A DNA stretch of 64,000 nucleotides from contig NZ_CP091036.1 of assembly GCF_021535135.1 (NCBI RefSeq), positions 2,728,001 through 2,792,000 of the forward strand, read 5' to 3'. Numbering within the stretch: the first letter of the stretch is position 1; each line of letters starts with the position of its first letter. Source of the stretch: Antarcticibacterium sp. 1MA-6-2. GTDB lineage: Bacteria > Bacteroidota > Bacteroidia > Flavobacteriales > Flavobacteriaceae. Both the position numbers and the translations under genes were made by a program. The notes under the pieces are model-generated. The model ran no database searches. It saw only the letters and a program-made list of their open reading frames with translations, and was not told where the DNA came from. Of this stretch, positions 1 through 64,000 are shown piece by piece.

Positions 1-1472
1 CTTACCAGGACCAGAAAACAAAGTTTTGCTGTAGCTAATTATCTAAATGACCAGGGAATTTCTATTGTATCATCAGAGTCGTTGTTGGTTGCAAATTCGC
101 CTCAAGTACTTTTTATTAATGACCTCCTGGAATTCTCTATTAATCCTGATGATCGAAACCTACGATGGAGTATCCTGAATTATTTAGTAAAAGAACTTAA
201 AGTTAGTGAACCGCACCAATTAATTGTAGCCACCCTGGATCAAAAGGAGAAGTACTTTTTTGAATGGTTGAATAAGTTTGGTATTACCTTTAAACTACAG
301 GAGATAAGAGAGCTGTCTCTCTATGAAGCTGCTGAATATATTATACGAAGTTTTTCCCTAATTAAAAGTTCTGATGCTTATCTCCAGGCTTACCTGGATT
401 TTATATTTGAAAAATCAACAAAAGCTGCCATAAGTGTAACTACCTTTTTGGAATACTGGGATCAATACAGTGAAAAACTTAGCATTGTTGCACCTAAAAC
501 AAATGATGCAGTACAAATAATGACTATTCACACCTCAAAGGGTCTTGAGTTTCCCGTAGTGATCTATCCTTTTGCAAATTCCAGGATAAAGGATATAAGT
601 AAAGAATATTTGTGGTTGCCACTGCCAGAAGATCTTGCAGATATTCCTGTAAGTTACTTTAAGGCATCTAAAAAAATGTTGGATTGGGGGAATTATGCTG
701 CTGAAGCCTATCAAAACCTCCTTGATCAAACCGAATTTGATGCGATTAACATTTTATATGTAGCCCTCACGAGAGCGTCTCAACAGTTATACATCCTCTC
801 CTGTTATGAATTTAAGAATGGGCAGGAGTGTGAAGACAAGGTTTCAGGATTGCTAATTGGTTATTTAAAGTCACAAAATAAGTGGAGCGGGGAAAAAACA
901 TATGAAATTGGTGAAAACCTTCCTGTTAAGGGAAGAGGTTTCTTCGGTAAAGCCTTACATCCGCAGGAATTTTACTCCTCTCCTACCCAAAATCAAATTG
1001 TGAAAATTGTAACTCTCTCCGGAAAGTTATGGGGGTCTACACAGGAAGAAGCCATCAATACCGTATTCTTGTACACGATATTCTTTCTGAAATTACTACT
1101 GCTGAAGATATTCCCGAAGCGATAAAAAAATACAGCAGAAAAAGTAAATTGGATATAACTGATAAACAGGAACTGGAACTGGAAATCTCCCGCATAATCT
1201 CGCATCCGGATCTTGCCGATTACTTTTCTGCTGATGCCGTGGTATACAGGGAACGGGATATAATTAGTCCTGAAGGCGAAATCTTAAGACCGGATAGGCT
1301 AAATTTTATAAACGACAGGGTTACCATCATTGATTATAAAACCGGAAAATTACAACCCGGTCATAAGCAACAAATGGAGGTCTATGCATCTATTCTTGAA
1401 AAGATGGATTTTATAGTAGAAAATAAAATACTCATTTATATTAATGACGATGTGAATATCATATTTGTTTAA
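1..1472 (+). CDS. UvrD/RecB-family helicase-nuclease (AddA-like), 5' end missing, one frameshift
   Basis: The reading frame is open from base 1, so the N-terminal ATPase part lies outside the window. About 490 residues remain. Visible helicase motifs are LTRTRKQSFAV near the start, IHTSKGLEFPVVI (SF1 motif V) around bases 525-565 and ILYVALTRASQQL (motif VI) near 750-790. The C-terminus carries the PD-(D/E)XK nuclease signature IIDYKTGKLQPGHKQQMEVY near 1330-1385. By family knowledge such proteins pair with an AddB-like partner for double-strand-break processing, and a candidate partner lies at 4428. The frame breaks at 1060-1064, where ACCGT is read. Restoring ACCGGT gives INTGILVHDIL and joins both halves, so I treat this as one gene with an assembly error. 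Exact pathway assignment (AddA versus another RecB-like helicase) is inference. Confidence 0.85.
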
Positions 1473-1502
1473 AAGATACCTAATTTTGTAAAAAACCTAA
1501 TC

Positions 1503-2702
1503 ATGTACGGAGAAATAAAAGAACACTTACAAAAGGAAATTGAACAAATAAAAGAAAATGGTCTCTATAAAAAGGAGCGAATAATAACTTCTCCACAGGG
1601 AGCAGTTATAAAAATTTCCACGGGACAGGAAGTAATTAACTTTTGCGCCAATAATTATTTGGGACTGTCTTCACATCCGGAAGTTGTACAGGCAGCCAAA
1701 GACACTATGGACACGCACGGTTTTGGGATGTCCAGCGTAAGGTTCATTTGTGGTACCCAGGACATACATAAGGATCTGGAGAAAAAAATAGCAGAATTTT
1801 ACGGGACTGAAGACACCATTCTTTATGCCGCAGCTTTTGATGCAAATGGAGGTGTTTTTGAACCCCTGTTTTCTGCAGAAGACGCAATAATTTCTGATTC
1901 CCTCAATCACGCTTCAATTATAGATGGGGTAAGGCTTTGTAAAGCGGCCAGGTATCGTTTCGAAAACGGAAACATGGAAGACCTCGAGAATCAACTCAAA
2001 GCAGCAGATGAAAAAGGAGCAAGATTTAAAATAATCGTGACTGATGGGGTTTTCTCAATGGACGGCCTTCTGGCTCCTCTTGATAAAATTTGTGACCTGG
2101 CAGATAAGTACAATTCCATGGTCATGATAGATGAATGTCACGCGACAGGATTTATAGGAAAAAATGGAATTGGTACGCCCGAAGCAAAAGGAGTAATAGG
2201 AAGAGTTGACATAATTACCGGAACTCTTGGGAAAGCTCTTGGTGGAGCCATGGGTGGTTACACAACAGGAAAAAAGGAAATTATTGATCTCCTGCGCCAG
2301 CGTTCCCGCCCTTATTTATTTTCAAACTCTCTCGCTCCTGCAATTGTTGGTGCATCAATAAAAGTGTTTGACATGCTTAAAAACGATACTTCATTAAGAG
2401 ATAAGCTGGAACAAAATACCAAATATTTCAAGAAGGAAATGAAAGCGGCTGGTTTTGATATAATCGACGGAGATTCAGCTATTGTTCCTGTAATGCTTTA
2501 TGATGCACAACTTTCCCAGGATATGGCAGATAGATTACTGGAAGAAGGTATTTATGTGATTGGTTTCTTTTATCCCGTTGTACCAAAGGACAAAGCGCGA
2601 ATTAGAGTGCAACTTTCCGCAGCCCATGAAAAAGAACACTTAGATAAGGCAGTTGCAGCTTTCAAAAAGGTAGGAAGGGAATTGAATGTTTTAACGAATT
2701 AG
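1503..2702 (+). CDS. kbl: glycine C-acetyltransferase (2-amino-3-ketobutyrate CoA ligase)
   Basis: This PLP enzyme cleaves 2-amino-3-oxobutyrate with CoA to glycine and acetyl-CoA, the second step of threonine degradation, in the cytoplasm. The 399-residue protein has the family's usual length and is full of hallmark segments: NFCANNYLGLSSHPEV near residue 45, DSLNHASIIDGVRLCKA near 135, MIDECHATGFIGKNGIG near 210, and the PLP-lysine segment TGTLGKALGGAMGGY near 240. It starts at ATG 1503, 30 bases after the helicase gene. It is followed by a 240-base gap holding the OmpA promoter. It lies between two recombination-nuclease genes but has no evident functional link to them. The alternative would be another alpha-oxoamine synthase (BioF, HemA), but the motif set and length fit Kbl best. 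Confidence 0.95.
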   Translation: MYGEIKEHLQKEIEQIKENGLYKKERIITSPQGAVIKISTGQEVINFCANNYLGLSSHPEVVQAAKDTMDTHGFGMSSVRFICGTQDIHKDLEKKIAEFYGTEDTILYAAAFDANGGVFEPLFSAEDAIISDSLNHASIIDGVRLCKAARYRFENGNMEDLENQLKAADEKGARFKIIVTDGVFSMDGLLAPLDKICDLADKYNSMVMIDECHATGFIGKNGIGTPEAKGVIGRVDIITGTLGKALGGAMGGYTTGKKEIIDLLRQRSRPYLFSNSLAPAIVGASIKVFDMLKNDTSLRDKLEQNTKYFKKEMKAAGFDIIDGDSAIVPVMLYDAQLSQDMADRLLEEGIYVIGFFYPVVPKDKARIRVQLSAAHEKEHLDKAVAAFKKVGRELNVLTN

Positions 2703-2902
2703 AAGAAATCAACACATGTTAATTTTTTATAAATTTTGCATTTTTGAGCATAAGAAATTGACGATTTGTAATTTTAACTTTTTAGGAAAAGAGGGTTATT
2801 TTTCTTTATAATTTGAGTTAAAGCCCCGTCCTGTAAGCTGTGATTGCCCTTTAATTAAGAAAACTTTATTATTTTAAGCTTTGTTGATATGGATTAACCA
2901 CA

Positions 2903-2910
2903 TACTTTTG
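2903..2910 (+). promoter_or_regulatory. Bacteroidetes-type promoter of the OmpA gene
   Basis: The -7 element reads TACTTTTG, fitting the Bacteroidetes consensus TAnnTTTG. A TTTG sits about 20 bases upstream, at 2879-2883, matching the -33 element. The leader would be about 25 bases before ATG 2943. The rest of the 2703-2942 gap is AT-rich with no other recognisable feature. Confidence 0.5.
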
Positions 2911-2942
2911 TCTCATTAACACTTAAAACTAAATTAACAAAT

Positions 2943-4364
2943 ATGAAACATCTTAGCAGACTTTTATTAGCTTCATTGTTTGTGTTGGGGTTTTCCACAA
3001 CTCAGGCACAAGATGAAAATAATCCGTGGGCCATTGAAATTGGCGTAAATGCGGTTGACCTTTATCCAACAGGAGAAGATGCTCCATCCGGAGGAATGTT
3101 TGACGAATATTTCAATGTTGGAGATCACTGGAACATCCTTCCAGCAGTTTCCCGGTTAGGTGTAAGTCGTTATATAGGTGGTGGATTGGTTTTTGAAGCC
3201 GCAGGATCTGTCAATCAAATCTCAAAATACGGTGATGATACTGTAGATGATCTTTCATATTATGCTTTAGACGGAGCATTAAAGTACAGCTTAAGAGCCT
3301 TACTTAATGATGGATGGTTGGACCCACATCTTGGAGTTGGTGGAGGTTACACCTGGCTAGATGAGCAAGGTGCAGGTACACTAAATGGTACTGCAGGATT
3401 AAGCTTCTGGTTTTCAGACAATGTTGCCTTAAATATCCAGTCTACTTACAAGCATGCTTTTAAAGATGAAGCAGCTCCACATTTCCAACACGCAGCAGGA
3501 ATTAAATTTATTTTTGGTGGAAAGGATTCTGACGGAGATGGCGTATATGACAAAGATGACGAATGTCCTGAAGTTGCCGGACTTGAAGAATTTAATGGTT
3601 GTCCAGATTCAGATGGGGATGGTATAGAAGATAGAAGAGATGCCTGTCCTGATACTGCTGGTTTGGCACAATTTGACGGATGTCCTGATACCGATGGTGA
3701 TGGAATCCCTGATCCTCAGGACGAATGTCCTACTGTAGCAGGTACAGCCGAAATGAATGGTTGTCCAGATGCTGATGGTGATGGTGTTGCAGATCAAAAT
3801 GATGAATGTCCTGATGAAGCAGGTCCTGCTGAAAACAACGGATGTCCTTACGAAGATCGTGATGGTGACGGAGTTTTGGATAAAGATGATGAATGTCCAG
3901 ATACTGCAGGTACTGCAGCAAATAATGGATGTCCTGAACCAACAGCTGAAGCTATTTCTGAACTAAATGAGTATTCTAAAACAGTATTGTTTGACTTAAA
4001 CAAAGCAACAATACGTTCTGAGTCTGAAGATGCTCTTAGAAGTATTGCTGAAATAATGGAAGAATATTCAAATACAGTATTCCATATTGAAGGACATACA
4101 GATAGTACAGGTAGTGACCAATACAACCTGCAATTGTCTAAAGAGCGTGCTGCTTCTGTAAGAGAGTGGTTAGTAAGTAATGGAGTTCCTGCTAACAGAT
4201 TAACTTCTGAAGGTTATGGTGAAACTCAGCCTATCGCTTCTAATAACACTGCTTCTGGAAGACAGGATAATAGACGTGTAGAGATTTCTTTAGATAAAGA
4301 CAAAGAAATGAGAGATTCTAACGAAACTCCAACCGACACAACAGGAACAGGTAATAATAAGTAA
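2943..4364 (+). CDS. OmpA-family outer membrane protein with TSP3-like repeats
   Basis: This 473-residue outer membrane protein should anchor the envelope to peptidoglycan. Residues 1-22 form a signal peptide ending TQAQ. Residues 25-195 resemble an OmpA-type beta-barrel (alternating G/Y/W-rich strands). Residues about 197-330 hold five to six thrombospondin type-3-like repeats of the form DSDGDGVYDKDDECP, each with a paired Cys, which bind calcium in related proteins. Residues about 345-455 form the OmpA C-terminal peptidoglycan-binding domain, with FDLNKATIR, IEGHTDSTGSDQYNLQLSKE and RVEISL. The gene has its own promoter and a strong terminator 20 bases downstream, so it is monocistronic. 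The repeats make the DNA internally repetitive between 3525 and 3940. Confidence 0.93.
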   Translation: MKHLSRLLLASLFVLGFSTTQAQDENNPWAIEIGVNAVDLYPTGEDAPSGGMFDEYFNVGDHWNILPAVSRLGVSRYIGGGLVFEAAGSVNQISKYGDDTVDDLSYYALDGALKYSLRALLNDGWLDPHLGVGGGYTWLDEQGAGTLNGTAGLSFWFSDNVALNIQSTYKHAFKDEAAPHFQHAAGIKFIFGGKDSDGDGVYDKDDECPEVAGLEEFNGCPDSDGDGIEDRRDACPDTAGLAQFDGCPDTDGDGIPDPQDECPTVAGTAEMNGCPDADGDGVADQNDECPDEAGPAENNGCPYEDRDGDGVLDKDDECPDTAGTAANNGCPEPTAEAISELNEYSKTVLFDLNKATIRSESEDALRSIAEIMEEYSNTVFHIEGHTDSTGSDQYNLQLSKERAASVREWLVSNGVPANRLTSEGYGETQPIASNNTASGRQDNRRVEISLDKDKEMRDSNETPTDTTGTGNNK

Positions 4365-4386
4365 AAAGCTTATCAAATACATACAG

Positions 4387-4416
4387 AAAACGTCCCGATT
4401 CGTCGGGGCGTTTTTT
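4387..4416 (+). terminator. intrinsic terminator after the OmpA gene
   Basis: A GC-rich hairpin (AACGTCCCG pairing with CGGGGCGTT, a few loop bases) is followed by a T-rich run. It separates the OmpA gene from the AddB-like gene that starts 12 bases further on. Confidence 0.85.
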
Positions 4417-4427
4417 ATTTTTACCCT

Positions 4428-7186
4428 ATGGCATCTTTTCTCTCAAGCATTATTTCTAATCTTTTAAAAGATCATCCCGATCTTTCTGCATTTACGTTTA
4501 TCCTTCCCAGTAGAAGAGCAGGAGCTTTATTAAAAAAGGAAATCTCCCTTACTATTAATAAACCTGTATTTTCACCAGAGGTAGTTAATATAGAAGAGTT
4601 TACGGAAAAAATCTCAGGACTTTCTACAATTGACAATACCACCAGCCTCTTTGAATTCTACAGTATTTATGAAAAACTTACGCCCCGGGAAGAGCTTGAA
4701 GAGTTTGATACCTTCAGTACATGGGCGCAGACTCTCATTCACGACTTTAATGAGATTGACCGTTATCTTATTCCTCCGGATAAGATCTTCGATTACCTTT
4801 CCGAGATTCAGGATATAAATCACTGGTCTCTGGCCGCAGAGAAAACTCAGCTTGTTAAGAATTACCTGGCATTCTGGAGGAAACTTCCGCAGTACTACGA
4901 TGAGCTAACCAGGAATCTGCTCGAAAAGCAGGAAGGATATCAGGGTTTGATCTATAGAATGGCTGCTGAAAAAATTGAAAGTTTTGCACCAGGCAATGCT
5001 CCCTCTCACGTCTTTATAGGATTCAATGCCTTAAATAATGCAGAGCAAAAAATCCTGCAAAAGATGCTGGAACACGGGTCCCGGGTTTTTTGGGACATTG
5101 ATGAAGTTCATTTTAACGACAAGGATCATGATGCTTAGGCCTTTTCATAAGAGAATATTCTAAAAACTGGCCTTTTTATAAGGATCAAAAAATGGAGCTC
5201 ATCTCTACAGGCTACAAGGCTTCCAAAGACATTGAAATTTTAGGAATACCAAAGAGTATAGGACAGGCAAAATACGTAGGAGAAATATTAGAATCTCTTA
5301 CTCCCAAAGAACTACAATCAGCAGCCCTGGTCTTAGGTGAAGAATCTTTATTGCTCCCTATCCTCAACTCAATCCCTCCCGGTGTTCCTGCTGTGAATAT
5401 TACAATGGGTTATCCTCTAAAGTATAGCCCGTTTTCCTATTTGTTTGAAAAGCTGCTGGAATTTTATAAAGCTGAAGAAAGTAAATTCTATTACAAGGAT
5501 GTTATAAGCGTCCTCAGCAATCCGGTGATCCAGAGAATTACTGAAGACCGATGCAAAGACGTTATTTCCACTATAAAAAAAGAGAACATCCTTTATCTCG
5601 ATCAAAGCCAGATAAGTGGGTTATTTAATGACCCGGCACCGGATATTGTAAATTATATTTTTCCTAAAACAAAGCCTGGTCCTCCTGAGGCCATCCAAAA
5701 GATGGAATCAATTATCGAGGAACTAAAGAGAGGACTTGATGAAGCTGATGATGCTTTAAATCTTGAGTTCTTATCCAAATATCACCAAATTACAGAGCAG
5801 CTAAAAGAACTGGTTCTTTCTTACCCTCATATTAAGTCTATTTCCTCTCTCCTCCACTTCTACAGGGAATTGAGTAGCCAGCAAACTTTAGACTTTCAGG
5901 GAAATTCTTTTGAAGGATTACAACTAATGGGAATGCTGGAATCCAGAGTTCTGGATTTTGACACCGTTATTTTAACTTCTGTAGATGAAGGAATACTTCC
6001 GGCAGGAAAAAGCAACAATTCTTTTATTCCTTATGAACTAAAGAAAACTTTTGGACTACCAACCTATAAAGAAAAGGACGCTGTCTATACTTACCATTTC
6101 TACCACCTGTTGCAGAGGGCAAAGAAAATTTTTCTACTGCACAATACAGATACAGAAAGCCAAATGGGAGGAGAAAAAAGTAGATTTCTTATCCAGATGG
6201 AACTTGAAAAACAACCTCTGCACCAAGTTACTACAAAAATTATTACTCCTGAAGTAAAAAAAGTTTCCTCTCAACTCCAGGAAGTACAAAAAACTCCTGC
6301 TATCCTTGAGAGAATTAAGGAGTTGGCAAGTAATGGTTTTTCACCTTCAGCATTAACAACATACATAAGGAACCCTCTGGATTTTTATTTACAGTACATC
6401 CTCAAGATCCGGGATAAAGATGAAGTTGAGGAAACTGTAGCGTACAATACACTTGGAACTGTGGTACATAAAACGCTGGAAACCTTTTACAAACCTCTAA
6501 AAAATCAGGTATTAACTGAAAAAAATATTCAGGAGTTCAGGAAAAGAGCCACAGCTGAGGTCAAACACCAATTTGAACTGGAGTACAGCAAAGTTCCTCT
6601 TACAAAAGGCAAAAACCTCCTCATTTTTGAAGTAGCAAGACGGTATGTCACCAATTTTCTTAAGCTGGAAAGCAAATTCCTTCTGGAGGGAAAAAGAATT
6701 GAGATAAAAGAAATCGAAGCTAATCTCACTTCACAACTTTCTATTCCCGAACTGGATTTTCCTGTGAAGATTAGAGGAAATGTAGACAGGGTTGATCTTT
6801 ATGATGACGTGCTCCGCATTATAGATTATAAAACAGGCAAGGTAACTCAGCCCCAACTCGAAATATGTGAATGGGACGAGTTGACTACAAATTATGATAA
6901 GTACTCCAAGCCTTTCCAGGTGCTTATGTATGCTACCATGTTATTGGAAAATAACCGCGCAACGGGCACTGTGGAAGCGGGGGTTATTTCTTTTAAAAAT
7001 CTCAAAGAAGGTTTCCTTAAGTTTGGGGAAAAAGAGAGCAGCAGGGCACGCAAGAAGAATTGCTCGATAGAGGCGGAAACATTGGAAAACTTTAAAGTAC
7101 AGTTAAAAAACCTCATCCTGGAGATATGTGATCCTAAAATTCCGTTTCTTGAAAAAGAAATTAAAAAGGCTCATGGAAATTACTAA
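4428..7186 (+). CDS. PD-(D/E)XK nuclease family protein (AddB-like), one frameshift
   Basis: Corrected length is 918 residues. The N-terminus has the AddB-type segment FTFILPSRRAGALLKKEI in place of a canonical Walker A. The middle contains VILTSVDEGILPAGKSNNSF, a degenerate helicase motif. The C-terminal nuclease (residues about 640-900) shows FSPSALTTYIRNPLDFYLQY and the catalytic RIIDYKTGK. By family knowledge this is the non-motor partner of an AddA-like helicase, which probably is the gene at 1-1472, two genes upstream. The frame breaks at 5133-5140 (GCTTAGGC). Replacing it with GCCGGC gives HDAGLFIREY and joins both halves exactly. The stop overlaps the next gene's start by 14 bases, implying cotranscription. 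Confidence 0.85.
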
Positions 7187-8055
7187 GAAGAAGAATCTAG
7201 AAGTAAAGGGGAAACACGGCAAAACTATTCTAACCGATCTTATCTTCCCTTCTGAAAATAAACCTAAACAAATTATCATCTTTTGCCATGGATACAAAGG
7301 TTTCAAGGATTGGGGAGCCTGGGAAGAGATGGGCAGAATATTTTGCTGAAAAAGGCTATTTCTTTGTGAAATTTAATTTCTCCCACAATGGAACAACTAC
7401 AGAGAAACCTACAGAATTTTTAGATATAGAAGCATTTGGAGAAAATAACTATATCAAAGAACTTGATGATTTCCAAACAGTTATTGATTGGCTTCTATTA
7501 CCCGATTTCGAATTCGCTCAGCATCTGGATGTTTCCAATATTTGCCTGGTGGGCCACTCCCGGGGTGGAGGAATCGCTTTGATAAAAGCATCAGAAGATA
7601 AAAGAGTTACAAGACTTATTACCCTCTCGGCAGTTAGCGACTTTGGCTCAAGATTTCCCGGGGAAGAAGAAATAGAAAAATGGCAGGAAAAAGGCGTAAC
7701 TTATATTACAAATACCCGTACCGGGCAACAGCTGCCTCACCATTTTCAATTCTATACCAATTATAAGGAAAATGAGGAGCGCCTTGATATCTCCCGGGCT
7801 GCAAAAAGTTTAGAAATACCGCATCTTATTGTTCACGGGAGCAATGATACAACTGTACCAATAAGTGATTCGGGCCAATTGTTTGAATGGAGTCCCTATC
7901 CCGATCTTTTACTGGTAGAAAGTGCAGACCATGTATATGATGTTTCACATCCCTGGAAGGGGCAGGAATTACCTGTGTCTTTTACTTATGTCCTGGAACA
8001 AATGCTCGAATTTTTAAAGAAAGATCAGGCTCAGTTAAAACAACAAACCAATTAA
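7173..8055 (+). CDS. alpha/beta hydrolase (serine hydrolase), homopolymer frameshift
   Basis: Corrected length is 293 residues. The fold signature is clear: FCHGYKGFKDWGAWE (oxyanion region, near residue 32), the nucleophile elbow VGHSRGGG near residue 128, an acidic region PHLIVHGSNDTTVP near 225, and the catalytic-His candidate SADHVYDV near 255. It is related to dienelactone-hydrolase/acyl-peptidase-like esterases; the substrate is unknown. ATG 7173 overlaps the end of the AddB-like gene. The frame shifts near 7331-7333, where GATGGGCAG should be GATGGCAG. Removing one G of the GGG run gives WEEMAEYFAEKG. This is a homopolymer-type error, not the RCCGGY pattern seen elsewhere. Confidence 0.82.
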
Positions 8056-8108
8056 TTAATTTAAGGACAGCAGGTAAAATAAGATTTTATCACTTTAATT
8101 TTTTGTTT

Positions 8109-8116
8109 TACCTTTG
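8109..8116 (+). promoter_or_regulatory. -7 element for tRNA-Ala
   Basis: TACCTTTG fits the Bacteroidetes TAnnTTTG consensus and ends 8 bases before the tRNA, so transcription would start almost at the mature 5' end. No clear -33 TTTG is seen. Confidence 0.5.
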
Positions 8117-8124
8117 ACGCATCC

Positions 8125-8198
8125 GGGGGATTAGCTCAGCTGGCTAGAGCGTTTGGCTGGCAGCCAAAAGGTCATCGGTTCGACTCCGATATTCTCCA
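8125..8198 (+). tRNA. tRNA-Ala (anticodon GGC)
   Basis: A complete 74-base cloverleaf. The acceptor stem GGGGGAT pairs with ATTCTCC, including the G3:U70 wobble that identifies alanine tRNAs. The D-stem is GCTC/GAGC. The anticodon loop CTGGCAG gives anticodon GGC, which reads GCC. The T-arm ATCGG-TTCGACT-CCGAT follows. CCA is not encoded. Confidence 0.95.
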
Positions 8199-8202
8199 CA
8201 AA

Positions 8203-8228
8203 ACCACTCCCTGCGAGTGGTTTTTTGT
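8203..8228 (+). terminator. terminator after tRNA-Ala
   Basis: ACCACTC pairs with GAGTGGT over a 5-base loop and is followed by TTTTTTGTTTTT. It may also serve the convergent lactonase gene ending at 8238. Confidence 0.85.
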
Positions 8229-8237
8229 TTTTAAAAC

Positions 8238-9151
8238 TTACTGTTCCCAACGCACTCCTTTGACGTTCATCTTCAAGCTATAAACAGCGTCCATAGCCGT
8301 AATAAATAAAGTTTGATGATCTTCTCCTCCAAAGATGAGGTTTCCAGTCCAATCTTTATTTATTAAAATATGGTCTATTTTCTCTCCTGCTTTATTAAAG
8401 ACAGTAACTCCTTTTCCGGTTAAATAGACATTCCCATTACTGTCAATCGTCATTCCATCAGAACCCATCTCAGCAAAGAGTTTTTTCCCGCCAAGGCTGC
8501 CATCGGGTTCAATGTTGTAGGACCAGGTTTTCTTTGCTCCTATATCAGCCACATACAAAGTTTTACCATCAGGGGTGCCAACAATCCCGTTTGGCTGCTC
8601 AAAATCATCAATTACGATCTTCAGTTTTTTTCTATCAGGAGAAAGGTAGTATACCCGTTCGCTCTCAATATCTTTTTTTGTGCGCTCCCAGTAGTCCCTT
8701 TGGTAATAAGGATCTGTAAAATATACTCCGCCTTTACTATCTACCCAAAGATCGTTAGGACCATTGAGCCTTTTCCCTTCAAAATCATTCACCAGAACAG
8801 TTACATTTTTGTCTTTATCGATCTTCCACAGTTCCGAGTTTTCATCTGCACAGGCCAGTAAATTTTCTTCTTTATCGAAGAATAGACCATTAGCCCGTCC
8901 TGCCTTTTCCATATAGACAGATACAGTACTATCAACTACTGACCATTTCATAATGCGATTGTTCGGCTGATCGGTAAAATACAGATTTCCTTCACGGTCT
9001 GCAGCAGGGCCTTCAGTAAACTTGAAACCATCTTCCAACAGCTCTAATTCCGCTCCTTCCGCCATTATATTCATATCCGGAGAATTACCTGTAGTAATAT
9101 TCAGCAGAAAAAAAGCACAGCCACAACATACGTATTCTTTATTTTCATCAT
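8238..9151 (-). CDS. SMP-30/gluconolactonase-family protein, secreted; probable homopolymer frameshift in signal peptide
   Basis: A six-bladed beta-propeller lactonase-like protein. Visible signatures are FTEGPAADREGNLYFTDQ, KRLNGPNDLWVDSKGGVYFT (conserved N-D metal ligands) and GIVGTPDGKTLYVAD. Members of the family hydrolyse sugar lactones; the substrate here is unknown. The uninterrupted frame begins at 9074 (278 residues) but lacks a signal peptide. If the A7 run at 9108-9114 is one base short, a start at 9149-9151 yields a typical leader, MMKIKNTYVVAVLFFLLNI, and a 304-residue exported protein. That correction is inference from sequence quality elsewhere in the window. The gene is convergent with tRNA-Ala. 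Confidence 0.82.
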
Positions 9152-9360
9152 TTTGTTTTTACATAGGCTGCCTTCAATAATCTGCAGTATTTTATCCAAA
9201 ACAGAAAGATACATTTATCCTAATGATTTTTTCAAAATTACATGTTTAAAAGCTCTCCTTTTATGGAATTTTATGAGAAGATTCCGCAGGAAATTTTAAG
9301 ATAAGCTCCATCTTTGTAGCTCTTTACAATATCGCTGAAAACTAAAAAATTCTCCCTTTA

Positions 9361-9865
9361 ATGAAAATTAAATCCGCACATATATCAGATCTAAAAGAGA
9401 TAAAAATCCTCACAGAAACCTGTGCTGTAGCAATGCAGGAAAAGGGAATTTTTCAATGGAACGAACATTATCCTTCCCTTAAAAAACTTGAAACCGATAT
9501 AGAAAAGAAAGAATTATATGTCCTCAAGGAAGATGAAGAAATAAAAGGAATTGTTGTGCTGACGGACTTTATGGATGAGGATTATATTCCTATAGAGTGG
9601 CTTACTGATTCCGGAAATAATCTCTATATCCACCTAGCTTGCTACCGATCCCGAAGCCTGGGGTAAAGGTTATGGGCAGGCTCTAATGGATTTTGCTGAA
9701 GATTTTGCGCGGGGAAATAACTTTACTTCTGTTCGTTTAGACACTTTCAGTCAAAATAAAAGAAATCAGCGGTTTTACGAAAGCCGCGGATACCAGAAGC
9801 TGGGTGACATCTTTTTCCCGAAGCAGAGTGAATATCCCTTTCATTGCTATGAACTGGTTCTTTAA
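9361..9865 (+). CDS. GNAT family N-acetyltransferase, one frameshift
   Basis: Corrected length is 167 residues, the usual size. It transfers acetyl from acetyl-CoA to an unknown amine. The N-terminus runs through the acceptor region. The acetyl-CoA loop reads LATDPEAWGKGYGQALMDFA after correction (A.GxGxG-type Q/RxxGxG/A motif). The C-terminus has QNKRNQRFYESRGYQKLGD. The frame breaks at 9632-9638 (ACCTAGC). Restoring ACCGGC gives YIHRLATDPEAW and fuses the two halves. The gene stands alone. Confidence 0.85.
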
Positions 9866-9899
9866 TAAAGAAGTTGTTTTTTATATTCCCCTTTCCGCC

Positions 9900-9958
9900 A
9901 AGCTGAACTTGTTTCAGCTTCTAACATGTTAGATCCTGAAATAAATTCAGGATGACGT
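9900..9958. repeat. intergenic double hairpin repeat
   Basis: Two adjacent inverted repeats: AAGCTGAAC-TTGTTTC-AGCTT (AAGCTGAA partly pairing with TTCAGCTT) and ATCCTGAA-ATAAA-TTCAGGAT. I recall similar segments scattered between genes in Flavobacteriia, but cannot verify that here. No gene is seen between 9866 and 10089. Confidence 0.55.
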
Positions 9959-10089
9959 AAAAAGAAAAATGGATTCTTTTTAAAATCAATTTCTACTTTT
10001 TCCACTCAAATATCTTCAGCTCAAAATCCGGAGACACAAAAACAAGGAAAGCGATCATTGGTGCATCAGGAAAAGAAAATATCTTGTTC

Positions 10090-10097
10090 TACCTTTG
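10090..10097 (+). promoter_or_regulatory. -7 element of the MATE gene
   Basis: TACCTTTG matches TAnnTTTG and lies 16 bases before TTG 10113. It argues against the upstream TTG at 10095, which would lie inside the promoter. Confidence 0.45.
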
Positions 10098-10112
10098 CAG
10101 CTAATTCTTGAT

Positions 10113-11441
10113 TTGGACACTTCAGTAAGCTTCAGAAATATCAACAGAATAGCCATTCCGGCAATTATCGCAGGTGTGGCCGAACCTTTGATCTCGCTTA
10201 CTGATATTGCCATAATTGGAAATGTTGAAGAGAATCCTATTGAAGCCCTGGCAGCTGCGGGAATTGTGGGCTCATTTCTTTCAGCAATAATCTGGATCGT
10301 GGCCCAGACCAAAACAGCGATCTCTGCCATTGTTTCTCAGCACCTTGGCGCTAATCGGCTGCACGCAGTAAAAACTCTAATCCCACAAGCAATTTATTTC
10401 AACCTGCTATTCAGTTTTGTTATTTATGCTGTTACGGCATTTTTTACTGAAGCTATTTTTACTGCTTATAATGCAGAAGGTCTGATTCTGAATTATTCTG
10501 AAGATTATTACAGAATCCGTGCGCTGGGATATCCCTTGACACTGGTGACTTTCGCTATTTTTGGAGTTTTCCGTGGTCTGCAGAATACGCTTTGGGCTAT
10601 GAAATGCAGCCTCACAGGAGCTATTGTGAACGTGGGACTGGACTACCTGTTGGTGTATGGAGTTGAAGGTTATATTCCTGCCATGCATTTAAAAGGCGCT
10701 GCTTACGCGAGTCTTGCAGCACAGGCCATAATGCTGGCCATGGCTCTCTGGTTCTTTTTCAGAAAAACCCCTTTTCATCTAAAGCTGAGCTTAAATATAA
10801 ATCCGCGTTTGAGAGGTTTACTACTTATGGCGGCTAATCTTTTTGTTCGCACAGCAGCACTTAATTTCGCTATTTACCTGGCAAACGCCTATGCTACAGA
10901 TTACGGAAAAACATACATCGCCGCTCAAAGTATCCTGATGAACATCTGGCTTTTCTTTTCTTTTTTTATTGACGGTTACGCTAATGCCGGAAATGCTATA
11001 GGCGGAAGGTTATTAGGCGCCCGGGATTATAAAAATCTGTGGGAACTTAGCAAGAAAATAAGCAAATATGCAGTTCTAATAGCATTGATGCTAATGGGAA
11101 TATGTGTAGTATTTTACGATGAAATAGGGCTGATCTTTAATAAGGAGGAAAGCGTCCTCCTTATGTTCTCATCAGTCTTTTGGATCGTTTTACTAATGCA
11201 ACCTGTTAATGCCATCGCCTTTATGTTCGACGGAATTTTTAAAGGCCTGGGAGAAGCAAAATACCTGCGGAACTTACTTCTTGGTGCCACTTTCTTAGGA
11301 TTCGTGCAAGCTTTACTTATTTCTGATTATTTCGGACTGAAACTGCACGCCATCTGGATTGCATTCTTCGTCTGGATGATCATTAGGAGCAGTGCTTTAG
11401 TAATTCAATTCCGAAGAAAATATTTAAAGAAGGAAGTGTGA
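10113..11441 (+). CDS. MATE family efflux transporter
   Basis: A 442-residue integral membrane protein with about 12 hydrophobic segments. It exports drugs or metabolites in exchange for Na+ or H+ across the inner membrane. Family hallmarks are the N-terminal FRNINRIAIPAIIAGVAEPL, SLTDIAIIGN and the mid-protein repeat YGKTYIAAQSILMNIW with DGYANAGNAIGG. No ATG is available. TTG 10113 gives MDTSVSFRNINR, the right N-terminal length. A longer form from TTG 10095 is possible but overlaps the -7 box. The gene is monocistronic. Confidence 0.9.
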   Translation: MDTSVSFRNINRIAIPAIIAGVAEPLISLTDIAIIGNVEENPIEALAAAGIVGSFLSAIIWIVAQTKTAISAIVSQHLGANRLHAVKTLIPQAIYFNLLFSFVIYAVTAFFTEAIFTAYNAEGLILNYSEDYYRIRALGYPLTLVTFAIFGVFRGLQNTLWAMKCSLTGAIVNVGLDYLLVYGVEGYIPAMHLKGAAYASLAAQAIMLAMALWFFFRKTPFHLKLSLNINPRLRGLLLMAANLFVRTAALNFAIYLANAYATDYGKTYIAAQSILMNIWLFFSFFIDGYANAGNAIGGRLLGARDYKNLWELSKKISKYAVLIALMLMGICVVFYDEIGLIFNKEESVLLMFSSVFWIVLLMQPVNAIAFMFDGIFKGLGEAKYLRNLLLGATFLGFVQALLISDYFGLKLHAIWIAFFVWMIIRSSALVIQFRRKYLKKEV

Positions 11442-11449
11442 ATTTGGTT

Positions 11450-11520
11450 TTAGCCACTAATATTTACTCGAGGTGAACTATTCAAAGTTTAAATAAATGA
11501 TTCGTGCATTAGTGGCTAAT
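11450..11520. repeat. intergenic inverted repeat TTAGCCACTAAT / ATTAGTGGCTAA
   Basis: A perfect 12-base inverted repeat at 11450-11461 and 11508-11519 encloses a 46-base AT-rich spacer. It fills most of the space between the MATE and crotonase genes. It may act as a structured RNA or as a remnant of a small mobile repeat. Confidence 0.6.
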
Positions 11521-11575
11521 CTTCGGAATTGAATAACCTCCACATATTTATTACATTTGGTAAAAACAGATAATT

Positions 11576-12346
11576 ATGGCGACCACCCGCGAAAACGGAA
11601 GTTTATATACTAAAATCGAGAACAAGGTTGCAATTGTGGAATTTGGACACCCCGCCAGTAATTCCTTTCCTTCTGAACTTTTGGAAAGGCTTGAAAACGA
11701 AATCAACAAACTTTCCAATGAGGATAGTGTAAATGTAATTGTTTTGAGATCTGAAGGTGAGGGAACTTTTTGTGCAGGGGCATCTTTTGATGAACTTACT
11801 GCTATTGAAGACGAACAACAGGGGAAGGCATTTTTTTCAGGATTTGCAAATGTGATCAATGCGATGCGCAGGTGCAGTAAAATTATTGTGGGTAGAGTGC
11901 AGGGAAAAGCAGTTGGTGGCGGAGTGGGACTTGCAGCAGCCTGTGATTATGTGCTGGCGACAGAAGCCGCAGCTATAAAACTTTCAGAATTAAGTATTGG
12001 AATAGGACCCTTTGTCATTGCTCCCGCAGTGGAACGAAAAATGGGAGTCGCCGCGCTTGCAGAACTCACCCTTGCCGCTACCGACTGGAAGAATGCATAT
12101 TGGGCCAAGGAAAAAGGATTATATGCCCGGGTTTTTGATTCGGTTAAGGAGCTTGATAAGGAGGTGACAATATTTGCTGAAAAACTCGCTTCTTATAATC
12201 CGAAGGCGCTGCTGGAAATGAAGAAGATCCTCTGGAAAAATACTGAACATTGGGAAAATTTACTTGCAGAAAGAGCAGCGATTTCCGGAGAATTAGTACT
12301 TTCCGACCTTACTAAACAAGCCCTGTCAAAATTTAAAAAATCTTAA
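11576..12346 (+). CDS. enoyl-CoA hydratase/isomerase family protein
   Basis: A 256-residue crotonase-fold protein. It shows the oxyanion-hole segment FCAGASFDEL near residue 63 and the helix motif GKAVGGGVGLAAACDYVLA near residue 110. Members act on acyl-CoA thioesters (hydration, isomerisation or related chemistry). The specific substrate cannot be read from the sequence. It starts at ATG 11576. The next small membrane protein starts only 1 base after its stop region (12348), suggesting one transcript. Confidence 0.88.
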   Translation: MATTRENGSLYTKIENKVAIVEFGHPASNSFPSELLERLENEINKLSNEDSVNVIVLRSEGEGTFCAGASFDELTAIEDEQQGKAFFSGFANVINAMRRCSKIIVGRVQGKAVGGGVGLAAACDYVLATEAAAIKLSELSIGIGPFVIAPAVERKMGVAALAELTLAATDWKNAYWAKEKGLYARVFDSVKELDKEVTIFAEKLASYNPKALLEMKKILWKNTEHWENLLAERAAISGELVLSDLTKQALSKFKKS

Positions 12347-12347
12347 T

Positions 12348-12530
12348 ATGAGCATAGTTTATGCACTTCAAACTAAAGTGAATGATAAAGCCTACAATTT
12401 GGGTTATGAAGTCGGATATTTCATTGGCAGTAATCAAATTTTGATCCTGGTGATCCTGGGATTATTTTTTGCTGCTCTCACTTTCCTCCTGATACGCTTC
12501 ATTAAAAAAAGAAAAATGAGAAGTATATAG
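12348..12530 (+). CDS. small single-pass membrane protein, unknown
   Basis: 60 residues: a soluble N-terminus MSIVYALQTKVNDKAYNLGY, one transmembrane helix (ILILVILGLFFAALTFLLI, residues about 32-50) and a basic tail KKRKMRS. It follows the crotonase gene immediately and precedes two further tiny membrane proteins. I do not recognise a family. Tight spacing and a well-formed helix with positive-inside tail support a real gene. Confidence 0.65.
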   Translation: MSIVYALQTKVNDKAYNLGYEVGYFIGSNQILILVILGLFFAALTFLLIRFIKKRKMRSI

Positions 12531-12583
12531 ATTCCACTAAATGGTTACAAATTATTTATCTTGTAGCAAATAACTCGTAGAAT

Positions 12584-12748
12584 ATGCAAATTCAGCATTT
12601 ACCTCAGGACAAGGCTGCAACACGTGAAGAAGAATGGGGTTATACCTTCTGGGAATTTATAACGGGCAATTTCTGGTATTTGTTAGGAATCCTCATCATC
12701 CTTGCCATTTTTCTATACTCCAGGAACTACTTTAAAAGGAACAAATAA
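12584..12748 (+). CDS. small single-pass membrane protein, unknown
   Basis: 54 residues starting MQIQHLPQDKAATREEEWGY, then a hydrophobic helix FWYLLGILIILAIFLYSR and a basic end NYFKRNK. Its stop overlaps the start of the next ORF (TAATG), a sign of translational coupling. I recognise no family. The highly charged N-terminus and single helix resemble accessory subunits of membrane complexes, but that is speculation. Confidence 0.6.
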   Translation: MQIQHLPQDKAATREEEWGYTFWEFITGNFWYLLGILIILAIFLYSRNYFKRNK

Positions 12749-12882
12749 TGTTTATACAGGATGATATTCCCGTTAGCGAAGACACCTATGATGTGTTTAG
12801 ATTTTTGAGCGGTATGGGTATTTGGCTAATTTTGGCTGTAGTTCTTATAGCTGTTTTCCTCTATAAAAAATTTAAAAAGTAA
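12748..12882 (+). CDS. small single-pass membrane protein, unknown, translationally coupled
   Basis: 44 residues: an acidic N-terminus MFIQDDIPVSEDTYDVF, a helix MGIWLILAVVLIAVFLY and a basic end KKFKK. ATG 12748 shares its A with the preceding TAA. The stop abuts the stop of the convergent oxygenase gene (12882/12883). No family recognised. Confidence 0.6.
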   Translation: MFIQDDIPVSEDTYDVFRFLSGMGIWLILAVVLIAVFLYKKFKK

Positions 12883-13533
12883 TTACCTCGTTTTTAACCA
12901 GTCAGTAATACTTAAGCGGGTTGTTTTAACTAGCTTTACCTCGTGCTCCAGTAGTTGGCTCTCAAAAATCACTACCCTTCCCGGAAAAGGATAAATAGTT
13001 TTTGGCACCTCCACTCCGTTTTCCTCTTTATAAATAACAAGTTCCCCGCCATTTTCAGGCTGCCAGTCTTCATCATTTAAATAACAAACGAGGGAGAGTT
13101 TTCTCCTGTCGTCATTTTGAAAAGTGTCAAGATGCCTCTTGTAAAAAGTTCCTTCAGGATAAACTGCATAGTGAAATTCCTTATGAAGGATCCCCAGGAA
13201 ACAGGTTTTGTTAAGATAAGTGACCAGGGAATTTATTTTATTAAAAAAGATCTTTTCCGCCTCTCCTGCATCAGCTTCATTGATCCATAAAATGAAATCT
13301 CCTCTAACCGATTTCTGAATAACCTCATTAAAGTGATTCCCAATTGCAGCTTTTTTAAAAGCGTCTTCTTCATATTTTTTCAACAAGGTGTCTCTTAAAA
13401 GAGCGACTTCTTCAGCATTAAAAAAGTCTTCAGCTATATAATATTGATCCTCAATAATTCCGGAAATGATCTTTTCGTATAGCGGATTTTCTTTAAATTC
13501 CAGTTGCTCAAAAAGTTCTACTGCATCTTCCAT
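12883..13533 (-). CDS. 2OG-Fe(II) oxygenase (prolyl 4-hydroxylase-like)
   Basis: 216 residues. The double-stranded beta-helix iron site is visible: RHLDTF (HxD, near residue 138), LLEHEV (distal His, near 196) and KTTRLSITDW (2-oxoglutarate-binding Arg). It also has FYKRHLDTFQNDDRRKLSLV and ENGGELVIY, typical of P4Hc-domain proteins. Bacterial members hydroxylate proline in proteins such as EF-Tu; the substrate here is inferred only by family. ATG at 13533; divergent from queD. Confidence 0.87.
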   Translation of the reverse strand: MEDAVELFEQLEFKENPLYEKIISGIIEDQYYIAEDFFNAEEVALLRDTLLKKYEEDAFKKAAIGNHFNEVIQKSVRGDFILWINEADAGEAEKIFFNKINSLVTYLNKTCFLGILHKEFHYAVYPEGTFYKRHLDTFQNDDRRKLSLVCYLNDEDWQPENGGELVIYKEENGVEVPKTIYPFPGRVVIFESQLLEHEVKLVKTTRLSITDWLKTR

Positions 13534-13610
13534 GACTCAGATTTAAAAACAGGCAAATATACATTAGGAATCGCTTAAATTCTTCCATTATTCCTCCTCT
13601 AAAAATCCTT

Positions 13611-13618
13611 TATCTTTG
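13611..13618 (+). promoter_or_regulatory. -7 element of the QueD/PTPS gene
   Basis: TATCTTTG fits TAnnTTTG. The predicted start leaves a leader of about ten bases before ATG 13635. Confidence 0.5.
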
Positions 13619-13634
13619 CCGTAAATTTTAAGGT

Positions 13635-14085
13635 ATGAATAAAATTAGAATCACCAAGCAGTTTTCTTTTGAAACAGGACATGCTTTATACGGCTACGAC
13701 GGTAAATGTAAAAATGTCCACGGGCATAGCTACAAATTAAATGTGACTGTTATTGGTACTCCCATTACAGATACTTCTAACGTAAAGTACGGAATGGTCA
13801 TAGATTTTGGTGATTTAAAACGTATTGTGAAAAGAGAAATAGTGGATAAGTTTGATCACGCTACAGTTTTTAACCGGAATACTCCTCATATAGAACTGGC
13901 AAAAGAATTGGAAGAAAGAGATCATAATGTCATTCTTGTTGATTACCAGCCAACCAGTGAGAATATGGTCGTTGATTTTGCTGAAAAAATTAAAAAGGAT
14001 CTTCCAGCTAAGTATTGAATTATTTTCCCTTAAACTGCAGGAGACTGAAACTTCTTTTGCTGAATGGTTTGCAAGTGATCAGTAA
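13635..14085 (+). CDS. queD: 6-carboxytetrahydropterin synthase / 6-pyruvoyl-tetrahydropterin synthase family, one frameshift
   Basis: Corrected length is 149 residues. The enzyme converts dihydroneopterin triphosphate to 6-carboxytetrahydropterin for queuosine, or in related proteins to a tetrahydropterin. Zinc-binding histidines lie in FSFETGHALYGYDGKCKNVHGHSY. GMVIDFGDLKRIVK, DHATVFN and the C-terminal QPTSENMVVDFAEKI and LQETETSFAEWFA are family hallmarks. The frame breaks at 14007-14013 (GCTAAGT). Restoring GCCGGT gives LPAGIELFSLKLQETET and extends the protein from 127 to the expected length. QueD versus PTPS cannot be decided without neighbours of the pathway, none of which is in the window. 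Confidence 0.87.
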
Positions 14086-14201
14086 TCCCCCCGGCCCCCG
14101 AAGATACTATGGTGAATTCCTAATTATATAGAGATTATCTCTTCTTTTTTTTAATTTTGTTTAAAAGAAGGCTTCGGTCAATTCGTTGATTCGAAGTCTA
14201 T

Positions 14202-15272
14202 CTAGTGCGGGGCTTTGGGCTCCGCTTTTTTTGGAATTTGGTTTATACTTTTATTTTCTTTTTTTGATTGGGTCCAGTCATAATCCTTTCTATATTCTTC
14301 ATCTTTTTTCCAGAGGGTATAGGCAAGGATCAATAATTTTCTCATTCCGGCTACTATGCCTTTTCTTTTAATATCTGGATTTCTCTCTTTCACTCTTTCA
14401 TATAATTTTTTAATAGGCTCATTAGCTTGAACAGCACTCATAGAAGGCATATATAAAGCCTGGCGTATCCTTGTGTTACCTCGTTTTGAGATTCTTGTTT
14501 TTCCTTTATATTTTCCAGACTCATTTTGTGTTACATCTAATCCCGCATAGCTTACCAATTGGCTAATGTTATTAAAAAGAGCAAATCCATTTGTTTCACA
14601 TACTAAAATCACTGCTGTTTCAAACCCTAATCCTGGGGTGGTTTTTATTTTTCTTATTTTCTCTTTTAAAACCACATCCTGATTTACCTTGGCTTTAATA
14701 TCTTTTTTAATGAGCTTAATGGCTTTTTCAAAGAATTCAATTTGTTCTCTCTTTAATTTTAAAACGACTTCCAGCTTTCTATGAGACTTTTCAAGGGCAT
14801 GAAGTTGCGATTGGGCTCGTTGCTTTTCTTTTTTAATACTAAGAAGTTCTCTACATAGATCCCTAAGATCTTTATAGCCTGGGGACATTGGTTGCCATTC
14901 TTCCAGTTTTCTTTCTATTCCAAAATAGGTAATCATCTTTGAGTCACCCTTGTCTGTTTTTGTTTTGATATTAAGGCTCTTAGCGTAGTTCTTGATTTTA
15001 TTAGCCAGCACTACAGATACATTCTGGTCATTAGCATATAGAAAATATGCCAGATTCTCATAATAGATCCCTGTGGCCTCCATTACGAACTTGAGAGAAT
15101 AATTATTCTTTTGCTGTTTTAAAGCCCAAGAATAGAATTCCTGGAATCCTTTTTCTGTATTTTCAAAAGTACGGGTGCCTTTAATCTTAATAACATCATT
15201 TTCTGTTCTTAATTTAATACAGGCATGAAAATCATTCATAGAGATATCAATGCCAACCACAAGCTTTTTCAT
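14202..15272 (-). CDS. IS110 family transposase
   Basis: 356 residues, full length. The N-terminal RuvC-like DEDD domain begins VVGIDISMNDFHACI (first Asp) and has FVMEATGIYYENLAYF (Glu) and KTDKGDSKMI (Asp pair). The C-terminal Transposase_20 domain has IKTTPGLGFETAVILV, FNNISQLVSYAGLDVT and RISKRGNTRIRQALYM with its candidate catalytic Ser. In characterised IS110 relatives this enzyme works with a bridge RNA that pairs with donor and target. The frame is intact, so the copy may be active. Its C-terminal codons overlap a hairpin (14206-14225) followed by T7 on the + strand, which could terminate transcription from queD. Confidence 0.92.
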   Translation of the reverse strand: MKKLVVGIDISMNDFHACIKLRTENDVIKIKGTRTFENTEKGFQEFYSWALKQQKNNYSLKFVMEATGIYYENLAYFLYANDQNVSVVLANKIKNYAKSLNIKTKTDKGDSKMITYFGIERKLEEWQPMSPGYKDLRDLCRELLSIKKEKQRAQSQLHALEKSHRKLEVVLKLKREQIEFFEKAIKLIKKDIKAKVNQDVVLKEKIRKIKTTPGLGFETAVILVCETNGFALFNNISQLVSYAGLDVTQNESGKYKGKTRISKRGNTRIRQALYMPSMSAVQANEPIKKLYERVKERNPDIKRKGIVAGMRKLLILAYTLWKKDEEYRKDYDWTQSKKENKSINQIPKKAEPKAPH

Positions 15273-15555
15273 AAAAGGTTTTTTAAATTAAAGGAATTCT
15301 TCTTTTTATCTTTCCTCGTAATTATACGGGATACAAGTGATATACAAGTTCCCTAGATACTATTCAGATTTTGAGAAGAAAAGAAACAGGAGCAAAATCT
15401 TCGGGTCGATATACATCAAAAGAGTTATCTAGGGGGAGTTGCTAATCCTGTTCCTTCCTTAGTTATAATTAAAATAACCAAGATAATCTCTACTAACAAA
15501 ATCTTATATTTGAAATAGTAATCAAGATTCAAACATACGAGGGGGAGTAATTTGT
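15273..15555 (-). ncRNA. candidate IS110 bridge-RNA region
   Basis: This gene-free stretch lies directly upstream of the transposase, where IS110-group elements encode their bridge RNA. It contains short self-complementary pieces but I cannot fold it by eye. The assignment rests on position and family knowledge only. Confidence 0.25.
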
Positions 15556-15558
15556 AAG

Positions 15559-15591
15559 AGACCTCACAGGTTTTGAAAACCTGTGAGGTCT
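15559..15591. repeat. 33-base palindrome, copy 1
   Basis: AGACCTCACAGGTTTT pairs with AAAACCTGTGAGGTCT around a single G. Near-identical copies lie at 27305 and 29694. Here it sits between the IS110 element and lpxH. Confidence 0.85.
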
Positions 15592-15642
15592 GAATTTAAA
15601 GTACAACCTCTTTTATTATATTTATACTTTACACATCTTAAA

Positions 15643-16396
15643 ATGCAGGTACCCCAGGGTAAAAAAGTTTACTTTTCCAGTGATAACCACCTTGGTGCTC
15701 CCACGGCTGAAGAAAGTCGCCCGCGGGAAATCAAATTTGTCAACTGGCTGGATGAGATAAAAAAAGATGCCGCAGCAATTTTCCTGTTGGGGGATCTTTT
15801 CGACTTCTGGTTTGAATACAAACATGTGGTTCCTAAAGGTTTTGTGCGCATCCTTGGAAAACTGGCGGAGATAAAAGATAGTGGCATTCCCGTTTATTTT
15901 TTCGTAGGAAATCACGATCTCTGGATGCAGGATTATTTTGAAGAAGAACTTAATATTCCAGTTTTTCATCAGCCACAAGAATTCGATTTCAACGGAAAAA
16001 AATTTTTGGTAGGCCACGGTGATGGACTTGGTCCCGGGGATCATGGCTATAAACGAATGAAGAAGGTTTTTAAAAATCCTTTTTCAAAATGGCTTTACCG
16101 TTGGCTCCATCCCGACCTTGGAGTACCGCTGGCACAATATTTTTCAGTGAAGAATAAAGCAATCTCGGGAGAAGAGGATATGGAGTTTTTAGGGGAGGAT
16201 AAGGAGTGGCTCATCCAATACTGTAAAAGAAAATTAGAGTCCAAAGACTACGATTACTTCCTTTTTGGTCACTAAGCACCTGCCTATGGAAATTGACCTT
16301 AACGGAAAAGCTACCTATATCAATACAAGCGACTGGATTAACCATTATACTTATGCTGTTTTTGATGGGGAGAAAACTTTTCTGAAAAAGCTTTAG
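15643..16396 (+). CDS. lpxH: UDP-2,3-diacylglucosamine diphosphatase, one frameshift
   Basis: Corrected length is 250 residues. LpxH cleaves UDP-2,3-diacylglucosamine to lipid X and UMP in lipid A synthesis at the inner membrane face. Calcineurin-type metal motifs are complete: SSDNHLGAP (DxH variant), LLGDLFDFWFEY, FVGNHDLWM, GHGDGLGPGDHGYK and, after correction, FGHRHLPMEI. The frame breaks at 16271-16277 (ACTAAGC); ACCGGC restores Arg in the GHRH motif. It starts at ATG 15643 (MQVPQGKKVYF). The longer frame upstream overlaps the palindrome and is unlikely. Confidence 0.9.
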
Positions 16397-16578
16397 AAAT
16401 TACACCTTTACTTTCCGTAATGTTACAGCAGGCAGCTATAAGCAGACTATCTTCTTCAAATCTATAGACCAGACGGTGTTCTGAAGTAATGCGCCTGGAC
16501 CAATAACCTTTTAGGGCTTCAGGTTAAAATTTTATTGTCTATTCTTTGCCTCCTGAAAGATTTAGGATTACATTAAAT
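16397..16578 (-). pseudogene. YoeB/Txe-family toxin remnant
   Basis: Read on the minus strand, bases about 16530-16420 encode PEALKGYWSRRITSEHRLVY, the conserved C-terminal core of YoeB-type mRNA interferases. The expected N-terminus is nearly gone. Just after the antitoxin stop only a trace (QRIDNKIL, like WQKTDKKIL) remains in another frame, with in-frame stops between. The toxin has therefore lost most of its middle and cannot be functional. It follows its intact antitoxin gene in the normal antitoxin-toxin order. Confidence 0.7.
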
Positions 16579-16830
16579 TTATTCTTCAATAAGATCTTTT
16601 TGAACAATAGAACCAGATTCTAACTCCTTTATGGATTTTAAAAGCACATCTCTGTTTTTACCTTTTAACAGATGGATCGTCTCTTGTAAGGAGTTATATT
16701 CATCAAGCGAAATCAAAACAAGATCCCTTCCTCCTTTACGTTTTACAATTAAATAGCTTACGTCATTAACTACTTTTTCAAACCAATAGTTTAGGTTCGA
16801 ACGAAAATTGTTGAAATTGACTGTCCCCAT
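16579..16830 (-). CDS. Phd/YefM-family antitoxin
   Basis: 83 residues from ATG 16830 (MGTVNFNNFRSNLNYWF). An upstream ATG at 16845 would add five residues not typical of the family. The YefM-like N-terminal dimerisation and DNA-binding region is clear (TVNFNNFRSNLNYW, LIVKRKGGRDLVLISLDEYNSL). The acidic C-terminus, ELESGSIVQKDLIEE, would neutralise the toxin. The partner toxin downstream is decayed, leaving a solitary antitoxin that may persist as anti-addiction or by chance. Confidence 0.82.
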   Translation of the reverse strand: MGTVNFNNFRSNLNYWFEKVVNDVSYLIVKRKGGRDLVLISLDEYNSLQETIHLLKGKNRDVLLKSIKELESGSIVQKDLIEE

Positions 16831-16910
16831 ATAACAAGATAACAAAAGTTAGAACGAGTATTTAAAACGTATTTTATGATCTGTTATTTAACACACGAAA
16901 CATCAGGTTT

Positions 16911-18607
16911 TCAGGCACTGATATCCTTAAGCTTTAGTTGCAGAGTTACATTGCCGTTGTATTCATTTTCATCTATACAATATGCTGCCTTAAAGGAATT
17001 GGTAGGTTGAATAAGCTGAAGTTTTGGGCCTAAATTAAATCCTATAGCATCAATAGTCTCTGGTTTGCCGCCCTGCCTGAGCTAAGCATTTAAGATGAAG
17101 GTCATCGCTGCCCACACATTTTCCATATCCGCAATCTTTAAGGTTTTGAGTCATAAAAACCGGAGACATATTCCCGGGACCGAACGGAGCAAACTGCTTC
17201 AGGATCCTGTAAAACTTCGGAGTTATGTCCTGCAGATCTATTTCAGCATCTATAAGGATCTCGGGAGTCAGCAACCTTTTATCTATACTTCCTGAAACCA
17301 CCTCTTCAAACTTCCTTTTAAAATTGAGGTATTCTGACTCTAATAAAGTCAAACCCGCCGCGTACTTATGCCCCCCAAACTGTTCAATATGATCCTTACA
17401 GGCTTCCAAAGCATCATACACATCAAAACCTTTAACAGATCTTGCCGAAGCCGCCAGCTTTTCGCCACTCCTGGTGAAAACAAGGGTCGGCTAAGTAGTA
17501 AGTTTCTGTCAATCTTGAAGCTACAATGCCTATGACTCCTTTGTGCCAGCTTTCATCATAAACTACAGTTGTAAATCTTTCCTTTTCCTCTAACTCTTCA
17601 ATTTGCGCAAGAGCTTCCTGGGTTATCACCTTGTCTGTATCCCGCCTGTCGGAATTAAAAGCTTCAATTTCTGCAGCATATTTTCTCGCAGTTTCTTCGT
17701 CATTTTCCACGAGGAGATTAACTGCATAAAGACCATGCTTCATCCTCCCTGCAGCGTTAATTCTGGGGGCAATAATAAAAACAACGTCCGTTATAGTTAA
17801 GGTTTCCTTTTTGACCTGTTCCAAAATAGCTTTAAAACCGGGACGGGGAGCTACATTAATTACTCTCAATCCGTGATAGGCGAGGATTCTGTTTTCTCCT
17901 GTAATAGGAACAATATCTGCTCCTATTGCAGTAGCGACGAGGTCCAGGTACGGCAGTAATATATCTATAGAAAGTTCGTTTTTTTGAATCCAGGCCTGCA
18001 TCAGTTTAAAGCCTACTCCACAGCCGCAAAGTTCCTTGTATGGATAATCGCAGTCTTCCCTCTTAGGGTCCAGAACAGCTACTGCTTTAGGAATTTCTGC
18101 ACCGGGCCTGTGGTGATCACAAATTATAAAATCAATATTCTTCTCGTGAGCATAAGCGACCTTTTCTATTGCTTTAATTCCGCAATCGAGAGCAATAATC
18201 AGGCTGATGTCATTGTCTGCTGCAAAGTCAATTCCCTTATATGAGACTCCGTAGCCTTCGTCATACCTGTCGGGAATATAGGTTGCCACATTAGGATAAA
18301 ATGATTTCAGAAAAGATGACATTAAGGCCACACTGGTAGTTCCATCTACATCGTAATCTCCATACACAAGAATATTTTCTTCCGCAGAAATAGCTTTTTC
18401 AATTCGCTCTATCGCCACATCCATGTCCTTCATTAAAAATGGATCGTGAAGATCATCGAGACTGGGCCGGAAAAATTTCTTTGCCTCTTCGTATGTTTCA
18501 ACGCCCCGCTGAACCAGCAATGAAGCAACCGGAATTCCCACTCCTAATTGAGAAGCAAGACGGGTTACTTTATCAGTTTCAGGTTTAGGTTTTAATGTCC
18601 AGCGCAT
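16911..18607 (-). CDS. recJ: single-stranded-DNA-specific exonuclease RecJ, two frameshifts
   Basis: Corrected length is 564 residues, normal for RecJ. This 5'-3' ssDNA exonuclease acts in recombination and mismatch repair. DHH-family motifs are LVYGDYDVDGTTSVALM near residue 78, IIALDCGIKA near 130 and FIICDHHRPG near 155. DHHA1 motif GGHKYAAGLTL lies near 415. The C-terminal OB domain follows. Two frames break at RCCGGY sites. At 17490-17496 the minus strand reads ACTTAGC; ACCGGC gives TETYYRPTLVFTRSG. At 17081-17087 it reads GCTTAGC; GCCGGC gives HLKCRLRQGGKPETIDAIG. The gene then runs to a stop at 16911. Two independent corrections giving one uninterrupted RecJ strongly support the assembly-error reading. 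Confidence 0.92.
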
Positions 18608-18717
18608 TTAAAGGAGTTAACGGGTATGAGTATATAATTTAATAAATAATCGGGAAAACAAATATCGGGGTTTACCCTTAATTGTAAAATAAATGAAGAT
18701 TCTGATAAAGGAAAAGT

Positions 18718-19389
18718 CTATTTTTTTCCGGCAACCACAATAACAATTTCTCCTTTTGGAGGCTTAGTCGTGTAATGCTGAAGCACCTCTGCCGCGGTTC
18801 CTCTTACAGTTTCTTCATGCATTTTCGTGATCTCCCTGGATACCGAAACCTGCCTCTCTTCCCCAAAATATTCAACAAAATGGGACAGGGTTTTTAGCAG
18901 TTTGTGAGGAGATTCATAGAAGATAAGGGTGCGTTCTTCTTCTGCTAAAAAGTTTAACCTTGTTTGTCTCCTTTTTTCACAGGAAGAAAACCTTCAAAAA
19001 CAAATTTGTCATTTGGAAAACCACTATTGACAAGTGCAGGCACAAAAGCAGTGGCGCCCGGTAGGCAGTCTACCTCAATTCCCGCTTCTACACACGCCCG
19101 GGTAAGAAGAAATCCCGGATCACTAATTGTTAAGCGTTCCCGCATCACTTATCAACGCAAAACTTTCTCCCGCCTGTATCCTGCGCACTATACCTTCAAC
19201 TGTTTTATGCTCGTTGTGCATGTGATGGCTGTGCATTGGCGTGTTAATCTCATAATGTTTAAGAAGCTTGCCGCTATTCCTGGTGTCTTCTGCAAGGATG
19301 TGATCTACTTCCTTCAAAACCCTGATCGCACGCAAAGTCATATCTTCCAGGTTTCCTATTGGAGTAGGAACGAGATAAAGTTTGGACAT
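18718..19389 (-). CDS. rsmI: 16S rRNA (cytidine1402-2'-O)-methyltransferase, two indels
   Basis: Corrected length is 223 residues. RsmI methylates the ribose of C1402 in 16S rRNA using S-adenosylmethionine. Motifs are YLVPTPIGNLEDMTLRAI, HILAEDTRNSGKLLKHY and, after repair, ALISDAGTPAISDPGFLL, followed by GATAFVPALVNSGFP. At 19129-19135 the minus strand reads GCTTAAC in place of GCCGGC. A second break near 18966-18972, in an A6/GGA stretch, needs one added base (PVKK(G/R)RQTRLNF) and looks like a homopolymer error. The C-terminus ends KGEIVIVVAGKK. The upstream neighbour at 20235 is a conserved unknown 9 bases away, probably the same operon. Confidence 0.88.
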
Positions 19390-19398
19390 TTAAAAGGT

Positions 19399-20235
19399 TT
19401 AGTGGCGGAATTTGTTTTCTACGAGTTCCATGAATTTGTTTTCAAATTCTTCTTTCCCCTGCCAGTTCTTATAATCGGGCTTCACGACCAACTGAATGAA
19501 TTTCTTAGCCTCATCAACAGAATCAAAAGTGTTGAGTTGGGAGATCACCCTGTTATAATCGGCAGTTTTCCCTTCAAACAAGTGACGGATAAATGCCAGG
19601 CGTTCATTAAGACCAATATTAAAACCTTTCTTAAGGCGGTCATTCAGAGATTTAGGTCGATTGCTTTCCTGTTGCTTTCTTACAGGCTCAAAATTGGGAA
19701 GGTTGTCATAATCCACTCCAATATCCCTGAAGTCTCTTTTCTCCTCCTCTCTTTTTGGTTCCTTTACAGGCTCCTTAATAATAGGCGCAGTATGCTCTTT
19801 GGAAATGATATTATTAAGCATGAAATCCAGCTTTTCAGTTTCCGGTGGCATTTGAGCAACTATATCTTTGATTTTCTCTGTGTTAGGTTCAGTAATAGCC
19901 TCACTGTCATTATATTCTGTACCATCAGGCAAATACTCATCCTTTTCTTCCACAACTGTTTGATGTTGAGGCTGAGAGGGTTGTGATGGTAATTCAAATA
20001 CTTTCTCTTCCTCTTTTGTTTCACTGGAGTTCAAATCAAAAGTAGCTTCCCGAGGCTTAGAATCAGAGGTAGATTTTTCAGAAAAAGAAGCAAGATTTTC
20101 TTCAGTAAAAGCTAAGATTGTAAGTTTTTCATATAGATCCCTGGCCTGTTGTTTTAGTACGCTGGCATCAGGTTCTTTTAAATCAAGAATTTTATTTGCC
20201 AGATCTTTTAAATCGGCTTCCAGTTTTTTTCTCAT
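19399..20235 (-). CDS. conserved protein of unknown function
   Basis: 278 residues. The N-terminus is a helical stretch (MRKKLEADLKDLANKILDL). The middle (residues about 55-185) is low-complexity and acidic, rich in E, P, K and S. The C-terminus is more ordered: LNERLAFIRHLFEGKTADYN, then RVISQLNTFDSVDEAKKFIQ and PDYKNWQGKEEFENKFMELV. I believe similar proteins occur beside rsmI and tdk in other Flavobacteriia, but have no named function. The divergent tdk gene starts about 200 bases away. The arrangement is compatible with cotranscription with rsmI. Confidence 0.75.
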   Translation of the reverse strand: MRKKLEADLKDLANKILDLKEPDASVLKQQARDLYEKLTILAFTEENLASFSEKSTSDSKPREATFDLNSSETKEEEKVFELPSQPSQPQHQTVVEEKDEYLPDGTEYNDSEAITEPNTEKIKDIVAQMPPETEKLDFMLNNIISKEHTAPIIKEPVKEPKREEEKRDFRDIGVDYDNLPNFEPVRKQQESNRPKSLNDRLKKGFNIGLNERLAFIRHLFEGKTADYNRVISQLNTFDSVDEAKKFIQLVVKPDYKNWQGKEEFENKFMELVENKFRH

Positions 20236-20432
20236 TGCGGCTATTATTTAAAATTGTGCAACTTTATCCTTTTTCAGAAAAAGTAAAAAATACAGTAGAT
20301 TAATTTATAGGAGCGTTTTTATAGCTTTATAAATTTAAAGAACCTCTAAGCTCAACGGTTGGATTTTTGATAAATTTGTTCCAACTTTAGACAAAAGAGG
20401 GACTCTCCCTTTTCGGCATTGAAAATTACAAA

Positions 20433-21081
20433 ATGTTTCTCGAAAATACAGTAAATCACAAAGAGCAATTTGGCTGGATAGAAGTTATTTGCGGCTCAAT
20501 GTTTTCCGGTAAGACCGAAGAACTTATCAGGCGCCTTAAGCGGGCAAAATTCGCGAAACAAAAGGTAGAGATCTTTAAACCTAGCGATAGATAAACGCTA
20601 CCACGAAGAAATGGTGGTGTCTCATGATGCTAACGAAATACGGTCTACTCCTGTTCCTTCAGCTTCTAATATCAGGCTGCTGGCAGATGGTTGTGATGTG
20701 GTGGGAATAGATGAAGCACAATTTTTTGATGATGAAATAGTTACCGTGTGTAACGACCTTGCCAATCGTGGGGTGCGGGTAATAGTCGCGGGCCTGGACA
20801 TGGACTTTAAAGGCAATCCTTTTGGACCTATGCCAAATCTAATGGCCACTGCAGAATATGTTACAAAAGTTCATGCAGTATGCACCCGCACGGGGAATCT
20901 TGCGCAGTACAGTTACAGGAAGTCCATAAATGACGATCTTGTATTTCTTGGGGAGAACGAGGAATATGAACCTTTAAGCCGTGCCGCATATTACAAGGCA
21001 ATGCTCCGGGAGAGGGTAAAAAAATTACCTGTTGCCGATCCCGAAGTAATTAAGCCCGAAAAAAAGACGAACAATGTCTAA
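20433..21081 (+). CDS. tdk: thymidine kinase, one frameshift
   Basis: Corrected length is 215 residues. The enzyme phosphorylates thymidine for salvage in the cytoplasm. P-loop [15 protein letters not shown] lies near residue 22. The catalytic segment [13 protein letters not shown] lies near 95, and the lasso region [20 protein letters not shown] near 145. The frame breaks at 20579-20585 (ACCTAGC). ACCGGC gives [14 protein letters not shown] and unites the halves. The 3' end overlaps alr by 8 bases, an arrangement implying one transcript. A TAAATTTG sequence near 20377 may be the -7 element. Confidence 0.92.
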
Positions 21082-22184
21082 GACACGTGAAACCATTCTG
21101 GAGATTGATCTGGGTGCCCTTGAGCACAATTACCATTTTATGCGCTCCAAAATAAATGGGGATATAAAATTTATGGCAGTTGTGAAAGCTTTTGCTTACG
21201 GAAACGATGCTACTAAAATTGCTAAAAAACTAAGCAAGCTGGGAGTCGATTACTTTGCCGTTGCCTATGTAGACGAAGGTGTTGCTCTAAGAAAAGGAGG
21301 TATAGAAAAACCCATTCTGGTACTTCATCCCCAATCGATAAATTTTGAAAAAATTATTGAAAATTGCCTGGAGCCGAGTATCTATAGCGAATTCGTCCTT
21401 CGGGAATTTATCAAAACAGCCGAACAGCTTGATCAAAAGAATTATCCAATTCATTTAAAGCTAAATACCTACTTAAACCGCTTAGGTTTTAGTGAGGACG
21501 ATCTTGAGAAGGTTTTTACAAAACTTGCAACTACTGATTCAATTAAGATAACGGGCGTTTTTTCACATCTTGCGGCCAGCGAAGATTGGAAAGAACGCGA
21601 ATTTACACTTCAACAGTTGAATCTTTTCCGAAAGTTGGCTTTTACAATAACCGAAAAACTCGGTTACCAGCCATTGCTCCACCTAAGTAATACTTCAGCA
21701 ATAATAAATTATCCCGAAGCTGCTTTTCATATGGTACGCAGTGGAATAGGATTGTACGGATTTGGAAATGATCCTGAAATAGACAAACAACTTAAACCAA
21801 TTGGCACCCTTAAAACGATAATTTCTCAAATTCATCATCTAAAGGAAGGTGCAACCGTGGGTTACAATCGGGCTTTTAAGGTTACTGAAGACACGAAAAT
21901 GGCTACCATTCCTATTGGCCATGCCGATGGGATCAACAGGCAGTATGGAAATGGCCGTGCAGGAGTATATGTCAATGGCAAATATGCCCCTATTATTGGA
22001 AATGTTTGTATGGATATGATCATGATCAACATTTCCGGAATAGAGTGCGAAGAAGGAGACGAAGTCATAATTTTTGGAGGACCACAGCACGTCACGAAAT
22101 TTGCTTACAACGGGAATACTATTTCTTATGAGGTTATTACTGAGCATTTCACAACGTGTTAAAAGAGTAATTATAGAAGACTAG
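21074..22184 (+). CDS. alr: alanine racemase, frameshift near 3' end
   Basis: Corrected length is 369 residues. This PLP enzyme interconverts L- and D-alanine for peptidoglycan. The PLP lysine lies in FMAVVKAFAYGND (residue about 38). The catalytic Tyr lies in VGYNRAFKV. GHADGINRQYGNGRA and GNVCMDMIMINI are family motifs. The uncorrected frame stops at 22162 with an atypical tail EHFTTC. At 22139-22145 ACTGAGC is read; restoring ACCGGC gives ISYEVITGISQRVKRVIIED and a stop at 22182. This is the least obvious of the RCCGGY lesions because it removes only the last residues. Confidence 0.92.
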
Positions 22185-22233
22185 TTAAATAATTATTTTG
22201 TAATTTCCATAACTAATCCCTCAATTTAAACAA

Positions 22234-22671
22234 ATGGCATTTTTTAAAGATTTTAAAGCTTTTTTAATGAAAGGCGACATAATTGCACTGGCTACAGCCG
22301 TTGTAATTGGAGCAGCATTTAATAAAATAGTTTCTTCGGTAGTTTCAGATATTATAATGCCTATAATAGGTCTGTTAACCGGAGGTGAAAATTTTTCCCG
22401 GAATTTTATTGCGCTGGATGGGAACAAATACGAAAGCCTCGAGGCTGCAAAGGAAGCTGAAGCCGCAGTTTTAACCTATGGAAATCTTATTGACGCTATA
22501 ATTCATTTTATAATTGTTGGACTCTTTATATTTCTTGTTTTAAGGGCCTATGAGAAGACCAAGAAAAAGAAGGAAGAAGTACTTACTACTGTGAAAAGTC
22601 CCACGCAGGAAGAATTACTGGCTGAAATACGAGATGAATTAAAACGACAAAACAATACAGGAAGGCTGTAA
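22234..22671 (+). CDS. mscL: large-conductance mechanosensitive channel
   Basis: 145 residues. MscL forms a homopentamer in the inner membrane and opens on hypo-osmotic shock. The N-terminal amphipathic helix [16 protein letters not shown] is followed by TM1 ([20 protein letters not shown]) and [14 protein letters not shown]2 is [20 protein letters not shown], and a charged C-terminal bundle includes [14 protein letters not shown]. Length and layout are normal. The gene stands alone, with its own terminator. Confidence 0.96.
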
Positions 22672-22758
22672 ATATTGCAGCAATTGTCTTCTAATGGTTT
22701 AAAAATTGAATTTATATAAAAAGTACGCTTACCGCTACACTACATGTTTTAACCCTAA

Positions 22759-22786
22759 ACCCCCTCCATACGAGGGGGTCTTTTTT
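22759..22786 (+). terminator. terminator after mscL
   Basis: ACCCCCTC pairs with GAGGGGGT over a 5-base loop and is followed by CTTTTTT. Confidence 0.8.
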
Positions 22787-22870
22787 ATAACAAATTCTGA
22801 AAAGATGTGCAATTTGAAAACCTCAATCCCGATTTAGGCTTATGGAGTAGCCTAAATTCAAATTCTATAA

Positions 22871-22878
22871 TACCTTTG
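22871..22878 (+). promoter_or_regulatory. -7 element of asd
   Basis: TACCTTTG fits TAnnTTTG and gives a leader of about 40 bases before ATG 22926. Confidence 0.5.
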
Positions 22879-22925
22879 CAAAAATAATTTATAAGAAGTT
22901 CATTAAGAGCCTAAAAAATACAAAT

Positions 22926-23915
22926 ATGAGAGTAGCAGTAGTTGGTGCAACCGGAATGGTTGGAAATATAATGCTAAAGGTTTTAGAGGAAAGGAATTTC
23001 CCCATAACAGAGTTATATCCCGTAGCTTCGGAAAGGTCTGTGGGAAAAGAAATAACTTTTAACAATAAGAGCTATAAAGTTATAGGCCTTGAAGAGGCAG
23101 TTAGTATTAAACCAGACCTCGCTTTGTTTTCAGCCGGAGGAGACACTTCCCTGGAATGGGCTCCAAAATTTGCTGAAAATGGCACTACAGTAGTTGATAA
23201 TTCTTCAGCCTGGAGAATGGATAAAACTAAAAAGCTCGTGATCCCGGAGATTAATGCCGTGGAACTTACCAAAGATGACAAAATAATAGCGAATCCCAAC
23301 TGCTCAACCATACAGTTATTAATGGCTTTAAAGCCTCTTCACGATAAATATAAAATTAAGCGGGTTGTGGTTTCCACTTACCAGTCTATTACGGGTACCG
23401 GGGTAAAAGCGGTGCAACAGCTGGAGAACGAGTACAAAGACCAAAAAGGAGAAATGGCCTATCCTTATCCTATCCACAGGAATGCCATTCCTCAATGTGA
23501 TGTGTTTACTGAAAACGGCTACACAAAGGAAGAGATGAAGCTTACCAATGAAACAAAGAAGATCCTTGGAGACGATTCGGTTTTAGTAAGTGCAACGGCA
23601 ATAAGAATTCCGGTTGTAGGTGGCCATAGCGAATCGGTAAACCTGGAATTTGAAAGTGACTTTGATGAGAAGGATGTCAGGAAGTTATTAAGCGACTTTC
23701 CGGGAGTAACTGTCCAGGATAATCCAGATGTAAATACTTATCCCATGCCTATTTATGCTGAAGGAAAAGATGATGTTTTTGTTGGCCGCATCCGCAGGGA
23801 TTATTCTCAGCCCAATAGTTTGAATATGTGGATCGTTGCAGATAATCTTAGAAAAGGTGCTGCTACCAATGCGGTGCAAATTGCAGAATATCTTATGGAC
23901 AACAAGTTAATATAA
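22926..23915 (+). CDS. asd: aspartate-semialdehyde dehydrogenase
   Basis: 329 residues, normal length. The enzyme reduces aspartyl phosphate with NADPH to aspartate semialdehyde for lysine, threonine and methionine synthesis. The N-terminal nucleotide-binding motif VVGATGMVGNIMLKVLEER is followed by SAGGDTSLEWAPKFA, and the catalytic Cys sits in NPNCSTIQLLMALKPL. The catalytic His region is RIPVVGGHSESVNLEF. It is preceded by a -7 promoter element and followed by a hairpin. Confidence 0.96.
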   Translation: MRVAVVGATGMVGNIMLKVLEERNFPITELYPVASERSVGKEITFNNKSYKVIGLEEAVSIKPDLALFSAGGDTSLEWAPKFAENGTTVVDNSSAWRMDKTKKLVIPEINAVELTKDDKIIANPNCSTIQLLMALKPLHDKYKIKRVVVSTYQSITGTGVKAVQQLENEYKDQKGEMAYPYPIHRNAIPQCDVFTENGYTKEEMKLTNETKKILGDDSVLVSATAIRIPVVGGHSESVNLEFESDFDEKDVRKLLSDFPGVTVQDNPDVNTYPMPIYAEGKDDVFVGRIRRDYSQPNSLNMWIVADNLRKGAATNAVQIAEYLMDNKLI

Positions 23916-23938
23916 AAGAAAAAGAATTTTTTCTTACG

Positions 23939-23975
23939 AAATGCCTGTAGGTTTGTTACTTATGGGCATTTTTTT
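23939..23975 (+). terminator. probable terminator after asd
   Basis: AAATGCC pairs with GGGCATTT over a loop of about 20 bases, followed by T7. The long loop makes it weaker than the others. Confidence 0.5.
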
Positions 23976-24006
23976 GCACTAACTTTAGCACCTTAAAATT
24001 TTTTAA

Positions 24007-26163
24007 ATGAAAAAAATAATTCCCGGAATTTTTGCCGCAGCTGTACTTTTCTCCTGCAACAAAGATTCTAAAAAAGAAACCACTGCATTGAATTATCCCG
24101 AAACTAAAAAGGTAGATACTGTCACCAATTATTTTGGAACAGAAGTTAAAGACCCTTACCGATGGCTGGAAGACGACCGTAGCGAAGAAACCGGAAGCTG
24201 GGTTAAAGCACAAAACGAAGTTACATTTGACTACCTGGAGAAGATTCCTTACCGCAAGGAACTTAATGATCGTTTGACCAAACTCTGGAACTACGAAAAA
24301 CTCGGTGCTCCTTTCATTGAAGGAGATTATACCTATTTTTATAAAAATGACGGGTTGCAAAACCAGTATGTAGTCTACAGAAAAAAAGAGGAAAATGCTG
24401 AAGCTGAAGTTTTTCTTGATCCCAATAAATTTAGTGAAGACGGAACCACTTCACTTGCTTAGTTTAAGTTTTTCTGAAGATGGAAGCAAAGCAGCTTATG
24501 CTATTTCTGAAGGAGGAAGTGACTGGAGAAAGATCATTATTCTTGACACAGAATCTAAAGAAGCAATTGAAGATACTATTATAGATGTAAAGTTTAGCGG
24601 AATTTCCTGGAAAGGGAATGATGGATTTTACTATTCCAGTTATGAAAAACCTGAAGGAAGTGAACTTTCTGCAAAGACAGATCAGCACCGACTTTTCTAC
24701 CACAAGCTGGGAACAAAGCAGAGTGAAGACAGGTTAGTTTTCGGTAATACTGCCGCACAAAAACACCGTTATGTAAGTGGAAGTGTTTCAGAAGATAATA
24801 GGTATCTATATATCTCTGCGAGGAATTCTACGTCTGGCGGGAAGGTTTTTATGATGGATCTTACCAAAACTAATCCAGAATTAGTTACCATTCTGGATAA
24901 TGAAGATACAGATACTTATGTCATGCATAACGAAGGAACTAAACTCTTTATCTTAACAAATCTGGACGCTCCTAACAGGCGGATCGTAACCGTAGATGCA
25001 GCAAATCCGAAACCTGAAAACTGGAAAGATCTTATTCCTGAAACAGAAAATGTGCTTAGCCCTAATACCGGAGGTGGTTATATTTTTGCTGAATATATGG
25101 TAGATGCAGTTTCACAGGTTAAGCAGTACGATTTTGAAGGAAAGCTTGTAAGAGAAATTGAACTCCCGGGTTTAGGATCTGCCGGAGGTTTTGGAGCCAA
25201 AGAAGAGGATGATGTTCTTTACTACTCCTTTACAAATTACGTTACCCCCGGAACCATCTATAAATATGACATAGAAGGAGGAACTTCTGAACTTTACAAC
25301 AAGCCAAACATCGATTTTAATCCTGAAGACTTTGAAAGCAAGCAGGTTTTCTATTCCTCCAAAGATGGTACTAAGATCCCGATGATCATTACTCATAAAA
25401 AAGGTATTGAGTTGAACGGAAAGAATCCAACTCTTCTTTATGCTTACGGAGGATTTAATATCAGCCTTACTCCTTCTTTTAGCACTGCAAACGCGGTATG
25501 GATGGAGCAGGGAGGAATTTATGCAGTTCCTAATCTACGTGGGGGTGGAGAATATGGTAAAAAATGGCATGATGCAGGTACAAAATTGAACAAACAAAAT
25601 GTGTTTGACGATTTTATCGCCGCTGCTGAATACCTGATTAAAGAGAACTATACTTCCAGTGAGTATCTGGCTGTTAGAGGAGGATCTAACGGGGGACTGC
25701 TTGTGGGAGCTACAATGACCCAAAGACCAGATTTAATGCAGGTGGCACTACCTGCAGTAGGAGTTATGGACATGTTAAGATATCATACCTTTACTGCCGG
25801 AGCAGGCTGGGCGTATGATTATGGAACTGCCGACGATAATAAGGAAATGTTTGAATACCTCAAAGGATATTCTCCTGTTCACAATGTAAAAGAAGGAGTA
25901 GAATATCCTGCAACAATGGTGACCACTTAGTGACCACGATGACAGGGTAGTACCTGCACATTCTTTTAAATTTGCAGCAGAACTCCAGGAAAAACAGGCG
26001 GGGAATAATCCAACTCTTATAAGAATTGAAACTAAAGCTTAGTCACGGTGCAGGAAAACCTACCTCAATGATTATTGATGAGTATGCAGATATTTTTGCG
26101 TTTACGCTTTACAATATGGGCTACGAAGTGTTACCTGAAAACGTAAAAAAAGTAAAGGGATAA
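24007..26163 (+). CDS. prolyl oligopeptidase family serine peptidase (S9A), lipoprotein, three frameshifts
   Basis: Corrected length is 717 residues, the usual size. A lipoprotein signal [20 protein letters not shown] places it at the periplasmic face of a membrane. The N-terminal beta-propeller begins [11 protein letters not shown]. The catalytic domain has the nucleophile in [15 protein letters not shown]. The Asp lies in [14 protein letters not shown] and the His in ETKAGHGAGKP, the last two visible only after correction. Frames break at 24457-24463 (GCTTAGT), 25925-25931 (ACTTAGT) and 26037-26043 (GCTTAGT). Each is repaired by RCCGGY, and both triad motifs are then restored to the family consensus. 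It cleaves proline-containing oligopeptides by family. Confidence 0.92.
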
Positions 26164-26190
26164 AGCTTTAATTTTTAAAGTGGATCAAGT

Positions 26191-26220
26191 GCCTCCGGAA
26201 GATTTTCCGGAGGCATTTTT
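26191..26220 (+). terminator. terminator after the S9 peptidase
   Basis: GCCTCCGGAA pairs with TTCCGGAGGC over a 4-base loop, followed by ATTTTTTT. Confidence 0.9.
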
Positions 26221-26279
26221 TTATATTCAACATAAATTACTGGATTTTGAACCTCTGGTATTTTCCAAAAGGAGATTAT

Positions 26280-26287
26280 TACCTTTG
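26280..26287 (+). promoter_or_regulatory. -7 element of the ABC gene
   Basis: TACCTTTG lies 20 bases before ATG 26307. It supports this ATG over the upstream in-frame ATG at 26247, which would start before the promoter. Confidence 0.5.
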
Positions 26288-26306
26288 CTCTTCCAAATAT
26301 CTTCCC

Positions 26307-27284
26307 ATGCTGAAGCTTAAAAATGTTTCCTTTGCTTATGATGCGAAACCAATCCTGAAGAATATCAGTTTTGAGGTAGAACAGGGAGCACATGTTTCGG
26401 TTATAGGAGAAAGCGGCTGTGGTAAAAGCACACTTTTACAACTCATTTATGGACTGCACCATACAGACGGCAGAATCTTCTGGAAAGAACAGGAATTACT
26501 GGGCCCAAATTTTAATCTTGTTCCGGGAGAACCATTCTTCAAATACCTGGCCCAGGATTTTGACCTGATGCTGCCATTAAGTGTAGCCGATAATGTGGGA
26601 AAATATTTGAGTAATATGTATCCCCGGAAAAAAAAACAACGAATTGCTGAGTTGCTTGAGGTGGTAGAAATGCAGGACCTCTCACAGGTAAAGGCAAAGC
26701 ATTTAAGCGGGGGGCAACAACAAAGAGTTGCTCTTGCACGGGCCCTGGCAAAAGAACCTGAATTGCTTTTACTCGATGAGCCTTTTAGCCACATAGATCA
26801 CTTTCGAAAGAATAATTTGCGCAGAAAAGTTTTCAGGTATCTAAAGGACAAAAATATCACCTGCATCACAGCCACACACGACAGTACAGATGCCCTTTCA
26901 TTTGCTGATAAAACCATTGTTCTAAAAGACGGAAAGATTCACTCACAGGCGCAACCGGAGCAGCTATATATGAATCCGCCAAATAAGTATGTGGCTTCAT
27001 TGTTCGGTGACGTAAATGAGATTAAAATAAAAGATCTCAATCCTTCAGAAAAAAGCCGAAAGAAAATTTTGCTGTATCCCCACGAGTTAGAGGTGACAGA
27101 AGAAGGAAGCGCTGAGGCAGTGGTTATTCAAAGCTTTTTCAAAGGGAAAAATTTTGAGATACAGGCAGAAATTAAGAATCAGACAATTTTTTTTGAGAAT
27201 CAAACCAGCCTTGATCCGGGAAAATTAGTTAAGCTTTATGTTTCCCCGGAACTTATTTCCAGAAGAACAGATACTGGCTGTTAA
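26307..27284 (+). CDS. ABC transporter ATP-binding protein
   Basis: 325 residues starting MLKLKNVSFAYDAKPILK. Walker A is GESGCGKSTLL, the Q-loop lies in YLAQDFDLMLPL, the signature is LSGGQQQRVALARAL and Walker B is LLLLDEPFSHID, with the H-loop in CITATHDSTDAL. After the ATPase (about residue 225) an extra C-terminal domain of about 95 residues resembles the TOBE-type regulatory extension of importer ATPases. No permease gene is adjacent, so the substrate and partner are unknown. Confidence 0.9.
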   Translation: MLKLKNVSFAYDAKPILKNISFEVEQGAHVSVIGESGCGKSTLLQLIYGLHHTDGRIFWKEQELLGPNFNLVPGEPFFKYLAQDFDLMLPLSVADNVGKYLSNMYPRKKKQRIAELLEVVEMQDLSQVKAKHLSGGQQQRVALARALAKEPELLLLDEPFSHIDHFRKNNLRRKVFRYLKDKNITCITATHDSTDALSFADKTIVLKDGKIHSQAQPEQLYMNPPNKYVASLFGDVNEIKIKDLNPSEKSRKKILLYPHELEVTEEGSAEAVVIQSFFKGKNFEIQAEIKNQTIFFENQTSLDPGKLVKLYVSPELISRRTDTGC

Positions 27285-27304
27285 TCAATTATCATCTTTC
27301 CTAA

Positions 27305-27337
27305 AGACCTCACAGGTTTTAGAAACCTGTGAGGTCT
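27305..27337. repeat. 33-base palindrome, copy 2
   Basis: AGACCTCACAGGTTT pairs with AAACCTGTGAGGTCT with centre TAG. It lies between two convergent genes (ABC and GreA-like), where it could terminate both. Confidence 0.85.
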
Positions 27338-27365
27338 CTTTGCAGATCAAATAGAAATAAAGAAT

Positions 27366-27818
27366 TTATTCCACCTCAAGAATTTCAAAAGTTTTCCCAT
27401 TCAACAAGAAGTTATCCCCTGCTTGTTTTCCCAGAAGAAGCTGAGCGACCGGAGAATTTATTCCGACGGCGTAAAACTTCTTTCCTTCAGCAATTATTTC
27501 TCCTGCCGGAATGGAAATAAAATAATTGGCTCCGGTAGTTACAACCGCACTTCCAAAACCTATATTTTGAGTAGATGCCTGATGTTCTATTAAATTCGCA
27601 GTTTTTCTAAGATTATTAAATAGTTCTACCTGCCCCGAGATTTTCTCAAATTCAAGATGAAGCATCGCTCTGCTGGTTTCGTATTTATCCCCCATACAAC
27701 TCCGGCTTTCGGGTTTCAAAGCTTCTTCAAGCTCCCCCATTGTGGCATTAAAACGAGCTATACGGGCCTCAGCATAATCCTTACAGGCCTCGGCGAGTTG
27801 TTTCCTTAGTTCGGTCAT
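27366..27818 (-). CDS. GreA/GreB-family elongation factor-like protein
   Basis: 150 residues. The N-terminus is a coiled coil (ELRKQLAEACKDYAEARIAR, with the tip region GDKYETSRAML). The C-terminus has the FKBP-like Gre fold (IGFGSAVVTTGANYFISI, SPVAQLLLGKQAGDNFLLNG). Classic Gre factors rescue backtracked RNA polymerase. This shorter divergent form could act there or bind polymerase in another way. Its start lies within the 3' end of mtgA (38-base overlap), so both are cotranscribed. Confidence 0.75.
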   Translation of the reverse strand: MTELRKQLAEACKDYAEARIARFNATMGELEEALKPESRSCMGDKYETSRAMLHLEFEKISGQVELFNNLRKTANLIEHQASTQNIGFGSAVVTTGANYFISIPAGEIIAEGKKFYAVGINSPVAQLLLGKQAGDNFLLNGKTFEILEVE

Positions 27819-28497
27819 TCAGCTTTTTTTCACTTAAATTTATAGGACCCATATTCCGCATCTGCCTGATGATCCATACTTTTCTACCCTGAATGTAATT
27901 ACTGGCAGGATTGGCTCTGTATTGCCGCGGATTAGGCAATACAGCTGCAATGGCGGCAGCTTCATAAGCAGCAAGATCTGAAGCAGACTTATTAAACCAA
28001 AAACGGGAGGCTGCTTCGGCACCATACACTCCTTTTCCCATCTCAATACTATTGAGATAAACTTCAAGAATTCTCTCTTTGCTCCAGAACAACTCTATTA
28101 AAAACGTGAAGTAAACTTCAAATCCTTTCCGCACCCAGCTTCGTTGTGGCCAGAGAAAGACATTTTTTGCTGTTTGTTGTGAAATTGTGCTGGCACCTCT
28201 TACCCGCTTGCCTTTCTTATTATTTTCAATTGCTTTTTCAATTGCTTCCATATCAAAACCACTGTGGTTCGGGAAATTTTGATCTTCGCTCGCTATCACC
28301 GCCAGCTTAAGGTCGTTGGAGATTTCTTCCGCAGGCACCCAATCGTGCTGTATGTCTTCTTCGGGATTTTCAAAATACCGGATAACCATTAAAGGAGTGA
28401 AAGGTACAGGCAGCCATTTAAAGACGATCACCATAAAAATGGTAAAAGCAAAAAACCACAGAATTAACTTCAGCAAAAATCTAAAAAAGCGTTTCAT
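27781..28497 (-). CDS. mtgA: monofunctional biosynthetic peptidoglycan transglycosylase
   Basis: 238 residues. This GT51 enzyme polymerises lipid II into glycan strands at the periplasmic face of the inner membrane. One N-terminal transmembrane helix (FFRFLLKLILWFFAFTIFMV) precedes the catalytic domain. Its motifs are ASEDQNFPNHSGFD (catalytic Glu), GASTISQQTAKNVFLW and VYLNSIEMGKGVYGAEAAS. No transpeptidase domain follows. It starts 5 bases after the FAD oxidoreductase gene and overlaps the GreA-like gene. Confidence 0.94.
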   Translation of the reverse strand: MKRFFRFLLKLILWFFAFTIFMVIVFKWLPVPFTPLMVIRYFENPEEDIQHDWVPAEEISNDLKLAVIASEDQNFPNHSGFDMEAIEKAIENNKKGKRVRGASTISQQTAKNVFLWPQRSWVRKGFEVYFTFLIELFWSKERILEVYLNSIEMGKGVYGAEAASRFWFNKSASDLAAYEAAAIAAVLPNPRQYRANPASNYIQGRKVWIIRQMRNMGPINLSEKKLNDRTKETTRRGL

Positions 28498-28502
28498 AAA
28501 AT

Positions 28503-29618
28503 TTATTTAATGAGATCTGCCAGCTCTTTACCCACAAGGCTGCCAATGGCAATACCCATACTAGCTAATCTCACTCCACAGAATATGTTTTCGGAAATTT
28601 GTTCTATAATAGGTTTTTTCTGCTTTCCCACTCCCATTATTCCGCTCCACCTTTGATCTATTTCAAAGGGTGTATCAGGAAGGATCGTTGTTCTTAACAG
28701 CTCTTCCAGGCGGTTTTGAATTAATTTTGTCTGTAACATTTTTACAGTTTCTTCGGCTTTAAAATCCAGATTTCTACCTCCACCAAAGAGAATACGGTCA
28801 TCAATATTTCTAAAATAGTAAAATCCCTTATCAAGGTGAAAAGTGCCTTTAATATGTAAATCTTTAATCGGTTTAGTAATTAGCACCTGCGCCCTGGCGG
28901 GTTTGACCTCTTTAATTCCTAACTGGGAGGAAAAACCATTGGTGGCAATTAATAATTTACTTATTGTGATGTTGAAATGATCTGTCTCGATTTCAACTTT
29001 TTTCCTCGTATCGGTAAAGGCTTCAACAGTAATATTATTAAGAATTCTTATACCTGCCGCGTGAGTTTTTTGAAGGAGTGCAGCCATCATTTGGCCAGTA
29101 TTTATTTGTGCCTCAAATGCGCTGTATATCAAATTCTTTTGTACATTTTTAAAACCGAAGGAATCGTTTTCTACAGAAAACACAGGCTTTTTAAAGATGG
29201 GAAAAAGCAGATTGTTTACGTAGTCCAGTTGAGATACACATTCCTCAAAAAGTTCCCTGTCTCCCGAAGTGAAAAGTTCATAACCACCGTAGGATTCATA
29301 GCCTAAGGTTTTATCTCCCAGGTTTTTTCTCAATAGCTCGAACCCTTTCACCCTTTTTCTTACCAATTGAACCACATCATCTTCAGAATGATTTCTAAGG
29401 TCCTCCAAAATTTCCGAAAGGCTTCCGTAACAGGCGAACCCGGCATTTTTTGTGCTCGCTCCATCGGGGAGCAGTCCTTTTTCCAATACCAATACCTTGG
29501 AGTCAGGATAACGCCGTTTTAGTTCTAAGGCAGTAGTGAGTCCTACAATGCCACTACCAACCACCGTAAAATCTATTTTAGAAAGCCAGGATTGCTGCTC
29601 CCAATAAGAAAAACTCAT
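28503..29618 (-). CDS. FAD-dependent oxidoreductase (D-amino-acid oxidase/GlpO-like)
   Basis: 371 residues. The Rossmann dinucleotide motif FTVVGSGIVGLTTALELKRR at residues about 17-36 is followed by VLVLEKGLLPDGASTKNAGF, typical of the DAO family. The C-terminus includes FGGGRNLDF and GVRLASMGIAIGSLVGKEL for FAD. Substrate is not evident; amines or amino acids are typical. It is first in a three-gene run with mtgA and the GreA-like gene. Confidence 0.85.
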   Translation of the reverse strand: MSFSYWEQQSWLSKIDFTVVGSGIVGLTTALELKRRYPDSKVLVLEKGLLPDGASTKNAGFACYGSLSEILEDLRNHSEDDVVQLVRKRVKGFELLRKNLGDKTLGYESYGGYELFTSGDRELFEECVSQLDYVNNLLFPIFKKPVFSVENDSFGFKNVQKNLIYSAFEAQINTGQMMAALLQKTHAAGIRILNNITVEAFTDTRKKVEIETDHFNITISKLLIATNGFSSQLGIKEVKPARAQVLITKPIKDLHIKGTFHLDKGFYYFRNIDDRILFGGGRNLDFKAEETVKMLQTKLIQNRLEELLRTTILPDTPFEIDQRWSGIMGVGKQKKPIIEQISENIFCGVRLASMGIAIGSLVGKELADLIK

Positions 29619-29693
29619 AAAATATTTTTTTCTGAAAGTACAGAATGTTTTGGAAAGTCAACAAGAGTAAATTTCCTTAAAATTTGAAACTAA

Positions 29694-29726
29694 AAACCTC
29701 ACAGGTTTTTAAAACCTGTGAGGTTT
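29694..29726. repeat. 33-base palindrome, copy 3
   Basis: AAACCTCACAGGTTTT pairs with AAAACCTGTGAGGTTT. It lies between the FAD oxidoreductase start and the accC stop. The core is identical to copies 1 and 2; only the outermost bases differ (A/T in place of G/C). Confidence 0.85.
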
Positions 29727-29745
29727 AAAATATGTTGATTGTCAC

Positions 29746-31099
29746 CTACTCTTCTTTAACGGGATCCATTTGCCAGGATTCCATGAACTTAGTAGTATAA
29801 TTCCCGTCCACATAGTCTGGGTGATCCATTAACTGCCTGTGAAACGGAATAGTTGTTTTAACTCCTTCTATTACAAATTCATCAAGAGCACGCTTCATCT
29901 TGTTAATTGCTTCCTCCCTGGTTTGAGCGGTAGTTATTAACTTTGCTATCATTGAATCGTAATTGGGCGGGATAGAATAACCACTGTAAACGTGAGTATC
30001 TATTCTCACTCCATGTCCTCCCGGAGCGTGAAGATTAGTAATCTTCCCGGGTGAAGGCCTGAAGCCGTGGTGTGGATCTTCTGCGTTAATTCGGCATTCT
30101 ATTGAGTGCAACTGAGGGAAATAGTTTTTACCTGAAATAGGCACCCCTGCAGCTACTAAAATTTGTTCTCTTATAAGGTCGTAATCTATTACCTGTTCGG
30201 TAATCGGATGTTCTACCTGGATACGGGTATTCATTTCCATAAAATAGAAATTTCGGTGTTTATCAACCAAAAATTCTACTGTTCCTGCACCTTCATATTT
30301 AATATATTCAGCTGCCTTAATTGCCGCTTCTCCCATTTGCTTCCTCAACTTATCTGTCATAAAAGGAGAAGGAGTTTCTTCGGTAAGTTTTTGGTGGCGA
30401 CGTTGTATGGAACAATCTCTCTCAGAAAGGTGACAGGCTTTTCCGGTACTATCTCCAACCACCTGAATTTCAATGTGGCGGGGTTCCAAAATAAGCTTTT
30501 CCATATACATCCCGTCATTTCCGAATGCAGCGCCTGCTTCCTGTCTTGCAGAATCCCAGGCAGCACGAAGATCTTCTTCTTTATGTACAGCTCGCATTCC
30601 TTTTCCTCCACCACTAAGCAGTGGCTTTAAGCATTACGGGAAAGCCCATTCCTTTCGCGGTTTTAAGACATTCATCGTAATCCTTCAAAATACCATCTGA
30701 CCCCGGAATACATGGAACTCCTGCAGCAATCATAGTCGCACGGGCAGAAGCTTTGTCTCCCATTTTGTCAATCATTTCGGGACTGGCGCCTATAAATTTT
30801 ATTTTGTGTTCCTGGCAAATTCTGGAGAACTTCGCGTTTTCAGATAAAAAACCATAACCGGGATGTATAGCATCTGCATTGGTAATCTCGGCAGCTGCAA
30901 TAATATTTGAAATTTTTAAATAAGATAAATTACTAGGAGGAGGACCAATACAAACTGCTTCATCGGCAAATCTTACGTGCAAACTTTCTGCATCTGCAGT
31001 AGAATAAACTGCAACGGTCTTTATTCCCATCTCTCTACATGTCCTAATAACACGTAAAGCAATCTCTCCTCTGTTGGCAATTAATATTTTTTTAAACAT
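29746..31099 (-). CDS. accC: acetyl-CoA carboxylase biotin carboxylase subunit, one frameshift
   Basis: Corrected length is 450 residues. AccC carboxylates biotin on AccB using ATP and bicarbonate, the first step of fatty-acid synthesis. Motifs are [20 protein letters not shown] at the start, the ATP-grasp loop KATAGGGGKGMR (after repair), [14 protein letters not shown] and ECRINAEDP. The frame breaks at 30613-30619. The minus strand reads GCTTAGT where GCCGGT restores the glycine-rich ATP loop. An essential enzyme cut exactly in its ATP loop argues for an assembly error. accB lies 59 bases upstream. Confidence 0.95.
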
Positions 31100-31158
31100 A
31101 TACCTGTGTTTTTTCTACTAATGCGGTATTAATTAATTTTCCTGAAGAAAGAAGTTTC

Positions 31159-31665
31159 TTAAGACGGGTCTACTATAAATAAAGGCTGGTCAAATTCAAC
31201 CGGGGAAGAGTCATCTACAATAACTTTTACAATTTTACCAGAGACTTCACTTTCTATTTCATTAAAAAGTTTCATTGCCTCAATAACACAAAGTACATCT
31301 CCTTCCTTAACAGTATCACCTACTTCTACAAAAGCAGCCTTGTCTGGAGAAGGTTTTCTATAAAATGTACCTATTATTGGAGATTTGACTGTAACATATT
31401 TAGGATTATCTTCTGAAGGTGTTTGAGATTTTTCTAAAGAAGAAGAGCTTTCCTGAGATGGAGCGGGTGCCTGTTGTTGCTGTTGCTGCATTGGTTGCTG
31501 CTGGATAGACTGTCCACCCATTGGCAACTGTTGAATATAGGTAGGTTCTCTTTCTTCTCCTCCTGTCTTAATGGTGATCTTTATATCATCCATTTCGAGC
31601 TTTACCTCACTGGCCCCGGATTTTGCTACAAATTTGATTAAATTCTGAATTTCTTTTAAATCCAT
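31159..31665 (-). CDS. accB: acetyl-CoA carboxylase biotin carboxyl carrier protein
   Basis: 168 residues. The C-terminal biotinyl domain has the modification site in CVIEAMKLFNEIESE (Lys of EAMKL). The N-terminus MDLKEIQNLIKFVAKSGASE and a Q/P/S-rich linker at residues about 45-85, including a run of glutamines, are typical. It sits between fabH and accC in one operon. Confidence 0.96.
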   Translation of the reverse strand: MDLKEIQNLIKFVAKSGASEVKLEMDDIKITIKTGGEEREPTYIQQLPMGGQSIQQQPMQQQQQQAPAPSQESSSSLEKSQTPSEDNPKYVTVKSPIIGTFYRKPSPDKAAFVEVGDTVKEGDVLCVIEAMKLFNEIESEVSGKIVKVIVDDSSPVEFDQPLFIVDPS

Positions 31666-31680
31666 AATATTGTGTGTTGG

Positions 31681-32681
31681 TTAATTAGAATTGTAAGCCC
31701 ATTTCAAATAGATAGAACCCCAAGTGAATCCTCCTCCGAAAGTGGCAAATACTATATTATCTCCTTTTTTGAATTTATTTTCGTAATCGCTTAATAGTAA
31801 AGGCAATGTAGCTGAAGTAGTATTACCATACCTTTCAATGTTCATAAGAACTTTTTCATCCTCCAGGTTCATCCTGTTGGCGGTGGCCCTCACAATTCTT
31901 TGATTAGCCTGATGTGCAACCAGCCAGTTAACATCTTCATTAGTAAGTTCATTGCGCTTCATAATAAGCTCACTTACTTCAGCCATATTCGAGACAGCAA
32001 ATTTGAATACGGTTTTCCCGTCCTGCTGCACATAATGTAAATTTTTGGCGACCGTAATTTCAGAAGGTGGCATAAGTGATCCACCTAGGCTTCAATTTTT
32101 AATGAATCACGACCTACACCGTCACTCCTAAGATATTCATCCTGAAGTCCAAGTCCTTCGTCATTAGATTCAAACAAAACTGCCCCCGCACCATCTCCAA
32201 AGATGATACAGGTAGTCCTGTCAGTATAATCAATTATTGAAGACATTTTATCGGCACCTATTAAAAGTACCTTTTTGTAGCGGCCGGATTCTATGTATGC
32301 AGCTGCGGTAGACATCCCGTAAAGAAATCCCGAACAGGCTGCCTGCAGGTCGTAAGCAAAGGCATTTGTCGCTCCTATTTGTGTTGCTACATAAACAGCC
32401 GTGGCTGCCACAGGAAGATCCGGACTTACAGTTGCCAAAAGGACAAGATCAATTTCCTGGGGATCCAATCCCGATTTTTCAATAAGATTTTCAGCTGCTT
32501 TAATGGCAAGAAAAGAGGTTCCTTTTGAGGGATCTTTTAAAATCCGACGTTCTTTGATTCCAGTGCGTGACGTAATCCATTCATCATTGGTATCAACCAT
32601 TTTTTCCAGCATCTGGTTAGTCAATACATCGTCGGGAACGTAGGCACCTACAGCGGTAATGGCTGCTGTGTTTTTATTCAT
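31681..32681 (-). CDS. fabH: beta-ketoacyl-ACP synthase III, one frameshift
   Basis: Corrected length is 332 residues. FabH condenses acetyl-CoA with malonyl-ACP to start fatty-acid chains. Catalytic Cys lies in YDLQAACSGFLYGM (near residue 113), His in LVAHQANQRIV and Asn in IERYGNTTSATLP. The frame breaks at 32083-32090. The minus strand reads GCCTAGGT; GCCGGT gives LKIEAGGSLMPP. The gap of 15 bases to accB indicates an operon. Confidence 0.95.
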
Positions 32682-32805
32682 AAATTAAGAATTTTATCCA
32701 CCAAGCAAGAGAGAAGCACATCACTTAGATTAAGAAATGTACTAAAATTTCTGCGAAATGGGGTGCAAATTAAGGCGTTTTTAGCACTTATTCAACTTAA
32801 AACAA

Positions 32806-32828
32806 AAAACTCCCACGAGGTGAGAGTT
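32806..32828 (-). terminator. hairpin between rpmF and fabH
   Basis: On the minus strand AAACTCTCAC and GTGGGAGTTT form a stem around a 3-base loop, then TTTTGTTTT follows. It could end rpmF transcripts or attenuate readthrough into fabH, which begins 125 bases later. Confidence 0.65.
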
Positions 32829-32852
32829 TGTTTAAATTCAAAGCTCTATTAA

Positions 32853-33050
32853 TTAAGCTTCTACTTCTTCTGTATTGTCTATTAAAACCTGACCACGGTA
32901 ATATAGTTTACCTTCATGCCAGTGAGCTCTGTGATACAAATGCGCTTCACCAGTGGTAGGATCTTTTGCAATTTGTGGAACAGAAGCTTTATAATGAGTC
33001 CTTCTTTTGTCTCTTCTGGTTTTGGAGGTTTTTCTTTTAGGATGTGCCAT
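32853..33050 (-). CDS. rpmF: 50S ribosomal protein L32
   Basis: 65 residues beginning [20 protein letters not shown], the basic L32 signature, followed by the middle segment [17 protein letters not shown]. The zinc-type cysteines found in some L32 proteins are absent, as in other Bacteroidota. It follows the DUF177 gene by 9 bases, the conserved DUF177-rpmF pairing. Confidence 0.97.
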
Positions 33051-33059
33051 TGCTACGTA

Positions 33060-33608
33060 TTATTTATCGTTTAATAAGTTTTTTAATTTATTCCATCGAG
33101 GATCTATATCTTCCTCACTTTCTAATTCGTCTAATTCCCGTTCTTCTTTAGGGCTTAGTTCTTCCAGTTTTTCAAGTACATCAGATTTTAAAGTACCGTC
33201 TAATACTCCCGGGTGTACCCTTTTCAAGGGAACAGAAAGCACAATTAATTCATAAATGTATTGAGCTACATTTATTTGATACTCCCCGTGTGGTAATATT
33301 AGCAATTCCTCACTATCCTCATTAAGTTCATCTCCAAACTTCACTACAAGCCTTAAGTCTCCTTCTACAGATTGATCATAAGGCTCATTTGTGAGATCAC
33401 AGTTAACATTTACAACTCCCGAAGCCGTAAAAGTTAGTTCAAGCATCGTTGGTTTTTTTTCAAAAACCAATTTCACCTCAACATCTGCATCATTAAAATC
33501 ATCATACTCAAAATGCTCAAAGAACTCTTTATTCACCTGGTACTCAAACCCGTGATTGCCTTGTTTCAATCCCACAAAAGGAATTGTAAACGCTGCTAGT
33601 TTCCTCAT
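33060..33608 (-). CDS. DUF177 (YceD) family protein
   Basis: 182 residues from ATG 33608 (MRKLAAFTIPFVGLKQGNHG). The longer frame to 33656 adds an atypical basic N-terminus. The conserved YceD core LTFTASGVVNVNCDLTNEPY precedes an acidic C-terminus (SPKEERELDELESEEDIDPR) ending in WNKLKNLL. The family accompanies rpmF and is implicated in 23S rRNA accumulation and ribosome assembly. The two-Cys pattern is partial here. Confidence 0.88.
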   Translation of the reverse strand: MRKLAAFTIPFVGLKQGNHGFEYQVNKEFFEHFEYDDFNDADVEVKLVFEKKPTMLELTFTASGVVNVNCDLTNEPYDQSVEGDLRLVVKFGDELNEDSEELLILPHGEYQINVAQYIYELIVLSVPLKRVHPGVLDGTLKSDVLEKLEELSPKEERELDELESEEDIDPRWNKLKNLLNDK

Positions 33609-33704
33609 AACATCTTCTTTTTCAAGGGCCCGCCCTTCTCGGAAAGGCAGGCGCAAAGATATAAAAATCTTATGAAACCAACTTCCTTATAAACAATTTT
33701 TTGT

Positions 33705-34751
33705 TTATATCTTTTTGTTCTGTTTTTTGAGAGGGTTTTTGGTAAGTTTCTTATACTCCCTGCGGGTTTTATATATGTCTATAGCCTTAAATACAGCCTC
33801 CTTAAAACTGTTAATATTTGCAATGTTCTTCCCCGCTATTTCGAATGCGGTTCCGTGATCGGGAGAAGTTCGCACTTTTCGTAATCCTGCAGTGTAATTT
33901 ACTCCTTCCCCAAAAGATAATGTCTTAAAAGGAATGAGACCCTGGTCATGATAAGAAGCAACTATCGCATCAAAATTCTGATGATTCTTGGTTCCAAAAA
34001 AGCTGTCAGCAGCAAATGGGCCGTATACAAGCTTTCCTTTGTCGCGAATTTTTTGAAGAGTAGGCTTTAATATTTCCTCATCTTCCTTTCCTATTAATCC
34101 GTTATCACCGCTATGCGGATTTATTCCCAGCACTGCAATTTTGGGCGCAGAGATCCTGAAGTCCTGTTGCAGTGTTCTATATATTGTCTCAATCTTTTTT
34201 TCTATGAGCTTTGGTGTTATAACATTTGCAATATCCTTTAAAGCAACATGATCTGTCAACAAACCTACTTTAAGATTATCGGTAATCATAAACATAAGAC
34301 TGTCGCCCTGGAGTTCCCTGGCCAGATAATCTGTATGCCCGGGAAACTTAAAATCTTCAGACTGGATAGTGTTTTTATTTATAGGGGCGGTGACCAGCAC
34401 ATCAATTTCATCATTCTTTAACGCCCTGGTAGCAGCCTCAAGTGATTTAAAGGCATACTTCCCAATAGCCGGATCTTCTGCTCCAAAACTTATATTCACA
34501 TTCTCTTTCCATACATTTAAAACATTGATCTTTCCTTCAATAATCTGGGAGATATCATCAATCCCGTGAATATTAATTTCCAGGTCAAAATGTTTTTTCA
34601 GGAAGCTTACTGTCTTTACTGAAGCAAATATTACAGGGGTACAAAAGTCAAGCATCCTGGCGTCGTCAAAGGTTTTTAAGACGATCTCTCCTCCTATACC
34701 ATTTAGATCTCCAATGCTTACCCCCAGCTTTACTTTTTGAGCAGACTTCAT
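33705..34751 (-). CDS. pdxA: 4-hydroxythreonine-4-phosphate dehydrogenase
   Basis: 348 residues. PdxA oxidises 4-hydroxythreonine-4-phosphate in pyridoxal phosphate synthesis, using NAD and a divalent metal. Family segments are VGVSIGDLNGIGGEIVLK (as KLGVSIGDLNGIGGEI), FPGHTDYLA, VLGINPHSGDNGLIG, ASYHDQGLIPFKTLSFG and RTSPDHGTAFEIAGK, with metal-binding histidines. It is first in the minus-strand cluster and divergent from ribE (59 bases apart). Confidence 0.96.
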   Translation of the reverse strand: MKSAQKVKLGVSIGDLNGIGGEIVLKTFDDARMLDFCTPVIFASVKTVSFLKKHFDLEINIHGIDDISQIIEGKINVLNVWKENVNISFGAEDPAIGKYAFKSLEAATRALKNDEIDVLVTAPINKNTIQSEDFKFPGHTDYLARELQGDSLMFMITDNLKVGLLTDHVALKDIANVITPKLIEKKIETIYRTLQQDFRISAPKIAVLGINPHSGDNGLIGKEDEEILKPTLQKIRDKGKLVYGPFAADSFFGTKNHQNFDAIVASYHDQGLIPFKTLSFGEGVNYTAGLRKVRTSPDHGTAFEIAGKNIANINSFKEAVFKAIDIYKTRREYKKLTKNPLKKQNKKI

Positions 34752-34809
34752 ACCTTATCCCCTTTTTTATTCTATTTTTACCACACAAATGTAAGAATAA
34801 TCTACGACC

Positions 34810-35397
34810 ATGTTTACTGGAATTGTTGAGGAACTAGGAGAGGTAATAAAATTAGTAGGGGAAAAGGGAAATCTTCACATTACTGTGGCTGCCCGAATGA
34901 CGCCGGAACTAAAAATTGACCAAAGTGTAGCTCATAATGGGGTGTGCCTTACCGTGGTAAATGTAGAAGGGCAGAGTTATACTGTTACTGCAATAAATGA
35001 GACTCTTGAAAAGACTAATCTTGGGATGCTTAAGGAGGGGGATTTGGTGAACCTTGAAAGGGGAATGCAATTAGGAGCAAGACTGGACGGCCATATTGTT
35101 CAGGGACATGTGGATCAAATCGGAATTTGTAAAAGTGTAAGACAGGAAGAAGGTAGCTGGATCTATACTTTTGAATACGACCCCACCCGCAATAACATTA
35201 CAATTGAAAAAGGTTCTATAACGGTAAACGGGGTAAGCCTTACGGTCATTAATTCCAAAAAGAGTGAATTTAGTGTGGCTATCATTCCCTATACCTACGA
35301 CAATACAAGCTTTCAAAATCTCCGGGAAGGAGCAACGGTCAATCTAGAATTTGATGTGATTGGTAAATATGTGAAGAGGCTAACAGAACTAAAATAA
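34810..35397 (+). CDS. ribE: riboflavin synthase, alpha subunit
   Basis: 195 residues. It dismutates two 6,7-dimethyl-8-ribityllumazine to riboflavin. Two tandem lumazine-binding repeats are seen: MFTGIVEELGEVIKL with NGVCLTVVNV in the first half, and GHIVQGHVDQIG with VNGVSLTVINS in the second half. Start at ATG 34810. Standing alone on the + strand. Confidence 0.95.
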   Translation: MFTGIVEELGEVIKLVGEKGNLHITVAARMTPELKIDQSVAHNGVCLTVVNVEGQSYTVTAINETLEKTNLGMLKEGDLVNLERGMQLGARLDGHIVQGHVDQIGICKSVRQEEGSWIYTFEYDPTRNNITIEKGSITVNGVSLTVINSKKSEFSVAIIPYTYDNTSFQNLREGATVNLEFDVIGKYVKRLTELK

Positions 35398-35510
35398 ATT
35401 CCCTTGTTCTTAGTTACAAAATTCCTGCAAATAAATGTTCGCCAGAATCTTTTTAAATAATACAAGGTCAGGAGTTGTACTGAGTAGATTTTCAGACTCC
35501 GGCATTGTAT

Positions 35511-35789
35511 TTAGTTCTCTTGAAAAAATTTCTTACCTGAAGAAGCAAAAAACCAGACTCCCAGCCCCAGACCTGCAATGAGAAGAAAACTTAAGTTGGA
35601 ATCTATAGGAACAACCAAACCAGGTGGTGGCGGGTTAGGACCACCACAACTTCCTCTTGGAAGGCAAGTATGGTTTGCACCACAAGGCACTTCTCCCGGA
35701 GGGCAAGGTCTTGCCTGTCCAAAAGTATTGTAGCTCATTGTGAACAACAAAACAACTACAGGTATAATATGCCTTAATTTAAGTTTCAT
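35511..35789 (-). CDS. small secreted Cys/Pro-rich protein with PID-CTERM-like sorting tail
   Basis: 92 residues. Residues 1-25 form a signal peptide (ending NTFGQA). The mature part is short, with five Cys (CPPGEVPCGANHTCLPRGSC) and a proline-rich stretch. The tail VVPIDSNLSFLLIAGLGLG plus WFFASSGKK has the layout of the Bacteroidetes PID-CTERM signal: PID, a hydrophobic helix, then basic residues. Such tails are thought to be cleaved and anchored by an exosortase-like system. Function unknown; likely a processed surface peptide. Nothing else is seen in 35398-36017. Confidence 0.8.
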   Translation of the reverse strand: MKLKLRHIIPVVVLLFTMSYNTFGQARPCPPGEVPCGANHTCLPRGSCGGPNPPPPGLVVPIDSNLSFLLIAGLGLGVWFFASSGKKFFQEN

Positions 35790-36017
35790 ACAGATATTGG
35801 GTATAACAAACCTATTTCAAAATTAAAGACTTTCCATCATTTTTTCGATCTAACGGGTATATACTCGTTGAAAAGCAGAAAAGAGCGATTTCAGCATTTA
35901 GTATCCAAAAATAGTTTTTATTCCGGAATGCAATACAGGTAAAATTTACCTAATCAGAAGTTTATATTCCATACCATTGTCCCTTAATCATTTAATCTTT
36001 TTAATTACACTTCCCTT

Positions 36018-36404
36018 TTAGCTTCTGCCCCTCAGGATCGATTTCCTATAAGTCTCAATTATTAAAATCGCACCAACTCCTGCAGTATATGCAAATATAT
36101 CCCACCATTCAAATTGTGTGCCCAATACTGTTGCCCATACGGCATTTCTCTCCACATTGAGAATTCTGACGATTTTAATGTATTGCAGGATTTCCACCAG
36201 ATAAGAAAATAAAAGAACCAGAAGGACAGCCCGGCCGACAGAGATTTGAAGGAAACTTTTTACAAAGCAATACAGGAGCATTATCACAAGGAAATCTCCC
36301 GCGTAAGGTCGAATAAATCTATCTCTCACGAATAAAGCAATAGAAATTTCTAAAAAAAAGAGAAGTACAAATAGGAAAAAGTATTTCTTGTTAAAGGTTA
36401 GCAT
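36018..36404 (-). CDS. DUF2809 domain membrane protein
   Basis: 128 residues with four hydrophobic helices (FLFVLLFFLEISIALFV, FLVIMLLYCFV, AVLLVLLFSYLVEIL, IFAYTAGVGAILIIE). The motif FIRPYAGDFLVI and GTQFEWWDIFAY match DUF2809 (YjgA-type) proteins. Function unknown. Confidence 0.82.
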   Translation of the reverse strand: MLTFNKKYFFLFVLLFFLEISIALFVRDRFIRPYAGDFLVIMLLYCFVKSFLQISVGRAVLLVLLFSYLVEILQYIKIVRILNVERNAVWATVLGTQFEWWDIFAYTAGVGAILIIETYRKSILRGRS

Positions 36405-36617
36405 TTACAAAGCTATTGTTTTACAAGTTTACATTATAATAAGTTTCCTTTAAAAACAGATGCCCTTCCTCCATTAAAGAAAAGAATAATCTTCTATTAA
36501 AAATCTATTCACTTCCCCGAAATAAAAATAGATTTTGTAACATCTTCTGCAGAAATTTGTCAAATTACTAAAACACAATTCTTTATATTTATTCATCTTA
36601 AAACTAAAAACAATCAA

Positions 36618-39506
36618 ATGACAAATTTTAAGTTTAAAATGGTGGCTTTCGTCCTATCGTTAAGTGTGATAGGATTTGTTTCCTGCGATAAGGCCGTGGG
36701 AAATGAAAAAGCCGCTACTAACGATCCTGAATTATCAATTGAGTACGAGAAGTATGAACTTGATAACGGGCTTAACGTGGTCCTTCATCAGGATAAATCA
36801 GATCCAATTGTCTCTGTGGCCATACAATATGGAGTGGGATCAAACCGGGAGAAAAAAGGCCGTACAGGTTTCGCACACCTTTTTGAACACATGCTTTTTC
36901 AGGAATCAGAAAACGTTCCGCAGGATCAATTTTTTAAGAAAATCCAGGATGCTTAGGTGGAACATTAAACGGTGGTACCTGGCAGGATGGAACAGTTTAT
37001 TATGAAGTGGTGCCAAAAAATGCGCTGGAAATGGTAATGTGGCTGGAATCTGACAGGATGGGTTATCTTATTAATACAGTAACTGAAACTGCTTTTGCCA
37101 ACCAGCAGGAAGTTGTACAAAACGAAAAAAGACAACGTGTTGACAATAATCCTTATGGCCACACCGGATGGGTAATTGACAAAAACCTTTATCCCGATGG
37201 TCACCCGTACAGCTGGCAGGTGATTGGAGAGCTTGAAGATCTTCAAAACGCAACTGTAGCCGATGTTAAAGAATTCTATGACAAGTTCTATGGACCTAAT
37301 AATGCTACCCTTGTAATAGCAGGAGATTTTGACAAAGCCGAAACCAAAAAACTGATAGAAAAGTACTTCGGAGAAATTAAAAAAAGACAGGAAGTGGCAC
37401 CTTTAGAAGTTCAAACTGTGACTCTTCCTGAAACAAAACGTCTTTACCACGAAGACAATTTTGCCACAACACCTCAGCTAAACATGGTATGGCCTGCGGT
37501 AGAGCAGTATACTAAAGATGCTTATGCCCTGGATTTCCTGGGAGAAATACTTTCCGACGGGAAAGAAGCACCTTTATACCAGGTTCTTGTAAAAGAGAAG
37601 GAGCTTACTTCGCAACCTTATGCTTATAACAGCGCCAGCCAAATTGCAGGTAAATTTCAAATCTCTGTAACCGCAAATGCAGGAGTAGATCTAGACAGCG
37701 TTGAGGCTGGTATCAAAGAAGCTTTCACGTTATTTGAAAAAGAAGGTGTTACTGAAAGAGATATAGAAAGAATCAAAGCTTAGCCAGGAAACTGACTTTT
37801 ATAACGGAATTAGCAGTGTTCTTGGTAAATCTTTCCAATTAGCACAATATGATGTATTCACCGGAGATCCGGGTTATATCGAAAAGGATATAAAAAATAT
37901 TCGTGCGGTGACAAAAGAAGATGTTATGAGGGTTTATAACAAGTACATAAAGGGAAAACCATTTGTACTCACCAGTTTTGTACCTAAAGGAAATATAGAA
38001 CTTATTGCTGAAAATTCTGAAAAAGCTGAAGTAGTTGAAGAAGAAATAACTGAAAATGTTCAAACAGAAGTAGCTGAAGAGCAGCAGGAAATCCAGAAGA
38101 CTCCTTCAAAAATTGACCGCTCTGTACAACCTGCAATGGGAGAAACTCCCAAACTAAACGTTCCGGATTCCTGGTCAGAAGTTCTTGGAAATAAGCTCGA
38201 AGTATATGGACTGGAACAAACTGAGTTGCCCTTGGTAAACTTCAGCATTGTTATAGAAGGTGGTCACTTACTGGATGATCTTAGTAAAAACGGAGTAGCT
38301 AACTTGATGACGGATATTCTAATGGAAGGTACCGCCAATAAAACTCCGGCAGAGCTGGAAGAAGAGATCGACCTGCTTGGTGCTAACATAAATATGTACA
38401 CTACCAGTGAGTCTATTGTTATTCGGGGTAATACCCTTACCCGTAATTTTGATAAGACTATGGCTTTGGTAGAGGAAATTTTACTTGAGCCTCGTTGGGA
38501 CGAAGAAGAATTTGCGAGAATTAAGACCAGTACTATCAACGGTATTAGAAGAAATGAGGCCAATCCTAATGTAATTGCGAATCAGGTTTACAATAAAATC
38601 CTGTATGGGGAAAAGCATCCTTTTGCCTATCCAGTTTCGGGAACAGTAGAATCTGTTGAATCTATCACTATTCAGGATTTAAAGAATTATTATCAAAAAT
38701 ACTTCTCTCCTACCGTGAGCCGTATGCATATAGTAGGTGACATTTCTAAAACTGAAGCTCTGGCAGCTGCAAAAGGTTTGGCAGAGAAATGGGAGCCAAA
38801 AGAAGTAAAAATACCTGAATTCCCTATCAGTAATAACAGGGACAAAGCATCTTTGTATTTCGTAGATGTTCCTAACGCAAAACAATCGGTTATAAATATT
38901 GGCTATATCGCACTTCCAAGAACAAATCAGGATTATTTCCCGGCCGAGGTGATGAATTACAAATTGGGAGGGTCTTTCTCCGGAAACGTCAACCTGGTTT
39001 TACGTGAGGAAAAGGGGTATACTTACGGTGCCCGTTCAGGTTTTAGTGGTTCTAAGATTCCCGGAACTTTCACGGCTTCTTCCAGTGTACGTACTAATAC
39101 TACAGGAGAATCTGTTGGAATATTCAGGGATGAAATTGCTAAATACAAGGAAGGAATTACTCCTGAAGATTTAGAATTCACCAAAAATGCTCTTATAAAA
39201 TCCAATGCTCTTCGTTTTGAGACACAGGGCTCTTTACTTGGAATGCTTCAGGAAATGAGCGCTTATGATCTTGATCCTAAATATATAGAGAAGGAAGAAA
39301 AAATTATTGGAGCTATGACTTTGGAACAACACAGGAAGCTGGCTCAAAAATATCTGGACGAGTCAAAAATGGCTTATATCGTTGTTGGTGACGCAGCTAC
39401 CCAGTTTGAGCAATTTAAAGACATGGGCTTTGACGAAGTACAGCTTGTAGATAAAAAAGGGGAAGAGATTAATAAAATTAAAACTCAACCCGATTTAAAA
39501 AATTAA
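36618..39506 (+). CDS. tandem M16 zinc peptidase, lipoprotein, two frameshifts
   Basis: Corrected length is 961 residues. A lipoprotein signal ends GFVSCDKA. The first M16 domain carries the zinc motif HLFEHMLFQ (inverted HxxEH) with the downstream Glu region NEKRQRVDNNPYGH. The second domain (from about residue 500) has lost the motif, as in many two-domain M16 proteins, and forms the other half of the clamshell. An acidic linker (EKAEVVEEEITENVQTEVAE) lies between. Frames break at 36951-36958 (GCTTAGGT; GCCGGT gives IQDAGGTLNGGTWQDG) and 37778-37784 (GCTTAGC; GCCGGC gives IKAGQETDFYNG). It probably degrades peptides in the periplasm. Confidence 0.92.
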
Positions 39507-39527
39507 TTAAATAAAATAAGGAGATCG

Positions 39528-39555
39528 AAGCCTGTCCCGTGGACAGGCTTTTTGC
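39528..39555 (+). terminator. terminator after the M16 gene
   Basis: AAGCCTGTCC pairs with GGACAGGCTT over CGT, followed by TTTGC. It also faces the convergent subtilase gene. Confidence 0.85.
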
Positions 39556-39579
39556 TTATTACATATTTTAGATCCTAAT

Positions 39580-42361
39580 TTAATAGACCAGTATCTTCGC
39601 AGTTCCTACCTGCTTTCCTCCTCGGGAAGTCCTTAATATGTACATCCCTGGTGTATAAAATTTGATCTCAAATCTATCAATATAGCGAATGAGATTATTT
39701 TCAGAGAGCAGCCTACCCTGCATATCAAAAATCTGGATTTCAAGATCGTCTCCTTTGGATATTACCGTTAGGTCCTCCCCGGCCCTTACGGGGTTTGGAT
39801 ATACCTCAAGAGTATTCTCTCCGGGAACAAAGATTTTCACTTCGTTTGTTTTAATCTCCCGTCCGTCACTTAAGAGGATTGTTACATAAAAATTGCTATA
39901 CCCAGCTTCCATTACACTATCTGTAACGGTAAATTGCAAATTATTAAAGGGAGCGGTAAATTCTTCAATATTAGATATTTCTCCGCCTGAATCTCTTCGG
40001 AAGGTAATTTTTTCAATCCCTGTGCTGGTACTGAGATTTAAAGTGGCATTAACCATAGCTCCCTCATCCAGCAGCGCATAAAAATTCTGGTAATAACATA
40101 AAACTCCCTGTTCTTTATAATTAACCGCAAAACCTGCTGGTCCCCGGGAACCTTCGAAAATGGGAACAACTGACCAAAAATCGCTGCTGAAAGTGTCCTT
40201 ATTAATAACGGCACTTGTGTCCTGCACTTCCAGGAAATCCTGCATATAAAAAGATCCCAGGTTCCGGAGTTGATAAGCTGTCGCATTTTCAACGCTCTCC
40301 CATGACAGCAGCACCTCCTCTTCACAGTTGTACACCACTTCAGGAATTAATTCCTGAGAAACAGCGAAATAATCAGAAAGAAATTCTGTTGAGCCTATTG
40401 TCATTCGCAGCTGAGCTCTTCCGGAAATATCAGAAGTATTCCATTTATAGTAGCCCTTTTTAAGATCTACATTTTCATCCAGGGTCACCCAGCCTGACTC
40501 ATTGAGATTTACCTCCAGTTTTCCTGAATTAGCTGCAAAAGAGGTTTTCCATCTCAGGTAATTAGGTGTCTGGTTTCTAATTACTGCATCATCGGCAGTT
40601 GGAAAGGTCCATTCAAATTCATCTTCAGCAACGGTAGTATAAGCTATAGAAAACTTTTGAACATCGCTGATAAGATTTTCTGTAGCAACTTCAATTATAT
40701 ATTCCCCTGCCACAGGATCTTCCAGAGTGATAATTTCAGAAGGATTTAGATGATCTTTCCCTCTCTGTGCGGGAGCGTTAAGATTTTCTGGGTCCTTATT
40801 TAAAATCCAGGGTAGCCACAGGTTTCCTGAGGGATCTGTGATCTGCAGGTTAAGATCATTTTTTAAAGTTACTTCATCCCCGGGATTTGCTGCGGGATCG
40901 ATCCAGGAGATGGCTATCTTAAAAGATTTTATTCCTTCAGGAATTGTAATACTGAAATCTTCAGGACCATTACCGTATATTTCTCCTTCAAGATAATTTC
41001 CTGCCTCTATGATTTTCATACTTTCATAAGCATTAAGATTTCCATATCCCGCTGAAAAATCTAAATGCTCTGCTCCCACGTCTTCTGCTCCGGCAATTAA
41101 AACTGCTTTTATGAGGGAAAATTCAGGAAAAACGCCCTCTTTCTTCCTGTAAAGATCCTGAAGCAGCACCGCAGTTCCTGAAACAAGAGCAGCTGCATCT
41201 GAAGTTCCTTCAGGCGCGTAAGCTACCAGTTCGGGTTTTAAGCGGCCGTCATTAGCTGGGCCTTTAGAACTTCGTGCTTCCACCTTCTTTTCTCTGTCTA
41301 CCGCTCCTACAGTGAGAGCATTTTTTGCCATTTTGAAGTTCCCGGTCATATTTGCTGCTCCCGGGATTCCTGCATAATTTCCTGTCTCCGGAGTTTCCTG
41401 GCCTTTGTTTCCGGCTGAGAAAACATGAACCAGCTCCGGGATTTCATTCACTTGCGCGTCATAAACCGCGGCTTCGTTACTATATGAAGTCTCTATACCT
41501 GTACCATAAGAATGGTTTTGAACGTAAATTTCATTTTCTAAATAGGAAGAATTTTCGTCTGGAAATAATTGTAGAAAACTGGAACTGCTTACAACTGCTG
41601 CAGGAGCCACCCCCTTACCTCTACTGCTGCTGTTTCCAGCTCCCACTATGAGTGTCGCGATTAAAGTCGCGTGCCTGTCCAAATTTTCTGCTTGAAGCCC
41701 GTTTAGCTCATACCTAGTTTTTTAGATCAATATCTGTGGTATCAAAAAGAAATTCTTTAATAGACACCTTAAGATTTTCTCCACGAACTTCAGGATAACG
41801 GTGATGTACAAAATTTATATTGTTAACCGTTAGATCATGTTTATTAACCGCAGTTTCTACCTGGGGTCGTTTATATAAACTAATGTGGGTGACAAGATCA
41901 CTTTTCAGAAGTCTATTAAAATCCCCCGGGGATGCTCTTATTATAAAATAGTTTTGGTACTCCTGAAGTATTTCCATGCCTCGAATTTCTTTAAATTCAA
42001 CGGCATCTACAGTGTTAACCGACAGAAGAACAGGAGCTTCAGGCCGAAACCTTTGCAGGGCAGGAGCCAGTTTCCAGTCTGCAGAAATTTCGTACAGAGT
42101 ATCATCAGCAGTAAATTTCAGATCTGAAACAGAAGAAACCTGAATAATATGTGCATCTTTTGCATAAGATTTGACAATTTTTACCCCGGATAAATTTATT
42201 TCCTTTGGAAATTTTCCACTCTTAAGTAAGTAAAATCCTTCCTTTATAAAATTTTTAACATTTACTTCTTTTGCCCGCGGAGGCAGCAGGAATGGTTCCT
42301 GAGCCGTAATCAACTGAATATTAGCTGCCAGAAAAAAGAGTATCAGTAAATATTTTAGCAT
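39580..42361 (-). CDS. subtilisin-like serine protease with T9SS type A sorting domain, one frameshift
   Basis: Corrected length is 926 residues. A signal peptide (MLKYLLILFFLAANIQLITA) leads into a propeptide-like region. The S8 triad is plausible: Asp in LFDTTDIDLKN, His in LDRHATLIATLIVGAGNSS and Ser in APEGTSDAAALVSGTAVLL. Middle domains include a jelly-roll-like ISWIDPAANPGDEVTLKNDL. The C-terminus LEVYPNPVRAGEDLTV to the final KILVY is a type A T9SS sorting domain, directing export across the outer membrane and attachment or release. The frame breaks at 41712-41718. The minus strand reads ACTAGGT; ACCGGT gives DLKNRYELNG. Confidence 0.9.
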
Positions 42362-42452
42362 TGTGCAGCAGGAATTCTTTTATTTAATTCTATATATTGT
42401 TGCTAATTAAACATGTTTTATTCAAACCCCTTATCTTAAACTAAATTAAATT

Positions 42453-43295
42453 ATGATGAAAAGTAAAATTACTTCGATGATCTGCGTGGTAGCATTGACT
42501 GCCACAACTTTTGTATCCTGTAATTCAGACTCTGAAAATGTAGAGCAGGATCAGGAATTGGCACAAATGGGAGAAAAACTGGAACTATTAGGTTTCAACA
42601 TTCAGGATCTTCACAAAACCACCTTTAATGGAGTTGAAGGTTATGCAGTTGAAGGTGACATTTTCCTGACTAAAAATGAAATTATAGAAATGTCTCCTGC
42701 AATTTCTGTTTCAGATGATGTTTTGGAAACTGAACATTACCGCACCCATAATGTAGTTACTTCAGGAAGAACAATTTCTGTTTACATGGATGCAGAGTTT
42801 AATTCTACAATGCAGGCTGCGTTTGATGATGCTCTTGCACGTTATAATGCCCTTGCCTTAACTATAAAATTTCAAAGAGCTTCAAGTGAAGGTGCAGATA
42901 TTGATGTTCTTGCAGAAAAATTGGCGAAATACAGGGGTTATACTATCCTTGGACGTAGTGCCGGATTCCCTGATGCAAGTGGAAATCCTGCTACTCCTAT
43001 TGTTCTAAATTCTGATGTATACAACCCTCGAAGAGGAAGTATTCCTGCTGATGCAGCTACTGTAATTGCACACGAAATAGGACACGCTATCGGTTTTCGA
43101 CATACAGACTATGCTGACCGTTCTTTTAGCTGTGGAGGAAGTTATTCCAATGAAGGAGCAGCTGATGTAGGAGCTGAATATATTCCAGGCACGCCTTCAG
43201 GACCGGAAGATGGTTCTTATATGTTAGCATGTAGCAACGGAACTGACAGACCTTTTACCACTGGAGACAGAACAGCATTAACTACTGTTTATTAA
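42453..43295 (+). CDS. HEIGH-type zinc metalloprotease (M57-like) lipoprotein
   Basis: 280 residues. The lipobox FVSCN follows a signal helix. The metal site VIAHEIGHAIGFRHTDYADR has the HExxHxxGxxH zincin pattern with the word HEIGH typical of the Bacteroidetes dual-action metalloprotease family (Peptidase_M57). A Cys-containing region (SCGGSYSNEGAADVGAEYIP) follows. The gene is divergent from the subtilase, only 91 bases away, so both secreted proteases may be co-regulated. Confidence 0.88.
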   Translation: MMKSKITSMICVVALTATTFVSCNSDSENVEQDQELAQMGEKLELLGFNIQDLHKTTFNGVEGYAVEGDIFLTKNEIIEMSPAISVSDDVLETEHYRTHNVVTSGRTISVYMDAEFNSTMQAAFDDALARYNALALTIKFQRASSEGADIDVLAEKLAKYRGYTILGRSAGFPDASGNPATPIVLNSDVYNPRRGSIPADAATVIAHEIGHAIGFRHTDYADRSFSCGGSYSNEGAADVGAEYIPGTPSGPEDGSYMLACSNGTDRPFTTGDRTALTTVY

Positions 43296-43319
43296 TTGAA
43301 GTGTAATAAAAGTTATAAG

Positions 43320-43342
43320 AAGCCGTCCCCTGGACGGCTTTC
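43320..43342 (+). terminator. terminator after the HEIGH protease gene
   Basis: AAGCCGTCC pairs with GGACGGCTT over CCT, then TCTT. Confidence 0.8.
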
Positions 43343-43429
43343 TTATGTTCTTAATTGAGTTATTACTTTTATTTATTTTCAGTAACTTAATTAAAGTTGA
43401 AATGTTAAACTGAAATCGAAAAAGGCAAA

Positions 43430-44149
43430 ATGGACTCAAAAATATACATAGGAACCAGCGGATATCAGTACAAGCATTGGAAAGGGGATTTTTATCCTGA
43501 AAATCTTCCGGTTTCACAATGGTTTGAGCATTACTGCAAATTTTTTGATACTATTGAGATCAATAATACTTTCTATAGAATGGCCAGTGCAGAAACTTTT
43601 CATAATTGGCGGGAAGCTGCGCCTGAAGGTTTTTGTTATGTGATCAAATACAGCAAATATGGTACTCACAATAAAAAGCTGAAGGATCCCGAAGGGCACG
43701 TAAATTACTTTTTAGACCGAGCTTCTCACCTTAAAAAAACTCTTGGCCCTATCCTGGTGCAACTGCCTCCAAACTGGAAGCGCAATTATCCGCGGCTCGA
43801 CGAATTCTTGCAGGAAACGCCTAAAGGTTTAAGATGGGCAGTAGAAATCAGAGATCCCGATTGGTTTTCAGAGGAGCTTTATGAACTTCTCAGGAAACAC
43901 GAGGCTTCCCTGGTTATTCACGATATGATAAAGGATCATCCTGTAGAACTCACTACAAACTGGGTTTATCTAAGATTTCACGGAGAAAACTACAGCGGTA
44001 GCTATACTGAAGAACAGCTGAATGGAATAGCGGCCAGTATTCGGGAATATTGGGAAGAGAAAAAGGACGTTTTTGTTTATTTTAATAATGACCTTGGCGG
44101 TCACGCAGTTAGAAATGCCATTACTTTAAAAGATAAACTGGGTATTTAA
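43430..44149 (+). CDS. DUF72 family protein
   Basis: 239 residues with the family hallmarks YIGTSGYQYKHWKGDFYPEN at the start, EINNTFYRMA, YVIKYSKYGTH, GPILVQLPPNWK and FVYFNNDLGGHAVRNA at the end. The fold is a TIM barrel resembling xylose-isomerase-like enzymes. The biochemical function is unknown. Confidence 0.93.
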   Translation: MDSKIYIGTSGYQYKHWKGDFYPENLPVSQWFEHYCKFFDTIEINNTFYRMASAETFHNWREAAPEGFCYVIKYSKYGTHNKKLKDPEGHVNYFLDRASHLKKTLGPILVQLPPNWKRNYPRLDEFLQETPKGLRWAVEIRDPDWFSEELYELLRKHEASLVIHDMIKDHPVELTTNWVYLRFHGENYSGSYTEEQLNGIAASIREYWEEKKDVFVYFNNDLGGHAVRNAITLKDKLGI

Positions 44150-44245
44150 CGTCGATATCTCCTAATCCATCAAGAAATTAAGTGATTTAGCGGGTTCTTT
44201 TACCTGGGAATTGTTAGGTTTGGAAAAATCAAGACCAAAACCTTC

Positions 44246-45313
44246 ATGAGAGCCGTAGTTTCAATTCTCCCTTTTTTCATTATTTCTTTTTTGAATCCCA
44301 TTAATGCACAGGACACTGCAGCTGTTACACCAGAACAAATTGTTATTGGAATAACTCCTACCCCACCCTTTGTCATGGAAAACGAGAGAGGATTTACTCG
44401 CCTGAGTATTTCTTCATGGGAACTGGTGAATGAAAGTTTGGATCTGAATTACACATACCGCTCCTATTCCTCTCTTCTCGAGCTGTTGACTGCCATCGAA
44501 AATAAAGAAGTGGACCTGAGCATCAATCCGATTACTGTAACCGACAGGCGGATGAAACGAATAAGTTTTTCCCAACCCTATTTTATTTCCTATACAGGAA
44601 TTGCACAGCAGCAAGGCACCATTTTTTGGAAATACCTTGGGAATATCCTTAGCTGGAATTTTCTTTCGGCCATTCTTATTCTTTTAGCTGTGATCTTCAT
44701 TTTTGGTTTCCTGGTGTGGATCTTTGAACGAAGGAAGAATAAGGAAGAATTTGGAGGAGGCCTTAAAGGTGTTTTTCAGGGCTTTTGGTGGAGTGCCGTA
44801 ACAATGACCACTGTGGGTTATGGAGACAAATCTCCCAGGACTTTTGGCGGCAGGGTCATTGGGTTGATCTGGATGTTTATGGCAATTATATTAATTTCCA
44901 CCCTTACAGCTGGAATAGCTTCTTCCCTTACAGTTCAAAATATAAATAACGAGATCAATTCCATCCGGGATCTGGAAAATTTTGAAGTTGTCACCGTTAG
45001 CGGTTCCAGTTCCCAGGAATTGTTAAGCCAGTACAATATTCTTTTTGATGAGGTTATAAATGAGCATGAAGGTATAGATGCCATTTTGGAAAAAGAAGGA
45101 GTTCTCTTTGTCTATGACCAACCTATTCTTAAGTATGAAATAGATCAAAGAGAACTTCACGATGAGCTTGAAGTGCTTCAACGTACTTTAAAAAGAGACT
45201 ACTACTCCTATAGTTTTCCCAAAGGATCACCACTTATTGAAAAAATAAATCCGGCCCTGGTAGCTTCCCTTAAAAGCATGGAGTGGAATGTACTTATTGA
45301 GGAGTATAAATAG
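44246..45313 (+). CDS. prokaryotic ionotropic glutamate receptor-like K+ channel (GluR0-like)
   Basis: 355 residues. Layout matches GluR0: signal peptide (to INAQ), ligand-binding lobe S1 (VIGITPTPPFVMENERGFTR to about residue 120), TM1 (LSAILILLAVIFIFGFLVWI), pore loop WWSAVTMTTVGYGDKSPRTF, TM2 (LIWMFMAIILISTLTAGIAS), then lobe S2 (RDLENFEVVTVSGSSSQELL to the end). The pore holds the K+ selectivity filter TVGYGD. Ligand binding outside the inner membrane should gate a K+ current, by analogy with GluR0; the ligand is unknown. Standing alone; convergent with the ATPase gene. Confidence 0.9.
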   Translation: MRAVVSILPFFIISFLNPINAQDTAAVTPEQIVIGITPTPPFVMENERGFTRLSISSWELVNESLDLNYTYRSYSSLLELLTAIENKEVDLSINPITVTDRRMKRISFSQPYFISYTGIAQQQGTIFWKYLGNILSWNFLSAILILLAVIFIFGFLVWIFERRKNKEEFGGGLKGVFQGFWWSAVTMTTVGYGDKSPRTFGGRVIGLIWMFMAIILISTLTAGIASSLTVQNINNEINSIRDLENFEVVTVSGSSSQELLSQYNILFDEVINEHEGIDAILEKEGVLFVYDQPILKYEIDQRELHDELEVLQRTLKRDYYSYSFPKGSPLIEKINPALVASLKSMEWNVLIEEYK

Positions 45314-45344
45314 TTTATTCAATCTAAAGGAGAATTAAAACTAT

Positions 45345-48300
45345 TTAGTCCAGTTTTTTCTTCTCCAGCCCTTTCTGAAGCACCTCTTTTATACCTTCAA
45401 GATTATCTGAAAATTGCATCATTTGAGATAAGATCTGCGCCATTTCATTTTTATTTCCGAAGCCTTTCAGCTTATTGTTCTTCACAAATGTTTCCTGAAT
45501 GGTTTTCCACCGCTCCTGCTCCACCTCATCAAGTTGATCTACAAGCTCCTTGTACTTTAAGAGATTGGCTTCAGCAGAAGAAGTTAGCGTCTGTGATTCA
45601 CTTTCATAATGGGAAAGCAACAGCCTGTCCAATTCTTTATCGTTCATAATCGGCACCACCTTCGCCACCAGTTTATTCATATCCCGATAGGAACCCTGCA
45701 GTTTAAACGAAGGCTGCGTCCTGTATTCATCTTCCATAGCTGCACTTTTTATATAGGCAGCATTCACCTTCAAAACGGTATTCCTAATCTCTATGACTTT
45801 TTCAAGAACAGAGGTGTACTCCTGGATCTCCTGGTTACTATGACTTCCCACCAGCTGTGCCTCCTGGTTATTATTCTCAATCCTGTTAAGCAGGGTGTAA
45901 ACATCCTCAAAATGAGTGCTGCTCAACTGCTGCAACAACGGATTTGCAGTCAGGGAATTCTCCACAAGGCTTAATTTGAAAAGATGTTCAGTATCTCCAA
46001 TAATATCCCCCAGGTTGTAAATGTCTGCCCGGTTTGCAAGCATATCGGGAATCCTGAATTTATCACTAGGTTTCTGTATATGGATTTCCTGCCATTATCA
46101 CGCAGAACTTCTTTCCGCGCAGATCGTATGTTTTCGACTTTCCGTTGTAGACTCCTTCGATTTTTCTAGTACCGTCTGAAAGTGAAATAAACTTCTGCAG
46201 AAATTCCGGGTTGCAATGCTGAATATCATCCAGATAAAGCATCACATTATTGCCCATTTCGAAAGCCAAATTCAGCTTTTTCAACTCTTCCCTGGCAGCT
46301 GAATTTGTTGCCGAAATTGGATCTACTGAAGTTATCTCATGGCCAATTGCCGGACCGTTGATCCTGATGAATACCAGACCAAGCCGATCGGCAATGTATT
46401 CCATCAGGGTGGTTTTTCCGTATCCCGGAGGTGAGATAAGCAGCAACATTCCACTTCTGTCTGTCCTTGTTTTGTCACCCACTGTACCCAATTGCTTGGC
46501 GAGATTATCTCCAAACAAAGGAAAATAAACCTGGTCAATCAGTTTGTTCCGAACAAAAGAAGTGAGAACACGGGGTTTAAGTTCCTCCAATTTCAGTTCT
46601 TCCCGAAGGGTCTTTGTGATCTCCTGCTTCGCCTTTCTGAAGGAATTGTAAGCAGGAATATCATTATTGCTAAACTCCTCAAGTTGAGAAATGAATTTAT
46701 GATAATTGAAATTAAATACGCCCTCCTTAAAGCTGGGATGCTCCCCGGTAAGTCCTTCAATAGCAGCTGCGGGAAATACTGCTTTTGTCTTAGAAATTGA
46801 TTCGTCTCCAAACAGTATAATGCATACCACCTCATCAATATAGTTAAGAAGTAAATCCTTTTCTGATCCTTCCTGTTTACTGTTCACAAAAGCCGATACC
46901 CACTGCTTTATCAGCCTAATCTTACCTTTGTAATCGTTAACGGCTTCGTAACTGTTTTTAAATTTAAGATCTGCCTGCTGATTTTTCAGGGCTTTTAAGA
47001 AATCCTCTTTTAAAGAAATTGCTACACTGCTGCGTACGAACTCATCATCATTTTGAAGTTCTTCAAAGAGGTAAATGGCAATTTTTTCATTTACTGCGGA
47101 AGAAAACAAACCTGTCTCTTCTGCAAAAATTTCTATTTGCTTCTGAAGATTCTGAATAAGAAAATCATACTCTTTTGTAGCCGGAAAAATAGTTAAAACT
47201 TCCCCCGAAGCTTTTAAAGTTTGGTCCAGTTCTTTTCGCGCCTCCACCGGAAGGCTATTCCAGAAATATTGCGCGTAACTTCTCAGCTGTGGAGAAAAAA
47301 TCAGCAATCCCAATTCGTGGTGCTTGTGGACCAGAACACTTAAAATTTTAGCTGCATCGACATCGTGTACTCCTTTGATGTAGCCTTCGGAATAATCGCT
47401 GCTGCTTTCCTTTTGAACGATCTTAAGTAATTCCTCTTCTGAAGCTTTCAACAATTCTTCGCCGGGTAGTTCCCTGAATAATTTATAAGCAAGGTAGGAC
47501 GACCTGTAGACACGTTCATTTTCAGAAACAAATTCCTGCTCCCACAGTTTTTGTGAATTCAGCAGAGTTTCATCTTTTAGTTCCTGATAAAAATCGGTTC
47601 CGGTCAGATGATAATGCGGCGCGCCATCTTTTAAAACAATGGTAAGGTCCAGCGGCTGTTTGTTTACCCCGAATTTATGCTTCCCAAGCCTGATCACATT
47701 GTCTCCATCCTCGTATAGTTCCAGCTTATCCTTGAGCCTGCGCAAGGCATTTTCCCTTGCTGTTTTAAGACTGGTCTCAATTTCTTCGGCTTTCCCGCTG
47801 TCATCCAGTTCTACGAGCTGTTTAATTATGTCCCTTACCTTATTGATCATAAGGTCGGCCGCAAAATAACCGTGGATTTCTGATGCCGAAGTAAATCGTT
47901 CAGCTTTGGAATGAGCTCCTTTTAAAATTCTTTCCGCAGCATTTTGAAGCGCCATTGCTTTTTTATTCCGCTTCTCAACCAGGGCATTTTTCCGGGCTTC
48001 GAAAGCGCCATGAACTTCTTCCCGCTTTTCGATGATCAACGAAATAAATTCCTCAAAATCGGTAAATTTCCCTTCCAGTTCTTCCAGCTGAATCGAGATC
48101 TTTGTCTGGAATTCATCACATTTTTCGGGAGTGCTTAAGCAATGTCAAGGTAATTGATGATACTTTGATCGATAAGCTTTAGCTGCGCAGCAAAATCAGC
48201 TCTCGCCTCTGCACTTCCCAAAGAGGTTTTCTTGTTTCTTAAAGCCGCTTTTAATTGATTAATTGTTGCAAAAATGAGGGAGATATTATCGATGATCTTT

Positions 48301-50245
48301 GTGGAATGAGCCGTGTCTTCTATGTCAAGATTGGAAACGATCTCGATCAACAATTCCAGATCTGCGGCGATTTGATTCACCTCCTCCTCCAGTTTTTTAA
48401 TCTCTACAACCTTCGATACTTTTTCCAGTGCCTGCTGCTTCTCCTGAACAGATTTCTGATATGGCTGCAGTGCTTTTTCATCCAGAAGGAACTTCACACA
48501 TTTCTCTGAGATCTTCTGGGTTTGTTCAGCTATTTCTGCCTCCAGTTCAGTAATGAACTCGGCATCAACATAACGAACATCTTTCAGGTTTATCACCTCT
48601 CCCCTTAACTTCCTTAATTCAGTAAGGAAAAATACAAAGTCATTAATGGTCTTGTAAGGAGAACTTTTAATTTTTGCAAACAAAGCCTCTGCTTTCTCCC
48701 GAATTTCGTGTGTCTGTTGCTGTGCATTTTTCTTAAGTTGTACAACTTTTTCAAACTCATCAATAGCAGCATTTGCCGCCTTATTGATCTCGCTTATCGG
48801 CTCATTAAGCTGTTGTGCGTCCGGCTCCGGCAACCAGTAATAGGAATCTAATATATCTTTAGAAAATTTAGAAATATCCAGATATAAGCCGCCGTAGTTA
48901 TCTTCCTTGTTCAGGAGATTCACAAGCCCGTTCACCTCTGCCATTGCTTTTACAATATCCTTATTTCCAATTTTATAAAGCAGGGTGTCCTCGTGCTGCG
49001 AAGGCATAAAATCTCCTTTTAAATAGGGAGTCTGCCAGATTTGTATCACGTGATGCTTTGTCTGCTCATTTTCAGTTTTAAAATAGCAGAGTTCTCCATT
49101 TTTCAGAATTGTAAATCCGTTACAAATGATTGGCGTCAGGATCTCCTGGGTAATAATATTGTACGACATAAGGTTGTACAATCCTTCCTTTGAAGAGTAG
49201 AACACATACAGGTAATCCTCGCCGTTTGGAGAGGCAATCTTTTGTTCAAATTTTACATTGTCAATGCCATTGCCCAGGAGCTTATACTCTCCCGTTTGCA
49301 GGTAATAGCTTAGGTGGGGAAAATGATTCCCTGATCATCTGGCAACAATAGACAGGAGTTTTTGATGCTCTCGATTTTCTTTACCTCCTTCAGTTTGTGA
49401 TTGTAAACAAAATATCTAGGCTCTTCCTGGAAAGGTTTTATTTCCAGGGCTATAAGATTTCCCAGGTTGGCATAACGATACTGCCCGTCATCAAGGGTTT
49501 GATCCAGTTGCTCTACAGGTTCAGCAAGAATTCCCTTTCCTTCCTTAGTATTATCTTCAATTTTAATAGTAAGATCTCCCCCAACAGTTTCCACAAAAAC
49601 CTTATCCAGGATCGATACATGGGGATGAGCGCCATAACGGTGCATATCCCGGGTAGCTTCCTGCCACTTAAACTCGTGCTGCGCCTGATATTTAAATTCG
49701 TGATCGCTGCGGTTGTCTATGTACTGAATCGAATTATCTTTTATAAGCCACTTGAAAGTCTTGATATCTGTCACACTATCGCTAAGCTGAAAGATCATGT
49801 GGAGGTAATTGCCTATAATGGCAAATTTGGAAAAGATGGTATTCCGGTAATATTTATAGAGGTTGGCAAAATCTGAAACAAAAGTTTCATCCTGTAAAAT
49901 ATCCAGTGGTCGTGGTTCAAAACGATTGTCTTTAAACTCGTAGATACTGAAAACATCAGATAAGGTTATCTCTGTACGCAGCCCAAAATGCACATTATAA
50001 CCGAACACACAGGTGTTGCCAAGGGAAATGATGTCCCGGGCAATACAGTTATTCTCTGTGTTGATACGGTCATTGGAGATAAGTTTCGTTTCCAAGGAAC
50101 CAAAAACTTCTTTCCTGTCCAGGTTTAATTTTTGAAGACGCTCCTGGAGATCAGATTTCTGCTTCTGTAAGCGATTCTGAATGATCTCATAGGTACCGCC
50201 ATCCAGTGCCCGAGCATCTTTTTGTTTTAATTGATCTACTGCCAT
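45345..50245 (-). CDS. very large AAA-type ATPase (DNA repair ATPase-like), last gene of the PspA-flotillin operon, three frameshifts
   Basis: Corrected length is about 1631 residues. The N-terminus is coiled coil (KSDLQERLQKLNLDRKEV) followed by about 450 residues of beta-rich repeats with Tyr/Phe strands. Next come long helices and coiled coils (residues about 480-800), a helical middle, and a AAA domain near residue 1265: Walker A LISPPGYGKTTLMEYIA, Walker B VMLYLDDIQHCNP and sensor region CVIMAGNPYTETGDKFRIPD (after repair). No membrane segment is evident. Frames break at 49308-49315 (minus ACCTAAGC for ACCGGC), 48133-48140 (minus GCTTAAGC for GCCGGC) and 46065-46071 (minus ACCTAGT for ACCGGT). 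Each repair joins adjacent frames exactly. Databases usually name such proteins DNA repair ATPase, but membrane-stress partners upstream suggest an envelope role. Confidence 0.85.
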
Positions 50246-50393
50246 TTTGATTGGATACTAACTTTGGTGTCAAAAAATGTTGAGTAAAAATAGAGGTACA
50301 GGGGACCCAAATGTCCCCGGGTACTCCATTAATCTTCCGAAATAATAAGAAAGAGGCTGTTTAACTTCTGCGAGAATGATTCTAACTCCATTG

Positions 50394-50523
50394 CACTTCT
50401 CGATACATTTTCTCCTTTCCTTCCGGTCAGGAGAAAACACTCGAAGTGACGGCTTCCTTTGCACATCCCGATACATTTTCTCCTTTCCTTCCGGTCAGGA
50501 GAAAACACTCGAAGCGACGGCTT
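50394..50523. repeat. two 55-base direct repeats, each a hairpin
   Basis: Copies at 50401-50455 and 50469-50523 differ at one base (GAAGTGAC versus GAAGCGAC). Each contains TTTTCTCCT pairing with AGGAGAAAA. Copy 1 is extended by an outer CACTTC/GAAGTG stem. They lie in the 344-base gap between the flotillin and ATPase genes, so they are transcribed within the operon. No gene is seen elsewhere in 50246-50589. Confidence 0.85.
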
Positions 50524-50589
50524 TATTTCACCTTGAACAATTTAAGTTCAGGTTGCCAAAAGTAAGCGTTAAACAACCTCCCAATACAA

Positions 50590-52671
50590 CTACTTATGGT
50601 TCAGCTTTGGAAGCGGCTTATTTGAAATTCCAAGACCATCGGCCAGGGTCAACAAATTACCGAAGATCGTTTGCTCTTCCTGATCATCAGATTTTTGTCT
50701 CAAATTATTAAGCAAGGTCGCGATACTCAGGTTTTTAATATCTTCTGAAGAGATCCCGTACTTATCTGTAAACATTTTTATCTTGTCCAGAAGATCTCCT
50801 TTTACATTATCACTTCCTAAAATAGCATTCTTAACATCCTGAAGGTTATGGCTGTTTTCTACCAGCCTGTCATATCCCTTAGCTTTTGTTATCTGACTAA
50901 TGATCTGGTCAAAGAACATGGTCTCTCCTCCCACTATGTCTATTTTGGCTGCTCTTAAAGCATCTCCAAGAACTGCTGCCTGGGCATCGGCAATATCTTT
51001 TTGGATATTGATATGCGCAAGGTCTACCTGCAGGTCTTTATCAAGACGCAATTTGAACTCCTCGTGGTCTTTTCCAACTCCGTCCAGTTTCTTCATTGCA
51101 TTTGCTTTCTCTTCAATACTGGCGGCATCGGCAAGGGCTTTTTCTTTAATCACAGCAGCTTCAGCAAGACCGTCTTTACGTTTAGCATCTGCTTTTGCTT
51201 CAATTCCGGCAGCTTCAGCTTTGGCTTTTTTCTCAATAATAGTAGCTTCCACAATTCCCTGGCGCTCGTTAGCATCAGCTTTTGCATGCATTACCTGAGC
51301 TTCAGACATACCTACTGTTGCTTCTTCTTTAGCTTGTGCTTCAGCTAAGATCTTACGTGCATCTGCCTCTTTCTCACTGGCTTCTTTATGCGCAAGTGCT
51401 TCAATATTGATTTCTTCTGCTTTTTGTTTTGCAGCTTCTTTAGAAGCTTCCGCAGCTTTAGTTACTTTGATTAAACCTTCCTGAGCTTCAGCTTCGGCAA
51501 TGGTTATTTTTACCTGCTTCTCACGATCGGCAGTTTTGAAGGCGGCGATATCTTTCATATTCTCCTGCTCTTCTACCACTCCTTTTTCAAGAGCAACCCT
51601 GTCGCGAATTACATCCTGGATATTTTTCTTCTCAACCTCAACTACTTTTTCCTTCTCTATTTGAGCAAGAGTTACAACGCGTTCACGTTCTGTAGCTTCC
51701 AACATCCTGTCTTTTTCAACCCGTTCTGTTTCAACAGCTTCAGTTCGTTGCTTGTTCTTAAGGGCAACAATGATCTGCCGCTCCATGTTCTCCTCGGCAA
51801 CTTTTACTTTCTCCTGGGTGATAATTCGAGCCGATTCAGATTTTAATTTTTCTTCTTCAGAAACCTTGGCAATTTCAGCTTCCTCCCTAGATTTGATATT
51901 TGCAATTTCACGTTTTTGCTGTTCTTCTTTTTCAGCTAACTGCTTGTCAAGCTCAAGAATAGCTTCTCTTGCCTCAACATCCTGCTTCCGGATTGTTTTT
52001 TCCTCATCCCTCTTGATAAGGTTCGCTTTGATATTTTGAATTGCAGTGAGCTCAGTGATCTTTTTAATACCCTGCGCATCCAGAATGTTATCAGCTTTTA
52101 AAGCGGTTACAGAAGTTTGCTCCAAAAAGTCAATCGCGCAATCCTCCAGAGTGTATCCGTTAAGATCAGTCCCGATAATGTCCACGATCTCATCCCGAAA
52201 TTCGCGGCGGGCTTCATAGAGCTCAATGAATTCAAACTTTTTCCCTACAGTTTTTAAGGCTTCAGAAAATTTGGCTTCAAAAAGATCTTCAAGGGTTTCA
52301 ATTCGGGAAGCCCGGGCAACACCTATAGTTTGTGCTACTTTTTTAATGTATTCGATATCATTGTTAACCCTTACGAAAAAGGCAACTTTAATATCTGCAC
52401 GCATATTGTCCTTACAAATAAGGCCTTCGTGCGCAAGACGTTCGATCTGGATCTTCTTTACTGAAACATCCATAATTTCCACCTTGTGAAAAACCGGAAT
52501 TACATAAAGACCTTTATCTGTAGCCACTTGTGTACCTCCAAAACTGGTACGGATGAGTGCCTGTCCCTGCGGAACTTTTTTATAGAACATCGCAATGATG
52601 GCGAAGTATACGACAATGAGAAATAGCACTACTCCTATGCCTATTCCTATGATGGGTAAAATTGTTTCCAT
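50590..52671 (-). CDS. flotillin-family (SPFH) protein, YqiK-like
   Basis: 693 residues. A single N-terminal hydrophobic helix (IIGIGIGVVLFLIVVYFAII) anchors it in the inner membrane. The SPFH domain follows (VPQGQALIRTSFGGTQVATD to about residue 210). A very long Ala/Glu/Lys coiled coil runs to about residue 560. The C-terminal region (GGETMFFDQIISQITKAKGY) matches bacterial flotillins. These scaffold membrane microdomains. The YqiJ-like gene directly upstream (10 bases) is the usual partner. Confidence 0.92.
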   Translation of the reverse strand: METILPIIGIGIGVVLFLIVVYFAIIAMFYKKVPQGQALIRTSFGGTQVATDKGLYVIPVFHKVEIMDVSVKKIQIERLAHEGLICKDNMRADIKVAFFVRVNNDIEYIKKVAQTIGVARASRIETLEDLFEAKFSEALKTVGKKFEFIELYEARREFRDEIVDIIGTDLNGYTLEDCAIDFLEQTSVTALKADNILDAQGIKKITELTAIQNIKANLIKRDEEKTIRKQDVEAREAILELDKQLAEKEEQQKREIANIKSREEAEIAKVSEEEKLKSESARIITQEKVKVAEENMERQIIVALKNKQRTEAVETERVEKDRMLEATERERVVTLAQIEKEKVVEVEKKNIQDVIRDRVALEKGVVEEQENMKDIAAFKTADREKQVKITIAEAEAQEGLIKVTKAAEASKEAAKQKAEEINIEALAHKEASEKEADARKILAEAQAKEEATVGMSEAQVMHAKADANERQGIVEATIIEKKAKAEAAGIEAKADAKRKDGLAEAAVIKEKALADAASIEEKANAMKKLDGVGKDHEEFKLRLDKDLQVDLAHINIQKDIADAQAAVLGDALRAAKIDIVGGETMFFDQIISQITKAKGYDRLVENSHNLQDVKNAILGSDNVKGDLLDKIKMFTDKYGISSEDIKNLSIATLLNNLRQKSDDQEEQTIFGNLLTLADGLGISNKPLPKLNHK

Positions 52672-52681
52672 TGTTTAAGTT

Positions 52682-53398
52682 TTAATCGTTATATAATTGA
52701 ACTAAGTAAAAATTATGATCTGGTGATCTTTTGATGATGAGGACATTGCTTCCATAAGGCAGCGCTTCCCCGTTAAGAGATTTCACATATACTGACATTG
52801 TGCTGCCTTCAACCTTTACCTCAGCATTTCCCATTTTATCTGCGGAAATTGAAGAAAGTAATAGCGCTTTCCGGCCCAGGTAATCTATTGGGAGGTCACC
52901 ATCTTTATTCAGATTTTTGAAGAATCCCTTGAAAGGAGTGGTAAAAATCTTGGTGACGATAAGGGCCGGGAACATTGCTGCCAGCATAATTACAAATCCG
53001 AAGACATTGTCATACGAATAGGTAATTGATGTTGTAAGCGCAGTCATAAACCACCAGATAAAGATCCAGAAGGTAAACGTGAACATAAAAGGAAGACCCA
53101 CAAAGTTGAAGTAGATCAAAAATACCTGCCACCACTTAAGCGGCCTGCGGCGTTTTCCCACTACATCTTCCTGGTTAACCTCGGCATTGGAAATATCCTG
53201 AAAATCCATATTCCCGCCTTCCATCCCGGTGCTCATATCCATTGCCGGGCTGGCATCTACATCCACGTCCACATCAAAATCGAGGTCGAAATCGATCCCT
53301 CCAATCATGGTTACCAGCCAGTAAAGGATAAGCACAATGAGCAGGATGGTTAAGACGAGATTAACCTCTGAAAATAATATGTTATAAAGATCTCCCAA
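52682..53398 (-). CDS. YqiJ/NfeD-like membrane protein with OB-fold C-terminus
   Basis: 238 residues. One N-terminal helix (VLTILLIVLILYWLVTMIGG), an Asp-rich segment (DFDLDFDVDVDVDASP), then two or three further helices (FLIYFNFVGLPFMFTFTFW, VFGFVIMLAAMFPALIVTKI). The C-terminal domain (LGRKALLLSSISADKMGNAE to the end) fits the NfeD/YqiJ OB-fold. Such proteins bind flotillins. Two bases separate it from the PspA gene's stop. Confidence 0.85.
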   Translation of the reverse strand: MGDLYNILFSEVNLVLTILLIVLILYWLVTMIGGIDFDLDFDVDVDVDASPAMDMSTGMEGGNMDFQDISNAEVNQEDVVGKRRRPLKWWQVFLIYFNFVGLPFMFTFTFWIFIWWFMTALTTSITYSYDNVFGFVIMLAAMFPALIVTKIFTTPFKGFFKNLNKDGDLPIDYLGRKALLLSSISADKMGNAEVKVEGSTMSVYVKSLNGEALPYGSNVLIIKRSPDHNFYLVQLYND

Positions 53399-53400
53399 GG

Positions 53401-54117
53401 TTATATTTCTTTGGAATCGTTAAGTCCTAACTTCTCTTTCAGCTTTGCAAGGTCATCGTTTGCCTTTGCGCTGGATGTATCGGCTGCTTTATTGATCTCA
53501 TCATCTATAGACTTCGTTGCGTTCGCAATGTCACCGTAAGCCTCGGCCAAAGCTTCTTCCTGGGCAACTTTTTCCTTCATACGCTCCAGCATGGAGACGG
53601 TCCCGGTACTGTCGATCTCAGCCATTTGTTTGTTTAGGCTTTTAGTGGCGTTACTCACTTTTACGCGTGCCTTCAGGGTTTTAAGTTCATTTTCCCAGTT
53701 CCCGATGTTTCCTTTAATTGTCTGGATCGTTTTCTGAAGCTGAGCCACATTTGAATCAAATTTCGCTGACTCTTCTTTCGATCTTTGAACCTGTTGGTCT
53801 GCCGCTTCTTTTTGAACCAGGGCTTCTTTTGCAAGGCGATCTGCCTCAGTTGAGTTCATTTCTTTGCTGTGCCCTTTTTTCAGAATAATAATAGCCTTGT
53901 TTTGATATTCTTCAGCTTTATTCTGATATTCTTCCTGGTCGTTCTTTGCCCGAATAGCAAGTGCTTTCACCTGGGCAAGGGCCTCAAGGCTCTTATCGAG
54001 ATCTTCTTTCATATCTCTTATACCCTGTTCTGTCATTTTTATGGGATCTTCCATATTGTCAATAGCCGAATTTGTTTCAGCCTGGCCTATCTTAAATAAT
54101 CTTTTGAAAACGTTCAT
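53401..54117 (-). CDS. pspA: PspA/IM30 family protein
   Basis: 238 residues, almost wholly helical. It starts MNVFKRLFKIGQAETNSAID, with the PspA core EDPIKMTEQGIRDMKEDLDK, LAQVKALAIRAKNDQ and the long coiled coil to GTVSMLERMKEKVAQEEALA. PspA proteins are ESCRT-III-like and polymerise on damaged inner membranes. The C-terminus ends LAKLKEKLGL. It sits between the YbjN-like and YqiJ-like genes. Confidence 0.93.
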   Translation of the reverse strand: MNVFKRLFKIGQAETNSAIDNMEDPIKMTEQGIRDMKEDLDKSLEALAQVKALAIRAKNDQEEYQNKAEEYQNKAIIILKKGHSKEMNSTEADRLAKEALVQKEAADQQVQRSKEESAKFDSNVAQLQKTIQTIKGNIGNWENELKTLKARVKVSNATKSLNKQMAEIDSTGTVSMLERMKEKVAQEEALAEAYGDIANATKSIDDEINKAADTSSAKANDDLAKLKEKLGLNDSKEI

Positions 54118-54137
54118 GATTTCTGTTTTTAATAATG

Positions 54138-54533
54138 TTAGTATTTTGAAAATTCAATAATGTTGTCTGAGTACTCGCTCATCAATAAGCTTAGGGAGTT
54201 TAAACTTCCCTCCAGTTCGTTTATATCAAGATTCTCGATTTGCAGCGTGTCCCTGAAAATCACTTTTTCTCCTGTTTCATCGAGAACAAAAGCACCGTGT
54301 ATAATATCCCGGTTCTTTTGGAGCAGACTCTTAAATATTTTTTCTGACTGCGCATTGATCCTAAATATAAATTGCTCGAGGATTAATATTGGCGGGGCTA
54401 CTCCCAGGATGAGGTTTTTTATCCCATAGCTCTCCTTTTGTACTACCAGGATGCCATCCTCAGGATCTTCACGGCTAACGTGAAAGTTCAGTTCCAGTAA
54501 AAAATCTCGTGTAATGTGGTAGTGATCTTTCAT
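54138..54533 (-). CDS. YbjN/CesT-like (YjfI-like) protein
   Basis: 131 residues, no membrane segment. Alternating strands and helices: FLLELNFHVSREDPEDGILV, then NRDIIHGAFVLDETGEKVIF and LQIENLDINELEGSLNSLSL. This pattern resembles the CesT-chaperone-like YbjN/DUF2170 (YjfI) proteins often found first in PspA operons. The family call is by pattern and context only. Twenty bases precede pspA. Confidence 0.6.
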   Translation of the reverse strand: MKDHYHITRDFLLELNFHVSREDPEDGILVVQKESYGIKNLILGVAPPILILEQFIFRINAQSEKIFKSLLQKNRDIIHGAFVLDETGEKVIFRDTLQIENLDINELEGSLNSLSLLMSEYSDNIIEFSKY

Positions 54534-54773
54534 CTAAAATTGGTTAAGAGTGTTAAAAATTTCTAAAAGTAATATTACAAAAATCCTGTAAAGTGCTGGC
54601 TATATAATAACTTTAATGATAAGGTCAATGACAAAAAATGTTAATGCGATCATAATTGTAGTTTTTGATGGTTAGTAAAGATTTTTAAAAGCTCAAGACA
54701 GAACTCTTTTATCTTTCCCGTGGTATACAATATGGCCCTTCACAAGGAAATTTGAAAAGTATGTCTCATAATA

Positions 54774-54854
54774 TTAGCAGGATTCAAAGGTATTTGCTAA
54801 TATTGTTAGACCAATTTACAAATAAAATTCTTATTTGCAAATATAATTAGCAAA
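54774..54854. promoter_or_regulatory. candidate operator of the XRE regulator
   Basis: The sites TTAGCA (54774), TTTGCTAAT (54793-54801), TTTGCAAAT (near 54835) and ATTAGCAAA (54846-54854) form overlapping inverted repeats of a TTTGCTAAT half-site just before ATG 54857. They lie in the 323-base divergent region between the pspA operon and the regulator, so autoregulation and control of the operon are both plausible. The remaining part (54534-54770) is AT-rich. Confidence 0.5.
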
Positions 54855-54856
54855 AT

Positions 54857-55612
54857 ATGTCATTTTTCGGTAAAAATATTAGGAAGATAAGAAGTGTCCG
54901 GTCTCTAAGCCAACAAGCCTTTGCTGATCTTTTCGATTTAAAACGCGGAACCTTAGGAGCTTACGAAGAAGGAAGAAGCGAACCTAAAATAGATACAATA
55001 ATTACTATTGCTAAGTATTTTAGCATTCCCATTGACGAACTTTTGACTAAAGAACTTACTGTTAACCGTCTATTGAAGTTTAAAGGCAACTTAACTACGG
55101 AACAAGAGGAGTTTGTAAAGGAGCAATTTGCCAATATTCCCTGTATCATCAAAAACAACAGTAATGATTACCTGCACAATCACGATAAAGAGGAATTCAT
55201 TAAAAGAATGCCGTGCCTGAACCTGCCGATAAGTAAAGAGGTAAATTATCGCGGATATACCGTAGATAATCTTGAAATGAGCAGTAACGATAAAGGCTTA
55301 TTTCCTAAAGATGTTGTTATTGGAGAGTTTATACCTGAAAAAAATTATAGAAATCTTGACAATGGCACCCTTGTGCTTGTGGTGCTTGAAAACCAGCTGG
55401 TGCTACGCTTACTTTACATTACAAACGGCATCCTCGTACTAAGGGCAGAGCACAAGAATGTGGAAGAAATTTCTGTTGACCTTAAAGAGGTAAAGGAAAT
55501 ATGGAGAATTTGCTATGTTTTTTACCATCGTCTACCTGTTATGGGGGAAGCACTTGAAGACAAGTTGCTTTACCTGGAAAGAGAAATGGAAAAAATAAGA
55601 TCCAGGATGTAA
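54857..55612 (+). CDS. XRE-family transcriptional regulator with S24-like C-terminal domain
   Basis: 251 residues. The N-terminal helix-turn-helix reads IRKIRSVRSLSQQAFADLFD, then GTLGAYEEGRSEPKIDTIIT (residues about 8-60). The C-terminal part (about 110-220, RGYTVDNLEMSSNDKGLFPK, VVIGEFIPEKNYRNLDNGTL) resembles the beta-rich S24/LexA-like sensory domain without an obvious Ser-Lys protease dyad. It is divergent from the pspA-flotillin operon and probably controls it and itself. Confidence 0.85.
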   Translation: MSFFGKNIRKIRSVRSLSQQAFADLFDLKRGTLGAYEEGRSEPKIDTIITIAKYFSIPIDELLTKELTVNRLLKFKGNLTTEQEEFVKEQFANIPCIIKNNSNDYLHNHDKEEFIKRMPCLNLPISKEVNYRGYTVDNLEMSSNDKGLFPKDVVIGEFIPEKNYRNLDNGTLVLVVLENQLVLRLLYITNGILVLRAEHKNVEEISVDLKEVKEIWRICYVFYHRLPVMGEALEDKLLYLEREMEKIRSRM

Positions 55613-55754
55613 ATCAAGTATAGCACCTTTCTTAAGTTTTAGAACTTTTTATTCTTCAACGAATTACCTGAATAGTATAATTCTATTTTTTTCCTGTATT
55701 TTCGGAAAAACCAGCTTTTAAATTTTCCGTGTAATCTCTATCACTTTAAATACA

Positions 55755-57263
55755 TTGTTACTGCACCGCTTTTCTTTTATACTGGTAATTGTTATAGTCT
55801 CCTGTGCTCCTAACAATGATAAAAAAGCTGAAGCACTTTATGTGGGTCACTGTGCACGTTGTCATCTGGCCCCCGATATTAATTCTCTTCCCCGGGATCT
55901 CTGGAAAAATAATGTGCTGCCAGATATGGCCGCACGCATGGGAATTATCGACAGTTCCAACAATCCTTATACGGGACTTTCATTTAAACAGCAGGAAGCC
56001 ATAATGAAAACCGGGCTTTATTCCGGGGAAGCCACTATTACAGCTGAAGACTGGAGAATTCTTGAAGATTATATTCTTGAAAATGCTCCCGAAAGTATAC
56101 CAGCGCACCCGGCTCCCAAATCCAGCAAAAAGCTAAACCAATTTAAGCTGCGGACAATTAATATTGACAGTAGCCAGGGTTCACAAATTACCTTTCTTGA
56201 TTATAATGATCAACAGGAGTTACTTTATCTGGGTGACCTTTCCGGAAATTTAATACAACACGACCTTATAGCAAAAAGTTCTGTGATCTTCGGAAATTTT
56301 GTAACCCCAGTGAGTGATTTTTTTCAGAAGGACAACGATTCTTATGTAACTACCATGGGATTTTTACATCCTTCAGAATTATCCTCGGGAAAGATCTTTA
56401 TAAATACCAATAATCCCGACTCAAACAGTTTACCCGGAACCCTGCACAGGCCTGTAAATTCGCTGATAACAGATCTCGACCAAAATGGTAACAATGAAAT
56501 TATTGTAAGTGAATTTGGAAACCTAACGGGACAGTTATCCTTGTGGATCAAAAACGGGGACAATTATAAAAAGCAAGTGTTACTAAAACAGCCAGGGGTT
56601 ATAAGATCACTGGCTCACGATATGGATAAGGATGGAAAAAAGGACCTTATAGTACTTACCAGCCAGGGAGATGAAAGTATTACGGTTTTATATCAGGAAA
56701 ACAATTTAAAGTTTCGCAAAGAGAAGTTAATACAGTTTAGTCCTGTTTATGGAAGCAGTTGGTTTGAGCTGGTAGATTATGATAACGATGGGGATATGGA
56801 TATTATATCTGTTCAGGGGGATAATGCAGATAAAACTTATATATCTAAACCCTACCACGGGCTCCGTATTCACATCAATGACGGCAACAATAATTTTGAG
56901 GAGAAATATTTTTATCCGCTAAACGGCGCCACCAGGTTTGTTTCGGGAGATTTTGACCAGGATGGGGATCTCGATATGGGTATTATAGCCACTTTTCCCG
57001 ATTATGAAAACTATCCTAATTTCTCTTTTGTATACCTGGAGAATATAGATGCTCAGCATTTTAAATTTGATCCTTATACTTTTGACAAACCCGAACTGGG
57101 AAGATGGCTGTTAATAGATTCAGGCGATGTAGATAAGGATGGGGACCAGGATATAATCCTGGGATCTTTCACCTTTGCCTTTACCCCTGTACCTAAACAA
57201 CTTTCTCAAAATTGGAACACCAATGATACGGATGTGGTAATTCTGGAAAATTTGCTAAAATGA
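55755..57263 (+). CDS. lipoprotein with c-type heme motif and FG-GAP/VCBS repeats
   Basis: 502 residues. The only plausible start is TTG 55755; a stop lies just upstream in frame. A lipoprotein signal (FSFILVIVIVSCAPN) precedes one heme-binding motif, CARCH (near residue 33). From about residue 130 a beta-propeller has five FG-GAP calcium repeats (DLDQNGNNEIIV, DMDKDGKKDLIV, DYDNDGDMDII, DFDQDGDLDM, DVDKDGDQDIIL). Such cytochrome-propeller proteins are common among Bacteroidota; their redox partner is unknown. Confidence 0.85.
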   Translation: MLLHRFSFILVIVIVSCAPNNDKKAEALYVGHCARCHLAPDINSLPRDLWKNNVLPDMAARMGIIDSSNNPYTGLSFKQQEAIMKTGLYSGEATITAEDWRILEDYILENAPESIPAHPAPKSSKKLNQFKLRTINIDSSQGSQITFLDYNDQQELLYLGDLSGNLIQHDLIAKSSVIFGNFVTPVSDFFQKDNDSYVTTMGFLHPSELSSGKIFINTNNPDSNSLPGTLHRPVNSLITDLDQNGNNEIIVSEFGNLTGQLSLWIKNGDNYKKQVLLKQPGVIRSLAHDMDKDGKKDLIVLTSQGDESITVLYQENNLKFRKEKLIQFSPVYGSSWFELVDYDNDGDMDIISVQGDNADKTYISKPYHGLRIHINDGNNNFEEKYFYPLNGATRFVSGDFDQDGDLDMGIIATFPDYENYPNFSFVYLENIDAQHFKFDPYTFDKPELGRWLLIDSGDVDKDGDQDIILGSFTFAFTPVPKQLSQNWNTNDTDVVILENLLK

Positions 57264-57325
57264 GATAGAAAGACTGTCTAGTCCTAAATGAGCGATACAG
57301 ATTATTAAGGATTAAAATTAATTAT

Positions 57326-58251
57326 TTAAAGCTGAACGATGATCTCATTGTTCAGCTTTTTTGATTTGTACTGTTTTCTTTTTAGGACTAATTGTTGATG
57401 CATTTGATGTGGAGTTAGCATATGGTTTGACAGGTGTGGCCTTAAATGGTTGTAAATTTTTATTGCTTCATCTATTAGCTTTTTTCTTGTTGTGAGGTCA
57501 GTATCGTATTTTGCAATATGGAATTCCTGCTTTAATATTCCATTTATCCGCTCGGCAATGGCATTTTCATAGGGATCATACTTCTCAGTCATACTTGGTT
57601 TAATATTGTTTTTATCCAGTACCTTTTGATAGTCGTTGGAACAGTATTGGAGGCCCCTGTCGGAGTGGTGTATCAAAGGTTGGTCGCTATAGCATCTGTT
57701 TTTGACTGCCATCTCCATAGCTCTTATTGATCCTGACACATCCAAACTATTCGATACGTCGTGCCCCATTACAACTTTCGAGTAAGCATCTGTGACCAGT
57801 GCCAGGTATGCAGGATTCCTCCTATTGCCCACATAAGTAATATCACTTACCAAAACCTGTTCTGGCCTATTTATTTCTGTGGCACACAATAGGTTTTTGT
57901 GCTTTCTAAATCTATGGTGCGAGTCTGTGGTGATGTGATAGCTTCTCCTGGATTTTATCAGCATATGGTTTGCCCTAAGAATTCTAAAAAGTTTGTCACG
58001 TCCTACTTTCAAAGGAACAAGTTCTTCTTTAAGGATATGGTACAGCTTCTTGCTACCTAGCCTGGGCATCAGTATTCTTACGGGCCGCACCAAGGCAATT
58101 ACCTTTTGTGCCACTTCCTGTTTTTCAATGGTAGATCTAATGGATCTGTAATATACCTGTCTACTTACCCCGAGTAAATCACAGGAAGAAACTATTGTTT
58201 CTTTGTGTTCTTCTTTGAAGTGGTCGATAACCCGGGCGTGTAATTTTTTCT
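57326..58251 (-). CDS. IS3-family transposase OrfB (made as OrfAB by -1 frameshift)
   Basis: The frame opens within orfA and runs about 308 codons to 57326. HTH_21 region KLYHILKEELVPLKVGRDKL is followed by the rve integrase core: first Asp in VLVSDITYVGNRRNPAY, second Asp in IHHSDRGLQYCSNDYQ and Glu in ENAIAERINGILKQEFH, completing DDE. Translation is expected to enter from orfA by slippage at A AAA AAT (58249-58243, minus strand). An ATG at 58114 could also start a shorter product. Hairpin 57329-57358 overlaps its last codons. Confidence 0.92.
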
Positions 58252-58626
58252 GATCTGGATGTCATATTCTTTCTCGGCCATATCTACCAGCATATCGAAG
58301 ATAATGACTTTCTTATCTGCTCGCTCGGCAAGATGCTCCGCCCTTGCCTTCTGTTTCTCCAGCAGTTTGACTTTGGCCTCTAGCTCAAGGATTCTTTGTT
58401 CAGGTGTTTTTGCCACAATAGTTCCAGATTGATTCTCCCAATCAAAGTTACCATATTTTCTGAGCCATTCCCTAATTGTTGATTTAGCTTGAATCCCATA
58501 TTTATGACAAGCTTCTGTCCTGCCTAGTTGACCAAATTCAATTTCCTGGACAACTTGTAACTTAAAAGAAACAGAGTAATCTTTTTGGGTACGCTTGATA
58601 TACCCTTTGCTCGCTGATGTTTTCAT
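58192..58626 (-). CDS. IS3-family OrfA (helix-turn-helix)
   Basis: 144 residues. The HTH_Tnp domain KLQVVQEIEFGQLGRTEACH with IQAKSTIREWLRKYG binds the element ends. A leucine-zipper-like coiled coil (ILELEAKVKLLEKQKARAEH) follows. Codons AAA AAT at 58248-58243 lie in the slippery heptamer used to make OrfAB. Confidence 0.9.
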   Translation of the reverse strand: MKTSASKGYIKRTQKDYSVSFKLQVVQEIEFGQLGRTEACHKYGIQAKSTIREWLRKYGNFDWENQSGTIVAKTPEQRILELEAKVKLLEKQKARAEHLAERADKKVIIFDMLVDMAEKEYDIQIRKNYTPGLSTTSKKNTKKQ

Positions 58627-58737
58627 TACACTAGATTTTTAGTGTATCGCTATTTCAGGACAGGACAGAATACAGAACATAAAAATCCGCTCCTGGTTAG
58701 AGAGGGTTTTTTTAATGGACTTATCAATTGTTTACCT

Positions 58738-59098
58738 CTAAAGCAAGAGTTCCTTTACTTTATAAAGAAAATACCTAAAGGGAGGATTGGAATTGGATAA
58801 GATCACCATTATATAAATATATTCCAGATAAATGTTCAACTCCACACATTCATTAATGTAACCACCGCTGTGGCCAACAATATGCTCCACGCCTAAAATA
58901 TGATGCTCTGTTCCTTATCCATATTTACAGTCTAGCGTGTGCGTCATTAGGAGTTTAGTGTTTTCATTCCTGAAGAGTTTTCCCTCCCTTAAGCCACTCA
59001 GGAATTTATGCATATCATCTACTATAGAAAATCCTCCTCCTGCCGAGAGTCCCACCTGGGTATTTCCCATTTTTAAAGGTTTCAAAAATGTGAGATTC
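58738..59098 (-). pseudogene. C-terminal remnant of a class C beta-lactamase-family serine hydrolase
   Basis: Minus-strand translation gives LSAGGGFSIVDDMHKFLSGL, then KLFRNENTKLLM and HHILGVEHIVGHSGGYINEC, the C-terminal hallmarks of serine hydrolases of the AmpC-like family. An in-frame TAA at 58915-58917 replaces the expected Tyr in KYGYG, and the N-terminus with the SxxK nucleophile is missing. It lies beside the IS3 element. The flanking stretch 59100-59384 has short open frames with no recognisable product. An ORF on the + strand across this fragment is a shadow. Confidence 0.75.
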
Positions 59099-59384
59099 TA
59101 CAAACTCCTAAAAAGCTATATCGAAAATTTTTTAATTATGACTCCAGCAAAAAAAATCCGGTATTGCTATAGCGAAAAAACCTTCTCCGCGTTGAAAAGA
59201 AGGAACATCGACTTCAATATATGCCAGATAACTTGTTGAGGTTGTTAGGTTTTCCATTCTGCCAAACTCCGGATTCAGGAATATCTTAACTGTTCTGCCA
59301 AATTTTCTGTTTTAATGTCCCTTCTTAGAACTTAATGGATAGAGAGCCAGTGTCTCCCAAAAATCGCAGAAAGAACTAATCAAA

Positions 59385-61169
59385 TTAATTTTCTATTCCC
59401 AAAGATCTGGAAATTTTCCTAAAAATTTCAGTGTTTTCATAAACACCTGTAAACCGTTCGGATTGAGGCCCATAGGAAAAAACAGGAACCATAGTAGCCG
59501 TGTGATCATTTGTTAAAAAATCACCTTCTATTTCATCATTTTCATTACTTCCCTTTACAATTCCAAAACCTGAAGTTTCATGATCGGCTGTGATTACAAC
59601 CAATGTATTTTGATCTTTATCGGCAGCTTTAAGAACTTCTGCAATGGCCTCGTCAAAATCTAACATTTCCTGAACAATTCCGCCAATGTTGTTAGAGTGT
59701 CCATTACTGTCAATTTTAGCTCCTTCTATCATTAGAAAGTACGGCTTTTCCTGCTCCCCAAGTTTTTTAAGAACCTCTTTTACATGTTTTGGAAATAAAT
59801 TTCCTCTGGAGCTGGGATCTGATATTTGAACCTCAGAGAGATAAATAGCTAATTTATTATTGAAATGCCTTAGACTTGAAATATCCTTTTTTTCAAACTT
59901 CTTCCGGATAGAGCTATAGTCTTTCGCCCCGGCTGAAACGAAAAAATTCAAACTACTTTGAAGCAAATCCTTCAAAATTCCTGTACTGTTATCACGTTCA
60001 GATTGGTGGGCATAAAAAGACGAAGGAGTGGCTCCGGTAATATTATCTGTTGTCATAACACCATTTATAAATCCATGATTTGCAAGAATTTCAGTTATGT
60101 TAGATAATTGTTCACCCTCAGGTCCAGTCCCTACTGCCCGGTTATTAGTCTTCTTTCCCGTTGCCATTGCGGTTCCCCCTGCCGCCGAATCGGTTACCAG
60201 ATCATCATATGCTGAAGTTTTTATTAATCCAATGTCTTTTAACTGTGTTATTGTAAGCTGCCCCTTATTAGCTATTACTGCTGAAGAAATTTGCCCCAAA
60301 CCATTTCCATCCCCAATCATTAAAATGACATTCTTGGGCTTTGCCTTAGAGTCGTGACGGTAATTGGGCCGATATACTGGAATAGGTTCTTGTAAAAGAT
60401 AAGTTCGCTGATCAAGGCTTTCAAGATATTGGAAGGCCTCCCCAGGATGATCTGTATTAATGAAATCTACGCCCATCTTTGCAAATCTTCCCCAGGCAGT
60501 CTTAGTATCCGGAGCTGCCCAAAACCTTATTTTTTTACCTTTTTGATGGGCCAAATTTATGACACTTTCCACCTTTTCCATATCTTTCGCAGTAAGCCTG
60601 CCCAAGCCATTCCATTGCGAGTAATTTCTGAAATTCTGACTAATCACAGCTACTTTACCTAAATTTATTTCATCAAGATTATTTAAATTCTGATGATCAA
60701 AGTGTATAAAATTCGGATAGTTTTTGTAAGCCTCCGGAGCAGGAAGGTCCCCTGATATTACGATTTGCAAATTACAATTACTTCTTAAATGAGGATAATT
60801 TTGTAAAATTTCCAGGAGCTTAGCCAAAGTGGGCTCTGCCTTGGATTTAATATCTATCAATAGTTGTAGTTCCCTCAATTTACCATCACTTGCAAGGCCT
60901 GCAAGCGGCTTTAGGTATAATTTTTCTAAGGTTCTGGCGCTATCAATTTCCTTCTCGGTGTGGGCAACATACAAACTGTTATTCTTTAGAAAAACATCAG
61001 CCTCTATAGAACCAGCTCTGTGTGCATAAGCTTCCCAAAACGGCAGGTCTTGCAGATAATCGTTGTGCGAATGTATCTTGTACTGACCTTGACCCAGAGA
61101 GACGGTTGATACTAAAAGTAGAATCCAGCTTAATAATTGTACAGTTTTAATTTTTAAATGATAACGCAT
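59385..61169 (-). CDS. fusion of a glycerophosphodiesterase/PI-PLC-like domain and an alkaline phosphatase
   Basis: 594 residues with a signal peptide (to LGQG). Residues about 30-275 form a TIM-barrel phosphodiesterase-like domain: IHSHNDYLQDLPFWEAYAHR, GSIEADVFLKNNSLYVAHT and DFINTDHPGEAF. Residues about 285-594 form an alkaline phosphatase: VILMIGDGNGLGQ (metal), VTDSAAGGTAMATGKKT (nucleophile Ser), ITADHETSGFG and NDHTATMVPVFS. The two domains could release phosphate from diesters in sequence in the periplasm. Some residues of a canonical GDPD (HRG) are changed (HNDY/HRAG), so the first domain's activity is uncertain. Confidence 0.88.
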   Translation of the reverse strand: MRYHLKIKTVQLLSWILLLVSTVSLGQGQYKIHSHNDYLQDLPFWEAYAHRAGSIEADVFLKNNSLYVAHTEKEIDSARTLEKLYLKPLAGLASDGKLRELQLLIDIKSKAEPTLAKLLEILQNYPHLRSNCNLQIVISGDLPAPEAYKNYPNFIHFDHQNLNNLDEINLGKVAVISQNFRNYSQWNGLGRLTAKDMEKVESVINLAHQKGKKIRFWAAPDTKTAWGRFAKMGVDFINTDHPGEAFQYLESLDQRTYLLQEPIPVYRPNYRHDSKAKPKNVILMIGDGNGLGQISSAVIANKGQLTITQLKDIGLIKTSAYDDLVTDSAAGGTAMATGKKTNNRAVGTGPEGEQLSNITEILANHGFINGVMTTDNITGATPSSFYAHQSERDNSTGILKDLLQSSLNFFVSAGAKDYSSIRKKFEKKDISSLRHFNNKLAIYLSEVQISDPSSRGNLFPKHVKEVLKKLGEQEKPYFLMIEGAKIDSNGHSNNIGGIVQEMLDFDEAIAEVLKAADKDQNTLVVITADHETSGFGIVKGSNENDEIEGDFLTNDHTATMVPVFSYGPQSERFTGVYENTEIFRKISRSLGIEN

Positions 61170-61611
61170 TTCTACTCTGTATATATTTTTAGAAAATTCT
61201 TTAAATCATACTTGGACGTGGGCCTTACAGTTCTCTTACTTAAAAAACTTTGGTTTGTAAATTTAATACTGAATCATTGGGGAGATGATTTAAAATGTAG
61301 GCCTAGTTAATTGCCCCCCTGGCTCATTACCCTAAAATCGTGCAGGTTTATATCCAATTAAATTATTGCTCTGAGGGGGTATAAATCCAAGATGTTGGTT
61401 GCAATTAGCTAATACTCAAAGCTCTCTTTGTGTCAGCCGCAGGAGGTAATCTTCAGATTTTTTACTCAGAAATGAGATGTTAGATGTCACGACCTCATTT
61501 TCTCCTCCATTAGGATCAATCGTTTCTCCCAAAAAGATCTTCATCCTAAATCTTTCTTCAAGAATTTCTACCAAATTGGCCTGGTTTTGATAATTAGTAC
61601 ATGTTTAGATT
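61170..61611. other. 442-base gap with a possible gene remnant
   Basis: A minus-strand open frame at 61416-61590 encodes a fragment including RMKIFLGETIDPNGGENEVV and SKKSEDYLLRLTQREL, with no good start and no recognised family. At 61301-61307 GCCTAGT looks like a further miscalled GCCGGT. The rest is AT-rich. Confidence 0.3.
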
Positions 61612-62463
61612 TTAATTAATTTTTAATTCTGCGACAATGGGCAAATGATCTGAAGCATAAGATTCATCTATTACTCCGTGATTTATTGTAGTGAATTTAT
61701 TAGCAGGATGATGATAAGCAATAAAATCAATGGCTCGGACGGGATTTTGTGCAGAACTTGTAAAGGGGCAAGCATTACAGGTTCTTTTAAAATGTCGATC
61801 AAGAATACCTATAACTTCCGAGCCAGGAACGGCATTAAAATCTCCTGCAATAATAAAAGGCAGTTCTTCATCTTTAGCCAACTCTATAATTTTCTGAATC
61901 TGTAATAATCGATTAGTAGCCTCACCTTGAGCATCAAGGTGAGTACTTCCAAATCTTATTACATTACCTGCTGATGTGGTAATTTTAGCAGTAGCGAGAA
62001 TCCTTGGTTCCCCATTTGTACCAGCCTGAGTAGGTAGCCTGTTAATATATTCTTCGGTCAGAGGAAATTTTGATAGAATTGCAACACCGTACGCTCCCCC
62101 GTCGTAGTCAATAGCTCTCCCAAAGAAGTAATTCATATTAAGAGCCAAAGCGATCTCCTGAGCCTGATTGCCCGGTCCCGATCTTCCAGTGTTCACATCT
62201 ATCTCTTGTAAAGCTATTATATCCGGGTCTTCATTCCTTATAACCTGTACAATAGCACCAAGATCTATTAAATCCGGATTGGAGGGTGGGTTAGCATGGT
62301 GGATATTATAGGCCATTATTTTTAAGGTTTCTTCCACTGCTTCTTGAGTGTTTTCATTATCGGGAGGTAAATCTGGTTTAGAGGATGAGGAAGAAGATCC
62401 GGAGCAGGATATCAATACAAAAATGTACCCTACTATTAAACTTGAAATTTTAGTTTTTATCAT
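61612..62463 (-). CDS. endonuclease/exonuclease/phosphatase family lipoprotein
   Basis: 283 residues. The signal ends VLISCSGSSSS (lipobox). The EEP fold motifs are present: MAYNIHHANPP, IIALQEIDVNTGRSG (metal Glu), GSTHLDAQG, FIIAGDFNAVPGSEV and YASDHLPIVAEL (catalytic His). Members include sphingomyelinases and inositol-phosphate phosphatases; the substrate is unknown. It follows the PQQ-propeller lipoprotein gene by 35 bases, likely an operon. Confidence 0.9.
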   Translation of the reverse strand: MIKTKISSLIVGYIFVLISCSGSSSSSSKPDLPPDNENTQEAVEETLKIMAYNIHHANPPSNPDLIDLGAIVQVIRNEDPDIIALQEIDVNTGRSGPGNQAQEIALALNMNYFFGRAIDYDGGAYGVAILSKFPLTEEYINRLPTQAGTNGEPRILATAKITTSAGNVIRFGSTHLDAQGEATNRLLQIQKIIELAKDEELPFIIAGDFNAVPGSEVIGILDRHFKRTCNACPFTSSAQNPVRAIDFIAYHHPANKFTTINHGVIDESYASDHLPIVAELKIN

Positions 62464-62498
62464 GATTTATTTTAAATACTTATTAACTAACTCTTTGT

Positions 62499-63796
62499 TT
62501 ATTCCTGAGCTACTCCCGTATTTTTCACATTTTGTCCCTTCATCGGCCAGGGAGAATCGGCAGGGCCGCTGTTTTCAACTGTAATTTTATGGAGTTCAAT
62601 AGTTGAACCTGCTTTTGCTTCTACGTAAACGGTGCCGTTAGCAATAATGGTAGGAGAATTAACAGCTCCATCACCCAGCTCCAGTTCTTTAAGTAGTTCG
62701 CCATCAGGATTAACAATGTACAAGCTACCGTTTGTTGCACCGACATAAATATTTCCCTCCTCATCAACAGCTAAGTACACTTTCAACCACATCAGCATCG
62801 AATGTCCATATTATGGATCCATCAGTTAGATTTAGTGATAACAATCCTCCCCTTGAACTAGTATAGAGTTCTCCATTTGGACCTATAACCACACCAGAAT
62901 TGGAAGCATCATTCACCTGAGTTTGCCACTTAATACTTCCGCTCCCTCCTTCATCTGTAATTGCTACAACGTGAGTTGCGGTAGTGTAATAGATAACTCC
63001 CTCTGCCATAGATAATGATGATCCATGTATAGCAGAACCAGTTCCAACTGGATCCCACTTTGGGGCACCATTGGCAGTTGACAACGCATACAACAAACCT
63101 TCATCTGTATTTAATATATAAAGAGTACTTTCATCAGGACTTAATACGGGAGCGGTATAAAAAGCTCCAACCCCGGTAACTTCCCACCTTCTCTCACCAT
63201 CTAAAGTCCAGGAAAAAACACCTCCTCTTCCGGCACCCTGAAATCTGGAGCCATGGTAAATATTTCCCTCTGAATCAACGGCGGGAGTATTATTTGAAAC
63301 TTTCGTGTTAATCCCCCCACTCCACATCACACTCCCATCTTCGGCGTTAAATTTTGAAATAGCTTGATCCTCAACCCACGCATTTAAATAGATATTACCG
63401 TCAGGTCCTATTGAAGGTGCATTGGGAAGCTCAACTCCCAGAGCATTTGAAGCCCATTTTAATTCTGCATCTTCTCCTTGATCTATTACAGCAACAAGGG
63501 AACTTTCAGCACCTGCCCGGGATTCTACGTAAAATATCACGCCATTATCTCCTATCACAGGAGCACTGGATCCGTCGTTAATATTTGCTACTTGAGTACT
63601 CTGTAGTAAATTCCCAGACAATGCTGGCAGGGAAATCATTTGCACCTGGATCTGGATCCGGTTCTGGATCCGGCTCTGGTTGTTCGTCGGGATAGAAACG
63701 AGAAAAATCTTCCTTATTCACTTCAATATCCTTGCTGCAGGAGCTTAATAAAAAACAGTAAAACAGAGGTGTTAATACAAGTTTTAAATATTTCAT
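62499..63796 (-). CDS. PQQ-type beta-propeller lipoprotein, two frameshifts
   Basis: Corrected length is 431 residues from ATG 63796 (MKYLKLVLTPLFYCF). The lipobox lies in LLSSCSK, followed by an acidic Pro/Asp linker (PEPDPEPDPDPG). The body has repeated propeller strands: IVWEFTTEY, SIGPDGNIYLNA, VDSEGNIYHGSRF, LSPDESTLYILNTDEGLLYA, IGPNGELYTSS and VDEEGNIYVGATNGSLYIVN. At 62770-62776 the minus strand reads ACTTAGC; ACCGGC gives VVESVPAVDEEGN. A second +1 shift near 63600-63610, in the first strand, does not fit the RCCGGY pattern and is unresolved. Likely a surface-exposed or periplasmic scaffold. Confidence 0.82.
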
Positions 63797-64000
63797 AATA
63801 CTAAGATTAATTTTATTTGAAAATTTTTTATCTATGGCAGCCATAAAAATTTAAATTGAGATATTTTTAGAATAATTCCATCAAAAAAGTTTCTAAAATA
63901 ATCTCTCGTAAGATAATTCTCGAGCACCTATTTCTGCCCAATATCTATCTCCATTTATGGTTTATTCCTTTATGCTTTTAATTTAATATTTGCGTGACCT
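63797..64000. other. window end, no gene recognised
   Basis: AT-rich upstream region of the PQQ lipoprotein gene. I see no open frame of note or RNA gene. Confidence 0.6.

Follow-up and report, generated by a model that had tools for sequence, protein, structure and literature searches.

What accounts for twenty-two breaks in otherwise intact genes within 64 kb of a bacterial genome, each at a place where a single hexamer class, RCCGGY, might once have stood? The original prediction for this window (the whole 64-kb stretch of DNA that was analysed) held that restoring one RCCGGY repairs each break exactly, that no intact RCCGGY is left and that a modified cytosine was misread by a nanopore basecaller.

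Loss of RCCGGY and the strings that replace it

Intact RCCGGY occurs 0 times in the window against 18.2 (s.d. 4.5) in shuffles, as predicted. CCGG with non-RCCGGY flanks is present, as was also claimed, although the number given, about a hundred, is in fact 180 (84 YCCGGR, 53 YCCGGY and 43 RCCGGR). Plentiful intact RCCGGY elsewhere in the assembly would have told against the prediction, but it is not seen: the whole genome (4.38 Mb, single contig) holds 62, where extrapolation from 464 kb gives an expectation of roughly 2,870. GCCGGC is found once (reversed-pattern control 199), ACCGGT 42 times (control 904) and ACCGGC/GCCGGT 19 times (control 1,038). CCGG is the sole R-X4-Y string, among 136 tested, that falls below 0.4 of its expectation (7 found versus 304 expected), which confines the errors to one motif genome-wide. 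Most survivors (42 of 62) are ACCGGT, and in the 44 that were read (42 ACCGGT, one GCCGGC and one of the 19 ACCGGC/GCCGGT) the base directly flanking the site is A or T in 79 of 88 strand readings, a count that has no background for intact RCCGGY contexts. The 12 stretches holding surviving sites gave no match in Rfam.

At 21 of the 22 listed places the sequence fits R-(CCTAG, CTTAG, CTAAG, CTAGG, CTGAG, TTAAG, CTTAGG, CCTAGG or CTTAAG)-Y, the exception being site 1060, which has a deletion-like form. Strings of this set are found 66 times across the window, which means that their presence is not enough to identify a break. The prediction had pointed to CTTAG/CTAAG-type strings, and among 512 R-X5-Y strings it is indeed CTAAG/CTTAG that shows the strongest enrichment (154 found versus 108 and 92 expected). 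About 297 sites are missing from 464 kb, and nameable strings explain only roughly 110 of them, so many of the corrupted forms have escaped tracing.

Frame breaks at the missing sites

The listed sites, and one further site, are as follows (window positions; G003 and G011 are relatives).

1060..1065: deletion-like, splits a UvrD/RecB-like helicase gene (helicase families matched on gene fragments); frame change near 1062, 38 relatives; G011 reads N-T-G
5133..5140: corrupted RCCGGY GCTTAGGC; frame change, 48 relatives; G011 residues A-G
9632..9638: corrupted RCCGGY ACCTAGC; frame change, 52 relatives; RCCGGY in 4 relatives' alignments
14007..14013: corrupted RCCGGY GCTAAGT, end of a PTPS-family gene (PF01242); frame change, 56 relatives, median place 13972; G011 residues P-A
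16271..16277: corrupted RCCGGY ACTAAGC, LpxH-like phosphoesterase (GHRH residues; the fragment scores below the NCBIfam lpxH cut-off); frame change, 56 relatives; RCCGGY in 7 alignments
17081..17087: corrupted RCCGGY GCTAAGC; frame change, 47 relatives; residues C-R
17490..17496: corrupted RCCGGY GCTAAGT in recJ (RecJ fragment matches 4-355 of 546, slightly under cut-off); frame change, 46 relatives; RCCGGY in 5 alignments
18966..18971: additional corrupted site, absent from the first list, close to where the out-of-frame stretch that begins at 19129 ends; RCCGGY in 3 alignments, window one base short
19129..19135: corrupted RCCGGY GTTAAGC, minus-strand gene shared with 18966; RCCGGY in 4 alignments; downstream of the site the relatives' frame contains stops; a relative reads G-T-P-A-I-S-D
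20579..20585: corrupted RCCGGY ACCTAGC, thymidine kinase (PF00265); frame change, 32 relatives; RCCGGY in 4 alignments including G003 and G011
22139..22145: corrupted RCCGGY ACTGAGC, toward the end of alanine racemase (PF01168/PF00842); relatives' alignments end at 22138-22141, final residues unmatched; RCCGGY in 3 alignments
24457..24463: corrupted GCTTAGT, S9 peptidase gene; frame-change cluster, one relative; G011 residues A-G
25925..25931: corrupted RCCGGY ACTTAGT, same S9 peptidase gene as 24457 (PF00326 cut at 151/213); frame change, 7 relatives; RCCGGY in one alignment
26037..26043: corrupted RCCGGY GCTTAGT, same S9 peptidase gene as 24457; frame change at 26039; G003 has RCCGGY
30613..30619: corrupted RCCGGY ACTAAGC in accC (biotin carboxylase); TIGR00514 split, 1-161 on one ORF and 168-444 on the following; RCCGGY in 4 alignments
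32083..32090: corrupted RCCGGY ACCTAGGC, beta-ketoacyl-ACP synthase III (FabH-type) gene; PF08545 and PF08541 on separate ORFs; RCCGGY in 2 alignments
36951..36958: listed site GCTTAGGT; frame change against one relative, which reads V-G-G, not T-G/A-G
37778..37784: corrupted RCCGGY GCTTAGC, M16 peptidase gene; frame change against one relative; G011 has RCCGGY there
41712..41718: listed ACCTAGT, upstream of a subtilase fragment; weak, as the S8 domain begins at profile position 54 and the upstream ORF lacks a Pfam match; outside ortholog coverage
46065..46071: listed ACTAGGT, where an AAA-domain fragment ends; the ORF stops at 109/131 of the AAA profile and the next one lacks a Pfam match; outside ortholog coverage
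48133..48140: listed GCTTAAGC, from ORF layout alone
49308..49315: listed GCTTAGGT within a DUF3686 protein; PF12458 1-287 on one ORF, 324-448 on the next
62770..62776: listed GCTAAGT, PQQ/beta-propeller-like gene, from ORF layout; PF13360 2-134 of 233 on the fragment

Frame-change clusters were taken from two-frame tblastn against relatives, and a listed site was counted when it lay within 35 bases. The frame breaks at the site in all 17 places that orthologs cover: 15 have such a cluster, and at the remaining two the alignments end (22139) or the frame switches (26037). At 24457, 36951 and 37778 coverage is thin, with a single relative apiece, and at 19129 the tblastn cluster stems from antisense ORFs, with the break visible in the sense gene itself, which we take to be rsmI. 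When positions 41000-60999 of the window were searched as DNA against six genomes, little orthology emerged, so five listed sites lie beyond ortholog reach. Overall there are 17 clusters, one of which (19360, one relative) is doubtful. Another, at 7353 (42 relatives), has no RCCGGY site and is a counter-point in being well supported yet unrelated to the motif; by eye it looks like one additional G in a G run.

The frame breaks at the listed sites wherever orthologs reach, and relatives carry RCCGGY itself at 11 of the 22 sites; exact repair was judged only from relatives' residues and DNA. The nearer relative's residues are compatible with RCCGGY at 15 of 17 sites, compared to 34% at random (P = 7 × 10−6; matched seven-residue control). 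Where relatives have RCCGGY, the window retains it in 0 of 522 alignments and at 0 of 160 distinct window sites, the latter being the fairer number as the alignment counts (0/522 and 0/311) include many non-independent relatives per site, whereas the other CCGG flank classes are retained at 18/166, 16/195 and 7/125 sites (Fisher P = 7 × 10−6 versus RCCGGY). RCCGGY is not exceptional in the share of its sites that have an indel inside or close by (29 of 160, against 8 to 17% in the other classes). RCGCGY is likewise retained at 0 of 53 sites, and further hexamers are retained zero times too (for example, GAGGCA, 0 of 91). At site 12929, RCCGGY in 10 alignments faces ACTAGC in the window with length unchanged, which may be a natural substitution.

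A restriction–modification locus and what it could do

The methyltransferase predicted elsewhere in the genome was found in a locus at about 3,943,900-3,947,500 of the source genome (G000:C1):

3,943,900-3,944,979: restriction enzyme (R) gene
3,944,957-3,946,141: C5-cytosine methyltransferase (M) gene, overlapping the R gene
3,946,515-3,946,934: Vsr gene

The M protein matches PF00145 (E = 5.9 × 10−48), the sole such match in the genome, and TIGR00675 above its cut-off, as a C5 methyltransferase would. M, R and Vsr share one locus, the arrangement of NmeDI, and the system was apparently acquired on a mobile island. A homolog 65% identical to M (P0053) is named NmeDIP by its source, and a methyltransferase 53% identical to M adjoins a PF07832 (Cfr10I/Bse634I) nuclease on a Moraxella plasmid; both names belong with RCCGGY. 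M would therefore be predicted, by kinship, to target RCCGGY, consistent both with the motif at which this genome's errors fall and with the nuclease partner of a related enzyme.

The prediction left m4C and m5C open. One C5 enzyme, the adjacent Vsr and a search of the genome for one N4/N6 family, PF01555, that found no match favour m5C and disfavour m4C, and m4C made by a PF01555 enzyme was discarded. The predicted Cfr10I-like endonuclease did not materialize: R has no PF07832 match at E ≤ 1, BLASTP shows no significant similarity between it and the Moraxella PF07832 protein, and a Cfr10I-family partner was rejected. A structure model of R (mean pLDDT 75.8, pTM 0.50) had no match in the PDB at E ≤ 0.001; its best Foldseek matches, a YaeQ protein (E = 0.005) and then the nicking enzyme N.BspD6I (E = 0.2), are weak, so the family of R is unassigned.

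Avoidance of restriction sites is a known phenomenon, and with a restriction enzyme encoded next to a methyltransferase suited to the motif, selection could have truly purged RCCGGY and left the frameshifts as ordinary pseudogenes. This is extremely unlikely: the breaks sit where relatives have RCCGGY, substitution would be enough for avoidance and yet frames are lost, and the broken genes include AccC and the FabH-type synthase, in keeping with the earlier argument that essential genes cannot all be dead. Moreover, the flavobacterium G183 has counterparts of both genes (76% and 63% identical), in a system that may be active, and retains 492 ACCGGT and 616 ACCGGC/GCCGGT, that is 1,108 sites, so that the pair alone does not purge the motif. 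The broken frames and G183 are the grounds on which avoidance was rejected as an explanation for the motif's loss.

The breaks are site-specific and Vsr and R adjoin M, as would suit real scars, that is, small insertions left by faulty repair after cuts at RCCGGY by the restriction enzyme or Vsr of the cell itself. We find this barely credible, as about 98% of sites would be affected in one living cell, AccC included, and the new core bases (T/A) are, by reasoning, unlike end filling.

A probable misread cytosine mark

The reading that we hold with high confidence is that RCCGGY m5C was misread by a nanopore basecaller, and that the breaks arose as errors in the sequencing consensus rather than as mutations. 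The depletion, the identity of the motif, the placement of the breaks, the methyltransferase locus and the intact motifs of another carrier were observed directly; from them we infer methylation in the strain, the C that bears it, the platform and the basecaller: a Type II system would be at work in the cell, its C5 methyltransferase methylating RCCGGY, probably at the first C as with VchM and EFSG_00659; native DNA would have been read on nanopore with a basecalling model ignorant of the mark; nearly each methylated RCCGGY would have been called as another string, at the visible sites mostly five or six bases replacing CCGG (for example, R-CTAAG-Y or R-CTTAGG-Y), occasionally with a base lost; and polishing without short reads would have left about 98% of sites wrong.

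The failure is near total and rich in insertions, whereas reported cases, in the excerpted accounts, are mainly mismatches or missed bases, a counter-point that would suit m4C, phosphorothioate or some bulkier derivative of cytosine, the product of other enzymes. We judge such a mark in place of plain m5C very unlikely, given a C5 methyltransferase of RCCGGY kin, no PF01555 match and island ORFs in which no additional modifying enzyme was recognised by eye. More broadly, near-complete, insertion-led erasure could mean either a mark bulkier than plain m5C or m5C that disturbs the pore far beyond known cases; this is very unlikely, and if true would make unpolished genomes legible maps of unusual modifications.

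Under the m5C reading, around 2,800 sites (extrapolated from 464 kb) are probably wrong in a public one-contig genome, and misreads turn genes such as accC into false pseudogenes. The case also illustrates how assembly errors by themselves can reveal the target of a methyltransferase, which can afterwards be paired with a gene; other unpolished nanopore genomes could be screened in this way.

Among known systems, NmeDI of Neisseria meningitidis is described, in the excerpt at hand, with M, R and Vsr together, m5C and RCCGGY (PMC7973814), as in this locus, and is reported to cut outside its site (12/7 RCCGGY 7/12; PMC4081073, excerpt). It differs in host and island, and the likeness rests on descriptions and the NmeDIP-named homolog, not on the R.NmeDI sequence; kinship to NmeDI, VchM and M.AvaIX was judged by names and descriptions rather than by their sequences. 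VchM of V. cholerae and EFSG_00659 of E. faecium 1,141,733 are, in the excerpted reports, RCCGGY C5 methyltransferases that place m5C at the first C (PMC8559950, PMC6328761); VchM is there described as an orphan enzyme, whereas R and Vsr are adjacent here. With Cfr10I/Bse634I systems the locus shares a related methyltransferase, but its endonuclease is by sequence of another family.

Nanopore consensus errors that survive polishing have been described, again in excerpt, in methylation motifs at Dcm sites and at GCAGC and GCTGG in Listeria (PMC6591954, PMC10687267), and in meningococci as missed-base indels at or beside methylated (5mC) bases (PMC12506013). This genome shares with those cases, as excerpted, the limitation of errors to a methylation-like motif or methylated bases, and departs from their errors, mainly mismatches or missed-base indels, in that insertions break frames at most ortholog-visible sites. 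Enzyme specificity and error mechanism are of known kinds; what is unusual is a failure so nearly total and so rich in insertions.

Depletion of RCCGGY across the genome

The window occupies bases 2,728,001–2,792,000 of a genome assembled as one contig (4,383,004 bases) and, as the original prediction stated, holds no intact RCCGGY, against a mean of 18.2 in 100 shuffles; CCGG with flanks other than R...Y occurs 180 times. Genome-wide counts are 1 for GCCGGC, 42 for ACCGGT and 19 for ACCGGC/GCCGGT, compared to 199, 904 and 1,038 for the reversed controls (the same patterns read backwards), and all 15 other same-genus genomes searched carry between 81 and 739 copies of GCCGGC each. We compared each R-X4-Y count with the number expected from the same tetramer's other flanks in 464 kb (the window and 20 stretches of 20 kb). 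R-CCGG-Y was seen 7 times against 304 expected, two of the seven coming from one stretch picked because it contains the genome's single GCCGGC, and CCGG alone among 136 tetramers fell below 0.4 of expectation. This extrapolates to roughly 2,870 sites in the genome, of which 2.2% survive. The corruption of RCCGGY is motif-specific and genome-wide.

Around 44 of the 62 survivors (all 42 ACCGGT and only two others), the base just outside the motif, counted on both strands, is T in 45 cases, A in 34, C in 7 and G in 2. Intact sites also cluster, with five in 11 kb at 875,518–886,812 and four in 2.4 kb at 2,401,079–2,403,505, and these might be undermethylated stretches.

As for what replaces the motif, CTAAG/CTTAG is the most enriched of 512 R-X5-Y strings, with 154 seen against 108 expected from flanks and 92 from relatives. 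The six-base string CTTAGG/CCTAAG is also more frequent than expected (40 against 10.5 and 18.6), a score that several unrelated strings equal or exceed, and string counts of CTAG, CTGAG and TTAAG show no excess. With CTTAAG, CCTAG and CCTAGG included, the excess adds up to roughly 110; about 297 sites are missing, and the remainder is therefore scattered over other forms; base-loss forms occur at 1060 and 18966.

Frame breaks and the corresponding sites in relatives

Twenty-two breaks at damaged RCCGGY had been predicted in the window. When relatives' proteins were placed on it by tblastn and frame changes clustered, 15 of the 17 clusters found fell at most 35 bases from a predicted site and, with breaks at 22139 and 26037 seen in a further comparison, all 17 sites with ortholog coverage are thus supported, those at 24457, 36951 and 37778 by one relative's cluster each. 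At the five sites without orthologs the support comes from domains or ORF layout:

41712, truncated domain, weak support
46065, truncated domain
48133, ORF layout only
49308, split Pfam domain
62770, ORF layout only

Two clusters lie off the predicted sites, at 19360 (one relative) and at 7353, where the frame change (7324–7379, backed by 42 relatives) is outside any RCCGGY site and, by eye, comes from a G run that is one base too long, like ordinary homopolymer errors. A corrupted RCCGGY at 18966, absent from the original prediction, shares a gene with 19129, which we take to be rsmI: an out-of-frame stretch with stops starts at 19129, and the frame returns at 18966. AccC (biotin carboxylase) is split into ORFs matching TIGR00514 1–161 and 168–444, beta-ketoacyl-ACP synthase III is broken between its two Pfam domains, and RecJ, thymidine kinase, alanine racemase, an LpxH-like phosphoesterase and an S9 peptidase are also cut. 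Given the known pathways, loss of all these genes is hardly possible in a living cell.

The best same-genus genomes match the window DNA at 78–79%, and the best 80 named relatives of its MatE-family gene belong with few exceptions to marine or saline Flavobacteriaceae (such as Salinimicrobium, Gillisia, Salegentibacter and Christiangramia). At 50379–50453 about 70 bases of the window resemble a dispersed short repeat, with matches at 18 places in the relative G011 and at one in G001. Counting DNA alignments in which a relative's RCCGGY was flanked on both sides by 8 bases with 5 or more matches, we obtained 522 alignments over 160 distinct window sites, none of them identical in the window, whereas the other CCGG flank classes keep 18/166, 16/195 and 7/125 sites (Fisher P = 7 × 10−6). 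Six of seven further R-X4-Y palindromes used as controls keep 6 to 27 sites each, and RCGCGY keeps 0/53. Indels in or near the site (29/160, 18%) do not stand out against the 8 to 17% of the others. A stricter version, with tighter flanks and indels scored only within the hexamer, gave 0/311 RCCGGY alignments kept and 23/311 with an indel. The corresponding medians for 1,978 hexamers were 12% and 1.5%, and some of these hexamers also reach zero kept or exceed the RCCGGY indel rate.

At least one relative has RCCGGY over the break at 11 of the 22 sites (9632, 16271, 17490, 19129, 20579, 22139, 25925, 26037, 30613, 32083 and 37778). At 15 of 17 sites, residues of two relatives (G003 or G011) at most three from the break were encodable by RCCGGY (T-G, A-G, R, P-A or P-V), compared to 34% of random seven-residue windows (P = 7 × 10−6). 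The exceptions are 36951, where the relative reads V-G-G, and 37778, yet there the relative's DNA has RCCGGY.

The methyltransferase locus and its other carriers

A methyltransferase locus fitting RCCGGY is present. PF00145 (C5 methyltransferase family) has one match in the genome and PF01555 none. The 394-aa methyltransferase gene overlaps a 359-aa gene that matches a PADLOC Type II restriction enzyme model (438 bits). A further gene, 373 bases upstream of the methyltransferase gene, encodes a Vsr mismatch endonuclease. A tyrosine recombinase sits just past the Vsr gene, and on the opposite side there are a tRNA gene and, by eye, recombinase-like ORFs, so that the whole (L137:10853-17493) resembles an integrated island. 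One recombinase-like gene, labelled by eye, is itself in two overlapping ORFs, and Rfam group II intron D1-D4 pieces lie about 8.5 kb beyond the island (L138:5955-6242). The island looks acquired, because among 15 other same-genus genomes the restriction enzyme has a weak match (23%) in one and no match in 14.

Most of the 120 matches listed, out of 6,702 methyltransferase homologs, are unnamed, and one has been given the name NmeDIP in its source; a Moraxella plasmid methyltransferase, 53% identical, adjoins a PF07832 Cfr10I/Bse634I nuclease. The methyltransferase also has relatives in two Vibrio phages, H31 and H32 (57% and 55% identity), where they may serve for anti-restriction modification of RCCGGY.

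A search of 397 family genomes, themselves a selection from a larger group, gave one other carrier, the flavobacterium G183, whose restriction enzyme and overlapping methyltransferase are 76% and 63% identical to those here. In a comparison covering ACCGGT and ACCGGC/GCCGGT, it holds 492 and 616 copies, or 0.45 and 0.72 of the reversed controls, compared to 0.05 and 0.02 in the window's genome. Carrying the gene pair therefore does not by itself erase RCCGGY.

Comparison with known enzymes and nanopore artefacts

A methylated RCCGGY misread by a nanopore basecaller, as originally proposed, is the best reading. The motif-specific corruption and the fitting methyltransferase locus are observed directly; methylation within the motif, which C is marked, and the basecaller as agent are inferred. 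The NmeDI system of Neisseria meningitidis is reported to combine a methyltransferase making m5C, a restriction enzyme and a Vsr, with RCCGGY as its motif (PMC7973814). Cfr10I is described as recognizing RCCGGY and NmeDI as cleaving on both sides of it (PMC4081073). Both V. cholerae VchM (PMC8559950) and E. faecium EFSG_00659 (PMC6328761) are reported to methylate the first C of RCCGGY to m5C. For the latter, methylation was found at 748 of the 750 motifs that had coverage, and the enzyme protects from AgeI.

It is well known that nanopore consensus sequences contain errors at methylation motifs. With the default models of 2019, about 70% of errors in K. pneumoniae fell within Dcm motifs (PMC6591954), and in five Listeria genomes 1,533 to 5,670 mismatches were tied to GCAGC or GCTGG and were largely gone after amplification (PMC10687267). 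For meningococci, 5mC positions accounted for 152 of 208 wrong SNPs, and 77 of 103 wrong indels fell on methylated bases or next to them; apart from one exception, the indels were described as missed bases (PMC12506013). The portions of the literature naming both RCCGGY and nanopore sequencing that we consulted do not treat it as an error motif. The case adds an example to a known artefact, from a known kind of enzyme; what sets it apart is that RCCGGY fails at almost every site and that insertions predominate among the visible failures.
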